Of a DNA stretch of 64,000 bases, positions 1-64,000 are shown piece by piece. The position numbers and the translations under genes were made by a program. The DNA comes from Bugulina stolonifera (taxonomy: Eukaryota; Bryozoa; Gymnolaemata; Cheilostomatida; Bugulidae): contig OW285192.1 in NCBI GenBank assembly GCA_935421135.1, positions 4,879,501-4,943,500 on the forward strand. The letters run 5' to 3'. A model generated the notes under the pieces. The model was not told where the DNA came from. It did no database searches and was given only the letters and a program-made list of their open reading frames with translations. The first letter of the stretch is position 1, and the number at the start of each line of letters is the position of its first letter.

Positions 1-242
1 CATTTATTTACTATTTCCTCCCTCAATTTTAAATTTTCAAATCTCATCTGAACAGAAAAATCCTGTGGCACCATCTATAGCACATGTAACTACTACATGT
101 ATAAGCCTAAGAAAAATGTTAACTAAACGTTCATGTTTAACAGATTGTACACAATATACAATACTGTAAATGCACACCTTGTATGTATTCATACAGGTAA
201 GGTATACAGTAGATGCTTACATTAAAGTTTTGTATTACATAG

Positions 243-349
243 GAGAGATAGGAGACTGGAAGAACCATCTAACAGTAGCTGAGAACGAGATGTTTGATGA
301 GTTCCTAGAGAGATGGCCTCTGAGTAGAGAAATACCTTTTAAATACTGA
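243..349 (+). CDS. Sulfotransferase, C-terminal exon (partial; 5' part outside window)
   Basis: Terminal exon after a TAG acceptor at 241-242, read in phase 1 to TGA at 347-349. The peptide contains GEIGDWKNHLTVAENEMFDE, which matches the conserved C-terminal signature of PAPS-dependent cytosolic sulfotransferases (K-x-G-x-x-GDWKN-x-F-T-x-x-x-N-E-x-FD, helping to bind the PAPS 3'-phosphate). Only about 35 residues are inside the window, so substrate class cannot be given. The final residues PFKY and the stop are normal for the family's short tail. A polyadenylation signal follows at 512-517. A second, reverse-strand copy of the same exon lies at 45273-45580. The family assignment is firm. Whether the upstream gene is intact cannot be seen. 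Confidence 0.75.
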
Positions 350-511
350 ACACTTAGTGTTCTGGGAACTCTTGAATGGTCAATCGCTTTGAAAATTGAC
401 ATAGTATGTATTTCAGAGACTTGACATGAACATATTATGTACATGTACACTGTAGCATAATAATGGTTTGTGATTGGCGATACTTGCATTACCTGAATGA
501 TTGGATTAACC

Positions 512-517
512 AATAAA
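512..517 (+). other. Polyadenylation signal AATAAA of the sulfotransferase gene
   Basis: AATAAA lies 163 bases downstream of the TGA, in a suitable place to end the transcript. Confidence 0.4.
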
Positions 518-628
518 TGCTTTTAATTTGCCCAACACAATGTACACTATATATGCATGTACAGTGTATATGTACATGTATATGTACATATTATTATTAT
601 AATTAGTGTACTACTACATGTGTTGTAA

Positions 629-1187
629 TTAAAGGGGCTATGTCTTGCGTGTTGACGTAACAGTAAGACACAATCAGCTATTAGTGGTGCGGTATGGAGT
701 GCCTGGATTTACAATTTTCGACATTATTGTATAATTCTAGTAGAGTAGTGTAATACTCCATGTGTTCACCTCCAGGCTATAATATTTAGAACAATTATAT
801 GCCACAATTCATGCATCACTATATAGAACAAAACATTATAACACATGATTGTAGCTGTCTTATATAGAGTGGCCATATAAAATACCGGTTCTGCATGTAC
901 CAATAAAGGCAGCTACTCACTGCCAGCAAAAAGAAAGCTCAGAAAAAATTCAAAAACTTGCACAAGTTACGCTGCAGCTAACAGTAGTAAATTCTGTAAA
1001 GTCGTGTTTTACTAGACTGTACTCTTTCTATGCAAACAGCTTGAATTCAAGAACTTCGTCTATAATGCATAAAGCAAACAGTTGTCTTCAAAGCAGCCGG
1101 TCGAGTGTGGGTAAAAAAACACAACTCTGCTTATAGTAGCACAATTACAACAAACCTCGACGTAAATCATGAGTCGTAACCCCTTAT
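629..1187 (-). mobile_element. TTAA-flanked MITE, family 2, reverse copy
   Basis: It starts with TTAAAGGGGCTATG at 629 and ends near a degraded complement, GTAACCCCTTA, at about 1187. Its interior matches the reverse complement of the 11901-12487 element, including the stretch around GCAAAAAGAAAGC and the GCTTGAATTCAAG segment. There is no coding capacity. It is a diverged non-autonomous DNA transposon copy. Confidence 0.6.
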
Positions 1188-1410
1188 TTGCTTCACAAGG
1201 TGTTGAGTAACACAATGAGTCCAAGGAGCTACAGTGAATGAATCAGGTATAATATGAGTATGTAATTCAAGCCACTCCATGTACAAGGTAGAATTACTTA
1301 CATGTACATGTAGGCATATATGACTGTAGTTTTTAGCGGATTGAATCACATTAAAAATATGCAGTTGGAGTTTTTGCTGCTAAATTTCTGTAAAGGAATA
1401 TTGGATGCAT

Positions 1411-2168
1411 TTAAAGGTGGACTGTACTGAGAATTTCAAAATGTTTGTCACCAAATTAACTATGTTAGTATTACTTGATGCCTATACAAACATCTAAACT
1501 GTTTTAGTAGTAGCTAATAGATGCTAAACTGCAAAAAAGTAACCCCAAAATTTCTAAAATAACCATAGTGATGTCAGCATTAAGAGTTATCTCCACCTAG
1601 TTTTATGTCAATTCTCAAAACTTCTTCTTTGATTATCTCAACTCTGACACACTATATAGAAGCAATATTGCGTTCTCACAACTGTTTTATAAGAAATACA
1701 GTGTCCCTTCAATAAAACAGATGCTAGCAATTATTAGTACTGCGTTCTACATGTTCAACACACCAGTCTAATAAGTAGGCATGTTATCCATGAGATAAAC
1801 AAGTAGCCTATTGACCAATCAAATTGCAAACTCAAAAGTCATTTGATAACTTTTTGCAACAAATTGTACTTTTTATTGTCTAGGAATATTAACTAGCATT
1901 TGTTCTACATACCCATTTTTTCGTTTTGTGATTTGCCTAGTGCAACAAGGATAAAATCTCAATTAAAATTTTCTGTTTATAATAACACAATGCCTGGTCT
2001 GGCATTCACTCCCTGCAATGATGTATTTCACTAGTTTTAGCAGAGCTGGGTACCATGATGACATCATAGAGCCCAGCTGGTATTGTGCTAACTGGTTCAG
2101 CTGCTACTAGGCTTTCTAATGGTGCATTCAGTTTATAACCTCAAAATTTCAGTACAGCCCACCTTTAA
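1411..2168 (+). mobile_element. 758-bp TTAA-flanked MITE, copy 1 (piggyBac-like)
   Basis: The element lies between TTAA at 1411-1414 and TTAA at 2165-2168. Inside these are inverted ends, AGGTGGACTGTACTGA at the left and the complement of nearly the same sequence at the right. TTAA duplication is the hallmark of piggyBac-type transposition. No ORF is present, so it is non-autonomous. A copy of identical length sits at 5028-5785 with only a few substitutions. Confidence 0.8.
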
Positions 2169-2424
2169 CAATCATGTTCCTTTTTACTAAACATCAATTA
2201 AACCCGAAAACCTAAAAATTTTAATCAGTAAGTTGGGGTTCTCTGAGCCGCGCCTCTATAACAGTACATGTGGAACAGGAACTATGGTATTAACGCGTCA
2301 TACAGTAAGAATGCAACTCTACCAATCATCTTACCAAACGCATGTAATACTGTAACGGTCAGGACATTTGGCTACACGGCCTCAACCTACCTGATGGACA
2401 ATACAATACCTTAAGTACAGCTAG

Positions 2425-3132
2425 TTGTCACAGCTCTAGTCATCTATGCCTACATTTGACTTGTATTTGTATTGTTATACATGTTTTGACCATCCTGCTA
2501 TAATTACCATACGCTTATATACATTACTTATAATAGGCATTACTAGGCAATTATGTTCGTTTTATACCCATGCAAAAAGGGTCGACCTCTCAGAATTACT
2601 TGATACTTATTTTGCACAAGAATTGGATGATTTTGAGCATCTTTTGTCAAACCAGACAAGTTATGGGTCGGGCATCACTTTTCCGGCCGCCATCTTGTTG
2701 TGCAATTTCCGGACGACACTACGTCGGCCTCTTTACCGAAACTTCCTCCGGAAGTTTTAATAGTATATAAAGAGCACTGTTTTTATGTTCATTGTGTCAG
2801 TTGATGCTTGAATCTCAATAAAGACACTTCTATTCTAGTTATACAGAGTCTTCACTTTGTAGTATTGGTCGTTCCAGTTGACAAAGCCCCTGACCTTGCC
2901 TCCCGGATTTTCTGCTAGGTCAAAACATACACTTTCTCAGTATAGCAAGATAGCATCGACTCGGGACCACATGGGTCATCTTGAGTAGTGATTAGACTAC
3001 TAGTACCTGTTGATCTTTTATGTAATGAGAAGACCTAGCACCACTCATAGATTCTTCATTTCGGCAAAGGGCCTTGGGACGACATACTGTAGTGAAACAG
3101 CTTTCTTGGTAATAGTCTCCCCTGACACTACA
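2425..3132 (+). mobile_element. Diverged solo LTR, same family as the 53-58 kb retrotransposon
   Basis: The stretch CGACCTCTCAGAAT (2582 onward), the GGCCGCCATCTTGTTG block, the CCGGA-rich segment, a TATATAAAG box near 2764 and CAATAAAG near 2815 occur in the same order as in the LTRs at 52868-53534 and 57424-58087, in the opposite orientation. No internal region follows. The outer boundaries are approximate. Confidence 0.65.
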
Positions 3133-3397
3133 CATTGACAGTACACTTATATCTTATATACATGCATTGACATTACACTATTATCTTACTATTATTATCA
3201 ACTACTGCATGCATGATGTGTGTTTCTATACCATTAGCCAATCAAGTCCAAGCATTCATTGTTCAATTATACTGTGTGTGAAATTACATATTATCTTGAT
3301 TATTTATGTATCTAAGTCTTCTACCTGTATACTTTTGGGGCCAATGTCTCAGAACACGGCCATACTTATATACAATGTATAATCTAATCTGGTATAT

Positions 3398-4044
3398 TGT
3401 AAGCACTTTTTGTGCAAGGCCGACCATTTGGTGGCCGACCTCGGGCGGAACTTCGCCACGTTGTTACGCAAGTTCCGACCCGATACCTTATCGGACCAGC
3501 CTGATACTTTATCGTTCCTTTTTCCGGAAGTATCTCATGTATAAAAGCTCACGCATTTTGCTGTACAAATCAGTTGTTGATTGCGCTTTAATAAAGCAAC
3601 ATTTCCTAACTCAGCCTAGAGTCTTACTCTTGCAGGCAGGCAGTTCCACCCCTGGTCTCCTTAAGGGACCTCAGCGCCAAGCCCGTCCTCACACTAGTTT
3701 AAGTACTCTTTCTACACTCTTTGTGAGTTCTTCATCGTCGGACTTTAGCCGATCTCGGAATCTTCATGAATCTAGCGTAGGGTCTAAGCCCTTAGATCAA
3801 CCTTACTACTTTCTACACTCCTTTGCAGTATAAACCACCATACCTACGTCGACCTTGGACTCTTTAATGAGTCTCAGCCTCGGCCTACGTGTTTATCAAT
3901 AATCACAGAGCTTTTATTAATAACTGTTCACTTTTTATGTAATGTGTGGAAGCTACCTTGGTCGTCCACTACCAACTACCAAGCACTTCCCGTACCTGTA
4001 CCTACACCGGCACTCGTACGTCATCATATACTAAAAACATTACA
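3398..4044 (+). mobile_element. Solo LTR, family A
   Basis: It begins TGTAAGCAC and ends AAAACATTACA. It contains a TATAAAAG-type box near 3540 and AATAAAG near 3589, so it has an LTR promoter and polyadenylation layout. Related copies are at about 10200-10730 (+) and 25608-25894 (-). The ORF at 3306-3833 is LTR sequence, not a gene. No internal coding region is attached. Confidence 0.65.
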
Positions 4045-5027
4045 GTATGACAGACTAGTATGTAGGCAGTAGTTACATTCACTGGCTTTTGATACCTCGA
4101 AGTACGGTAAATTGTCTGTTCTTGCGAAGCATGAAATGGGTGACTGCGAATGACTTTCTGTAAGTTTTTGCTTGAATGACCGCTACGAAACTATGCAAAG
4201 CGAGCCATTGCTTCGAAGTATGGAATAGTTCATTCATAGTCAAACAGGGTCACAATGGAAGGCTTCTCTTCTATGATGTGTAAATTATTTGCCAGTCAAT
4301 ATTCCAACTTTACAGAGAAGTCAGCTACTCTGTAATCATCGTGTACTCCACACTGCACGATCAATATCATACATACACACCATCTACTTTTGTATATCCA
4401 ACACCATCAGCACATTATAACACTCCACGTGCACCTTTCTAACAACCATCTTCTACCCCTCAATCTTTTCCTCAGCCCTCTTTCAATATCAATATCTGTC
4501 TCCGTGCATGCTTCTTCACAACCATCTTTCACAACTCTCATATATCATCTATTGAAGTTGAGAATACTAGTGCTAGGTATACTGTGCTTGATATTGACTA
4601 GTTATTGAAGTGCTTTGTTCTTTTCTTTCTTATTTCTATGTCTGCTTCTTCTGTACATTTATGATTATTTTATGGTTTTGTGAAAGTAATGATATCTTTC
4701 TTCCTGCTGGTATTAGTGGTTTAGTCGTAGGCTAGCCAAATTCATGTAAGCTGGCAAAATAGCCTTCAATCAAGCGGCGGCCTGCCCTACAGTTTCCTTA
4801 TCATCACAGATCAAGGAAACCTAACTTCCAAACTAATCAAGGAAAATTATTTTAGATTATTGCTACTAACTTACCTCTTGTTTGTGATATTATAACATGC
4901 ATGTAATAATGTTGTATTGTGTCATTTTAATTCAGATGCGTGCATTATGTTGATTATGATCTAATAAACAAAATTATTTAATCTGAAATATAATATTTAC
5001 TTATCCTCTGTCAATAATATGCACATG
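4045..5027. other. Intergenic stretch without recognised genes
   Basis: AT-rich sequence between the family A solo LTR and the second 758-bp MITE. Only short chance ORFs were seen, none with splice context or domain motifs. Confidence 0.5.
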
Positions 5028-5785
5028 TTAAAGGTGGACTGTACTGAGAATTTCAAAATGTTTGTCACCAAATTAACTATGTTAGTATTACTTGATGCCT
5101 ATACAAACATCTAAACTGTTTTAGTAGTAGCTAATAGATGCTAAACTGCAAAAAAGTAACCCCAAAATTTCTAAAATAACCATAGTGATGTCAGCATTAA
5201 GAGTTATCTCCACCTAGTTTTATGTCAATTCTCAAAACTTCTTCTTTGATTATCTCAACTCTGACACACTATATAGAAGCAATATTGCGTTCTCACAACT
5301 GTTTTATAAGAAATACAGTGTCCCTTCAATAAAACAGATGCTAGCAATTATTAGTACTGCGTTCTACATGTTCAACACACCAGTCTAATAAGTAGGCATG
5401 TTATCCATGAGATAAACAAGTAGCCTATTGACCAATCAAATTGCAAACTCAAAAGTCATTTGATAATTTTTTGCAACAAATTGTACTTTTTATTGTCTAG
5501 GAATATTAACTAGCATTTGTTCTACATACCCATTTTTTCGTTTTGTGATTTGCCTAGTGCAACAAGGATAAAATCTCAATTAAAATTTTCTGTTTATAAT
5601 AACACAATGCCTGGTCTGGCATTCACTCCCTGCAATGATGTATTTCACTAGTTTTAGCAGAGCTGGGTACCATGATGACATCATAGAGCCCAGCTGGTAT
5701 TGTGCTAACTGGTTCAGCTGCTACTAGGCTTTCTAATGGTGCATTCAGTTTATAACCTCAAAATTTCAGTACAGTCCACCTTTAA
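5028..5785 (+). mobile_element. 758-bp TTAA-flanked MITE, copy 2 (piggyBac-like)
   Basis: TTAA at 5028-5031 and 5782-5785 bracket inverted ends AGGTGGACTGTACTGA and their complement. The body aligns base for base with 1411-2168. The differences noticed are single substitutions, for example in the GATAAYTTTTTGC stretch and in the right terminal repeat. Both copies have the same orientation, 3.6 kb apart. Confidence 0.8.
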
Positions 5786-6133
5786 ATACTTATGAACAAC
5801 ATACAGTAGGAGTAGACAACTACCATACAAAATCAAACTTGGGTTTGTACTTGACTGTGGATAGAGGATAGTATTACTATTGAACAGATCAATTCGAACA
5901 AAATCTGGCTTCGAAGCATCGAAAGCCAGTGATTGTATTTCATTGTACTATTATTACAACAATTAAAAGTACCATATTGTACCTTACTACACTGTACACG
6001 TTGTATATTCACACCTGCATTTCATGTACATTAAGCCCTAACGTTAGGTTGTACAGTGTAATCTGTTGTGTCGTCATGCTAACAATAGCTTTCAGTTAAC
6101 ATAACCAAGAAGTAAGGCAGCTACTAGTCAGCC

Positions 6134-6218
6134 ATGCTAAGTTTTATTATCACGTTTACACAGATGCCATTAATTATATGGGCTCAAGGAATAGGTACAT
6201 ATAATATTTCACATATCG
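6134..6218 (+). CDS. Receptor exon 1: start codon and signal peptide
   Basis: ATG at 6134 in the context GCCATGC opens MLSFIITFTQMPLIIWAQG, a hydrophobic leader suited to co-translational export. The exon ends in phase 1 at a strong GTAAGT donor (6219), and its last G plus AC of the exon at 7751 makes Asp and continues without a stop. This phase fit, and the leader preceding extracellular domains, decided the start. No upstream exon is needed. Confidence 0.75.
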
Positions 6219-9200
6219 GTAAGTAAAATTTTTAATTTCTGCCAATAGATGAAGGTGTGATTTCTTGAAATCTGTGCATATCACCAGATCCACAAGTCCG
6301 ACATTGATCAGTATTATCATTATTCTATTTGGGTTCTATGGTAGGCACAGGGACCATACATACAATATGTATATGTAATAAAAGCAATAACTGACCAACT
6401 ACTTGAAGAAACATTTGATTAGCATTTAACAAGCAAATTACATCCTCTTAATATAAAATATATAATATTACTTTTAAAAGCTATACAGGTGAAATTTTTT
6501 CCATTATATTAGAATAATCTGCTATGAATGTATTTTCATTACATGCACGCTTACAAATTGAAATCGTGTTCAAACCTCAGCAAGCCTGTCACCTTAATAA
6601 ATGTTTGCGCTTGTTTGGATCAGGGCATATAAATAGTACAGGACGTCCTGTGTAGTGTCTTCATTAAAAAACACGCACGTTAGACACCCACATCTGCCCG
6701 GTTTTTGTAATGAGAAGCCAGAGTCTGTTAGAGTATGTGACTTCATTGGCGTGGCAGGATGATGCACTCCTATATTGTGGAAGGTGAGCTCTTTCACTCA
6801 GAGCCCAGCTCCTGCCTCCCACACAAGTTTTGTGCACCTGAGGTCAGTTAAATAGGATGGCCAAGTGGCTTGACAGCAACTAGTGACAGCAACATGGTGT
6901 TGGTGACCGAGTAGTCTAGCGTTGGTCACTCTGGTCTTGCAGCAATGACGCAAGTTATCTGCAAGGACGTGGATTCAAGTCCCGCCAATGAGCTGGAGGC
7001 TTTCATCCCGAAGGTTTTCCCTCTGTGCCCTATTAATAGATAACATATAATAATAATTATACATACATGTATTATATAATAATAGCTATATAATAATAAT
7101 AGATAATACAATGTAGTATCCAGTTCTAGGACCTGTGGTAGCCCCTTGACTAGCTCTGCTATTGGGCAGTCACTTGTACTTGGCGCCACGGATATTATTT
7201 ATTAAATAGAAAAACCAAATGAATTTAAATAGCGGATTAACAACAGACGTGTCCCAATTTTGCAACTGCACTCAGGTAAAATCACTGGAGTGTGATTGTT
7301 TATTGATTAGTTTTTGGTGTTTGGGGCTAGTGGATAATCAGTGGTCAATGTGACCGACATGATTTGGACATTATGAAATAACCCGATGAGGGTTAATTGT
7401 TTTGATATGAACACAATTTTTAATGTGCATTAAATGTTATTTTGAACTGTTAATGTAGGTAAATAACCCAAGAATAATGACTAGTCCTAGATACTCTTTG
7501 TTTTTCAATAGCCATCTCAGCATCAGGAGAAAACTATTAGCCTGAAACACTGTTATACAATTCAGAGGCTCTGAAGCCGAACCCTAGGTGTGCCGCTAAT
7601 TTTGCACCGTTTTATTTGTAACCCCTGCTAACGGCTGTTGAAGACAGATTCTAGAAGTTATCTTCAGATTATTTATTACTAAGTGTTAATTTTGTCTGCA
7701 TTCATGCATTAGATGAATATCAGTAGACAAACTGCATTTCTATTTTGTAGACAACATAGTACCCTACATCAATGACTTCTTATGGGAGAAAACATATCAC
7801 AGCAGTACTGGTGCCACTGTCGTCTCATCTTATACAATGTAAGTTATGAACTGAATAGAGATATGTAATACATGTACATGATATTGATAAAGGGACAAAA
7901 CTGTAGTGGGTTCACTGCACCTACGGCTTCAAGGTAAGGCGCCCTATTAAAGTTTATTGTCTCATGTGTAAACATGGGCCCATTTGCTCTCAATTCGAAT
8001 GTTTTGCATTTGCATACAATGTACTTGCATGTACATAATCATATCCATGTACATGTATTAGTATTTAGATGCTATTAATAACTAGGTGTATATTTGATGT
8101 ATTTTTTAGCAAGGAATACATCATATATAAAAAATGGCCAAATCCCCTAACATCATATACATGTAGGTGTATATTGTAGCATGATAGTGTAACAGAAGAC
8201 CATTTTCAAGCCTGTAACTTTCTAATGAACATATATATAAATATGCTATAAACTTTTTGCTGGTTTCTGCTCCGGCAAAAATTGAGACATTTACCGCAGT
8301 ATAAGTTGTATTTATTGGTATGTCATATTTTGAAATACATGTATTTTGGGTAGCAACAAACATGCTATGGTTTGCTATATCGGTAATAAAAATGTTTGGC
8401 TAGGTGCTTGATTTTGATCAGAAATGCATAATTCTAATTCAAAGAATTGGATATAGCTTGCCTCAACTTGCATTCACAATTCGTCATAGTGTTTATTAGA
8501 GGAGTGCAGGGAATATGCAGCTATAGGATCTATAGGCTTGAGTCTTGTGAACAGTTTGCATATTGCACAAAAGATCAGCAAGTCTTAAAGGAGTACATGA
8601 CTTGGTTGAACACTGCTCAATGCTGATTAGGATAGTTAAAACAGTTATACAGAGCGAATTTTTTGAACATCAATTTGCCAAATTTTAGTGAAAATTCCTC
8701 GGAACTTTACGATTTGTCTCCCAATAGTCAGCAAGTTAACTATGCTCATTCAGCTGTTAACTGAGAGCTTTGGTGCCAATTGTTAAGTGGACATGTCCGC
8801 ATGCACTTGTGTGTCTGTGCATGTGGATGGAAGTGTGGGAGCAAGTGTGTGTGCGCAAGTCTTTGTTATGATAAATGTATGGGGCACTAGTCTCATCTAA
8901 TGAGCTGTTGTTATAAATCGTTAGAACAATGCATAGAATAGCTTGATGAATTAGCAGGATTGCAGGTGTCGCAATACTTTGAAATTACTGTTTCAATGCA
9001 CACAGGTCTGAAGATGAAAAAAAGACAGTCTCCAGAAAAGCAATTGATGGATATAAGTTCACCGCTTCAGCGCTAAACGGCCAGTCAATCTGGTTCCCCT
9101 ATGAGGCTGCCAGCTACTATAACCAACCCTGGTTTAGATTAAAACTATTTGAATTGGTACACGTCCACTCAGTGTCGGTGCTTACAGGTAGAATTTATTA

Positions 9201-12200
9201 GAAGATAGTATATATTTTACTGCATGTACGTATATTTTTACTGCAAGACAAGATACATAGTATTGCATAGTAGGGTACTGACATCAATGAGAATGCTCGG
9301 GCACACACAAAACTTGCGGCTATCACGATAGAAGCCTTACTGCAGTTCTCCCATTAACAAACAAATGAGTGAATGTCCTCAGTGACTTGCCTTAGTTGTC
9401 AAAGAGTCGTGTAGTATAACAGCTTCTTATAACACCCACTAAGAGGAGTGAAAAATTACAAACCTATTTTTGACTTACATTGTACATGTAGCATTATTAA
9501 GCATGTTACAGGATGTACAATGTATATAGATGAAAGTTATGTTAAATAATTGGCAGATACTAGTGTGTGTTGGTGATTTAATAATAAATACGTGTAGTAG
9601 TACAAGACACCATTGTGAAACTTTATAACTCATTCCTAATATTTTTTACATTAATCCTAGTGCTATCATGATGATGACACTAGGAACAGTATTGCAATAC
9701 ATGTACATGTATTACGACTAAATCATAAAACCTCAAAAATGTGTCTTGTACTACTATTTATTTTTGAATAATACATGAATTGCCTGTTAGCACTATAATA
9801 AAATTGATGTTTTATGCATATAATGACAGATACGTGTAACGGCTTGAGATTATAGCATTTAGATAACTGTATTGTTGAACTAGATTTTAAAAGTATTGTA
9901 TTGTACTGTGGTGTTCCAGACCCACTCATGCATGCAGACAGTCTACAATCATGTACATGTACATGTACATGTATTATACATGTATGTATATGGCTGCAAG
10001 ACAATAACCTGACTACTATCTTTGTCTACTATTACCTACATGTATTTCATATGTCTAAGTAACTAAGCTTGCCCGAGCTGTCCATTGTTGTTTACATCAG
10101 CTAATCATGTAAGACTTTACTATGCTAGCATTTTCTATGTCTTTTAGCCTATTGCGAATATGGCTGACGTGCCAGAATATGCTGGTTTTTACATATAATA
10201 CATGTATGTGTTGCGTGATTATAAGCTTCTTTTGTATTGGCCGAAGCTTATTACATGTAGGTCGAACCTCGGCCTTTTTGCTGCTATTTTGTGGCATAAA
10301 TTCCGGGGCCGATATCATATCGTCCCTCCCGATACTGTATCGAACTTTTTACCGGAATTGTCACCGGAAACTGATTTAGTATATAAGTAAGCTCATTTTG
10401 CTATATGATTCAGTTGTCGATTAGGTTCTAGTAAAGTCACATCTCTCAATTCATCTCTACAGAGTCTTCTCTCTGAGCGGGGTAGTTCCAGCCTTAGTCC
10501 CTTTGGACCATTAGCCCAAACTTATCCTCGAGCACGATAGAACATACTCTTTTACGCACTCTTTCGTGAACACTAGAATCAGGCGGATGCCCTCGATATG
10601 TGCATAAACAGTTATATACTTTTCACTCTTTATGTAACGCCGGAAGCATAGCTTGATCGACCACTCTCACGTGCTTCCACTACTTGTGCCATAGGCACCC
10701 TTGTGTATCTTAGTAGAAAACATTACAGTATTTCAGTCTGACCAGGTTTTCTAAACATTTTCTGCAAAATTATTTTCTTAACATTGTCTGCTAACTGCTT
10801 CATCAAGAATTTAGTTACCATTGATGATGGAAGTGACCTGAAACTGCAGCACCTGGTGATTTTTCTCTTAATAGAATGCTTTGGTCAAAGCTTGAGTTCA
10901 CGCCATAAATGAGTGAAGAATTTGTATCGCATTGAAACTAAACGTACACAAATTGCGACTCAAATATAGCCTTGGGGATATGCTCCAAGGCCGCAATAAT
11001 TTACCAAGCTGGATCAAAACACAGTTCATTAGGTTTGTTGCATGAAATAAGCTAATTCTGCTTTATCTGCTCCGACTCAGTCATAAAACAAATAGTCATG
11101 CACTTCAATGACAATTTCCAAATATTAGTTTCTTCTCATATTGGCTGACTAATGGCTACACAGTGTGACACAGTATCACATCTATCCAAGGAAATTCAAA
11201 GACGTGTGAGAATCGACAGAAATTGCTGTCTACATCTGGTAAATACTCTAACTCAATTAGCACAACTCGATTCAAGGATCCTTAAACGGTCGCATGGATC
11301 ATTGTACACATGTATGATCAGTTTTTGTCATATTTTACAGGTGGAAATGCATGTGCAAAAGATATACCAGATGATTTTTCAATATATATCACTACTAATG
11401 ATATAGCCAGGTACAGGACACCAAATGAGGCAAAACAGCACCTTCAATATATTGGAGACAGTTCATCATTCTGTGGTGAGTGTTTAAAATTTTCAAGTGT
11501 GAGCAGAACATAATTGTGTATCATGTCTGACGTGACTTTCCAATGCTCACATTTAAAATCTACAATGTAGCTTACTTAACATTCTAGGTAGTGAATTATA
11601 TCTAATATTTCCAGCTGGCATACAAGTTTTATCATAATTTTTCTGAAAAATGAATTAATAATTATAACAACCAGTGATTGATGACTTTGTGGGGACTATA
11701 GAGCTACTGCTAGTGTCATGAAGGGTTGACCCAACATGCCAGAACTCTAGTGTAACTACTGAGAGAGCATTGATAGATTTTGGCTAAACAGTCTCGACAG
11801 TCCAACCAATCATTTGGGATAAGCTATTACTGAACAAGGACAGAATAAGGGTGCTGCATAAGTTAGTAGTCAACTTTCTAGTCCTTAACTACTACCAAGC
11901 TTAAAGGGGTTATGACATGTGGTTTATGTCTATATTCAATGCAGCACCTCTTATTTGGGTTTGTTGCATTTGTGCTACTATAAGCGGAGTTGTGTCCTCT
12001 TGCCCATGCTTGACTCATTAGCACTATTCAATGCTGCTTCAAACGCAACTTTGTTATGAAGACGCAACTGCGTGCTTTATGTCTTATAGAGAAAATTGTT
12101 GAATTCAAGCTGTTTGCATAGAAAGAGTACAGTAGTAAACAAATGATTTCACAGTGTTTACTAATATAGCTGTAGAATAACTTGTGCAAGTTTTTGAATT

Positions 12201-15200
12201 TTTCTGGGCTTTCCTTTTGCTGGCAATAACTAGCTGCCTTTATTGGTAGGTCCGGTATTTCATCTGGCCACACTACATACCTCGGCTATTATTGCGTTCT
12301 TCTATATGCCTATACATTGTGTTGTGGCCTAGTTGTTCTAAATATAGCCTGAAAGGCACAAACAATAGAATAGCTACAGTACTAGAATAACAAAATATCA
12401 AGGCACTCAATATATTGTGCCACTAAATACATATGTAGCTGAGTGCGTCTTAATGCTACCGTAAAACACATGGCATAGCCCCTTTAATAAACAAGTAAAC
12501 TAAGAACACATTCTCTACCGATATACTAAGTCGAGGGTGCTGATAAGTCAAACAAATACTGAAATTCTTTGCACGATACAGAGCAAATAGAAGAAAAAAT
12601 AAGTTGAACCAAAAGCCCCAATGTGAGTAGAATCTACTTACATTGTGCTTCTCGTTCAATTGATATACACATATATGAATTGATTTATATTAGCATTAAT
12701 TTACATTTGACCAACTAAGGAACATCGCCAGCTAGTTTACAATTAATTGTAAACGAGCTCTCCATGTCTCTTAATTGGTCAAATTTAAATTAATGCTAAT
12801 ATTCAAGTACAAGTCCAACATGCCTTAAAATTAGTGCTAAAAGTTTGCATCCAAAACAAAAACAGTTATGTAGTAATGCAAACAGCATGAGGGTATAAAG
12901 TAATCTACAAATTATAATCATGACATAACTTATAGTAATTACAAGACGAAATAATTTTGTATACAATAGTGTATAACAAAAGTAGGCAAACTAATAAACA
13001 TATTCTACTTGTCTCATATTATTTGATTAGAGTAATATATAATATTATTCATAAATATACTCCACACCTTTCACTAGCAATTTGTCATTTAAAGGGGTTA
13101 TGCAATATTTGTTTTAAGATAGCGTGAGGGCAACTGTCATATTTTTTACAATATTATTGCGAGGATTTTGCATACGTAATGTTAGCTGGTTAAGTGCGGG
13201 AAAGAGAACATAATATACATGTGCTAGCAGAACTACAACAAAACTGAAGTGGGAGACTGCGTTGAACACGTGATAAGCCTTTCAAATGCATGTCTAACAT
13301 ATTAGTTTGTTTACTAACATCTGCTATAGATGACACCACATAGCCTATATAATAAAACGTTAAGTCTATCTTAGTATGTCTACACTGTAGGTATGGTGAA
13401 TTTCATACACACTGGCAGAAGACCACACGGAGATCAATGTGATGGAAGAATCAATGAGTTTATCACTAATACATGTTACCAATCACGTAGCAGCGTCGCG
13501 ATATCTAATCCGAGCACTCCAAAAGCTTTTAACTACATTGGTATGTTAAACAAATTCACATTCTTGCTGATGAGTATTAATATCTAGCCCTTGCAAATGT
13601 ATTATATTGTTACACTTAACAGAATTATAATACTTATATTGATGGTCATAAACACAGATTGTACTGATTGTACTTGAATCAATACCAAAACAAAGATACA
13701 AATACAAGTAGAGCCACGCCAAAATAATATACATTGCATGTACAACAGGCACAAAAAGAGTAGGCAGAAATATACAGAGAAAAAAATGGTTTCAATATGC
13801 TATCTAGCTACAGATACAATGTAAAACAAGAATCTATTTTAATGTTACCAGTGTTATGCTATTAGAAGAGACAGCACAATGACTAATGTGTAGTATTGTA
13901 CATTCACTTTGTAGAGCTTTTTATGCTGAAAATACTGTCCCTTGCATTAAATGAACTCTAGAATATATTGTTCCCTCATTTTTGTAGATTACAAGCGAAA
14001 GGCGGCTGAAGGAAGACGTTTGACTATAAACTGTAGGCAAAGGATGTGGCAAATAGACATTATGTTAGCTTACTGGTCATTGGTTGGTTTAACTACATGC
14101 ACATACTCTACATGTACATGTTTAGATATTATGTTAGCCCATATTTCATCGATAGTATAAGTTTCATGAAGTAAAAATGTTGTGTTAGCAAGCTGGCCAT
14201 TGATTAGTTGAGCTGATGGCTCTGATAACATGGTACACAGTACATGTAGATTCACCATGCCTCTAATTCGACATAGGCGACGTAAAATGCTGAGTAGATG
14301 TAAAAGCCACACAAATTATAAAATCTGTGCCTATAATAGGTGTCTTTGAAAACTGTACGAGTTCATATCATCTGAAAACAGCTTGATCGTTCAGGCGTAA
14401 CTAATGCTTGCTCTGAAGGGGAACCCCCTTGTTAGCAATAAATATTATTACCAGACAGGCCTAACTTTGCGTTATAGCTAGCGCTGTATTATTGAATAAA
14501 ATAAGGTGTTATTGCCGCAGATTGCTATTTATAAGCTTGCACGTGCAATATCCGAATACTTTAAATACGCTAAATAAACATCTTTCATCAAAAGTTACAT
14601 GTTGTGCAAGTACATGTATTTCCATCAACGGCCTTAGAAAGGTCAAAAGTCAATATTTGATGTGGTGTGCCAAGCAGAAAGATGAAATTAATGATGCTGC
14701 AGAATCTGGTACAGTGCGACATTGTTGTTCATTGATTGGCTTAGTTGCATAATGCTACACGTTGTACAGGTTATTATTTGTATGTAATATAAGTTTTCGT
14801 ATTCCTGTAGGACAATGGTTGTACTTCCAATATGACAGAAAAGGCAAAGTCAGTGTTCCAATACTTCACAGCATATACTGTGCAAGCAAACATCAAGTAT
14901 GGCTACTTGGCGGATGAGAAATGTGGTACGAAACAGGACATAAGTGGAGCCACTTTCTATATTTACTTTCGGTGTATAAAAAGAGGTAAGAACTTTACTG
15001 CAGTATATTTCTCTGTGACTTTCAATGTGTTACACGCACATGTCTGTGTGCTGCTGATTCTGGCCATTCTTGAGCAAGCTAGATATTCTTAAGTGAATAA
15101 AAATTAATATTTTGATGTATTGACTAGCTTAACATGCTAGATTAACATTATACATGTGTCATGGTTGTAAAAGCAGAGGCTTGCACTACACTCAAGCACT

Positions 15201-18200
15201 CTAAACACACACCTGCGTTTGAAAAAGAGTTAGCATTATGCTAATATTGAAATTTAATGTATTTACAAAAGTACACTACATTGTATGTACAGAAAAAAAC
15301 TTGGTGAAATGACAAAGATGAATATTCATCCCTCATTGTTATCACCATAATTATATTACTGATGCTAGATGTCACCCATCTGCTTGCCTCAAAACTAGGC
15401 ATAAGTCTGAGCAACCCCTGTTCACACTACATTGAGTTTCAGTCGGAAACAATATGTTACTTTCCTTCAGTCTAACCTTTCTATTTTTCATCATTAATTT
15501 CACAGTTCACACAGAAAACTATTCTGAATTTCGCATTCAGTCTTCTACATGTATATGCAGACAGACTATAATTATTTAGGATGAATTTATTACTTTAGAG
15601 CCAATTGATTGCGGTAACTTCCAGACAGTCACTCACAATAAGAGTGCATCAACTAGTACCAACTCTCCACCAATAATATCACTAACTACACTTCCAGCTA
15701 TGACTACATGGACGTTGTGTCTTTGGATAAAAGTCTTCACTCTCTCTTTCAATACAGAACAAACAATCGTTGAAATACGAGATACAGCTAATAGTTCAAG
15801 TGAGATGATTATTAAGAACTTTTTTATCACCAAATGGAAGCCTAAACTACAGTATGAAATATGATATTTCTGTGTGACTTCAATTTCAGTCACACACTAG
15901 TTCTACCAACAGTTTTTTGGGTGACAGGTTGTGAATAATAACACATTAAAAAACATGACATTGCAGAGAAAGTCAGTTTTGACTAAAGAATTGCAACATT
16001 ATTTTAGCACAATTAACATTTTATTCATCATGACAATTTGAGTTGCGGTCTAAGATTATTCAAGAGCAGAGAAGTTCTGTGCTAGGTTGAACACATTGCA
16101 GCAAAGTAATTGGTTAGAGAAGTCATATGACATATAAATTTCCCTGTATTTTAGCTAGAATGAAGATATTTATTGACAATAGGGGAACATTATACTTCCA
16201 AATCGGTGCTAAAATAGCTAAAATACTAACCCCCAAGACGATTACTCTGTGGCACCAGTTATGTCTTGCTCACAAAGAGAGGTCAGACACTGCATCACAG
16301 TATGGGATTGGTAAGTTTTCTTAACTACACTAACCTAGCATAGACCCAAGTAGGGAATTGTAGAAAGCTGTAAAGGGATTGCTATTTTCTTCGATAAACA
16401 ATATTTTTTGGCTATTCTCGCGGAATTAGGCCGATTTGTATAGAATTAATAATGAAAATTTAGATGTTTTAACTTCTATGGTTCTTAACTCCTATTGGGC
16501 AGAACTCTAGGGAATAAATCTTTAAGTTTGATGATGCACTTTCTAGCTGCATACTGGGATGGAAAACAACTGTCCGAAGACATATTTGAGGAACTGCTCC
16601 ACCTTGACACTGTTCTCAGAAATCTGCAGCACATACCATCAGGTAGTGCTGTACATCTCTTGGGAAGTGAATTTGATGGAAGTATTGCTGGCGTTAGCAT
16701 ATGGGAGGCACGTAAGTTAATAGCTAGAACTTTCTGTTAAAGCTTTAGGTATACTTCTACAGCACTTTGTTACAAGTTAAACTCGTTTTTGCTACCTTTT
16801 TGTTGTAGTCTGTTGTAAACAGAGAAATGTTGAAAGCAGTCCCTTCCCTGCTTTATACTGCTTGGAAGCTATAACAAACAATATAATGTACACTTAGTAA
16901 ATAGTATGATTCAAGCTGTAGTATTTTCTCTCTGCTGTAGGCCTGCAGCCTGCATAGTTTTACTATATATTGTATTTTTAGCAAGGAATTTGTCTGTAAG
17001 CAGTCAGGGACTTGTTCTAAATCCATGAAAATACCAGTCACTGTGCTAGGCGATTAGGTGCCATAGAGGCCCCGGTTTCAAATCCCAGTCAGAGACTGGT
17101 ATTTTCATGGATTTGAAACAAGTCCCTGATTGCTTACAGACAAATTCCTTGCTAAAAATACAATATATATATAGAAATGGCCAAACCCCCTGACATAGTT
17201 TTACTAGTAGCACAATGCTACATCTATTTAGTACATGTACACTGTATGATGTATCCTCGCACACACAACTAGAAATAATCTTTTTGAAAGAGTGCAATAT
17301 TTTTCCATGTTTGTAAAATAACTCTTGTCATCGAAACATTACATTGACCTACATGCTGTACAGGTATGACCTGTGACCTATGTTCTAAATGTATGACCAG
17401 TGACATATATGTTCTACATATATGACCTGTGACTTATGTTCTACATATATGACCTGTGACCTATGTTCTACATATATGACCTGCCCTATATTCTACATAT
17501 GACCTGTAACTTATATTCTACATGTATGACCAGTGACATATGACCAATTCATATACATGTATGTCTGCGCTACGCTATTGTTGACTAACAAGTAAAATTA
17601 TTTTGTTTAATTATAATAATTATTAGCCATTTTCTATTATTCTACTAGTTTTAGTCTCTTGCAATAGAAATAAATTATTAATACTACATGACTGTATATA
17701 CTGTGTATTTTTAACTTTATTTTTTTTATTTTGCAATTCGTTTTGTTACATGGGCTCAGTCAGCTCAACCTGCTTTGATGTAGTGGAAAACCTCCTCGGA
17801 GATTCATACGGTGATACAACCTTTGTTTAGATTTTACTACTAGTAATTAATGTAAATCTGCTTCTAAATGGGCCTACGCTCTGTAAGTAACCTGTGACAG
17901 TGTTTTGGACTGATTGGATATTCAAGTTTTGATAAGGGTACCATTTAAATAACAGTACTGATAGCTATTATGGGATGAGTTTGAATCACAATGCATGTAA
18001 CAATGTAAAAGCTTGCCTGGATTATTTACTACAAGTAAATGAATAACATTTTTTTCTTTTCAGACACCCACCTCGGGAGCCACCCAGACTGGTCGTTATT
18101 CCAGTCGCTCTGTTGGACCTTTAATATTATCATGGCCGTTGCCCAGTAATTTAGTGTAAATACACTTATTCTATTTGTGCTGTAAATTAATATCATCATG

Positions 18201-21200
18201 GAATTTAGTAGTGATTGTATTGTTATGTATACTTTACATGACTGTATTGTATAACCTAACCCTGCTGGGCCTCTCACTGGAAGTAACCAAAAGTGTGTAC
18301 TATAATGTTTAGAATTTACTATTGAAGAAATTGTCTACACGTACATGTGTGTAGTTAAGTTCTTGATTAGGCTCCAATAGAGTCACTTTTCATTATTACA
18401 CGTGCTTGTACATGTACACTGTATGTGTATAAACTGCGTTATGCTGGATATACTCTAGGAACTACATGTAAAAGCCAGAACAACTAAAGTAGGACTGGTG
18501 ACACCCATGATCACCGGCACTAATGGTACCCATGATCAGTAGCAACTGAGACCCATTTGACATCATAACTACAGTGAATGCAAATTCAGGAGGAACTAAT
18601 AATTCAGTTCCTCCTTTATAATTTTGTGGTGTTTGTTATGCCATGCAAAATATTTACGGTAAATTATAACACTGTAGAAATAGAGTAATTTTTAATTGGT
18701 TTATGGTGTCACTAATATTGGAAAAGTATATTTCTATATCAAGCACCTGATAAAGTCTATCCACCTTTCAGTCATTTTGACACATTATGATGCATTATTT
18801 GACTCTCTTTCTTTTTCTTCATTGTCACAATCCAATTTTATCTACAATCTAGCTGATACACAAATTGCAGTAATAATAATAATAACAAGCAAAACATAAT
18901 AAAAAGCGCTGGCTTACAGTTTTATTACCCATTAGCTCAAATAAATTTTTAGAAAATATAGTAAATGGTTGTTTTTGTATGTGATTCTTTCTAGCCTCGG
19001 GTCCTAGTGATGTTAGTACCTACATTCCTTGTGGAAGTCCTGTGACTCCCTTCTTTGTAATGAACTTTGATGATATGTCAGTGTTACATAAAACATTTCA
19101 GCTCAACCAAACAGACAGCCCTTACCGAGTGAACATTCACTTTGGAAAGACATTTGAGTCTCTACTTAGTGAGTATTTACAATAATGTAATAGTCATAGT
19201 GTTGTTGTGCTACATAATAATCATAACCATCATTCTACATGTATATGACATGTAATACATGTGCACGCATGCATGTAATACATTTGTATGATACACGCAT
19301 AGATGTACAAGTGTACATGTATGCGTGTAATACATGTAACGCATGTACACGTATACATGTGGTACAATTGTATAATACATGTGCAAGTGTACATGTATTA
19401 TTATACATTTAGGTATATTATACATTGTATGTATATCTACATGTACTATACAAAACACTTGCACTGTACATTGTACATGTGCATGTATATGCATGTACAT
19501 GTATATAAGAACAAGCAGTGAAATTTGATAACACAAGTAAGTAGTGCTGTTCAAACTGCTTATCCACCTTCAGTAGTTTTGTACAGCACTATATTATAGT
19601 TACATTTATGTACAAATTTACAGATAAAGCAATTATAATACACGTGGGCCGGGTGTCATCTGGCACATGTAGGTAGTTAAGCATATTATTTTCCTACAGT
19701 AGAGTATAAACCACTTTACACCCAGATACTGCATATACATGTACCCTATTATAACATATTAAAAAGTTGTGATTTCGGCAACACTATAAACCAGTTTTAT
19801 AAAAAAAGTGCCATGTGTTGAAAATCGTCAGTACAAATTTTATTTTCACAAACATCTGAATGCGGCCATTCAATTAATGTGAAGTAATGTGAAATAATTG
19901 TTATGCTAGCAATCCATGCAAGCAAAATGAAATTATAGTGCTTGCTTCGGCTCAATGTTGCATCAACGTAATATCTTGCTGCCCTGGAAAGTGAGATGAA
20001 ATTTAACTTTTACCAGAAATTGGATGTTACCAAAGCGTTGCCTGTGGTACATAGATGTTTTATTTACACTTGCAGGCCTATGTGGCATGTGCTTGATACA
20101 TAATATTATTAATATAGGCCCATGTAGCATATGATTGATGTTTCTACATGTACTTTTGTGTGTGTATAAATTGTTCAGATTTTCAGTAACAAAAAATCTC
20201 TGTTTCCGTATAACTGCTACTTCACTGTTGTACATGCTTTTAGTAAATAAACTGAAACCATCAATAGCTGGGAGTCACGTGTTACTAATACGGCAGCATA
20301 AAACCCATGGATCTATGATTAATATGCGTATAGCAGAGATTGAAGTGTCACTTGCGTCCTTTGGATTTAAAAAGCCAATATTGACCAAGTCATCAACAAC
20401 TGGATTATATTTACCAAATCACATGATAGACGGGATGACTGAGATCAGCAGTTACGCTGGAACAGTTGAGTACCGTATTCATTTCTAATAATTTGAGTAT
20501 ACAAATTTATTGAGACTGCACAAGAAAAAGTGTGTGAAATATATACACATGTACATGTAAAAAGTGCGTTCATGTAGATGTCTGAGCAAATAAAGTTTAA
20601 ATTCCAATAGTGTCTTAGAAATAACGTAGCCATTTAAGAAGGGCCTGAATAGCATACAGTGTGTATTTGGGTTTTTTCATATAAAATTTGTACTGTGACA
20701 CCCAGACTTGCTGCGGTCTGTTGTAGTTCCATCTTCTTTATACCGCCTTTTACGGTGCACCTACATGACTGTAATACATGACGTTGTAGTCGGAATGTTG
20801 AGTTCAGTCTGTCTAGCACACGTCTGTAACCTAGTCCTCGTTTAAAGAAGTACACAATTACAGCCCATTGATTCTCCCTTTGGTGTTAAAGGTTTTTCTA
20901 CAGTGCAAATTTGAAACAACTTAAATGCCTGCTATAGTCATACTATTAAAAACATTTCTAATCTCGAAAACAAGACCCATCAATGGTTATTTTCACTTTG
21001 TGTCTAGAGCAAAGACAAAATTTGGTTCTCAATTTTGGGTCCATCTCCTATGCTTAACACTGTATAAATCTGGCTTCAATGCAAACTCTTTTGATTTGAT
21101 TTCATTAGAAAGGGCAGATTTTCAGCTTTATAGAGATGCGAAAATTGCACAGTTTATATCAATTATACAATGTATTAGGTCTGTTGAACGTTCATGTCAT

Positions 21201-24200
21201 TCACCTTGTACATGTACATTCCAATGCTAGGATGTTATAGGGTTGACGTTGATAATTACATATATGTATTCCCACTAACTGTATTGCAGTACTTACCAAC
21301 ATATTCATCAGCTTAAACTATAATGCTCTTCTAGTGCAAAGAAACCTTAGCCATGAGGATGTTAACGAAAGTGAGCTCCTCCACTCCTTTTATTATGGGA
21401 CAACATTTGGTTATGGTCACCAGTGACACAGACTTCACCAAAATCGTGTATAGCAACTGCATAGGTAAAGTACATTAAACCCATGGCTATAACAAGCCTA
21501 CATGTACATGTACATGTACATGTACATGTACATGACTGTATCTTGCAAACTAGTCAGCATTAATCTTATGTAAGTGTATGTACGTAAATATAACTGTAGA
21601 GGGTCATCTCAAATTTCTAACAAATACAGCAGACGCTTCCTATGGACTTGTATGTAATGTCTCACAGTATGAAGGGAATGCAAGAACACAAGCTAAAATT
21701 AGTAGTCACAAAAATAAAAGCAGTTGAGAGTTACACAATTTGCATACTTTGATAAACCAGTAGCATATCGTTTCCTGCATCGCAAGAACCCAGGCATTGA
21801 TAGTTTTGCTCCAAAGATGCCTATCTATTTGTGACATTCCTCTATAATTTTCTTTGGTTAGTAGATTTTGCAACATAGCAAATCGAGAATTGTACAGGGT
21901 CTACATGTATATTTGGCATAACTATTATGTTCTACACACTAATGAGTTTAAAACAAGTTCCCTATATTACAGTATCAGAGAAGTCCAGTGGTCCACCAAA
22001 GGTTACACAGTTCTCTTGCTTACAATATTCAGACAGCAAATTTGGTGGTTTTTCAGTGGTTGGAAAATCGTTTAAAGGTTGCCAAATAGGCATTCTGGTG
22101 TGTAAAGTAATACTATGTAATACTTAATCTAAGGACAAAATATTCCCTTCAGAATTTGTGGCTTGTGTACCAGCATAACTGTAATCAAGACATTGGAGGG
22201 CTAGGCTCTGAAGCTAGAATGCATGAAGCACAGAAGGATTCGAAGTTTCCTAATAGAATTACAATATTATATTACCAATGACTCTTTTACGGCATGGCTA
22301 ATTAGTTACAGTGTAGGTCAGCATACTACCATAGTTTTATCCATCATGGTATTTCAAATCTCTCACATTATTGTTAAGGGGGTAGAGAAAGTATACAGGG
22401 AACCTATGCCAGATGACTATGGATGTTGCAGTCCCTACACTAATAGCAGACGGGTTGAACTGACATGTCACTTTCAGCTTGCGGATGGCGGCTATGTCAG
22501 GTGTGATGATAAATTGGAGTCAATAGATGTCCCATGCACCCACAATTATTGTTCAAGTACGTGCAGTTACAGGTTTTATTAACCCTGCTAACTATGACAA
22601 TGAATGTGGTGTTGTGTATGAAAGTTGTGCTACATAAAAACAAGATTATTGAAAATATTTTGGAACTAAATAGCATAGAATAAATTGTTATTAATATCTG
22701 TCCTCATTGCATTTTGCACTAGTTTAATTGGTCATAAATTATTATGTACCTTTTGATGTACAGAGTCTATTGTGCTTTTTTCATCACCAATTATTTTCTA
22801 TATGCACATTATAGCTTTATATTGCATTTACTGTCTCCCTATGCCTCTTTAATCTTTTAATACCACTAAATAGTTTGTATTCTTTGATGTTCAAGTACTT
22901 GAATGTTTTAGCGTCCTCTGCTGCATGCATGTAAGAATTGTCCCTAGGTTTTCTGCCATTTGATTTAATCATCTAATGATGTTATCAAAATACTGCATTT
23001 GCACACAATTTTAGTTATTATTTTGAATTGTTTCTGTAGTTAATCTAATACCCAGCTGGACTGATTGGAATCTAAACCCAACCACTGATATAAGTAGAAG
23101 GACTTGTTTTGGTGGTACAGTGGATGAGTGTGAAAAGGAAGCTGGTTGGTAAAAGATACTCTCTGTTTCAAAAGTCATATACTGGTGTTATGTGATGTAC
23201 ATATGTACATGCATCTCTATTACATTGTATTGATTATGACGTGTGGTTTATGTCTATGTCCAATACAGCCTCTCTCAATTAGGTTTGTTGAATTTGTGCT
23301 ACTACAGAGTTGTGTCTTCTTGCCAATGCTTGACTAGTTAGCACTATTCAATGCTGCTTTGAACTCAACTTTGTTTGCTTTATGTCAAATAGATAAATTT
23401 GTTGAATTCAAGCTGATTGCATAGAAAGAGTACAGTAGTGAACAAATGATTTCAGAGAATTTACTAGTATAGCTGTAAGGTAACTTGTGTAAGTTTTTGA
23501 ATTTTTCTGAGCGTTCCTTTTTCTGGAAATAAGTAGCTGCTTTTATTGGCACATGTAGGTCTGGCATTTCATCTGGGCACACTACATGCATATAGGACAG
23601 CTATTATTGGACAAGCATAATCTACATTGTGTTGTAACCTACATGTAGTTGTTCTAAATATAGCCTGAAAGGCTCAAACTTACATTTTGTACATTTGTAG
23701 GATAACTACATTATTGGAATAGTAAATATCCAGGCACTCAATATATTGTGCCACTAAATAGCTGAGTGGTCTCAATGCTACCTTAAAACACATTACATAA
23801 CCAGTACCGGACATTGATATGTACATGTATATATTAATATTATCACATTCATTAATTCATACATTGTGGTTTGCACTGCATGTCTTAGAAAATATTATTA
23901 TAACTGAGTTGATGATTTGTAGCATCACAATATCTGTGCTTCCACCAGTGCAGCTGTTACACCTGGGGCTCTAAGAACACTGAAATGAACTTTGCAGCAG
24001 CAGAGTTTTCTTGTTCAACAAATGGTGGGGGCCATCCAGTCTCTCTGGAATCTGTTGAGGAAGCAAGCACGCTCCGCAGTCTCCTTTCCAAACACATTTC
24101 CTCACCGATATGGACAAGTGGAAGTAAGCAGTAGTTCTATTCTAACACTAGGTAATAGTTAGTAGCCTGGGCATGGTCTGTCGATGGCACAGTCTCTGTT

Positions 24201-27200
24201 CAACTACTCAAGTGGTTCCCAGTATACAATGTACATTCGGAGCCACTGGACTGTTAGTTGAACAGAGACTGTGCCATCAACAGACCACAATGTAGATGTA
24301 CATGTGGTACCGATACTAGGCTAATATTCTGGTAAAATGTCAGTTTGCAATGGGATGCTAGTACATACATGTACATGTAAATGTACAGGTATATACATGT
24401 AGGTCCAACACTTACATGTATATTGCTTTGAGGAAAGAGATCATGTCGCAAAATAATGTTCGTATGTTAGAGCAATGCTCACACAACTACAGTTGCGCAT
24501 GACATCATAACCTACAACGTACTAGCAATTTTAGTTTGATACTGGTTTGTCTCTTAGGCCCTGTTGTATCATACATGTATGTACATGCTAAGAGTGCATG
24601 AATAAAGCTTCACATACTGTACGTAGCTAATAATTTTGGTAGAGACATACTGATATAATGCAAAATACAAAATTTCTTGCATAGATAACTTACTCTATAA
24701 ATTGTAGAGATAATTGATGCAAATGCAAGACGAGTTGGATGGTTCACTCAACATGGGACTGTGAGTAAGAAGATGCAATAATATACTTACACGCTTTTCT
24801 CAACCGAATGCCGGCTACTAATGGCTCTTCCATCTCTCCAGTATGATTACTGTGTTTTAGAATGAGCTCAGATCAATTCCTACTTTCTGCTCGTTCTGAA
24901 CAATTTAATGATAGTTATCAGTTACTTTACAACAGTTTTTTTTGCAGAAATTGCAACTCTATTGTTATTTGTTAAGAGCTTTTCCCTATCCATTTACAGA
25001 TGATTTTAAGAATATTAATTTTACAGGAAATCGTTCCCTCGTACTCCCCTCTACTTGAACGTATTCCATGGCATTCTGCCAGAACCTCTCAACATCTGGT
25101 CTACTCCTTATCTACTGATTCCTACACCACTGTAGATGGAGGGGAGAAATATGGTGTGATATGTGAGAAACAGAAGGAGTCAGATGGTAGGTGTGGTGGA
25201 TGTCTAATACCTCTCTTAAGTCCCGGCTACACGAGAGGCAAATTGCTCATCTTCAGTCAATGGAGCCTTGATCTAGAGCAAGATCTAGAGCAAATCATTG
25301 GCTGTACAATTAGTCTTTTATCTACCTCCTTTCTTCCGGATGTCACAGAGTGCTGTTGTAATTGATTAATATAGATACGAAAACTCCAATTGCATATTAT
25401 TAAGTCTAATTGTAGCAGTGGGCTTTGGTTATTGGCTAGATATTAACCAGTACCGCCGGTGGGCTGGTGGGCTAGTACAACGCCTTGCTGATAAAGTCAT
25501 GCCTATGGACAATAAAGCCATAGAAGCAGATAATAGATTAAATCGGTGCTCCGCTTGTATTGCTATACAAGCGGTATTTTCAGCCTTCCCCTTCCTCATG
25601 TGATACTGTAATGTTTTTGAGTACTATTGCATACGAGAGCCGAGGGCTACAAGTATGGGAAGGGCTTGGACGGTGGTAGAGGCCGACCAAGTGTACCTTC
25701 TGCTCATTACATAAAAGAGTAAACAGTTATGGGTGCTCTTTATAGTGTAGATTATAGATTATCTTAGACGTAGGCCGATGCCGAGACTCATTGGAGCTCA
25801 GGACCGACGTAGGTCTTGTAGAGTTTATACTCCAAGGGAGTGTAGTGAAGAAGATCCACATAAAAGGTCGGCCTTTGCACAAAATGTGCTTACAATAAGG
25901 AGAAACATGTCGTATATAATTATGAGCTTAATCTATAAGGTCGGCCACGAAGTTACTATATAAAATGGCAAAAAGACTAATAATTCACAATCAAGCAAGA
26001 ACAGACAATTACTAAATAAGTATATAAGTGTAGGAAAAACCAAGTTGCAATAGAACGTAATCCCAAGGCTTGATTGCTAGTACATATGTACATGTATATA
26101 AGACACGCAGTATATATAAGAATGATAATAATGAATGCATAGGTGAGTATGGATAACAATGCATGGATAAGAATAGGTAATTACATGTCAGCTAATGATA
26201 ATGTCAGTGTGGCTGGCCTAGGTGCCATTACCACGGAGGCTGTTTCACCACAATACAATGTTGTAATTGGTTAATAGTACAATGCAGATACAACAACTCC
26301 AATCACGTATAATTCCATCTAATTTATAGAAATAGGCTTTGGTTCTTGGCTGGATATCAATCAATATTTATTAGTGGGCCGGTACTATGCCTAGCCTATA
26401 GAGCCATGTCAACGGTCAATGGAGTTTTTCTGTCAAAGTCGACAACATCTGCGTAACCTCGCTTTTAGATTAATTTTGGCCCAGATACCAATTCATTCTC
26501 TCTTGTCTCTAGAAGTTTAAATAAAACACTGAAGTTTCTACTCCAGTAAGGAGGCCTCATGGATTGCAAGAGTATAGCTCTATCTACTTCACAGGGGAGC
26601 TGAGCTGGGCTGACTGGGTAGTCACTCCCTGTGACGGCAGGTCTGACAGAAAGCAAAAACGCAGAAGGTGCACTAAGAAGCGAGCCATCTGCAATGCCAA
26701 GACATGTCAGAGGTTAGATGAGAGTGAGATCCGGGAACTAGAAACCAAAGAGAGTGCTGGTAATGGTCTTTGGATGTTGTAAAATATTGTTGTTATTACG
26801 CTAGTGCAAGGAGTTTTGTTATTGAATAACCTTTGTCCAGTTAACTCAAAAATTGCTGGGTCCCACTCATGTCCTGACCACCTCCACAATGGCTTAGTAG
26901 GAAAATTATCTAGTACTGCTAAAGATATTATGATTCAATATCTAATATCCACCCTATTGTTTGGGAAAAGGCTTTAAAAGGATTTACATTTGTACGTAAC
27001 TATGTACACGTACAAAGCTTATGACTATATGCACTGTAAGTAAGTATATGCATTTACATGTAATTACATGTACATGTGGATTCATATACATGTATCTACA
27101 TTGTACACGTAAGTGCATGTACATGTACATCTAGGTACATTATTATACATGTACATAAAGATGTATGCACATTCGTCCATCTACATGTATTTGCATATAC

Positions 27201-30200
27201 ATGTAGATGCAGTTTTGCAAGTACATGTACATGTAAATACTACATGTACTTACAATTACAATATATCTACAGTACATGTAAATATGCATTCATAGAATCA
27301 AATAAGCAATAAAATTAGATACATAGCAAAGGAACAAACTTTGAAACTGATAGAATTAAAAAGCAGTTTAATTGTTGATAGCTTTATGCAAATTTAACAA
27401 GTTTCTTTGGAATTATTTAGTTTGTTGACTGCCTCAGTTTCTGGCCACAGCGTTAAGTAGCAAATAATAGTGTCCAATTTATTTCATTGCATTGGCAAGT
27501 GCATACATGTACAGTGTAAACATTTACATGATTGTATGCATGTAATAATATAGAGAACTTATTTTAACAATGAAGTAGCCTGGCAAGCAAAGCAGCAGTG
27601 TAATAATCTTGTCGTGATATGGTGCACATCTACATGCAATAGTTAAACGTCAACGCCAGCTGTCCTTGTATCTGAAGGTGCCTCTCCCTACCTACGACTC
27701 TAAGCAGTTATAAACAATGCAAGTTTTCAATGCATGAACATAAGAATACAGCAAGATATCTTGAAGTTGTCTCATAGTCAATAGATTATGGTTACAATAA
27801 TAGGTGAAACTTTACGTAGTTATTATTAGATGTATTAGTAATAATGTACATGAATGCTTGTAAGTTCAATATCACACGTAAATGCGTTATCTTTTAGTGG
27901 TATACTACTCAGAAAGTTATGGTAGAGTAGAGGAGATTATCACGCTACCTTGCTGTACTTATAAAACATTACCAGATACTATTATTGTGTCTGGTATTCA
28001 CTACGATATAAGTGAGTATTCTCATCCAATCTGGTATACATGTACACTACTTTGTCTGTACTATGCTTACTGCATGTACATGAAAATGCATATGAAACTA
28101 CATGTACGCTTAAGGTAAGAGGGCATGCCTATTATAGAAAAAGGCCTTAAAAAGTTAGCAACAATTTTCTGTGATGCTTTTCGTCCTACAATATCCAAGA
28201 TTTGGAACGCTACATTCCTTCTGCGATCTATGACATTCATACATGTAATATAAAGAAAAATATCTTTCTTTGCTGTCCTTAGCAAATTTATATAATTGTT
28301 AAGATTTTGCACTGCAGTGCAATGTGACACCCAGTGAGTAATGGGTCTTTAAAGCTCTGGCATTTCTCAAGTGAGGATGCTATGACTTTTAAAAAGATTT
28401 ATTTCTTGCAAAGCTTTAAAACTCCAGATAACTGTGTCATTATGAGAATGCTATTTACCTCACTGTGCTGTAATATTGAAACAATAATGCACAAGTCATA
28501 AACAGTTGAATGAAGGCAGGCTTTTGGAAAGCATCTCTCCAATTTGTGCTAAACCGAGTGTAATCTGTGAAATATACATGTACATGTACATGAGAAGGCC
28601 AGAAAGGCTATTGGCCTGGGATTTTACATGGTCGAACGATGTCATCTCTAGCTCATTGGCACACCTGACTTCTGGCCCAGGCCGGTGCATTAGCAACTCT
28701 GTGACAGGTGTGTGCCGGAAAATATTATCCGCAAGTTAGCCTGGGTCTGAAATTTAGGTTGTGAAGGCACCTTAAGATTGAGAGTGAGAGTTTCAGTGTC
28801 TCACAATTTATGGATAAGATATATACAGCTCTAGTTTTACTCCTTACTTGTATCACAGTTCAATGCAAGATTACTTTCCACATGTGTTGCAGTCCTCATC
28901 ACATGTTACATAATGGTAGTCTTCTCCTACATGTACCTACAAATTACCTGCTTATTGTTGTAATAGTCCTTACTCATTCAAATGAAGAGTGTAAGAGTAG
29001 AAAAGTGTAAGTATGTAAGTGTGTAGGTGTCTAAATGTGTAAGTGTGTAAGTGTGTAAGTGTGTAAGTGTGTAAGTGTGTAAGTGTGTAAGTGTGTAAGT
29101 GTGTAAGAGTGTAAGTGTGTAAGTATATAAGTATGTAAGTGTGTAAGTGTGTAAGTGTGCAAGTGTGTAGGTGTGTACGTGTGTAGGTGTGTAAGTGTGT
29201 AAGTGTGTGAGTGTGTAAAAGGGTGAGGGAGCGAGACCGCGAGAGTGTAATTAGTATTACCAACAAATTGTTAGAAACATTTCAGCAAAGCTGAACTTAC
29301 GTCTCTTACAAACGTTCCTGAGACGCTAAGTTGTTGGAAATTTTGATAGACTTAGAATCACAGACATTCAAATGTGAAGAAGGGTTCAAACACACTGATG
29401 GAAGCACATTTAAACAAGCAAGATGTTTAGTTAATCCACTGAATGGAAAAGGTTCATGGACTCGATCAACACAGGAGCTTATTTGTTCTGATGGTATGTA
29501 AAATACTTAGAAATATCCACATGGCCCATTCATTGCTATCAAAGATTTGGGCTGCTAGTTAATGTTTCATTGTTTTTATATTTATTGATATTGTGAGCAT
29601 ATGCCTCTACATGTGTGTATGCATGTATTTAAAATGCTGGCATCTCATGACACAATCATGCGGCCTTAACCTTAAACACTAACCTACATGTAAGTGGCCA
29701 TATAAATACTTAGATTTAAGGTAACAAACTTTGGTAAAAACTTGTCAACATGTGGTTTAGCAGATTGTTCTCAGAGACATTAGCACTGCTAGCTAGCATA
29801 ACCTTGCATTTAGAAGAATGCGGAGCAGATACTTGTGCATGCGTGTATCAAGGCTATAGCCTTTGAACCATGGAAGAAAAACGCTCAGTGGAAAATGGTC
29901 TCATGTGTTTCCAGCTTATTTAAGCCAATTTATCAAATATTTAAACAATTAGTTCAAAAGTGTGGCAATATACATGTAGATGTAGATGTACACTGTACAT
30001 GGAGGTGTTATTTGTTGAATAATTTGTGATGCTCTAGTTATTAGATGTTCCATGCCGGTGCTCTCTCCATTCTATCAGATGTATTATACCGACCCAAGCA
30101 ATACGTTTTGGCATGATAGCATTGTACCAGCTATGTGCATTCCTGGCTATGCTGTTGGTCAAGGAACCGAATTCTTCAGGCTACGGTGTACGTCGAACAG

Positions 30201-33200
30201 CACTTGGGCTCCAGAACCTCTTTCTTTACCTGATTGTCAACCGGTGTGTTGTTGCATTACATGTATCAATCAGTTTTTTTTTTCTAAAAATACAGAGAAA
30301 GTAGATACTTTAAAGATGAAATGAGTAATTTATATATGAAATCATGGTCTTGGGGCATTTCAGGTTGGAGACTATGCATTGGCTTACAACAATGTGGCTG
30401 GCAGATGCTTTGCTCACTTTCTTATACCAGAATCTGTTGAAGATGCAAACTCTCAATGTAACAGTAAATTAAATGGTGAGTGCATATTTTTCATGTTTCA
30501 ATCAAAACCATCAACCAATAGGATATAACACACTAATAACTTTCTTCCTTCATTATAATCAACAACTCAAATTAAGAACATTGAGTTTTTTTCCTACATA
30601 AGAGTATATTATAAAATACACTTTGCACATTTTCCAGGCAGCTCTCTTGTATCAATACTCAATGCCGAAGAAAATACCTTCATCAAACAGTATATAAATA
30701 GAACAACAAACCTAGAGGAGTTGTGGACCTCTGGCAAAAATACTGGTCTGTAGTATAGTGGAGATATCCACAGACATGTACATGTACTTTAATGTCTATC
30801 TTTGGGGCACATAAACGGTGTAGTATCCAATGGGTTTTCAATCCTTATAGAACTCACAGAAATAATGGTAGTGGCAAATTACGAAAAGCATAGCATTGCA
30901 TAGTGATCCATGCCAAGTCAAGTTGCTTCCATGTGCACATTATAAATAATTTTCACAAAACTTGTATAGCCGGGTCCTTCGGATGGGCAGGTGGTAAAAG
31001 TATGAACTTCACAGACTGGCACGGAGGGATATCCAGAGCACCATCTGGTTCCTGTCTTTATATCACTCCTGATGGTTGGCAGACTGCCAGTTGTGAAGAT
31101 AAGAAACACTACCTGTGCTATGTCAATGACCATGGAAGAGTAACTGGTAAGTTTTCTTATAGTTACCGTGTCCACATGTACATGTACATGTATGTAGCAT
31201 TAAAATAGGGAAGGACCGTTTATTGGAACTAAAAATTTCTTTATGTGCAAGTAATAGTTTAAATAGTGAGAATCTGTTAATACCGCTGTGTTGAAAATTA
31301 GAGGTTTATAAAAGCTTGGCTAAACGAGAGGCTGATTGTTCTTTTTTGGCCTTCGGAGCCTTAGTCTAAAGCAAATCTATGTGCCGTTTGTTTGGCTATG
31401 CAATGACCAGCATGTTGGTCTTTTCAGTCCACAGCGGTAAGGAGAGCTGCGATGATTAGTTAATATTAGACAAAACGACCCCAATTATATAGTTCTATAA
31501 TTTATTTAAAACAAGCTTTGGTGATTGGCTACTAGTGGACTAGTACCACGCATTGCCTCTAGAGCGATGGCAACCATCAAGTTTTGCCGCAGAAACTCAC
31601 GGCCTCTCGTGTACCTGAGCCTTTAATAGTATCAAGTGTTTGGGAAGTCGATGCTTGTGATTTTAAAACTGCCAGTTTTAGAATGAAATTGTTGCAATAC
31701 CTCATTTTAGCCCAAGTTAAAACCCTTCTCAGCAACAAGAGTAATTATTGTTTACAGGAAACTGGTCACTTTGGTCCGAGTGGTCAGCATGTGATGTAAA
31801 CAAGAGAAGGCAAAGAACTAGACAATGTAATGACCCTAAACCAGTGTGTGCACCTGACTGTACAGGTAGTTCTGTGGAAACTGGAGTATGCTGTGATGAT
31901 CCAGGTACCTATAAGTTCATATTAATTTAAGAGCCTACCGCGTTTCTCGATTGTCCAGAATTATGCTCTGATGTACTTCTCTGTAGATTTACTTACATGG
32001 CTGTAGTAACATCCAGTTTCTAAAGTAAAGGTGCACAAATTATACGGCCTGCACCCACCTAATTATGTTGGGAGTCTGGCTAGCGTGAGTGTACCCTAAT
32101 TTTGTTCATCAACTAGTTCGAATTTGCTGGTTCTTTACCAACTAAAGCTATTGAGGTAGATCACTCCCCAAATTGTGCTCAGTAGGAATAATATGCTTTT
32201 TTGAACTGCCGTGCTGTTGAGACATAGCAATAATCGAGCTTACTGCCTCAGATTTATTTAACACCAGTGTTATTTCAGATCAAAGTTTTTATTTATCCGT
32301 TTTTTGAAATATTGCTTATCAAAAGTTAAATATCAAAGAAATTCACTTATGTTAAATTATTAGCATCAAGATACATTCATTTTTTATTAATTTGTGGTAA
32401 GCAAATTTGCTTCTGCTTCTATTTTATTCAATATGTGGTTTTGAAAATTGTATCTTGGGTAAGGCAATGAATTTTAATACCTTTTGGCACCAATACTTTG
32501 AGATACTGTTGTATATACTTACTACTAGTTGAGCCTTTGCTTACACATTTCAAGTCATTTAATATTTAGATTATGATTATAATAGACTTTTAGTAAAGTA
32601 GTACTAGTAATCTTCCCTACTGCCTATTCAGTGTACTACATGTAGGTTTAGAGCAGATAGGGTGCTAGTTACAATGTAGATGGATGAGTTTTGATCGTTT
32701 AGTACCAAGAGTGTCTAGTGCAAATTATAATATTGTGTTCTGTAGCAAAATTAGTTTGATCAAATATTAATTGAAACAATTTGGTAATCAAAAAAATATT
32801 TTAATAAGAAACTAATCAGAAACATAAATAATTCTATTAAAAAGGTTAATAGGCTTACAACTGCAATTGTCTTGTGTCAACACGTGGGCTATTGACTAAC
32901 TAGTATCACGTTATTGCTGAGAATAAATATTAGCAAAAGAGGCATTTCAAGAGTCTCGAAACAACTTCTCACAAAATGCATGCTGATAGCCAAAGCTCCG
33001 CCCTGGACTCCCTGAAGGGGTTTGGGTTACAGCAACACCTAATCCTTAGTCTCTTTGCTAGAGTGCTTTGCTGCATTTGCTGGGTGTGTACCCACCACAA
33101 ATTGGTCTCATTTAATACTGGTGATGCCATCCATAGACATACAATGTATAGTAGAACATCATACATGTATGTTTATGCCGCTTTCGAACCGTTAGCTTCA

Positions 33201-36200
33201 TTCTACGTGGTACTTGCAGGTTTTGGATTCAATGCTAAAAGAACAGGGGACGCAGGTGGAGTAGGAGTTACTCTCTCTTACACATGTAAATTAGGTTATG
33301 AAATAGTTAACACAGGGAGCACCAGAAACATCACATGTGGAGTTAACGGCTCTTGGAGTGATCTGCCACCAATCTGTGATCGTATGTAAATTATGCACTC
33401 AAAAAAACTCCCTCACAAATAAGTAGCAGTCTTTGCATATACATGTACATCTACGATATATGATGCTACATATCTCTACATTGTATATTTACATATTAAA
33501 TTTTTTTATCTAAAATCAAAAGAAAATGTGTTGTTGCCCACTGTATTAAGCTTATTTAATAATATATTATAATTATTCTAAAGGAAGGATATTGCTTCCG
33601 CACTCTTTGCCTAACAAGCCACTTTTAATCTCTCCAACTTATTTTGCTGCTGTTTCTGTTTTCTGTTGTAGTCTGTGGTAGTTCTGCAAGGCATCCATAA
33701 TTGAATGCCATCTCGGTTTGTCCGCTATGTCACAACTCTTCATGTCCTTTTTTAACTGCAACATACCATCTCTGCTGTAGAATTTCTCTGCTCCTCTTCT
33801 CCTGCACCTTCATCTTCCCCCAATCTTATGTCTCACCCTCTACATCCCCAGCGGATATAGCCAAACCATTGAAGTCAATGGCTCCTCATGCCCACAGCAA
33901 TCACTTCAAGTTTTGCCTTTCTTTAGTGCTGTTATCTGTAACATGGTCTACCCAACTAGTATTGTGAATATACTGAAGCATTCTCATTTCCTTAGCGCTG
34001 ATCTTATCTTCTTGTCCTCGTGTTATTGGTCCAACTTGGCTTCCATAGATCACCGCTGATCCGATAGCATGTGTATATTATATCAGAACCTTAAGATTGT
34101 GGAAATTTTCTTATCACACAGAACCCCAGTGAGTTTTATCCATCTATGCTATGTTCTCTCTATTCTCTTTGCTTCTCTCTATCCTCTTTGCTTCTCTCTA
34201 TCCTCTTCGCTATCTCTTTTACACATCATTCATTCTGGTCATCTGTAATGCCTAGATATACCCTGAAACTGGTAGGTTGTCGGAAGTTCTGTTTGTTTGC
34301 TCTTTCCGAATTTCTTCATCTCAATCTTCTGATTGTTGCCATGTGATCTGATGTTTTCAATCTTTGGCCTAATGATTTTACTTGTGCATTTTCCAAGTAC
34401 ATGTATCTTCTCCAATTTTGCTATCTGGTCCTAAGATTCATCATAGTAAATTTTGTCAGTGAGCTACCGCAGATTATGAAAATATTGTACTATCACAATA
34501 TGCGTTTCATTATTGCTTCAAACATATCTTGTAGCATGTCGGTATGCAGCTATTTATGCAAATTTTCTATTGGTTAGGAGTTAGTTGTGACGAACCTAAA
34601 CCAGGTAAATATTCTACACTAACCTCTCTAGTCTATGACAACCAGTACCTGTATGAGGACATTGTTACATATGAATGTGATGCTGGGTTTGTCATAGAGG
34701 GCACTGACCTACAAACTCGGGCACCAGTCGAGTGCTTGGCTACAGGGAATTGGAGCAGAACACTACCTGTCAACTGCACCCGTAAGTTACAGGATAATGT
34801 GTACAAGACTTAAAATCTAGGCATTTAGTCCAATATGTTAAAGAACTTTCCAAACCCATTCTCTGCCGAGAAACTTCCGAGTGCTAGATCGCTAAGAATG
34901 GTTGACTTGGAAAATGTAAAGACATTAGTTACTAGTTATTTTGTCATAAGTGGAGCAGTCATCTTGCCGCTGCTGTTATGACCTAGACATGTCCAAGAAG
35001 TCACACAAATACTAAATATGTAGCAATGACTATGTGAATGGAGTGCAAACAATTACACGTATTACTAAAGCTATATTTTCAGATTTTTTTGGTCCAATAT
35101 TCAGCAAAGTATATCTCAATTTGCTGTTAACCAAGAATCCAATTAAATTCTAACCCAAGTGAAAAATAAATGATTCATGTAAAGTTAGCACACGCCTGTT
35201 TACATGCAATTTACTCTATGAGATACCTAGTGTACATTTAATGTACTATGGTGGGTTTAGTAAATGGCTAATTTATTTGTAGCTGCAGAATGTAATGATC
35301 CTGGATCAGGAGAGAACACATTGATGCCAGTTTACACGCAAAGTGCCTATCTAAGACCTAAGGCCACAGGCTACTTTATTGGCGATTCTTTATTGTATGA
35401 GTGTAGCACAGACTATGAAATAGGCTACAGCACATACAGAAGAATAACCTGTGGCCTTCAAAGACAGTGGAGTGCCGTTCCTCCTATATGTCACAGTACG
35501 TTTGTAGCTACATTATTGAGAAATTACTGAAACGGTTTTATGAATTGAAAACGATGAATAAATAGGTTTGATCTAATACTTGTGCATGAATATTGAAATT
35601 TTCCTGTAATTTCCCAAAAGTAAGGCATAATTTTATTCTGCTAGCAATAATAGTGATTCACTACAAAACTATGTACTGTACATTTGTTATTCAACCGAGG
35701 AAATTAATGTGTGTTTATAAATTTCCACAAACTGCAGGAATTACAATGAAGGAAATTGTAATTAGGAAATATTTTCTGTTCCTGCAGAGCCCATCTGTGA
35801 GCAGCCACCAAGACTTTCACACAGCACTGTTGCTAGCACTTTGCCAGTCTACAAAGGTGACATAATCAATATTACATGCAATGAAGGCTATGTGCTTGAA
35901 CAGAGAACAAAATCGACTCGACAGGAAACTACATGTATAGATGGTCATGTGTTCTCTCCTAATCCTGTGCAGCCCTGTTATCGTAAGTGAGCAATACATT
36001 AAACAACGATAAATTTCCCAACATCACTCCCCATAATTAATCCCGTGGCCTAGTGGCAAGGGCTCTGGACTTCCATGTGAGAGTCCCAGGTTCAATTCCC
36101 ATAAGGGCCATTGGTGGTGTTGGAAGAGCATCCAGCCACAATTGCTCCTGTGCTTCATATAAACTTTGCCATTGGTGAAGTGCCTTTTCCACCCCTAATT

Positions 36201-39200
36201 AGAAAAAATGCAGATCTCTTTAGATCCTTGGTTTCTTACCTGGGATTAGTAGTGGGAAGTAAAATTGGTGAGAATTCTACCTAAGATCTGAAGTCAGGAT
36301 CACAACTTTTTATTCTGATTTGGCGAAGAGGAAGGCAGAATGTAGCAAAGGAACATTATAAGGTTGAATGCTCTTAGTAACACTATCAATGACCTTTATA
36401 GGAATCATACCTAAATCTCCCAGTGCTCTAACTGACTGGATCCTCCCTAAGATAGCATTTGATGTTTGAGCATATCAAATTCCCATCGGATAATTGTAAA
36501 ATATTACTAAGTTTTTGTGTGATCTTGTTACAAATGCGCGATTAGCCCAAAATAGAGGTGATGGATTGCGTGTGAACGCAGGTGTACCTTGAAACTATGA
36601 CATAATTAGTTGGAAAATTAGAAGACTTTTGATTTAGTAATCTATATACAAAGTATACTCATAGAAACTCTCGAAAATTCTTGAGAAGATGGTTGGTCGT
36701 TTGAACTCACATGAAAATGCTCAACTCAGAGGTCTGTGCTTCAATTTTTGCATCATACAGCAATAGACTGTGGTGACCCGGGAGCAGGCAAGGAAGTCTT
36801 TAGAAGGTCAGGTCAAGTGTTTACATACGGTTCTGTAGTGACTTATTTATGTCCATATGGCTACCATGACAGTCAGACATTTTCATCAACAGTTACCATC
36901 ACATGCACTGCTAATGGAACCTGGAATAAGGAGACTGTCACTTGTCAACGTATGTTAGCTGCGTTATAATAGTAATTGCATTAGGTACATATTAAGTTAT
37001 GCTTGACATTATTGGAGTCGAGCAAGATGGCTATTAATAATTAGGTCGATGCATGACTAATAGCAAATAATGTCATGAAGGAAACTAAAATTGCATCTAA
37101 TAAAAATAGTCTGATAGTTGAAGCCGGAGTTCGAAATAGAAGCACTACATATACATCTACATTTGACATTTGCTTGTTTTAAAAAAAATTTGTAACTGAT
37201 TTTCTGTTTAAACAGCTATTACTTGTGAAGAGCCAGGTCTGGGAGTAAACACTGTAAGAAACCATACTACAGATTACAGTTTTAGATCAATCGTAAGTTT
37301 GAACAAATTGAGTTGAAAGGATTATTTCTTCTAGTATCACAATTAAATTGCGATACTAGAAGAAATAATAGCAAATTACAACAACGGGTTATCCGCTGTA
37401 GATTAGACCTTGCTAGACAGGTGCATATACATGTGTAGTTTGAGTTGGTGCACATTATTCAATATTTATATATTTCTACTCCTAATGTCATGTTACCGGG
37501 CAACTGCGAGGTCAAGGTCACAATGTCATGTTGTTAATTATTTTTACTTGTCTTCAGTTCAAGTTCACGTTGTATCACAAGCTACATGGAGATGTTTACA
37601 TGTCGCTAAGTCTAGTGTTCATATTGCATTACTAAGTAAATGTTTACATGTTGCTAGGTAGACTTCACATGTCTTCCAAGATTTGGATTGGACTCAAACC
37701 TAAATCTGACTAGACATGTTATTCAATGTGGTGAAGATGGATTTTGGAATGGAAGTATCAACCCAGTGTGCACACAGATACCTATATATGTAAGTATGCA
37801 TGTCTTTCTAGCATATATATAGTGTTCACAAAGATAATAAATGTAAACGCACATACATGACTTGTACATCATTAACTTTCAATGTTTACCCGTGATTGTA
37901 AGGATTTATTTGTCTCTCACCCAGACTGAAGTTTGTGCAGCGCTACAGGTCAAATGCAATTACCTGCCTCAGTGTCATGTGAAATATGCACTAGTTCTGT
38001 TCACTAGATAAAGTAGAGCTAAGATGACGAAATATATGTATGAATGAAATTTTCTATAGATACACGAGCCATCCTTTCTTATAATATTAGAATATTATGC
38101 TGAGTTATGTCCAAGTCCTTTTACTACATGTGATCAATGGTAGTTAATGTTTTATTTAGAGGTCTGTGTGCTTTGTTCATGTTGACTCTTCCATTCAAAA
38201 ATAACCTAGTCTAAATGGTGTGAGCCATTTTATCAAGTTGCACATGATGCTTAGTGGTCTAACATTATGATGTTTATTCACTGGAACTATGCAAGTATGC
38301 CTATGGTATAAACCGTATGTGCAAATGATATCAATACCGATGGTTCGTACTACATGTACTTGTGCACTAAACATTGCACCACAGAGGCTAATAATAATAA
38401 TAATAATAATAATATCCGTGGTGCCAGACACAACTATTTAACGTGGCTGCACAATAGCAGAGCTAGTCGAGGGGCCACCACGGCTTCTTGAGCTAGATAT
38501 TATTATAGTTCGATACGGCACAGAGGGAAAACCTTCTTCGGGGCGAAAACCTCCAGGTCATTGGCGGGACTCGAACCCCCGTCCTTGCAGATAACTTGCG
38601 TCATTGTTGCAAGACCAGAGTGGCTTGTGCTAGACCACTCGGCCACCAATACCTACATAAGGACATAAGGACATGAGGACATGGGACATGACAATGTTTA
38701 GTATTTAGAGAGCTGGTATTTCAAATCAAGAAGAGTGTACATGTATGCTAACTGCACCATTTAAATTTTTTGTCAAGTCAAAGATGCAAGTAAGTTGTCA
38801 GGCACATACACATTTATGGTACAAATAGTATGGTTGTTGGAACTATCTGTTTAGTACAAGAATGGTTGTTCTGCATAACTCTTATCAACATGTTTTAATT
38901 AAAAATCTATCAAACTATAACTATTCTCTGAACAAATAATGCACATGTACATGTATATACATGTACATTGTATACAACAATGCCAAACAAATAAATACAC
39001 ACATTTTTCTACAATTACATGTAGTTATTATAAAATACTTTACCTAGTATGACTTGAGTATATCTGCTGGCATGATTGGAATGGTGCAGCTGGAATTTGT
39101 GAAAGGAATAGCATTTGATCAATTGGAAGTGGAGCATACAGCACACTTTACAGGTAAATGTGAAATGTAGTCATAATAATACATTGTATATTATTATTAT

Positions 39201-42200
39201 TAGACATTCTCTCGTAGTTGTCCTCCCCTGACTGATTGTCATCTGAAAGATACGCACATATCCAACTCTTGTCCAGCATTAAAAAACAATCATGATTGAC
39301 CCTTTCACCCTTTGTCTAAAATAGTGTTACTGCTACTGTCACTGCTATTACTACTGCTTCTACTGCTTCTATTGCTTCTATACTGCTACTACAGGTTTAG
39401 TAAGTTAAATTTTGGTAATGGAAAATATGATTACGCTACAGAATCTGAATCTCTGTCAAATTTACTTTCTGTATAACATTTTAAATAAAAATTTAGGTGT
39501 GAATGAACTTTACAATGAGCAGTATGAGACCAATGTTACGTTTACCACCATCAAGTCTGGAAACTATCTGAAGGAGATAGAACTGAGGGCGGGGTTCAAC
39601 TACACCCTTACTGTAGGTTCAAAGTTTGATACATTGTCTACGCATCAACTATATACACTGTATACAAAGCATTGTGCATAATCCTACACTGACCATAGGA
39701 AGGTACAAGTCATGTCAGTGAAAGCTTGAATTTTTATATGCACCACACATTGGAGGTGAAATGGTTACTGAATGCTCTGCTAGATGCTAATACCCAAATC
39801 TAGAGTATAATACTCACATTAAAAATGTCTACAGATTTTACTACCATTATAAAGTTGATGTCGGTACGCTTTCTGAGTGCAACAGTAAATATTACCTACA
39901 GTGTATTTCCTCTTCCATTATAACTATCGTCAGACTATTTTACAGTTCAAAGCAAAGCTAACAGAGGATGGCACCGATACAGTCCAAGAGAGAGAACACA
40001 ACTTCTTCTTGTCAACAGGAAAACCTTCTTTTCACAAGAAAATTGCTCCCGTGCACCTTAGACCAGATGTTTATTCATATGCCAATGATTCCAGGTTAGA
40101 TAACGAGATACATAATAATGTTACTTACCCAATTATAACACATTTACTCAAGTTCCTTAAAATTTTCTGTGCTAGACAACAGATAATTGATGGAAATGAA
40201 GATGGTTTGTTCAACAATGACAAGATATGTCTCTCAACACACCTAGTTTCCCTGCCAGGGTGCTTTGGAGTTAACCTCCACGCTCTTCTTCCGTCAAATT
40301 TTGGAAAACCTTTAGAACAGCGCACAGTGTTATCTGAACTATGCACTTATTGTATGTGAGTATGTCAAATGGAGTTGGAGTAAGGAGATGTCTCTGCATT
40401 GAAGCACAACGTAGCATAACTCGTTGTCTAATCGGAGATCTGTATGTTGGTGGGAGAAAGACAGTTTTTGGCTGAAGTAAACCATCTTTCCTTTCATTAC
40501 CTTTGTAGTAGAAGGTCATTGTAAAATAACTTCACGATTGGAGAGTTCTAAACCATAACGCAAGATTTCTACACAGTGTAGTGAATACATGTAGTACACA
40601 TCTGCATGCAATAGTTTTCACCAATTCCATGCAGAATGTCTAAATGCCCGATTATTATAACATTTCAGAAAGCTCCGTGTAACATTGGGGGAATACTTTG
40701 ATAGTAGAAATGGTACTATAAGGAGTTATACTCTCATAGTCTGTGAAGTCATCCCTTGGATTAGCTACTCTCTCTACGATAGAAGACTACAATATACTCT
40801 GCCAACCTACTCTCAAGTAAATTTTGTAAATTCATTGGCTGAAATAGTAATGATTTATCTCCCATATTCGATAATACATATAATCTTCAAATTTTCAGTA
40901 TTAGCTATCTAAATTATTTATATGGTAAAAATTAGTCACCATGTTTGTTTGGTTCTCTGCATTTTATTTAGATTCCAAAATCAAACAAAGTTACAGTTTG
41001 GCCCTGCTATCAGGTGTTTGAAAGATGTGACATATACAACAGAAGCAATGACTGTGGATTTATGAAAACTCAAACAGGCTACATTGGACATGTATTGCAG
41101 AAGAAAATGTCTTTCATTGTTGGGAATGGGTTAGCTAATGCATTACGTAATATTACTAATAAGCTAAATATGAATTTGATTGCATAGCACATACATTGTA
41201 AGGACATTTTCAAGTCAGGTAGGCTACTTTATACATGGATTTATAAATTGCATTGTATAGTTGGAACAATTACATATTAACATACTCATGTAGATGTAGA
41301 CATACAATCATGTGAAATCTGATATGCTCTAATTTCTATTATTTAAAGTGGTCTAGTCACAGTGACGTTTTGAACAAACTGAATATACTGATACTGTATA
41401 TCATCTGACTAAACGCAAAGCTAAGTTTAATGAGAGCAGCACACATGCACTGAGTTGTTATACATGTACATTCTAATGTAAAACTTGCTTGCCAGGGAAT
41501 GTGGAGAAGACACTGGTTTCTGTAATGGACCTCTTAAGCCAGGTACGACGTTCTGTGTGAAGTTACGAGCCTACACCGAGGATGACTATAATGACACTCC
41601 TTGTTCTAAGCCTTCACTTTCAGGTAAGAATTACTCAATTTTGATTAAAAATAACTGTAATGAGTAGCCTGGCAAGGTTCCTGGTTCTGCAAAGCTTTTC
41701 TGTTACAGCTGCAGCAAGAGAATGGCGAAGTGACTTAACTGTTCCATTAATCCTCTCAATATCACCGTTTTTGATTACACTAGCTGTTGGAGTAGCACTT
41801 CTGTTCTACAGACGAAGGTATCCAAGGGCTGCGCAGATGAGCGAAAAGGAGTCTCTCTTTGATGTATCAAGAACTAGTAATTATAGTGTAGGTTAAACTT
41901 CCATTTATTACAGTCGATACTTATTGTACTGGTTCAAATGAAGCTAAGCTGAAAGCAATTTGAGGTGTGACTATTGCTTGTTCTAAGGAACAGCCCCGCA
42001 CATCTTAGAAGAGCGTGACAGCACACAGTGTAATACTGAACAAAATTAATTTTTATGGTCGCATATTGCTATTTAGCATGCACATACAATACCTGAATAT
42101 ACCTACATGTATAGTGCTAGTTTACAAGCTACATAGATCAACAGCTACTGACAGAGAATACTGTAGATACCCAGTCGATTGTATTAATATTATGCAGATT

Positions 42201-44300
42201 AAAAAGATTGTATTTAGGCATCTATGAAAGCCAATGAATGTTTTAGACAAGGAAAGGAGGGCATAATGTGGGCTGGAGAGGAAGAGCGGGCGTGGTTAAC
42301 CAGTTCTGGCTAAAAGAGTTCAATAAGAGACGAATGTCCGATGCTGCCACAAGTGATGCAGGTATCTCTAAAATTTGTAAGATTGTATTCAGCAGGTTTA
42401 ACTCAAAAATATCTATGAGGTGGCAATGCTCATCCTCGGTAAAATTATTTTTCTTAATACCGTGTGTGTTTTTAAAAATATTTTATCACTACTTATTGTA
42501 CATTGCACAATGTGTTAACAGATGCAGTCTTGGGAGTGTTTGATTTTAAAGAAGAATTCTTACCTAGAGAAGAGAACGAATTGGAAGAGTTTCAGCTCAA
42601 CTCACAAGGTATGATGCCGACCATCAAAATAAATTGGCTCATTTTCTATTTCATCAACTGTGAAAGTTCTACGTTTAAATCACAACTGCAGAAGGTTTTA
42701 GTTTTTAGGATACTATCTATTATAGTATAAAATATCTTCTCCTGTCATATAGTAGCAGAGGAACATAGCTCTGAGGATGAACATGTCAAGGAGCTCCAAG
42801 CTTCAATAATGGGACTAGAGAGCGAGAGCTCTGAAAAGACAAAGCATTTAAAACACATTGGAGGGGTGCCAGTAGGAAATCTGGAAGAAAAGGTGTTAGT
42901 CAAAATTAAGAGTCTATCACAAGGTTTGTGTGCAATACTCCCAATATTGCACTACCTATCAACCCATTGAGTGAGTTTTTTCATTTAATTTATAAGAAAT
43001 TTAAGCAACATCCATGTAAGTTCATTAACAGATAGTATAATAGAGCGTTGAAATGCATACATATGCTTCTTAAGTAGCAGTGCTAGTGGATTAAAAGTTA
43101 CGTTTTGTTTTCAATTATATAGTAAGTGAGGACATAACAGAGAAGAAGGAATTTCTCAGAGATCCAAATGTTTCATCTGAGCCAAATCATAATCTTGAGC
43201 AGCTACCAGGGCAAACAGACCAGCTACTAAAACCCATTGGAAAATGGCCAATACATAAATTGTTTGCCATTAGACACTGGTTAAGGTCAGCAGTTTCAAA
43301 AGATGATTCAGTGGCAATGGATACAGATGTTGGCATGGAGCCAAAATTAAATATACCTCAAAATTTAAACGCTGCCACAAAACTCGATCACATCCAAAAT
43401 AAACCAAGCATAGAAATCAGTGAAATCCAACTATCCCAATACTCTGTACCCAATGTTACAACATACCAAGAAAAGTTACAGATACCTTCAAACAGAAGCG
43501 GAACTAAAGCTACAGCATCAAGGAACTCAACTGAACAGAGGGCATCTAAATTTCCAGATAAAACAAAATATGGGGAGCATCAAGTAATTAGCTTAACAAA
43601 TAAAGATGGCTCTTTACGGCCGAAAAGCACAACTGGAAGGAAAATTAAAGACAACTCCACACAAAAGAAGCTATCTACAAAAAAAAATGCTCTCAAACAA
43701 AGTGACAAAATTGCCACAGCTAAACATCAATCTGAAGCAAAGCATACTGTTTTATCAAAAGTAAAAGCTTCTTCTGGAAAAGTATCTAGCAATAAAAGAC
43801 TTCTCGTTAAGGATGAAAATAGAAGTTCCATCACTAAAGCAGAAAAGATAAATTCGAATGGAACACAGTCTAAACAGTCATCCCATTCTCAGCCATCTAG
43901 TAAAAAAGTGGCAACTAACTCAGCCAGTCATGAAAGTTCAACCGATCCACAAAAATTGAATTTAATATCTCAAGGACAAATTTCAAACTTCAAGCCTCAA
44001 GATCTCTCCATACAACCACATAATTCTGATCCTAGGGAAGTGAACAGTCACCCTGGTTCACTAACATCAAATACAAATGCAGTCAAAGCCAGAAAGGAAA
44101 CCTTAGTCTCTCAAGAACAGAGCATTCACGAGTCAGAGTCTGGTGAAAAGGATTCTCATAATGCTGAAACTGATGGAAAAAGAGAGGAACATAAGTCATT
44201 GGCCATGGCAGAAGACCAAAACCTTTTACCACAAACTGCTGATGAGTCAGCAGAACATTTTGTAGCAGATAATGAGGGTGCTGGCAGCTCACCAAAGTAG
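6134..44300 (+). CDS. Giant multidomain type I membrane receptor (discoidin-pentraxin-TSP1-CTLD-CCP-FN3-TM), about 46 exons, about 2,581 aa
   Basis: Inferred exons: 6134-6218, 7751-7838, 9006-9187, 11341-11475, 13391-13540, 13988-14036(?), 14638-14713(?), 14811-14985, 15599-15851, 16159-16310, 16511-16711, 18995-19168, 20244-20464, 21335-21464, 21973-22077, 22386-22556, 23040-23144, 23923-24123, 24708-24760, 25027-25186, 26595-26759, 27898-28011, 29350-29493, 30038-30243, 30364-30475, 30638-30745, 30970-31146, 31758-31904, 33220-33381, 34578-34781, 35283-35495, 35788-35982, 36761-36949, 37216-37292, 37658-37789, 39048-39153, 39497-39612, 39946-40094, 40669-40816, 40972-41129, 41496-41623, 41709-41887, 42247-42361, 42522-42608, 42753-42923, 43123-44300. 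Every junction keeps frame and the total divides by three. The product has a signal peptide, an ectodomain of about 2,000 residues, one TM helix (about 2015-2039) and a tail of about 540 residues. No known gene is recognised. The likely role is as a cell-surface lectin or adhesion receptor (inference). Least certain are the exons at 13988-14713 and 21973-22556. Confidence 0.82.
6898..7203 (+). repeat. tRNA-derived SINE, copy 1
   Basis: A box A-like GACCGAGTAGTCTAGC and a box B-like GATTCAAGTCCC are set in a sequence shared with 38390-38652 (-) and 48130-48366 (+). An ATA-rich interior, a TGACTAGCTCTGCTATTG block and a GGCGCCACGGATATTATT end follow. Pol III promoter boxes mark it as a SINE derived from a Leu/Ser-type tRNA. 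It lies in intron 1 of the receptor. Confidence 0.7.
7751..13540 (+). CDS. Receptor exons 2-5: first discoidin/fucolectin-like (F5/8 C type) domain
   Basis: Exons 7751-7838, 9006-9187, 11341-11475 and 13391-13540 encode about residues 29-213. The second of these holds AIDGYKFTASALNG and PWFRLKLFELVHVHSVSVLT. This resembles the fucolectin/F5/8 type C pattern in which an A-x-D-G loop is followed by an NPWW-x-V-x-L strand and a V-x-x-V strand. The later exons carry four spaced cysteines (GNACAKD, SFCGM, DQCDG, NTCYQ). This fold commonly binds glycans or lipids (family knowledge). The match is by eye and distant, so the domain name is tentative. The exons themselves, with clean GT-AG borders and unbroken phase, are well supported. 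Confidence 0.6.
10200..10730 (+). mobile_element. Diverged solo LTR, family A, copy 2
   Basis: It shares with 3398-4044 the order GTCGAACCTCGG, CCGATAC-type repeats, TCACCGGAA, TATATAAG, a TTCAGTTG/GATTAGG stretch, AGAGTCTTCTCTC and the end AAAACATTACA. It lies in an intron of the receptor in the same orientation as the gene. The 5' boundary is unclear. Confidence 0.6.
11901..12487 (+). mobile_element. 587-bp TTAA-flanked MITE, family 2
   Basis: TTAA at 11901-11904 and 12484-12487 bracket inverted ends AGGGGTTATGACATGTG and the complement of AGGGGCTATGCCATGTG. No ORF. Related diverged copies lie at 629-1187 (reverse) and 23236-23808. It is intronic in the receptor gene. Confidence 0.7.
12688..12802. 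repeat. Short palindromic MITE-like hairpin
   Basis: Arms of about 33 bases (ATATTAGCATTAATTTACAT at the left, complement at the right) enclose a smaller palindrome around AGTTTACAATTAATTGTAAAC. The whole can fold into one hairpin. It is intronic. Confidence 0.6.
13988..14985 (+). CDS. Receptor exons 6-7: cysteine-rich linker, partly uncertain
   Basis: The exon at 14811-14985 is clear: acceptor CTGTAG, donor GTAAGA, open in phase 0, with CTSN, EKCGTK and FRCIK cysteines. The piece joining it to exon 5 is less sure. Starting at 13988 the frame is open and reaches LTINC, a typical CCP strand, but no good GT donor follows. A GC donor (GCAAAG, 14037) with a small exon 14638-14713 restores phase. 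Other solutions exist, such as a GTTGGT donor further on. A transcript is needed to settle it. Confidence 0.45.
15599..16711 (+). CDS. Receptor exons: pentraxin/laminin-G-like domain
   Basis: Three exons (15599-15851, 16159-16310, 16511-16711) encode about residues 314-515. Features follow the pentraxin/LamG-3 jelly-roll order: MTTWTLCLWIKVFTLSF (W and C on the second strand), LYFQIG, WHQLCLAHKER (the usual W-H-x-x-C motif), AYWDGKQLSE (the Y-x-DGK turn), then GSAVHLLGSEFDGSIAGVSI ending in WE, equivalent to LG-x-E-x-D-x-x-x-F-x-G-x-(L/I)-x-x-(V/I)-x-(I/L)-W. Such domains bind ligand at a calcium-dependent face (family knowledge). All metal-binding residues could not be placed by eye. The exon set is phase-symmetric (1 in, 1 out), as expected for a shuffled module. 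Confidence 0.72.
16964..17170. repeat. Long inverted repeat with tRNA-like loop
   Basis: Two arms of about 77 bases (16964-17040 and 17094-17170) are nearly perfect reverse complements, from TATATTGTATTTTTAGC outward to ATGAAAATACCAGT inward. The loop of about 53 bases contains GCTAGGCGATTAGGTGCC and a box B-like GGTTTCAAATCCC. The same loop start recurs at about 60211-60237. It is intronic. Confidence 0.7.
17345..17550. repeat. Imperfect tandem repeat, unit about 27 bp
   Basis: About seven units of the type TATGACCTGTGACCTATGTTC plus CTACATA follow one another with substitutions (CCAGTGACATA, CTGTAACTTATA) and one shortened unit. Intronic, with no coding meaning seen. Confidence 0.7.
18995..21464 (+). 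CDS. Receptor exons: second discoidin-like domain
   Basis: Exons 18995-19168, 20244-20464 and 21335-21464, about residues 516-690. The middle exon has AGSHVLLIRQHKTHGSMINM followed by RIAEIEVS. This fits the last strands of F5/8 C or fucolectin folds (G-R-Y-V-x-L or similar, then L-x-(L/I)-x-E-(V/I)-x-V). The donor after 20464 is GTTGAG, a weaker GT donor, but it is the one that keeps phase 0 with the next exon, which begins CKETLAMRM and ends YSNCI. The domain call is tentative; the coding call is good. Confidence 0.6.
19210..19510. repeat. TACATGTA-rich low-complexity block
   Basis: Dense alternation of ACATGTA, TGCATGTA and GTACATG strings. ORFs on both strands here are artefacts of this composition (Met/Tyr/His/Cys-rich). 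It lies in the intron after 19168. Confidence 0.7.
21500..21533. repeat. ACATGT hexamer microsatellite
   Basis: Five to six uninterrupted GTACAT units in the intron after 21464. Confidence 0.8.
21973..23144 (+). CDS. Receptor exons: Cys-rich (CCP-like) segment and first TSP1-like repeat
   Basis: Exons 21973-22077 and 22386-22556 give a cysteine-rich segment with VELTCHFQLADGGYVRCDD, like the middle of a CCP domain; their shared borders are provisional. The exon at 23040-23144 has IPSWTDWNLNPTTDISRRTC, matching the thrombospondin type 1 pattern W-x-x-W followed by an R-R-x-C strand, but it is short (about 35 residues) and lacks the usual CSVTCG-like core. Two donors are possible at its end (23145 GTTGGT or 23149 GTAAAA); the first keeps the following lectin exon open from its acceptor. 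Confidence 0.55.
23236..23808 (+). mobile_element. Degraded MITE, family 2 copy
   Basis: Aligns with 11901-12487 over most of its length (TGTGGTTTATGTCTATG, GCATAGAAAGAGTACAGTAG, GGCACTCAATATATTGTGCC) but has lost recognisable TTAA ends. It lies in the intron between the first TSP1-like exon and CTLD1. Confidence 0.6.
23923..25186 (+). CDS. Receptor exons: first C-type lectin-like domain (CTLD1)
   Basis: Exons 23923-24123, 24708-24760 and 25027-25186 (the last could start at 25000, adding nine residues). They encode CSCYTWGSKNTEMNFAAAEF, then SCSTNGGGHPVSLESVEEAS, then SPIWTSG, and end in EKYGVICEK. This is the CTLD order: C-Y-x-(F/W), A-x-x-x-C, G-x-(L/V)-x-S-(I/L)-x-S-x-E-E, W-(T/I)-x-G, and the final G-V-x-C-E. 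EPN or QPD calcium-site motifs and the WND motif are not evident, so calcium-dependent sugar binding is doubtful and protein or other ligands are possible. Confidence 0.8.
24174..24287. repeat. Intronic inverted repeat
   Basis: Arms of about 42-47 bases (24174-24215 and 24241-24287), sharing GTCTGTCGATGGCACAGTC and GTTCAACTA with their complements, are separated by a short loop. It is 50 bases after the CTLD1 first exon. Confidence 0.65.
25345..25520 (+). repeat. Dispersed repeat, copy 1 of 3
   Basis: Shares with 26262-26440 and 31450-31590 the sequence order GTAATTGRTTAATA, AACTCCAATTG/CACG, GGCTTTGGTTATTGGCT, and a GGGC(C/T)GGTAC-type end. All are intronic and in the same orientation. No ORF or family is recognised. 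Confidence 0.5.
25608..25894 (-). mobile_element. Shortened solo LTR, family A, copy 3 (reverse)
   Basis: Begins TGTAATGTTTTTGAG and ends CTTTGCACAAAATGTGCTTACA, the reverse complements of the family A end and start. It is about half the length of the 3398-4044 copy and has lost the middle. It lies in the intron between CTLD1 and the second TSP1 exon. Confidence 0.6.
26262..26440 (+). repeat. Dispersed repeat, copy 2 of 3
   Basis: GTAATTGGTTAATAGTAC through GGCTTTGGTTCTTGGCTGG to GGGCCGGTAC aligns with 25345-25520. Intronic. Confidence 0.5.
26595..26759 (+). CDS. Receptor exon: second TSP1-like repeat
   Basis: This single phase 1-1 exon encodes LSWADWVVTPCDGRSDRKQK, followed by RRRC, and then C-N-x-x-x-C spacing (AICNAKTCQ). 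The W-x-x-W and basic R-x-R-R-x-C strand is the TSP1 core, with W/R stacking and a typical C-mannosylation motif (family knowledge). It directly follows CTLD1, as the third TSP1 exon (31758) follows CTLD2. Confidence 0.72.
27050..27300. repeat. TACATGTA-rich low-complexity block
   Basis: Repeated TACATGTA, ACATGTACAT and GTACATG strings. The two ORFs at this place are composition artefacts. Intronic. Confidence 0.65.
27898..30243 (+). CDS. Receptor exons: CCP (sushi) domains 1 and 2
   Basis: The first CCP is split by a phase-1 intron: 27898-28011 (LPCCTYKTLPDTI) and 29350-29493 (FKCEEGFKHTDG, ARCLVNPLNGKGSW, LICSD). The second occupies one exon, 30038-30243: VIRCSMPVLSP, AMCIPGYAVGQG, RLRCTSNSTWAPEP, LPDCQP. 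Both show the CCP order of four cysteines with a G-(Y/F) after the second and a W before the fourth. The second ends in phase 0, joining the second lectin domain without a linker. Confidence 0.78.
29007..29215. repeat. TAAGTGTG octamer minisatellite
   Basis: About 25 units of an 8-bp repeat (TAAGTGTG), with a few variants such as TAAGAGTG, TAGGTGTG and TACGTGTG. Intronic, between the two exons of the first CCP domain. The reverse-strand ORF over it (HTYTLTHL repeats) is an artefact. Confidence 0.85.
30364..31146 (+). CDS. Receptor exons: second C-type lectin-like domain (CTLD2)
   Basis: Exons 30364-30475, 30638-30745 and 30970-31146, about residues 1166-1297. They read GRCFAHFLIPESVEDANSQC, GSSLVSILNAEEN, LWTSG, FTDWHGGISRAPSGSCLYI, GWQTASCEDKKHYLCYV. 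All landmark positions of a CTLD are present, including the F-x-x-W before the disulfide loop, the W-x-x-x-x-C and the terminal L-C-Y. It is more canonical than CTLD1. No clear EPN/QPD triplet is seen, so sugar specificity is unpredictable. It shares split positions with CTLD1, which suggests internal duplication. Confidence 0.85.
31450..31590 (+). repeat. Dispersed repeat, copy 3 of 3
   Basis: TTAGTTAATATTAG, CCCCAATTATA, AGCTTTGGTGATTGGCTA and GGACTAGTACC follow the same order as copies at 25345 and 26262, more diverged. Intronic. Confidence 0.4.
31758..31904 (+). CDS. Receptor exon: third TSP1 repeat
   Basis: This phase 1-1 exon encodes GNWSLWSEWSACDVNKRRQR followed by TRQC, the classic W-x-x-W-x-x-W-x-x-C core with an R-x-R-x-R-x-C strand, and later CAPDC and GVCCDDPG. 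The three tryptophans make it the best TSP1 in the protein. The last cysteine pair runs into the next exon to begin the following CCP (CDDPG then FGFN). Confidence 0.85.
33220..37789 (+). CDS. Receptor exons: six consecutive CCP (sushi) domains
   Basis: Exons 33220-33381, 34578-34781, 35283-35495, 35788-35982, 36761-36949, and the pair 37216-37292/37658-37789 each give one CCP. Starts read SCDEPKPG, ECNDPGSGEN, ICEQPP, IDCGDPGAGKEV and ITCEEPGLGVN. Each has (T/S)-x-x-C-x-x-G-Y-like second cysteines, a C-x-x-x-G-x-W strand, and closes in P-x-C. All but the last pair are single phase 1-1 exons, the usual arrangement for CCP modules. In the last pair a phase-0 intron splits the domain. Such strings form an extended stalk and often bind proteins or glycans (family knowledge). 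Confidence 0.88.
33640..34110 (-). pseudogene. Decayed LINE reverse-transcriptase C-terminal remnant
   Basis: Read on the minus strand, pieces such as AVIYGSQVGPITRGQEDKIS followed by AKEMRMLQYI and WVDHVTDN, then AISAGDVEGE and PRWHSIMDALQN, resemble the end of non-LTR ORF2 proteins (an E-x-R-M-L-R strand, a G-x-x-x-W-x-D linker, and a terminal R-W-x-x-x-x segment). Stops and frame changes interrupt it, so it is dead. It lies in a receptor intron in the opposite orientation. Confidence 0.55.
34145..34212. repeat. Pyrimidine-rich tandem repeat, about 22-bp units
   Basis: Three units of TTCTCTCTATCCTCTTTGC type, in the intron preceding the exon at 34578. Confidence 0.6.
36042..36245 (+). repeat. 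Second type of tRNA-derived SINE
   Basis: CGTGGCCTAGTGGCAAGG (box A-like) and GGTTCAATTCCC (box B-like) occur about 40 bases apart, followed by a body with GGAAGAGCATCCAGCC, reminiscent of the conserved cores of animal SINEs. It differs from the SINE at 6898. Intronic. Confidence 0.55.
37321..37371. repeat. Perfect short hairpin
   Basis: TTATTTCTTCTAGTATC and its complement are separated by about a dozen bases. It lies 28 bases after the exon ending at 37292. It could be a hairpin RNA or a tiny palindromic element; nothing else supports a gene. Confidence 0.55.
38390..38652 (-). repeat. tRNA-derived SINE, copy 2 (reverse)
   Basis: On the minus strand it reads GGTGGCCGAGTGGTCTAGC (box A), GGGTTCGAGTCCCGCC (box B), then the shared body and an ATT-trinucleotide tail next to 38391-38412. 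It is the best-preserved promoter of the three copies. Intronic. Confidence 0.75.
39048..41623 (+). CDS. Receptor exons: membrane-proximal FN3-like stalk (RPTP-like)
   Basis: Exons 39048-39153, 39497-39612, 39946-40094, 40669-40816, 40972-41129 and 41496-41623 encode about 270 residues before the membrane. The last exon reads CNGPLKPGTTFCVKLRAYTE, the closing strand of an FN3 domain in the form seen next to the membrane in receptor tyrosine phosphatases (Y-x-N-G-x-L-x-P-x-T-x-Y-x-x-x-x-R-A). Earlier strands fit FN3 loosely (IRSYTLIVCEV, YTLTFKAKL). Two FN3-like units are likely. The donor at 41130 is GTTAGC, weak but required for phase. Confidence 0.68.
41709..41887 (+). CDS. Receptor exon: transmembrane helix and stop-transfer
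   Basis: The exon encodes LTVPLILSISPFLITLAVGV followed by ALLFY and then RRRYPR. This is a single hydrophobic span of about 25 residues with a basic stop-transfer on the cytoplasmic side, so topology is type I given the N-terminal signal peptide. The donor GTAGGT at 41888 is in phase 0. Failure to splice there gives a stop two codons later, so intron retention would make a receptor with a short tail of about 25 residues. Confidence 0.8.
42247..44300 (+). CDS. Receptor exons: long cytoplasmic tail without known domain
   Basis: Exons 42247-42361, 42522-42608, 42753-42923 and the terminal 43123-44300 encode about 515 residues. The first part is mixed (WRGRAGVVNQFWLKEFNKRR) and the next acidic (EEFLPREENELEEF). 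The terminal 391 residues are rich in Ser, Lys, Gln, Asn and Thr and look disordered. No phosphatase, kinase, death, TIR or PDZ-binding signature was seen, and the tyrosines present do not fit ITIM/ITAM spacing. It could be a serine/threonine-phosphorylated scaffold (inference). The stop is TAG at 44298-44300. Confidence 0.75.
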
Positions 44301-45272
44301 AACAGTTTAGAAATTCATGAAACTGTTTCTGCCGAAATTTGGAAAATGAGAAAAGTGAGATAAAATCCATCTCAGAAAAGCAAGGGCTGAGTTTTATAAC
44401 ACTGATAATCAATACATCTGTTATTTAACTGTACATATAACAGGCTGGGAGCTCATAATTCTTGCCAAATATACATTGTACCATCATAAATGAATAATGT
44501 TATGTACAGTACATTGTAAATTTAAATAAATTATACTAAACATGCACCTGTACAAAAAAAATTTGCTGGATTTAACAATTATTCTAAATTATAATAAAAC
44601 TGCATGCTGTAATTAGTTTTTGCCATCTACATGCAAGTGTAGACTGCTATATACATGTTTCATGTATATAGCATGAAACAGTATTCACAGTAGCTGTTAC
44701 TAAGATTCAAACAGGACTAGCAATTTTACAAATACTGGAAAATGCTATTAATAAATTGAATGAAAGTGGGATATTCATGCAATACATGGAGACAGAGGTG
44801 CGAGCTCTGCTGCAAACCCCTGATATTCCTGCCTTTCACAGTTTGATTCATTTCCATTATTCTTAAGTCATTGACTGCCTAATATACAATTTAGTTTACT
44901 ATTTAGTAGCAATTTACCATTTTTGGGGTTAACACAAAAGAGTCATTAAACCTGAGTTTAGCAAGTTGTTTTGAATAAATCACTAATAACAGTTAAATCA
45001 GCAAAGAAATCTCCAGCAAAACCAGTGTATTACTGTGTGAAAGTTCCAATATTATAATTATTCAACGCATGATGTACATGTAGGTACTAGATAACTACAT
45101 GTATGTGTTCAGAGAGTCTATTTCAAAGTAACATTAAGTTGCTAAAAATACATTTTAGAAATAAATACTCTGACTCACAAGGAGACAGGCTTATCAAGTT
45201 CTCTGGCTTGCACATTGGCTAGGCTGTCAATGTGTCCCAAAAATGCAGCAGATAAAAATAGATAGCATAATT
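44301..45272. other. Receptor 3' region and intergenic DNA
   Basis: AT-rich, with the receptor's probable 3' UTR at the start. No further gene was seen. Confidence 0.5.
44525..44530 (+). other. Polyadenylation signal AATAAA of the receptor gene
   Basis: AATAAA lies about 225 bases after the receptor stop codon, the first such hexamer noticed downstream on the plus strand. Confidence 0.45.
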
Positions 45273-45580
45273 TCAGTTAGAGCAATTTGCCGAATAATGC
45301 ACATGAAGCAGGCAATCAATAGTATATTGCATATTATGTAAGATATACATGTAGGTATCTAATACTGTAGGCAAGTAATCAGCCAGATTATCAATTAACT
45401 TAAATAGATGTGTGCTCAGTCTGTGACAGCTATCGATGTGCAGAAACTTCCACATTTCAACCGTAGAGGGGTTTAAAAATTTAAAAGATATTTCTTTACT
45501 TAGTTGCCAATTGTTCAGAAATTCATCAAACATCTCGTTCTCAGCTACAGTTACATGATTCTTCCAATCTCCAATCTCTC
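45273..45580 (-). pseudogene. Orphan sulfotransferase-like C-terminal exon (reverse strand)
   Basis: After a CTGCAG acceptor the minus strand reads GEIGDWKNHVTVAENEMFDE and FLNNWQLSKEISFKF, clearly homologous to the exon at 243-349. Unlike that copy, the frame does not stop there but runs on for about 60 further residues, unlike the family, to a stop at 45273. No upstream sulfotransferase exons were recognised on this strand, so it may be an isolated duplicated exon. A divergent functional gene with long introns cannot be excluded. Confidence 0.55.
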
Positions 45581-46828
45581 CTGCAGTAAAGTCCAAAGTG
45601 TTTGTGTAATGTACATGTAATTGGGGGCAGGCATGGTTTGATACCAAGTCATACTGTATATGCTTTTTTCACAAATTGTTCATTCACGCTTGAGCTCTGC
45701 AAAAGTTTTGCACCATAAAAAACCGATTTCGATATCCACTAATAATGGTAACAAGCATGAGCCAATTTCTGCCTTGCCATTGTTTGGCTAGTTGAAATGT
45801 AGGTCCAAGTTTTCAAAGCATCCAAAATCTTAATTCATCTGTTAGGTTTACCAATTACAATGACAATAACTGCAAAATCCCAGATTAAAACTCAAATAAT
45901 GAAGAGTGCTAGTTTTATTTCCAAATTACAACTACATCATACATGTGGTAGGTGACCTTCACCTCAAGGATTTCTAATGTTATCTTAGCATTGTCACTAA
46001 GAGCATAACTTCCTATTATGCTGTGTTCACAATAAAATGACCCCAAGATTTTTAATTGTGAATAAATTGTTTACCGAGATCACCCGTTCAAGAGAGGATG
46101 TCTAGTTCAAGAGAAAACGACTACGAATAAAAATCTTTGTACTAGTTAGAAGTGCCAAATTTAGCAGTCGCACTCTATTCAATACTTTTATAGAATATGT
46201 TAACTTGTTAGTGCTGCATTGGAATGCTGGGTATTGTACATGCACATGATTGTATCTCTGTTGATATAGACTAATACGTGTATACAGGTCAAGACTGGTT
46301 GAACTTTATACCTTTCCTGTAAATTTTATTTTGTCTTGCAGACGACAATAGGTTCCTATGAATTATGCCTCCATCAGTTATTTCTGCAACTGACTTTCCG
46401 TAGCCCACTGAGGTTGCATGCTGATGGTAAACCTAGATTGAAATTCTAATGTACATTGTATAATTTGTTATTTATATTTACTATAGTATATTTATATGAT
46501 AATATTTACTGCATAACTTTGTAATGGGTCAACGATGCTTGCAGTATTATACAATTCCACCAAAATACAATAAAATTGTCATTGAAACCCATCATTCTAC
46601 TAGTCAGGTTCAAATTGGGAGCCAATGAGAGTAAAGGCACAATCCTTGTAGTAAAGTGGAAAATTACAATGCAGAAGTGCAAGTCAGTTAAAAGTAGGAA
46701 AATCTTTCATTCAAAGTTTACCCTTTAGGTGTCCATGTCTGGTAAGCAGGGTGGCCATGTGAAGAGATACCAGCTTACAAGTACATTCACTAGAGATAGT
46801 GTAAGGTAATGGCTTATTGTTATTGTAA
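45581..46828. other. Intergenic DNA without recognised features
   Basis: AT-rich DNA upstream of the orphan exon on the minus strand and downstream of the TSP1 gene. No splice-consistent coding exons were seen. Confidence 0.4.
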
Positions 46829-46834
46829 TTTATT
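46829..46834 (-). other. Possible polyadenylation signal for the small TSP1 gene
   Basis: AATAAA on the minus strand, about 170 bases past the stop codon at 47006. Confidence 0.35.
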
Positions 46835-47005
46835 TAACATCTAGCACTGTTTGTGATAAAAAAACAAAGAACCTGCAAAGTACATTACTTGTATTAACAT
46901 TTTCAGCCAATAACATTTTGTCCATGACTATGTATTTGTAAATAAAGCACTTTCTTACAGTCCATCTAATGATAACGATTTACGATTGAAGGACTGAGGA
47001 TCCAG

Positions 47006-48542
47006 TCATTTCTCGCTTGCTGGTGGTGCTCTTACTTCTTCAGTGGCTCCTGTACAGTAATCTCCTTTACATCTTGGTTCTGGATTGTTACACTCTCTGT
47101 TTCTAACCTGTCTGTAGACCTTCAGGTCATAGAGATGTTCACTGGACCAGTTAGACCATTGACCCCATCCGCTAGTTACTGAAATATATGGGATCAGATT
47201 TGCAAAGTCAATTATTACTCATGGACTGATGGTGATTGAAAAAGTAATTTGAACAATTACATTTATCTACATGTATGATAAATACAAGACCATTGGCTCA
47301 CCAGGAAAACAACCGGTGTTACAACTCTGGATGCTGACGCTACTTCCTGTGCACTGATCAACATCCTCTCTATATCCATAGAGAGCTCTGGTGAGGCAGC
47401 CTCTGTATCTCATCCGCACTCCATCTCTACTGGTCAGTGAACATGATCCCCAGTCTCCCCATGGTCCCCAGTTTTTGATATCTGTGATAAACAAATAAAT
47501 AATCTCAAGAATCTAGAAAATGTTGAGCTAAAATAACAACAACTAGGGTTTTACTTTGTGCTACAGCAGTTAAACCGTTACATGTAGATAAGATGCAAAG
47601 TTTATTAATTTCAGTCAACTATAAATTTTACAATATTTACACACCGTATAAACTTGCCAAAAAGCGATAGGATGTACATGTACTATACATGTAGGAGTAT
47701 AATATTATTGTTGTATCGGAATTTAGTAGCATCTCAATTTTTATATACATGTAAAGTTGTGTAGCACATAAATACGTTGTTCCTGACAATAATACTACAT
47801 ACTTGCAGTATAATTATGCTCAATAATCTTAGTAAATACTGTATACATGTATTTACTAGACCTTATTCTACCAAGAGAATGAAGGCTGTTGTAAGCCATT
47901 ACTATTATTGTGCCCTTACCTTGATAATATCGGTAATCTCTTTGTTCCCATCCTGCAGCATCAACACCAATAAAACCTAAGAGTTGATAAACATCTGAAT
48001 TAATATTCTTGTTGAAGTAACATTTAGGGTTTGATCACGCCACAGCATTGAAACTGTCTAGTACTATGCTCCACTTGAGTGTAACATTATACGTATACAT
48101 ATTGTACAAATCATGCAGATGTTGTGAGATTGGTAGCCGAGTGGTCTAGAGCTAGTCACTCTGGTCTTGCAGCAATGACACAAGTTATCTGCAAGGATGT
48201 GGGTTTGAATCCCACCAATGACCTGAAGGTTTTTGTCCTGAAAAAGGTTTTCTCTCCTGACCAAACTATAATAATATTCAGCTCTAGGAGCCGTAGTGGC
48301 CCCTTGATTAGCTCTGCTATTGAGCAGCAGTGTTAAAAATTGTGCTTGGCACCACCACAGATTAAAGAAAAATTATATTAACTCCAAAATTTGACAATGT
48401 AGCAGTCTGTTAAAAATTAATTACTTGGATTATTTCAGTATACGGTATACGTTGTACATGTATACTTACCAATGGTGACTAGTAACACAGTGACTGTTAG
48501 CAGATTCTCAACTACAACAGAAAACAAAATATTCAACTTCAT
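47006..48542 (-). CDS. Small secreted protein with two TSP1 domains (4 exons, 160 aa)
   Basis: Exons on the minus strand: 48542-48470, 47976-47920, 47481-47302 and 47178-47006, with all junctions in phase 1 and all borders GT-AG. The coding length is 483 bases. Exon 1 gives a signal peptide (MKLNILFSVVVENLLTVTVL). Exon 2 is a short spacer (GVDAAGWEQRDYRYYQ). Exon 3 is a TSP1 (NWGPWGDWGSCSLTSRDGVR, then MRYRGC, GCFP). Exon 4 is a second TSP1 (SGWGQWSNWSSEHL, YRQVRNREC), ending TEEVRAPPASEK and TGA. It lacks a membrane helix, so it is predicted secreted, with C-mannosylation-type W-x-x-W motifs. It converges on the receptor gene, whose TSP1 exons have the same phase; common origin by exon duplication is plausible. 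No named orthologue is recognised. Confidence 0.85.
48130..48366 (+). repeat. tRNA-derived SINE, copy 3
   Basis: GGTAGCCGAGTGGTCTAG (box A) and GGTTTGAATCCC (box B), then the same body as 6898-7203, including TGATTAGCTCTGCTATTG and GCTTGGCACCACCACAGATTA. It lies in intron 1 of the small TSP1 gene, antisense to it. Confidence 0.7.
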
Positions 48543-51420
48543 GGCTGCTCTAAATGCAATTAAAACTAAATTTGCACCATGAGTATGGCATGGCATAGAT
48601 GTAGCATTATTGTATGACGTAATGTTAGCACAGAAATGATAGTACAATAATATTGATAAATTATATACACACCCATCCTGGTCGGCTTCCTCACTAGAGT
48701 CTTGCTGGCTTACATTTGTCATGTTCTACTTGACTTTTCTTTTATACTGCTGGCTGGGATAAATTGTGCAATTGTCTTTATGCAAGCCTGTCAACTTTCT
48801 CAGGAATCTACTACATTACTATGTATAACATGCAATAGATTTACATGGCTTCCACATAAAGGGATGTTGCATGTGTTTATTACTATACCCCCAAAATTCT
48901 GTGTCATCAAAATTCTACCAACAAGAATTGCATTCCAAGAATCCTAGCTAATATTTTTTGCCATTAGAGCAATGTAATGTACACCTACAATGTACATGTA
49001 ATTATGAAAAAGTTGGTGCTGGGTCTACAATAAATCTACTGATAAATAGCCAGATAAATACAATGCAGTACAAAGAGTTATGACAGCGGCATGTCATTTG
49101 TAGGTTGTTCAAAATTGAAGATGACTCCTACCATTGGTGAAGCATTTGCCTATATTTATCTTAACATCTAGGCTGAAAGATGCATTGAAACATGTTATAT
49201 TTATCTGTTTCTCTTTTTGTGTTTTAATAACATTGCTACTAAATGTTATTTGTGTCATCGAGTTAGTTGGTTTTTCATGTCTTGCTGCTATGGTTGAACC
49301 ATTTTTGTTACATTTCTCTTTACAGGGTGAGACGTTACTTAGTCTTCATGCATGATTTATGTCTCTTCGTTCAGGTTGAATGTTGTGTATAAGAAGTAGA
49401 CTATTTTTCTTATTTAGCACACATTGTAATATTTAGGTTGTTACTGTTTAACATCTTAAAAAGTTGCCTTTTGATGTTTTCAGTGTCTCTTTCTGTAGTG
49501 TGGCAAACAATAAGCCCATCTTCTCTATATAGCACAATTTCATACTGCACAATTTCATACTACAATTGGGACACTCTAAAGCATTAGCCACATCTAAAAT
49601 AGACTTTTAATTTTGCCATTAATATCAGTTGTTGTCCATCAAAGGGGATAAGAATAATCCTACTACTCTAAAGAGTCCTGCAACGTATTATTCACTTTGA
49701 GTCAAATTATGTAACAAGATCAAAACTTACTTGCTAAGAGATTCATTTACTGTATGTCTTAGATTAGTTTCTCTGCTAACAATGGATTTCAAAGGATTTA
49801 TAAACTTCACTCAGATCATATTAAGGTCTTAAATTATTGCATAATTTTTCGCCCACTTATCTGAAATATTTGCATGCATTGGTTTTAAGCAGTTAGAAAA
49901 TGCACTGGTTCTTGAAATGGCCACGCTTCAAGACAAGAAATTACTTTTTCCAGCTCTAAGATCTGTCACAGTAACAGTTTCCTTCCACATTCTGATGATG
50001 TTGTACACCTTATAGATGGAACACATCTGTGCTAGTATAGACACTGATGCACAGAGCAATGATTACAATTGTTCCAACAAAACACATCGTAAGAATGAAC
50101 TTGAACAGTATCACCACTACTTTTGAAATTAAGCACAAATACCCAAGATATATCATAAAAAAGCAATTGAACAAGTAGAGCTAGGAATTACCAATATAGA
50201 TCAAAAACCAGAAAGCACAGCACCTAGAACTATGCTAAAACTACCGTTATTTTAAAGGAGATAAAGGGTATCACATACTGAAAGCAGACTGCAGATAGTT
50301 GTATGCCTACGACTATGGCTAAAAGTAAAAACCCTTTGGAAATACTAAACATGCATAATACACTTTAGGCCTCAACGTTTAAACTGAATGCTGAAGAGCT
50401 ACATGTACAATGTAGATGCCAAGAGCAGAGAGCTTTATAGAACATTCTAGACTAGACACCTACATGTAGAAGTGGTAATGTATTGGTTCATGCACACTCT
50501 AGAGCAAGAATTTTGATGTCCAGTTGTATTTGCTAGCCATCCAGGCCTCGCAATAAATTCTGCTTCTTGGCTAATGGGTGGTGAACTGGGCCCCCTTGGC
50601 TTTAAAGCAATCATGTGGGGTATCCTGAAAACAATAAATATAGGCATTCTCCACTCTACTTTATTCCTCTAGAACCAATCAATCTGGAATTGTCTACCCT
50701 GCTGGTTTTATGTTCATAAACAAATAAGGTTAAGATTTGTCCGCCCTTTATCATTACTAGATGTATTTTCAACATGCATTACCAACGTATTGTTGCTGTA
50801 ATACTTCTAAAAACTATTGTATTCACATGTTTGTATTTTCATTGTCGCAACATTAAATATAATATATAATCGAAACCTGTAATTTAACTAATTGGCATCA
50901 TTATTTTAACTGATTAACAATACGTCATATAAATTTGCATGTCACTCAATTAAGACCAACAATCAAATTCAAACATTTACAACAATCAGAATACAAACTT
51001 GATGACACAAATTCACAAACTAAAGTGCAATCTGTAAAGTTAGCTGCATGTATAACTGTATCACTGAGCTATTCTCGTACATAAACATGTAAATACATCA
51101 CTGTGAACATGAGTTTCTTGGGATTTAGTAAAGGAAATGCCATGTAGACGAGGAGAGTGATTCAAACTAAACCTGCAGTAAGTCATGACTGTGTTATGTG
51201 CATAACTCATCACATTGTGCACAATATAGTGAGGATACTACAAACATCTAGTGCTAGAGATGCCTCCTTCCACCAGTCATCACAATATTAATGCACATGT
51301 ACTCCATTACATGTACTCTATTGCATGTACTCTATTACATGTACATTGTATATTAAAGATCTTGATTTGCACATACATTTTTATGCTCTATGTTAAATAC
51401 ACGTAATGCAGATGTACATG
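48543..51420. other. Region without recognised genes
   Basis: Contains the presumed promoter of the small TSP1 gene next to 48542 and otherwise AT-rich sequence. Short ORFs lack splice context or motifs. A hydrophobic stretch on the minus strand near 50050-50120 is broken by stops. Confidence 0.4.
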
Positions 51421-51610
51421 TATTATGATATTATGATATTATGATATTATGATATTATGATATTATGATATTATGATATTATGATATTATGATGTTATGA
51501 TATTATGATATTATGATATTATGATATTATGATATTATGATATTATGATATTATGATATTATGATATTATGATATTATGATATTATGATATTATGATATT
51601 ATGATATTAT
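51421..51610. repeat. ATTATGAT octamer satellite
   Basis: About 23 head-to-tail copies of ATTATGAT, almost perfect, with one variant (GATGTTATGAT near 51491). It is flanked by TACATGTA strings. It probably varies in length between individuals. Confidence 0.9.
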
Positions 51611-52863
51611 ATACAATGTAAATACTGTTAGGTCAAGTTGAGTGCGTGCATAATATACATGTTTATATATGCTGCCAACTGTTAGGATAAACAACATGCA
51701 AATTATGTTTTGCATAACTGGCATATACACATGCAAACAGTGGGCATAGACTAAGAGAGGCGGACTATTGGCCTCAGTAGAATACATGTACAATATGTGA
51801 ATATCATTGTGAACACACATATATGTAGTTACGCATGTATGCTGTGTTACATGTCCTATAGCATCATGATAAGACTACGTGTATTATAACTTCATCAACC
51901 AACTGCAAGTAGTGCCACTAATTAGTCTGTAATTAAGTCTTTAGTTCAATGAATATTATTATGCACTACACAGCACGTGCATATGTGACTATCAAATTTG
52001 AAAACTGCGTCTATTTGATATAATACAATCAGTGATATTCCATGCTTCGAATTTTGCTTCGTATTTTGCTTCATATTTAAAATACGAAGTATGGAATTGG
52101 CGAAAAATAAGTATTTCCTGACCTTCATAGGAGCAAGCTCCTTCAAGCTGGAGACGTCGTATTTCCGAAAACACGTAGGGATTTTTGTTGCTTCGTAGGA
52201 TGGAAGTAACATTCTTCGAATTTGAGCTCGCTAATTTGCATGTACTAGTTAGCATACATGACAAGTTGGGCTGACATCAAAGAGGGGGATTTTTAGACGC
52301 GCGAGACCTCGCCGACTCTTTTACTGCTAAAATACATAAAATGTTTTTTAACAATGAGCACCACACTATATAGACTGTCTGCTGTAAGCACAGTTCTCAG
52401 TTACATGTAGTTACAAACTAAGCTGGTAAAAATTTTTTTGCTTCAAGTACATGTACTAGGTTGCTACAAACACTAGTACACGGAGTTGTTTGCCCACACA
52501 AAACTAATGAATACAGGCTAGGTCTCAGACTAAGGCAACCATGATGTCTCATATAAGTGTGAAGATAATACAAGATAAAATAATATTAATTTAAATTGTT
52601 GCAATTAGTTTAGAGGCTGTCACATTACATTTCCTGACTGTTTGTAACCAATCTGGTCACTGTTGTGTTTTGAGGTGGTTTATGAAGGAACATTAATTAC
52701 TATCTAATACTGTGTATGACCATGAGATAGTATCATACTATCTTCTATCCATTTACTATCCATTTACTATTGCAAAACAAACCAAAGCTCTTCATATGTA
52801 TAGTTGGAGAGACTAAGCTTGCATAGCATTAATAAAGAAAATCACTCCAAAGCAAATTACATC
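51611..52863. other. AT-rich intergenic DNA
   Basis: No gene recognised. It contains diverged repeats related to 58360-58600 (both carry GCATGGAAT or ATGGAATT with CTTCGTA/TACGAA strings), suggesting another dispersed family. Confidence 0.35.
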
Positions 52864-52867
52864 ATAT

Positions 52868-53534
52868 TGTAATGGTTTCTGTGTTTTGGTGCGGTCGTCC
52901 TTGGACGACTATCGACCCAGAAATGAAGTGCCTATGAGTGGTAATAGGACTTCGCATTACATGAAAGATCGAGCGGTCTCAGTAGCCCAAATACTACCAA
53001 AGACGACCCATCTGATCTCAAGTCCGACCTTCAGACTATACAATGAAAGAGAAAGATCCGACCTAGTAGGCAGTTCGCTAAGCGAATGACCTGGCAAAAG
53101 GAAGTGAAGATCTCTGTTTCTAGTATAGATGTGTCTTTATTGAAAGCCAAGTGAAGACTGAGACAATGAACAGTAAAACAATGCCCTTTATATAGTATAA
53201 GGACTTCCGGCCGACGTGACGTCGGGAAAAGACGACGTGTTGTCGTCCGGAAGTTGCGCAACAAGATGGCCGCCGGAAGCCCGACGGCCGACCCAAAATA
53301 GGTCGGGTTCTACAAAAGTTGCTTAAAATGGTCTAATTCATGTACAAAATGAATATCAATGGATTCTGAGAGGTCGGGCCCCTGTACATGGGTATAAAAG
53401 GCATTAAAAGACTTAGTAACAATCAGTTAACTATATACATTAACATGATATAGTAAAGTACAAGCAGATATATACATGTATGTGCACACAATAATGAGTG
53501 TCAGATAGAAGATACGACTTGGCGTACCATCACA
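52868..53534 (-). repeat. 3' LTR of the retrotransposon
   Basis: The copy following the polypurine tract in element orientation. It is 667 bp, with three extra bases (CATGATATAG versus CATATAG) and a few substitutions relative to the other LTR. Confidence 0.9.
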
Positions 53535-53548
53535 TAGCCCCCTCACAC
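53535..53548 (-). promoter_or_regulatory. Polypurine tract
   Basis: Minus-strand GTGAGGGGGCTA lies directly against the 3' LTR, where plus-strand DNA priming occurs in LTR elements. Confidence 0.75.
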
Positions 53549-56500
53549 TAGGTCATGGGTGTGTCTAGTGTCAAGTTAAGAAGGGTACGATACAGTGTAG
53601 ATTCCCTGGATACTATGTCCAAGTCTGCTTGTATGAGCTGGAGCTGCTGGGGGTGGCTTAGATGCTGGTTGGCTAGTTCGCGAAGAGCTATTTCTCGAGC
53701 ATAGAGAGGTTCCAGGTGCTGGCGTAGAGTGTCCCCCACCTGTTGACGGCTGGCAAGGTAGTGAATCCGTGGCTTAAGTTCAGCAAGTTGTTGCATGAGC
53801 GACGGATCCGGAGATGCAGGACGTGTGGCATTTGGCTGAGTTAGTACAGGAGATGCAGGAGGTGAGAGCTGGACGGCAGGAGAGTCTGGAGAAGCTCGGA
53901 GTGGGTCCCTGACAGGTATGTGAGGAGAGCAGTGTGGCGAGACTTCTAGTGTTGGCCTAGACTGCAGTGGTTCGATTAGTAGAACCGGAGAAGCTGAACA
54001 AGAAGCTGCACATGAGACCTTGGGGGGAGAGCCTTCATAGAGAGTGCCTGGCTGAGCAGCAGGCATGCTCTTCCTTGGAGCAGGCCGGGTCTTCCAAGAG
54101 GGTAGACGTCCGCGTCGGCCAAAGGAGGTGACGCTTACAGCGGAGGTGCTGACACTGGTTCGCCAGGGAGAAGGTCCAGCAGGAGTAGTAAGCGACGAGG
54201 AAGAGGAGGAGGTAGCATCAGAAGGTTCTGAGTCGGGTGTCCTTTCTGGAGAGGGAGAAGGACTGCGCCGTCTTTTGGGAGGCCGCTTGCGGGCAGAGGA
54301 GGTGCTAAGCAGGTAGACTGGCTTGTTTGTTCCCGACTGTCCGTCCATGGTAGGACGACATGGCAGAAATGGTGGGGGATCCTTTACGCCCCACCATTCC
54401 ATGAGGGCTGCATAGCTGGGCTCGTCTGTGAGGAAGAGACGTTTCCCACAGATACTGGATCTCCGACTGAAGTGATGGCCTAGTGCATCACGGCTAGCAG
54501 AGCTGCGTCCGCATCGGCAGTAGAAGCGTGCGAAGTGTTGCCAGATGTGTATGTTTAGCCTCTTGAGGGTTCCGGAGAAGCCACACTTTGCACACTTAAG
54601 GTTAGGCTGACTCCTTCTGGCCAAGTCGTCTCGGGCCTGCTGGGTGAAGGTGCTAATCCACGGCTTAGTGGCTCCGGAATGCTGGGATGACTCTATGAGT
54701 AGCTTGTCAGTGAGTTTGTGCAGCTTAATTGTAGCTTGTTTCAGGGTAGAGGTGACAGGAGGTGGAGTAGGTGGAGGCGTGCCGTCTAGGGTGAGCGTCT
54801 TCCTTACAGGAGATGCATCTACAATACACAATTTATTTGATGTGTATCCTCCGCCTTCTAACTCATGCTCTTTCCTGTGGAAATGTGCAGGGGAATCCTC
54901 CTCTGTCCCGACTGGTCTATGCCGAGTGGGGAGGGAGAGAGAATTCATGCCTGGCAGTTCCACAAGTGTGGGTTGTTCCTCTAATTCCGATTTGTTCCCT
55001 ACTGGTAACACTGAGATTTGCTTACCTTCAGCTGTGAAGACAGGCTGATTGGAGTGATCCGTGTTGGAAGGAGTAGCCGTCTCGTCCATACGAGAACGAG
55101 AAAGGATACGACTGCTGTTATTAGCTTCACCAGTGTCACAAAGAGTACAGAGGTTGTCACATGTAGGGATACATGTGCTTCGGTGAAGTGCTGGACGAGA
55201 AAGGACTACTCGTCTGTGAGCTGTCGTATTTATACTAGCCGAGGGATGAGCAATTGGCTCAATTGTAGGCAATGCCTTAGGCACATTTTCTTTGTTTGAC
55301 TCGTCAAATAAGCGCGGGAACACGGCAATAGTTGCCTTCGATTGCTTCTTATCCGCTTTATGGGATTTCGAGAGTTCGGCAATCTGTATCTTCGGCTGAA
55401 ATTGTTTGGCAATGCTGGATTCCGTACAAGAGCATTTCGCTCTTTGTACTTGAACTGCTGGCAGTATAGACTGTATCTCCGTCGTTGGGATTATGTCTTG
55501 GAGGTCGGCTACGCGATACTTCGCGTCCTCTGGATCAGGTCGGGCTGTTGAAACTTGAACATTCTTTGAGGGGTTCAGAGGTAGCTCTCCTGTTTGGTCC
55601 AGCACGGTCTGTTCCGTGTCGATCCTCAGGCCGCGGACTTGGACTGTAGTGTCTGGCAGTTCTACACACGATAAGTCGTCCGTCGGGGCATACAGAATTT
55701 TGGCGGGAATCAATTGCTGATTAGTGTCGGGTCTGGACGTGGCCAGATCCTGTTGATCCTTCTGAGTTGAGGACAGGTCGGGGTTACCTTGTGAGGTCTG
55801 GTCCGACGGGGCGGGACATGCGAGTCGTCCTTTCAGCCTTGGGGGGTGATCTGTGGTCACGTCGGATGTGTCCGGCTTTGAGTGGAGTCGTTTCTTGCCT
55901 GATTTCGGCCTAGTGGGTATAGGTTCATCCACTGTGACGGGTGTAGGTGACGCCGTCGGCCTGGAGTGTGATGGGCTAGTTACCCGTGGGGTTTTCTGTT
56001 TGGAGTGGCTACTCTTGTCTTTAGGCCTAGTGGGTATAGGTTCTTCCACTGGGACGGGTTCTGATGTGTCCGTCAGCCTTCGTGGACGACCATTGCGGTT
56101 TGGTCCACTCTTCTTGGTTTTGGCCTCAGTAGGAATGGGTTCATCTACTGGGACGGGTTCTGATGTGTCCGTCGGCCTTTGTGGGCGACCATTGTGGTTT
56201 GGCCCACTCTTCTTAGATTTGGCCTCAGTAGGAATGGGTTCATCTACTGGGACGGGTTCTGATGTGTCCGTCGGCCTCTGTGGACGACCAGTGTGGTGTG
56301 GTCCGCCTTCTCCTTGCTGGGCTCCAGTAGGAATGGGTTCATCTACTGGGACGGGTTCTGATGTGTCCGTCGGCCTCTGTGGACGACCAGTGTGGTGTGG
56401 TCCACCTTCTCCTTGCTGGGCTCCAGTAGGAATGGGTTCATCTACTGGGACGGGTTCCGGTGTGACCGTTGGTCCGTCATCCGCGTCTTGACATTTCTGT

Positions 56501-57090
56501 AGGAGGGTATGTAGGGCTTTCCGTAGGAGGTCAGCGGGAAGCTCCTCTTGTGGTTTTGGAGGGCTGGCCTTGCCATCCTTGTTACGTAGGAAGGCTGTTC
56601 CGGTTTCCAGTGCTTCCTCCATATCATCGGGCTGTAACCATGTGTAGTACCAGCGTAGGCCGTGGTTGTGGACTGTGAGGCAGAACTTCTCGACAGTCCA
56701 CTCTTCCAAAGATGCAGGGGGTGCTCCTTCAAAGGCTGTAGCCATCAGTCTACGGATGAGAGCTGCATAGTCTCTGAGTGACGTGTGGGCTGGCTGTTCC
56801 AGGGTGGACAGCTTCCATCGGGCTTCTCTGGCAGATAGTCCATACTGTTCCCTCAGTCGGGAAAATATCTCTTCGACTGATCGGGGTCGTCCGCATTCTT
56901 GTGCGGGCCCGTGTAGGGCGGCTCTAAGCCGTATGAGGCATGCTCTGTCATTCCAGTTGCAACGCTATGCCATAGCGACGAAGTCTTTTATGAAGAGTTC
57001 TACGTCCTCTTGTCCGTTGTAGCTGAGTGTTTTGAGGTCCTGCTCGGCTTGGTACATTACCTGCTGAAGCAGGTTCCTTATTCGGTCCAT
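53548..57090 (-). CDS. Gag-like polyprotein of the LTR element, broken by one TAG
   Basis: On the minus strand an ATG at 57090 opens a Gag-type frame that meets a TAG at 56965-56967 (codon 42) and stays in frame through the uninterrupted 1,065-codon part (56745-53548). Near the N-terminus, just past the TAG, are a C-x-W-x-D motif and a L-x-G-x-A segment of the retrotransposon Gag capsid type. Next comes a proline-rich region with six copies of an EPVPVDEPIPT-like motif about 33 residues apart (DNA 55910-56460), then a Cys/His region around residues 718-765 of the long part (CAKC...H...H, YCRCG...H). The end is rich in Ser and Pro, with a helical tail. No enzyme domain is present. The TAG may be an inactivating mutation or a recoding site. 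Confidence 0.75.
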
Positions 57091-57403
57091 GTCGGGAGGA
57101 TGTCGGGTAGTGAGTTAAACTGCTTTGGTTTGTGAGGCCGTGTCGGCCTAGTCGACGTACTGAGTACCGTCAATCTATTCTGGATCCGAGGTCGGTCTTT
57201 GATTGAAGATCCGGCGTAGGTCGGGCTACATCCAGCGGAACCACGAGAATTATGGGTGCACTTTAGCGTTTGTCACCTTCTCGTAAAAGGGTTCCCGGGT
57301 CCGAGTCCTTAATCGCCGTCGAAGTATTGAAGAATGAGGTCGGTCGGTTACCCGAGGCCGAGGTCACTTTCCTTCGCTTCGTATCGTAAGAGTACGACCT
57401 TAG

Positions 57404-57423
57404 AATCTCACCGCTGCCACCAA
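57404..57423 (-). promoter_or_regulatory. Candidate primer-binding site
   Basis: Minus-strand TTGGTGGCAGCGGTGAGATT starts directly after the 5' LTR. The TGG after the first T fits the complement of a tRNA CCA end. The tRNA itself was not identified. Confidence 0.6.
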
Positions 57424-58087
57424 TGTAATGGTTTCTGTGTTTTGGTGCGGTCGTCCTTGGACGACTATCGACCCAGAAATGAAGTGCCTATGAGTGGTAA
57501 TAGGACTTCGCATTACATGAAAGATCGAGCGGTCTCAGTAGCCCAAATACTACCAAAGACGACCCATCTGATCTCAGGTCCGACCTTCAGACTATACAAT
57601 GAAAGAGAAAGATCCGACCTAGTAGGCAGTTCGCTAAGCGAATGACCTGGCAAAAGGAAGTGAAGATCTCTGTATCAAGTATAGATGTGTCTTTATTGAA
57701 AGCCAAGTGAAGACTGAGACAATGAACAGTAAAACAATGCCCTTTATATAGTATAAGGACTTCCGGCCGACGTGACGTCGGGAAAAGACGACGTGTGGTC
57801 GTCCGGAAGTTGCGCAACAAGATGGCCGCCGGAAGCCCGACGGCCGACCCAAAATAGGTCGGGTTCTACAAAAGTTGCTTAAAATGGTCCAATTCATGTA
57901 CAAAATGAATATCAATGGATTCTGAGAGGTCGGGCCCCTGTACATGGGTATAAAAGGCATTAAAAGACTTAGTAACAATCAGTTAACTATATACATTAAC
58001 ATATAGTAAAGTACAAGCAGATATATACATGTATGTGCACACAATAATGAGTGTCAGATAGAAGATACGACTTGGCGTACCATCACA
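57424..58087 (-). repeat. 5' LTR of the retrotransposon
   Basis: The 664-bp copy that would drive transcription on the minus strand. It carries the TATA box and polyadenylation hexamer described for the element and is followed by the PBS. Confidence 0.9.
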
Positions 58088-58091
58088 ATAT

Positions 58092-60913
58092 TATAAACAA
58101 TAAATGCATGAGCTGCTAGCTTGGTAGTCAGCTTATATGCCCATAATAGTCACCAAAATAGCAAAAGAAAGTTATTGTTGACCAAAATCCCAAACCGGGA
58201 GGGCTTGCAGGAGCTTGGAAGTTTGCAGGAGATGGGTTCTGAAAACGGGAGGGTCCCGGTTATCAGGAGAGTTGTCATGTATGCTAGTTAGTAGTACACT
58301 ATCTTTGGCTAGCGCAATAGTCTTCACGCTTTAATAACTGTTTGCTAATAACTACATTATGCTATGACGTCAGTTTGGCTGTGCACTCCTTGTTGTGGCT
58401 AAATTCACATCAGACGACGCATAGCTTTTTTTAACTCCTAAGGTTATTGTACTATGATGCCATAGGCGGGGATACTTAAACGTGTTTGCCACAAAACAGT
58501 TGAACAAAATACAAAGCATGGAATTAGACCGGAATGGAGCTTCGTAGGGTAGAACAACTCCCTTCGAAGGAAAATACGAATCATGGAATATCACTGAATA
58601 CAATTATAGAACTGTACGATACGATCATATACATGTATAATAATTTATTTGTGAGCGTAGAAAAAAATGAAAAGGTGCTGGTACGAATCAACCACATTTG
58701 TTGAAATTTTTATGATTTTGGAATTGTCTTAATCATGTAACATGTAACATGTTACATGATGTAACATGTAACATGTTACATGTAACATGTAACATGTAAC
58801 ATGTTACATGTAACACATGTATGTAAAGCATACACATACACATTATAATGTAAGTTAGTCCTGACTGTACATGTTGTAACTTACATTAAATCTGACAAGC
58901 CACATAAAACTAAACTTAGAAACTTGAAAACTCTGTAATTTAATTTTAGGTTTACATCGATCTATTTACACTGTTCATTGTTTGGTTTTGTGTGTGGGAC
59001 GACCCCATTTCCCATGAATGGCATATTTAGTTTGTCTAGTAAAGGCTGACTGCTACTTATTGGGAGTGCAATATTACTATTGTACCAAACCAAAAATATA
59101 GTACATTTACATAGACACATTAATAAACCTTGCATGTATAGTGCGAGTGAATATATAATGGTTTTACATGGACATCCATATTTGCATGGAAAAACAAGGT
59201 TGCTACATGCCTCCTACATGCATTTGTACCTGTTAGGTACAATAATATCCTATGTTCATGATATGCAATTATATAGGAACCAACACATTACTATAATTAT
59301 TTATCAAGTTTATGTACACGTACATGTATAATATTAGTGTTACATGTAAATTGCTGCTAATGACCTGCGTTGTAACTATATAAGTGCGATACACACTTTT
59401 ATGTACATTATTGCACATTGAATAAGTTGATACTTGTTCTATCACTACCTTCAATTTCCCATCAATACCTCTTCAGGTATGTCAGTGCCCCCATGAAATC
59501 TATCACATCTCCCATAACTGGCCTATGATGATCCTATTATAATATGCTGTAAATGTACACAATATTGCTGATAGCTCATTCATTGATATATACTTTAGTA
59601 TAACAGATGTAATAATATTCCACTCAGATATCTGATAGATAAGTAAGCTGTTTGCTATAGTCATGTAGTTCAGCCTACTTCTAGTGTTACTTCTAGAGTG
59701 TTACAATCTTACACTATAGAAATATAATCATGCACATGCGGTCACTAGGTTCTTGGGGCTACCTCTATTGACCATTATTAGGCTGTAGTTGGAGAGTAGA
59801 GACACTTCTAGGGTTATTGAATTGTCTAATATTAGTTTTATGATTACAATTAGGATTACAATGTTTTCACTGGCGTCTAAATATAAATACCAGTGCAGTA
59901 AGTGTACCCCATAATCAAGTGAGACCATATAACACAGTTACATAAATTAATGTGCAAAGCCAAGCTACTCCTGCCTACATGATTGTAAGTGTGACAATGG
60001 CGTGTGTCACTACGGTAGTGGCAGCCAAGAAGTGTGAAAAACAGGCACATTTCTTTATCAGTTTATCTGCTATCACCTTTAATAGCACTCACTACACAGA
60101 GTTACTAATAGGTGTTCAACTGGTTTGGTTCAAGGCACTGCACTCCCCCTCCTCAGGAAATCTTCCATTTTTAAGGGAAACAAGCCAATGTAGTGGTTCA
60201 ATATGCCTGTCCACTGTGCTAGGCGATTAGGTGCTGCGTAGAGCCTTGGATCCTATCATCATTCAGAGATGGACTTATCTTCACATAATATGTGAAGCTT
60301 AATCAATGAATGGGTGCTCATCAATATATTTGCTGTATATTTTAAAGCAATAGATGTATGCTGTATATAAAACTGTTAGGCTAATGCAGCAGAAAATGAG
60401 AGAGTCTAAAACCACACTACTGCATTCATGTACTAGGATACCAATACTGTACAATATAGTATGATACCTTGTATTATCATATATAATATACAATGCACAA
60501 CATTCATGTTATGCATTCAAATACAAATTCAAAAATTTCAACAAATACATGTATTTACATGTACAACTGACAGCTCATTATAATAAGCACTGTTAGCCAA
60601 TTAGACTCTGCTTCAGCACAGCTGATATTATCAACCAATTAAAAGCCTTGGTTTAAAACATTAACGAATGATCTTCACCAATAGAATATTTACTCCCTTC
60701 TCAGAGTTGCACTAACTACTCATGATATTCTGAAAGCAGTTTAGTGAAAAAGTCTTTGCTAGATTGGATATTTACATCTCTATGTGACTTGTAAACAGCA
60801 ATATTTTTTTCAGAACTGCAGTACTAGTTAAACGTATGAAACAGAAAATTAAATACGTGTGACAAGTCAGGCAAATAGAATATTATATTCAACAATTCAT
60901 TCAGGCTGTCATA
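58092..60913. other. Intergenic region without recognised genes
   Basis: Contains the palindromic ACATGTTACATGTAACATGT block at about 58735-58815, a piece related to the 17 kb hairpin loop at 60211-60237, and AT-rich DNA. The ORF at 59952-60230 has no splice or domain support. Confidence 0.4.
58735..58815. repeat. Palindromic ACATGTTACATGT array
   Basis: Repeated TAACATG/TTACATG units in alternating directions give nested palindromes over about 80 bases. Confidence 0.75.
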
Positions 60914-63900
60914 ATGTCTGAGAAGTATTTAATTATCACCTTTGCCTTGTTTATGGGAGCAGTGAATGGGTTTAATTGGAAACTTTATGGGGAAGAAACT
61001 TCTGAGTGCACTCGGCTCAATTCGGCTCAAGGAGAGGAGTGTAAATACTATGGAGAATGTTGCGGAGATATAGTGAGGATACGAGAGAGATTAGAACCTG
61101 GAACTTACCAATGTATGAATATAGGAGACACACAAGGTGAGGTATATTATTATATACTCATCTTACCCGGGAGTTGTCTGCTTAATGTAAGAAAACAATC
61201 AATCGTGAAATCTCTGTAACACACTTGCATCACAAGATGTATGAATGACCATCAGTGCATGACCATAAGTCATGAATACAAGCGAAGCCAGCAAATGCTG
61301 CTAAAAGACATTTATAGCAAACCAAGACCAAAGGCTTTATGGGGCATTCCCAAATTACCCCATATTCTGCAGTCAGACTAGCATTGCAGACCGAGCCCTA
61401 AGTGTTTGTACCTAATATATGCCTGGTGGAGATTCTTTTAGGAAATAGACTAGAACGTTCATACAGCAAAATAGCGGCAAGTTCTATAAATATATTCAAG
61501 CAAATTAGGATATGATGCCATTCTTAATCATCGTGGGTCTGTCCCGACGTTGTCATTTCTAAACTCTGTGGGAGTGATGGACCAATGCCGTGGCATAGTA
61601 CATAGTGTATCTAATATTAGAGCTATTAATACAAATATTTTCACTCATTACACATCTACACATCTGTACTATAATTATGGGGGATAGGTGAGGTGAAACA
61701 TTATATAATTATATTACATGTTATGTATCACACATTATATTATAATTAATGCTTTAGGTACAAAATTTTAGATAGCGAACACATACATGTAATGGCTAGT
61801 ATAATAATGGCTGTGTTATGGATAAATGAGCAACAATAACTGCTTATCATTTAAGTAATGTGATAGTTTTCTGGAAAGCATAATGTACAACTGGCTATTC
61901 TTGAACACTCAAAACATGGCACACCTCTCACAAGCAAACACATTGTTGGCTGGATAACTTGAAATCAGAGGTACAAGTAATTAGCATATTGCTTCCTGCA
62001 TCTACTGACCTTTTATGCAAATGCTGATGGAGTTATAACATACATGTATTATAGTGTAATATTTGTTATTTAATCATAATATCCCAGTGAGACATTTAAT
62101 TATGCCATAAATTAGTGACTGACATATTCATATATTCTGTAACTCACATTCTATCACAATGCTAGTAGATTATTTTGCATACTAGAAATGTATTCCAATG
62201 ACAATAAAGAACAACACGCTGCTGGCATGTGCAGTGTGAGTTCTTCTGCAGTATACATGACTTAGACTTGTAGATAAATAATTATATACAGTTACAAATT
62301 ATTTTTATATGTTATGTTCAATATTTACTTGTAGCTTAAACATACATGTATGAATAAACATAGGGGTTCTGTGATCAATCTATTCTGTATCTTAACACGC
62401 AATGTGCATATAAAATACAAAATGGCTTGCAAACTTTATACTAATGAGTTGATATCTGTAGCAGAACACTTATGTAACTTCTACATGTACTTCTGGATGA
62501 GACCCGCAATATCTATTGGTAGAGATATTGTGCAATGAAATCAAGTTCTTGCTAAGCCAATTTTTGGAATAATGTTGTGACATTAGTTTACACTTTAGGA
62601 GAGAAAGTTATGGAGATTTAAAAAGATTCATTTCAAAATAGCATAAAGCGAGCAAATGGTGTGTTTTAACAAAGAATTCGAAGAGTAATAATAATCTCTG
62701 TAATACCTTAAACCAGCTGTTGAAATCTAATACTGACACCACCAAATAGTACAAGGAAATAGAATGTATACTGTGATTGCATATTACACCTATCTTGTGA
62801 ATTATATTTACAACTGTATGTCATTAATATACAATACCAGTGTTTTCTACTATGATGGTCAAGTACAGATCGTTCAGTTATCTTTAAATTTTATGTGCAT
62901 GTATTTTAAAAGTAAGTAACTCGTAAGATCTACAGAAATCACTTGTAAATAGAAGAGTATGCATAATAGAGTAACGCTAAAGGTTGGCATGGTTTACAAT
63001 CATGTCCATGTTGACAGAAAGATTGGCACATAAATATTTAAGATTAGATTATACCCACATTCACCTTTGTCTACAAACACACAATACTGTATGAAGAAAA
63101 ACTTAAAACTCTATTCCAGGTTACGTGGTGAACCGATGTCCATCAGGAACTGCGGAGGATCTGGCAGAGCTCTGTAACGGGAACCAATTAGACAAACACC
63201 TCTCAGGTATTATAGTTGCATCACTGTATGTCCATTTCTATGTTTACAGCTTAAGAGAATATAATAAACATCATGTTAATTAGTATACGAGTACTTTATT
63301 TAATGCAAAGAAGAAGTCATTGTGGGCCTGTGAGGATAAATTATACCCAAGAATCATGTATTAAGATACAGTAGCTGGTGAGTGGAAACCGGATCACACT
63401 GATTACATAAGGGTATTTGTGAGAAATGTAATAGAGCTTCAAGTTCAGGTTTTTGTAGGATACAAACTCTAATTTCAGTCATATTAAGATGTATTTATCT
63501 GTACATTCTCTGTAGTTAACTTGAGTACTAATGCAATAAGTAAACCTCAGTGGTATCATCACTCAACATGAAAATATATTGTGTAAAACTATGTTGGGTA
63601 GAACTTCAGTCGCAAATTGAATTTACAAATAAAACAGTCCAGGGCGACAATCATGTACATTTGTAACTTTACTGAGTAAATCTGGTCTGAAGAAGCAGTA
63701 GCGAAGTATTTTCACCAACTACACCTTAATAAGGTATACTGCAGTCTATGCATGATGATACCTGCATATATATACAACATGTTCCTACAATGATATGTTA
63801 CAGATGCGGTGAAAACACAAAACTGGCCGGTCACTGGATCATACAATGGTGTAACCTACAGTAATATTTACTGCGCAATCTGTAATGGGGCTCTACAGCC

Positions 63901-64000
63901 GGTTCTTGAAGATATCGAGCCTCTCTTTGACCCATTATCGGCGGTCGAGTTTTGGACTGCAAATATTTTCTGCACAAAGCAGACAGCAGATCTCATTGAA
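60914..64000 (+). CDS. 5' exons of a secretin/adhesion-like GPCR-type ectodomain (partial, runs off window)
   Basis: Exons 60914-61136, 63120-63206 and 63804 to beyond 64000, all joined in phase 1. Exon 1 begins MSEKYLIITFALFMGAVNG, a signal peptide, then a cysteine cluster CKYYGECCGDIVRIRE resembling a somatomedin B-like C-x-x-Y-x-x-CC-x-D core. Exon 2 reads NRCPSGTAEDLAELC. Exon 3 has VTGSYNGVTYSNIYCAICNG. The succession C-P-x-G-T, then Y-x-N-x-Y-CA-x-CN, is typical of N-terminal regions of many invertebrate seven-helix receptors of the secretin/adhesion/methuselah-like kind (recognised by eye). The membrane part lies outside the window, so the GPCR call is inference. Additional exons in the 2-kb intron are possible. 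Confidence 0.68.

Follow-up and report, generated by a model that had tools for sequence, protein, structure and literature searches.

Introduction

In eukaryotes, F-type lectin domains often occur together with CTLD, pentraxin, CCP, FA58C and membrane-spanning parts, and the portion of a review of these lectins that deals with such proteins gives Drosophila furrowed, CG9095, sea urchin SpCRL and the Xenopus pentraxin fusion protein as examples (PMC5712786). The second CCP of Drosophila furrowed mediates homophilic adhesion according to a passage that itself cites others, and the same passage describes a furrowed relative, Tribolium CTL15, that binds and agglutinates bacteria (PMC9954269). We found no gene identified for bryozoan historecognition in the open-licence literature, and the relevant text of the Bugula neritina genome paper records similarities to the allorecognition gene Alr1 that are no more than weak (PMC7576161).

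Here we follow up a prediction, made from DNA sequence, that a locus of the bryozoan Bugulina stolonifera encodes an undescribed giant chimeric receptor. The window, by which we mean the whole stretch of DNA analysed, comprises 64,000 nucleotides of chromosome 6 (C6:4879501-4943500), and searches were run against a genome of 234,951,659 bases in 27 contigs. On the evidence presented here the receptor locus is one real, single gene, as predicted from genomic data, and its product a giant mosaic receptor; both claims of the original prediction are upheld to that extent. The predicted gene belongs to a family that has expanded in B. stolonifera.

Results

Structure of the predicted gene

We used a self-written, two-strand gene finder, trained without annotation on the window and 200 kb of flanking sequence, with GC-rich stretches masked and with exons picked by eye in the window and long ORFs as training seeds. 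Window positions 5501-46000 were chained into one plus-strand gene ending at 44300 with a score of 400.7 (controls: 19.0 on the reverse strand, 0 for six of six second-order Markov sequences), which agrees with the long, phase-consistent, type I coding gene initially proposed. The start is less clear-cut. Left unconstrained, the gene finder begins the receptor gene at 6759, or at 2663 when run on 264 kb, and imposing the proposed start at 6134 by a bonus gave a net score of 392.7, 8 lower, and a raw model of 52 exons. The start at 6134 was nonetheless kept, since all three paralogues carry a match to exon 1 at 62% identity (E 2.9e-4, 4.2e-4 and 4.2e-4).

Hand curation of the raw model then took into account splice phase, the modules encoded and conservation in the paralogues. 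The resulting model joins 45 exons in frame over 7,566 coding bases, with each intron GT-AG, and encodes 2,521 residues; these figures are close to, but not the same as, the roughly 46 exons and 2,581 residues of the original prediction (Table 1). Identical exons in the raw, imposed-start model number 32 of 45, and 43 of 45 overlap it. Donors exceed the 90th percentile of all window GT dinucleotides at 31 of 44 introns, and acceptors that of all AG at 33 of 44; the other 13 donors and 11 acceptors do not. Phase-1 introns account for 32 of 44 in the curated model, a count biased by a curation that favoured phase-1 joins, and for 31 of 51 in the raw model; so many phase-1 joins would be consistent with module shuffling.

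Nine raw exons were dropped in curation. One of them, 25751-25866, falls partly on a repeat that is present in dozens of copies; 40176-40355 and 21290-21415 had no paralogue match; and six others likewise had none, in a loose test whose query was crowded by the 25751-25866 repeat. In addition, a comparison with paralogue P1 led us to exchange the join at exon 22317-22556 for two exons, 21973-22106 and 22379-22556. An earlier 44-exon version, differing only at 22317-22556, was used for the segment Pfam runs, Ka/Ks, the paralogue splice-site rows and some PDB searches. When translated, the repeat at 25751-25866 spans about 40 residues; it recurs at dozens of places on many contigs and is probably a short interspersed repeat. 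By eye, short repeats of the TACATG type are also abundant in introns, at many places in the window.

The predicted layout is that of a signal peptide, an ectodomain carrying 25 N-glycosylation sequons, a single membrane span and a 531-residue tail. Hydropathy peaks at 2.46 in the membrane span and at 1.44 in the N-terminal signal, the next peak being 1.43.

Table 1. Coordinates of the receptor gene, its predicted modules and its paralogues (window positions unless C6 is given).
Feature	Position	Strand	Evidence
Whole receptor gene, start to stop codon	6134..44300	+	45 exons, 2,521 residues; gene finder and three collinear paralogues
Exon 1, predicted signal peptide	6134..6218	+	62% identical exon in three paralogues; second-highest hydropathy peak
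N-terminal module, exons 2-6, discoidin-like by eye (KAIDG...W...QPWFRLKLFE)	7751..14082	+	No profile support
Exon 7, Cys-containing module	14811..14985	+	80-91% identical in two paralogues
LamG/pentraxin-like module, exons 8-10	15599..16711	+	Laminin_G_3 and Pentaxin, marginal
Second module, exons 11-14, discoidin-like in the original prediction	18995-19168, 20244-20474, 21973-22106, 22379-22556	+	Least certain exon ends
Exon 15, WxxW, TSP1-like by eye only	23040..23144	+	89% identical in P1; no Pfam match
First CTLD, exons 16-18, derived	23923..25186	+	PDB Reg4 E 0.0027; exon 16 81-86% identical in paralogues
Second TSP1-like stretch, exons 19-20, WxxW, 6 Cys, by eye only	26595..28011	+	No Pfam match
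CCP pair, exons 21-23	28859..30243	+	Sushi E 9.6e-6, best stretch exon 23
Second CTLD, exons 24-26	30364..31146	+	Lectin_C E 3.6e-14
Third TSP1, exon 27	31758..31904	+	TSP_1; 86-94% identical in paralogues
Six CCP modules, exons 28-34	33220..37789	+	Sushi, 6 stretches at E<=1
FN3-like region, exons 35-40; last part matches PTP_tm	39048..41623	+	Marginal
Exon 41, predicted membrane span, residues 1966-1990	41715..41863	+	Highest hydropathy peak of protein
Exon 42, membrane-proximal cytoplasmic motif NVGWRGRAGV...FNKRRM	42247..42361	+	61-65% in P1 and P2
Ser/Lys/Glu-rich tail, exons 43-45	42528..44300	+	No Pfam family at E<=5
Paralogue P1	C6 5090813-5142665	-	Protein searches of genome
Paralogue P2	C6 5149445-5244321	-	Protein searches of genome
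Paralogue P3	C6 5472788-5505641	+	Protein searches of genome

Several other features were seen around the receptor gene. A sulfotransferase (Sulfotransfer_1, E 1.6e-39) occupies window positions 1-349 and continues upstream, and the raw model fuses it with neighbours that resemble, by eye, an ABC transporter and a cyclic-nucleotide-binding protein. On the opposite strand, an ab initio gene at 47006-52212 adjoins the receptor and carries a TSP1 domain (E 2.3e-5). Also on the minus strand, the GC-rich ORF at 53548-56964 (1,138 residues, no Pfam match at E<=1) looks by eye like a retroelement gag-type protein, and a Cys-rich protein that matches somatomedin-B weakly (E 0.0097) is predicted on the plus strand from 60914 to past the window end.

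Modules of the N-terminal half

Pfam was run both on segments alone and on residues 1-2057 as one protein. The latter run returned seven stretches for Sushi and one for Lectin_C, together with sub-cut-off matches to Laminin_G_3 (1.7e-4), PTP_tm (0.0017) and TSP_1 (0.0032).

Neither of the two modules originally labelled discoidin-like has a profile match in the window protein. No discoidin family matched the N-terminal segment at E<=5, or the refined second segment and residues 1-2057 at E<=1, and PDB searches with the discoidin-like regions, one of them made with the older exon join, gave no discoidin match. Single-sequence hhalign carries no weight on this point, for it also missed the second CTLD when that was aligned with a CTLD of established identity. 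An F5_F8_type_C_2 exon (E 7.8e-7) lies at C6:16845485 in a related locus, about 5 kb upstream of the TSP1 of that locus at C6:16850639, and window exon 3 aligns weakly with that exon (21% identity, E 0.089 in a comparison with this locus alone). This one support for a discoidin reading is indirect.

The module of exons 8-10, called pentraxin-like, is borderline by profile: Laminin_G_3 reaches E 6.8e-6 on the segment, with 26.7 bits against a cut-off of 27.6 and so 0.9 bit under it, and Pentaxin E 0.011. PDB profile searches with this region and with the second discoidin-like region gave no match. Exons 11-14 form the weakest stretch of the model because exon 13 depends on aligning with P1 at 31% (E 2.6e-5 when the two were compared locally) and was missed by the genome search; exons 12 and 14 are conserved in P1, and the donor at 20474 scores -0.8.

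CTLD, TSP1 and CCP modules

Profile support for the remaining ectodomain labels is uneven. The second CTLD is supported by Lectin_C, whereas the first has no Pfam match alone and is marginal; in the PDB search its best match was the Reg4 CTLD, and 17 of the 21 matches were to PET hydrolases (E 0.08-0.27), surely by chance. Among the TSP1 labels the third stands when searched alone (TSP_1 E 2.6e-5, above cut-off; 0.0032, below cut-off, in the long protein), whereas the first two lack a profile match. The six-CCP segment matches Sushi at E 2.5e-39 and 6e-39 in two runs, and of the upstream pair the second CCP is supported and the first is marginal, being counted at a lax threshold only. The proposed two-plus-six arrangement thus yields seven supported CCPs and a marginal eighth.

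Classical calcium-dependent C-type lectins have EPN/QPD-type and WND-type motifs, which hold calcium and sugar. Neither CTLD of the window protein has an EPN/QPD-type or W-x-D motif, and nor does the CTLD piece of the B. neritina homologue described below; as a control, the CTLD of a furrowed-like Schistocerca protein has both (QPN and WND). Because both CTLDs are without these motifs, lectin recognition is doubtful, and the domains probably lack classical calcium-dependent sugar binding.

Membrane-proximal region and cytoplasmic tail

Where FN3 had been proposed next to the membrane, the last part of the FN3-like region matches PTP_tm, the membrane-proximal domain of receptor tyrosine phosphatases. 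The match is marginal, below cut-off both alone (E 2.5e-5, 25.0 bits against 26.3) and in the long protein (E 0.0017), and that of the B. neritina homologue is likewise below cut-off. Beyond the predicted span, exon 42 agrees with the B. neritina homologue at 22 of 35 aligned positions, and its motif NVGWRGRAGV corresponds to no Pfam domain. A genome search with exons 42-43 matched only the window gene, P1 and P2; the P3 tail is still 31% identical. Neither Y_phosphatase nor any other enzyme domain was found in the tail (Pfam, E<=5). An NF-Y-like identity for the tail was considered and rejected, one PDB match (E 1.1) being taken as chance.

Paralogues and the wider family

Querying the genome with the receptor protein in four sections (N-terminal, middle, CCPs and C-terminal) located three paralogues, and together with the window gene they make four full-length genes of the same plan within 0.62 Mb. 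When all matches listed inside the three paralogue intervals are taken, 40 exon pieces in P1, 40 in P2 and 39 in P3 are collinear with the window gene in strict order, from signal peptide to tail. The six-CCP exons are matched in each paralogue with their order kept. Homologous AG or GT dinucleotides are retained in 35 of 43 paralogue site rows (seven of the 43, from locus L046, repeat L045); of the other eight, one lies at a locus edge and seven are alignments that overrun the exon or show a three-base offset, the offset being at the acceptor of window position 16155 in P1 (two rows). In P3 (C6:5498618-5499748) the first three CCP pieces lie in 400-residue open frames where the window gene has introns, likely through intron loss or retention.

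Nei-Gojobori estimates were made from the readable paralogue matches of 20 codons or more with E<1e-4, a few of which overrun exon ends slightly. Ka/Ks is below 1 in 25 of 25 rows (0.13-0.61; three rows duplicate another locus), with totals of 0.33 for P1 (461 codons), 0.25 for P2 (245) and 0.33 for P3 (738). The paralogue stretches read are under purifying selection.

All four full-length genes have collinear TSP1, CCPs and the last FN3-like exon, of CNGPLK type. Beyond them, this exon has at least 19 further places in the genome, mostly weak (weakest E 0.16). With TSP1 or CCP matches required on the same strand within 25 kb upstream of the exon, 13 of these 19 loci have both TSP1 and CCP matches and six CCP only, some of the CCP matches being as weak as E 0.3. 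Conversely, 10 of 23 TSP1 matches outside the four genes lie without an FN3-like exon. The further-locus counts may be lower bounds, because the genome searches score the best candidates only. No Y_phosphatase appeared on C6 or near family loci among those listed of 151 matches (150 of 200 candidates scored), and because no tyrosine phosphatase piece is listed on C6 the family would not simply be one of receptor phosphatases.

A homologue in Bugula neritina

The full-length receptor as query returned no homologue among 3491 candidates, and a 700-residue piece returned CCP-type matches only (9 of 3840 candidates). The search that succeeded drew its words from residues 1119-1960 only, and had 33 of 4,960 candidates at E<=0.01. 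The closest is B. neritina EB796_024830 (P0010; E 1.9e-193, 45% identity over 62% of the searched region); the remaining 32 appear, judged by their Pfam domains, to align via CCPs or TSP1s. Aligned in full, EB796_024830 meets the window protein within the second CTLD and follows it over TSP1, CCPs, PTP_tm-type domain, membrane span and NVGWRGRAG to a long Ser/Lys tail, with some exons skipped. This prediction begins inside the second CTLD and therefore supports only the second half as one gene.

Databases name EB796_024830 'hypothetical protein' or, automatically, 'SVEP1'. The latter name does not fit, because no VWA or EGF family matches the protein at E<=0.1. In the search for an orthologue already named with the same architecture this was the closest entry, and no earlier description of the module order was found in the open-licence literature. 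The term undescribed thus remains apt in that no named match was found, but the gene is not a singleton, given four full-length copies and at least 19 weaker loci.

Discussion

The collinear copies on chromosome 6 bear on whether the locus is one gene. Duplication of two or more neighbouring genes together as a block would by itself also yield the collinearity, and although the gene finder kept one gene up to a per-gene reward of +2 nats, at +4 nats, among the costs tried, it made its first split, at 24781/24808. Against a block of genes, no intron in the model is larger than 2.3 kb, the membrane span and N-terminal signal are the two top hydropathy peaks, P3 retains the order within 32.9 kb, and exons 23 and 24 are separated by no more than about 120 bases in the window gene, P1 and P2. 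We give such a block very little credence, and treat the locus as encoding a single receptor.

From its architecture alone, we consider it rather probable that the protein is a type I adhesion or recognition receptor of the Furrowed/selectin kind whose modules come in a new order. The large ectodomain, with its CCPs and two CTLDs, would project from the cell, and the CTLD and CCP arrays may engage neighbouring cells or the matrix through homotypic or heterotypic protein-protein contacts; such contacts are the most likely because both CTLDs are without the calcium- and sugar-holding motifs. The RPTP-type domain would adjoin the membrane, and a signal could pass via the cytoplasmic motif NVGWRGRAGV and the long tail, which might dock other proteins.

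Other functions can be drawn from the same modules. Immune receptors commonly carry CTLD, pentraxin and CCP modules, and an innate immune pattern receptor, whose lectin-like and pentraxin-like modules bind microbes while the tail signals, would accord with the family expansion and with the agglutination of bacteria that the cited text ascribes to Tribolium CTL15 (PMC9954269). We regard this as unlikely, given purifying selection between paralogues where read and the absence of both sugar-binding motifs from the two CTLDs and the B. neritina piece. The same selection, with Ka/Ks totals of 0.25-0.33 between copies, weighs against the idea that the four-copy cluster is a polymorphic self/non-self locus for colony allorecognition. 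Four transmembrane recognition-type genes do lie inside 0.62 Mb, passages of two articles report historecognition and the fusibility of colonies for bryozoans (PMC12018476, PMC3549757), and the second of these describes a CCP in the histocompatibility receptor fester of Botryllus; furrowed-like genes of solitary insects, however, have part of the same plan. An allorecognition receptor therefore seems to us very unlikely, and that the cluster forms the core of a bryozoan colony self/non-self system more doubtful still.

The PTP_tm matches in the window protein and its B. neritina homologue could also point to a receptor tyrosine phosphatase in which loss of the enzyme domain has left the membrane-proximal part behind. 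Both matches fall under the family cut-off and none of the Y_phosphatase matches listed lies on C6 or near family loci, which makes this descent highly improbable. An adhesion or recognition receptor of the Furrowed/selectin kind remains our preferred reading. The family supplies coordinates: four full-length mosaic receptors and at least 19 loci seen by exon matches only. Public data for B. stolonifera include poly(A) RNA-seq and an alternate haplotype, with accessions in PMC10213821, so expression and allelic diversity should be testable without new animals.

Set against known systems, the window protein stands nearest in sequence to B. neritina EB796_024830, with which it has the CTLD end, TSP1, CCPs, PTP_tm-type domain, span, motif and tail in common; the B. 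neritina prediction is without the N-terminal half and skips some exons. Furrowed/CTL-X proteins of insects, such as Schistocerca P0004, share a CTLD, supplied here by the second CTLD, a CCP array and one membrane span. P0004 runs CCP, F5/8C, CTLD and CCPs, with the F5/8C near the N-terminus; for this domain Pfam gave no match in the window protein and one in the related locus at C6:16845485. In contrast to this group, the window protein has two CTLDs, a LamG/pentraxin-like module, an RPTP-type membrane-proximal domain, a 531-residue tail and one supported plus two by-eye TSP1s. Its six CCPs precede the membrane span, and an FN3/PTP_tm-like region stands between them and the membrane. SVEP1/polydom likewise has pentraxin-type and many CCP modules, but the fuller SVEP1 records carry VWA and EGF domains (precomputed Pfam), both absent from residues 1-2057 of the window protein at E<=1, and the window protein has a membrane span. 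Receptor tyrosine phosphatases of the PTPRJ type have the membrane-proximal PTP_tm-type domain, matched here below cut-off, and a phosphatase domain in the tail, which the window protein lacks. Botryllus fester, likened here by its description in part of PMC3549757, is also a CCP-bearing cell-surface receptor of a colonial animal, but in fester a single exon codes for a CCP, and three membrane spans are predicted. Because the F-type lectin review, in its account of such proteins, records module combinations of this sort (PMC5712786), the kind of receptor is already known; new to us are the order of the modules, the presence of TSP1s and of an RPTP-type domain, and the expansion in a bryozoan.
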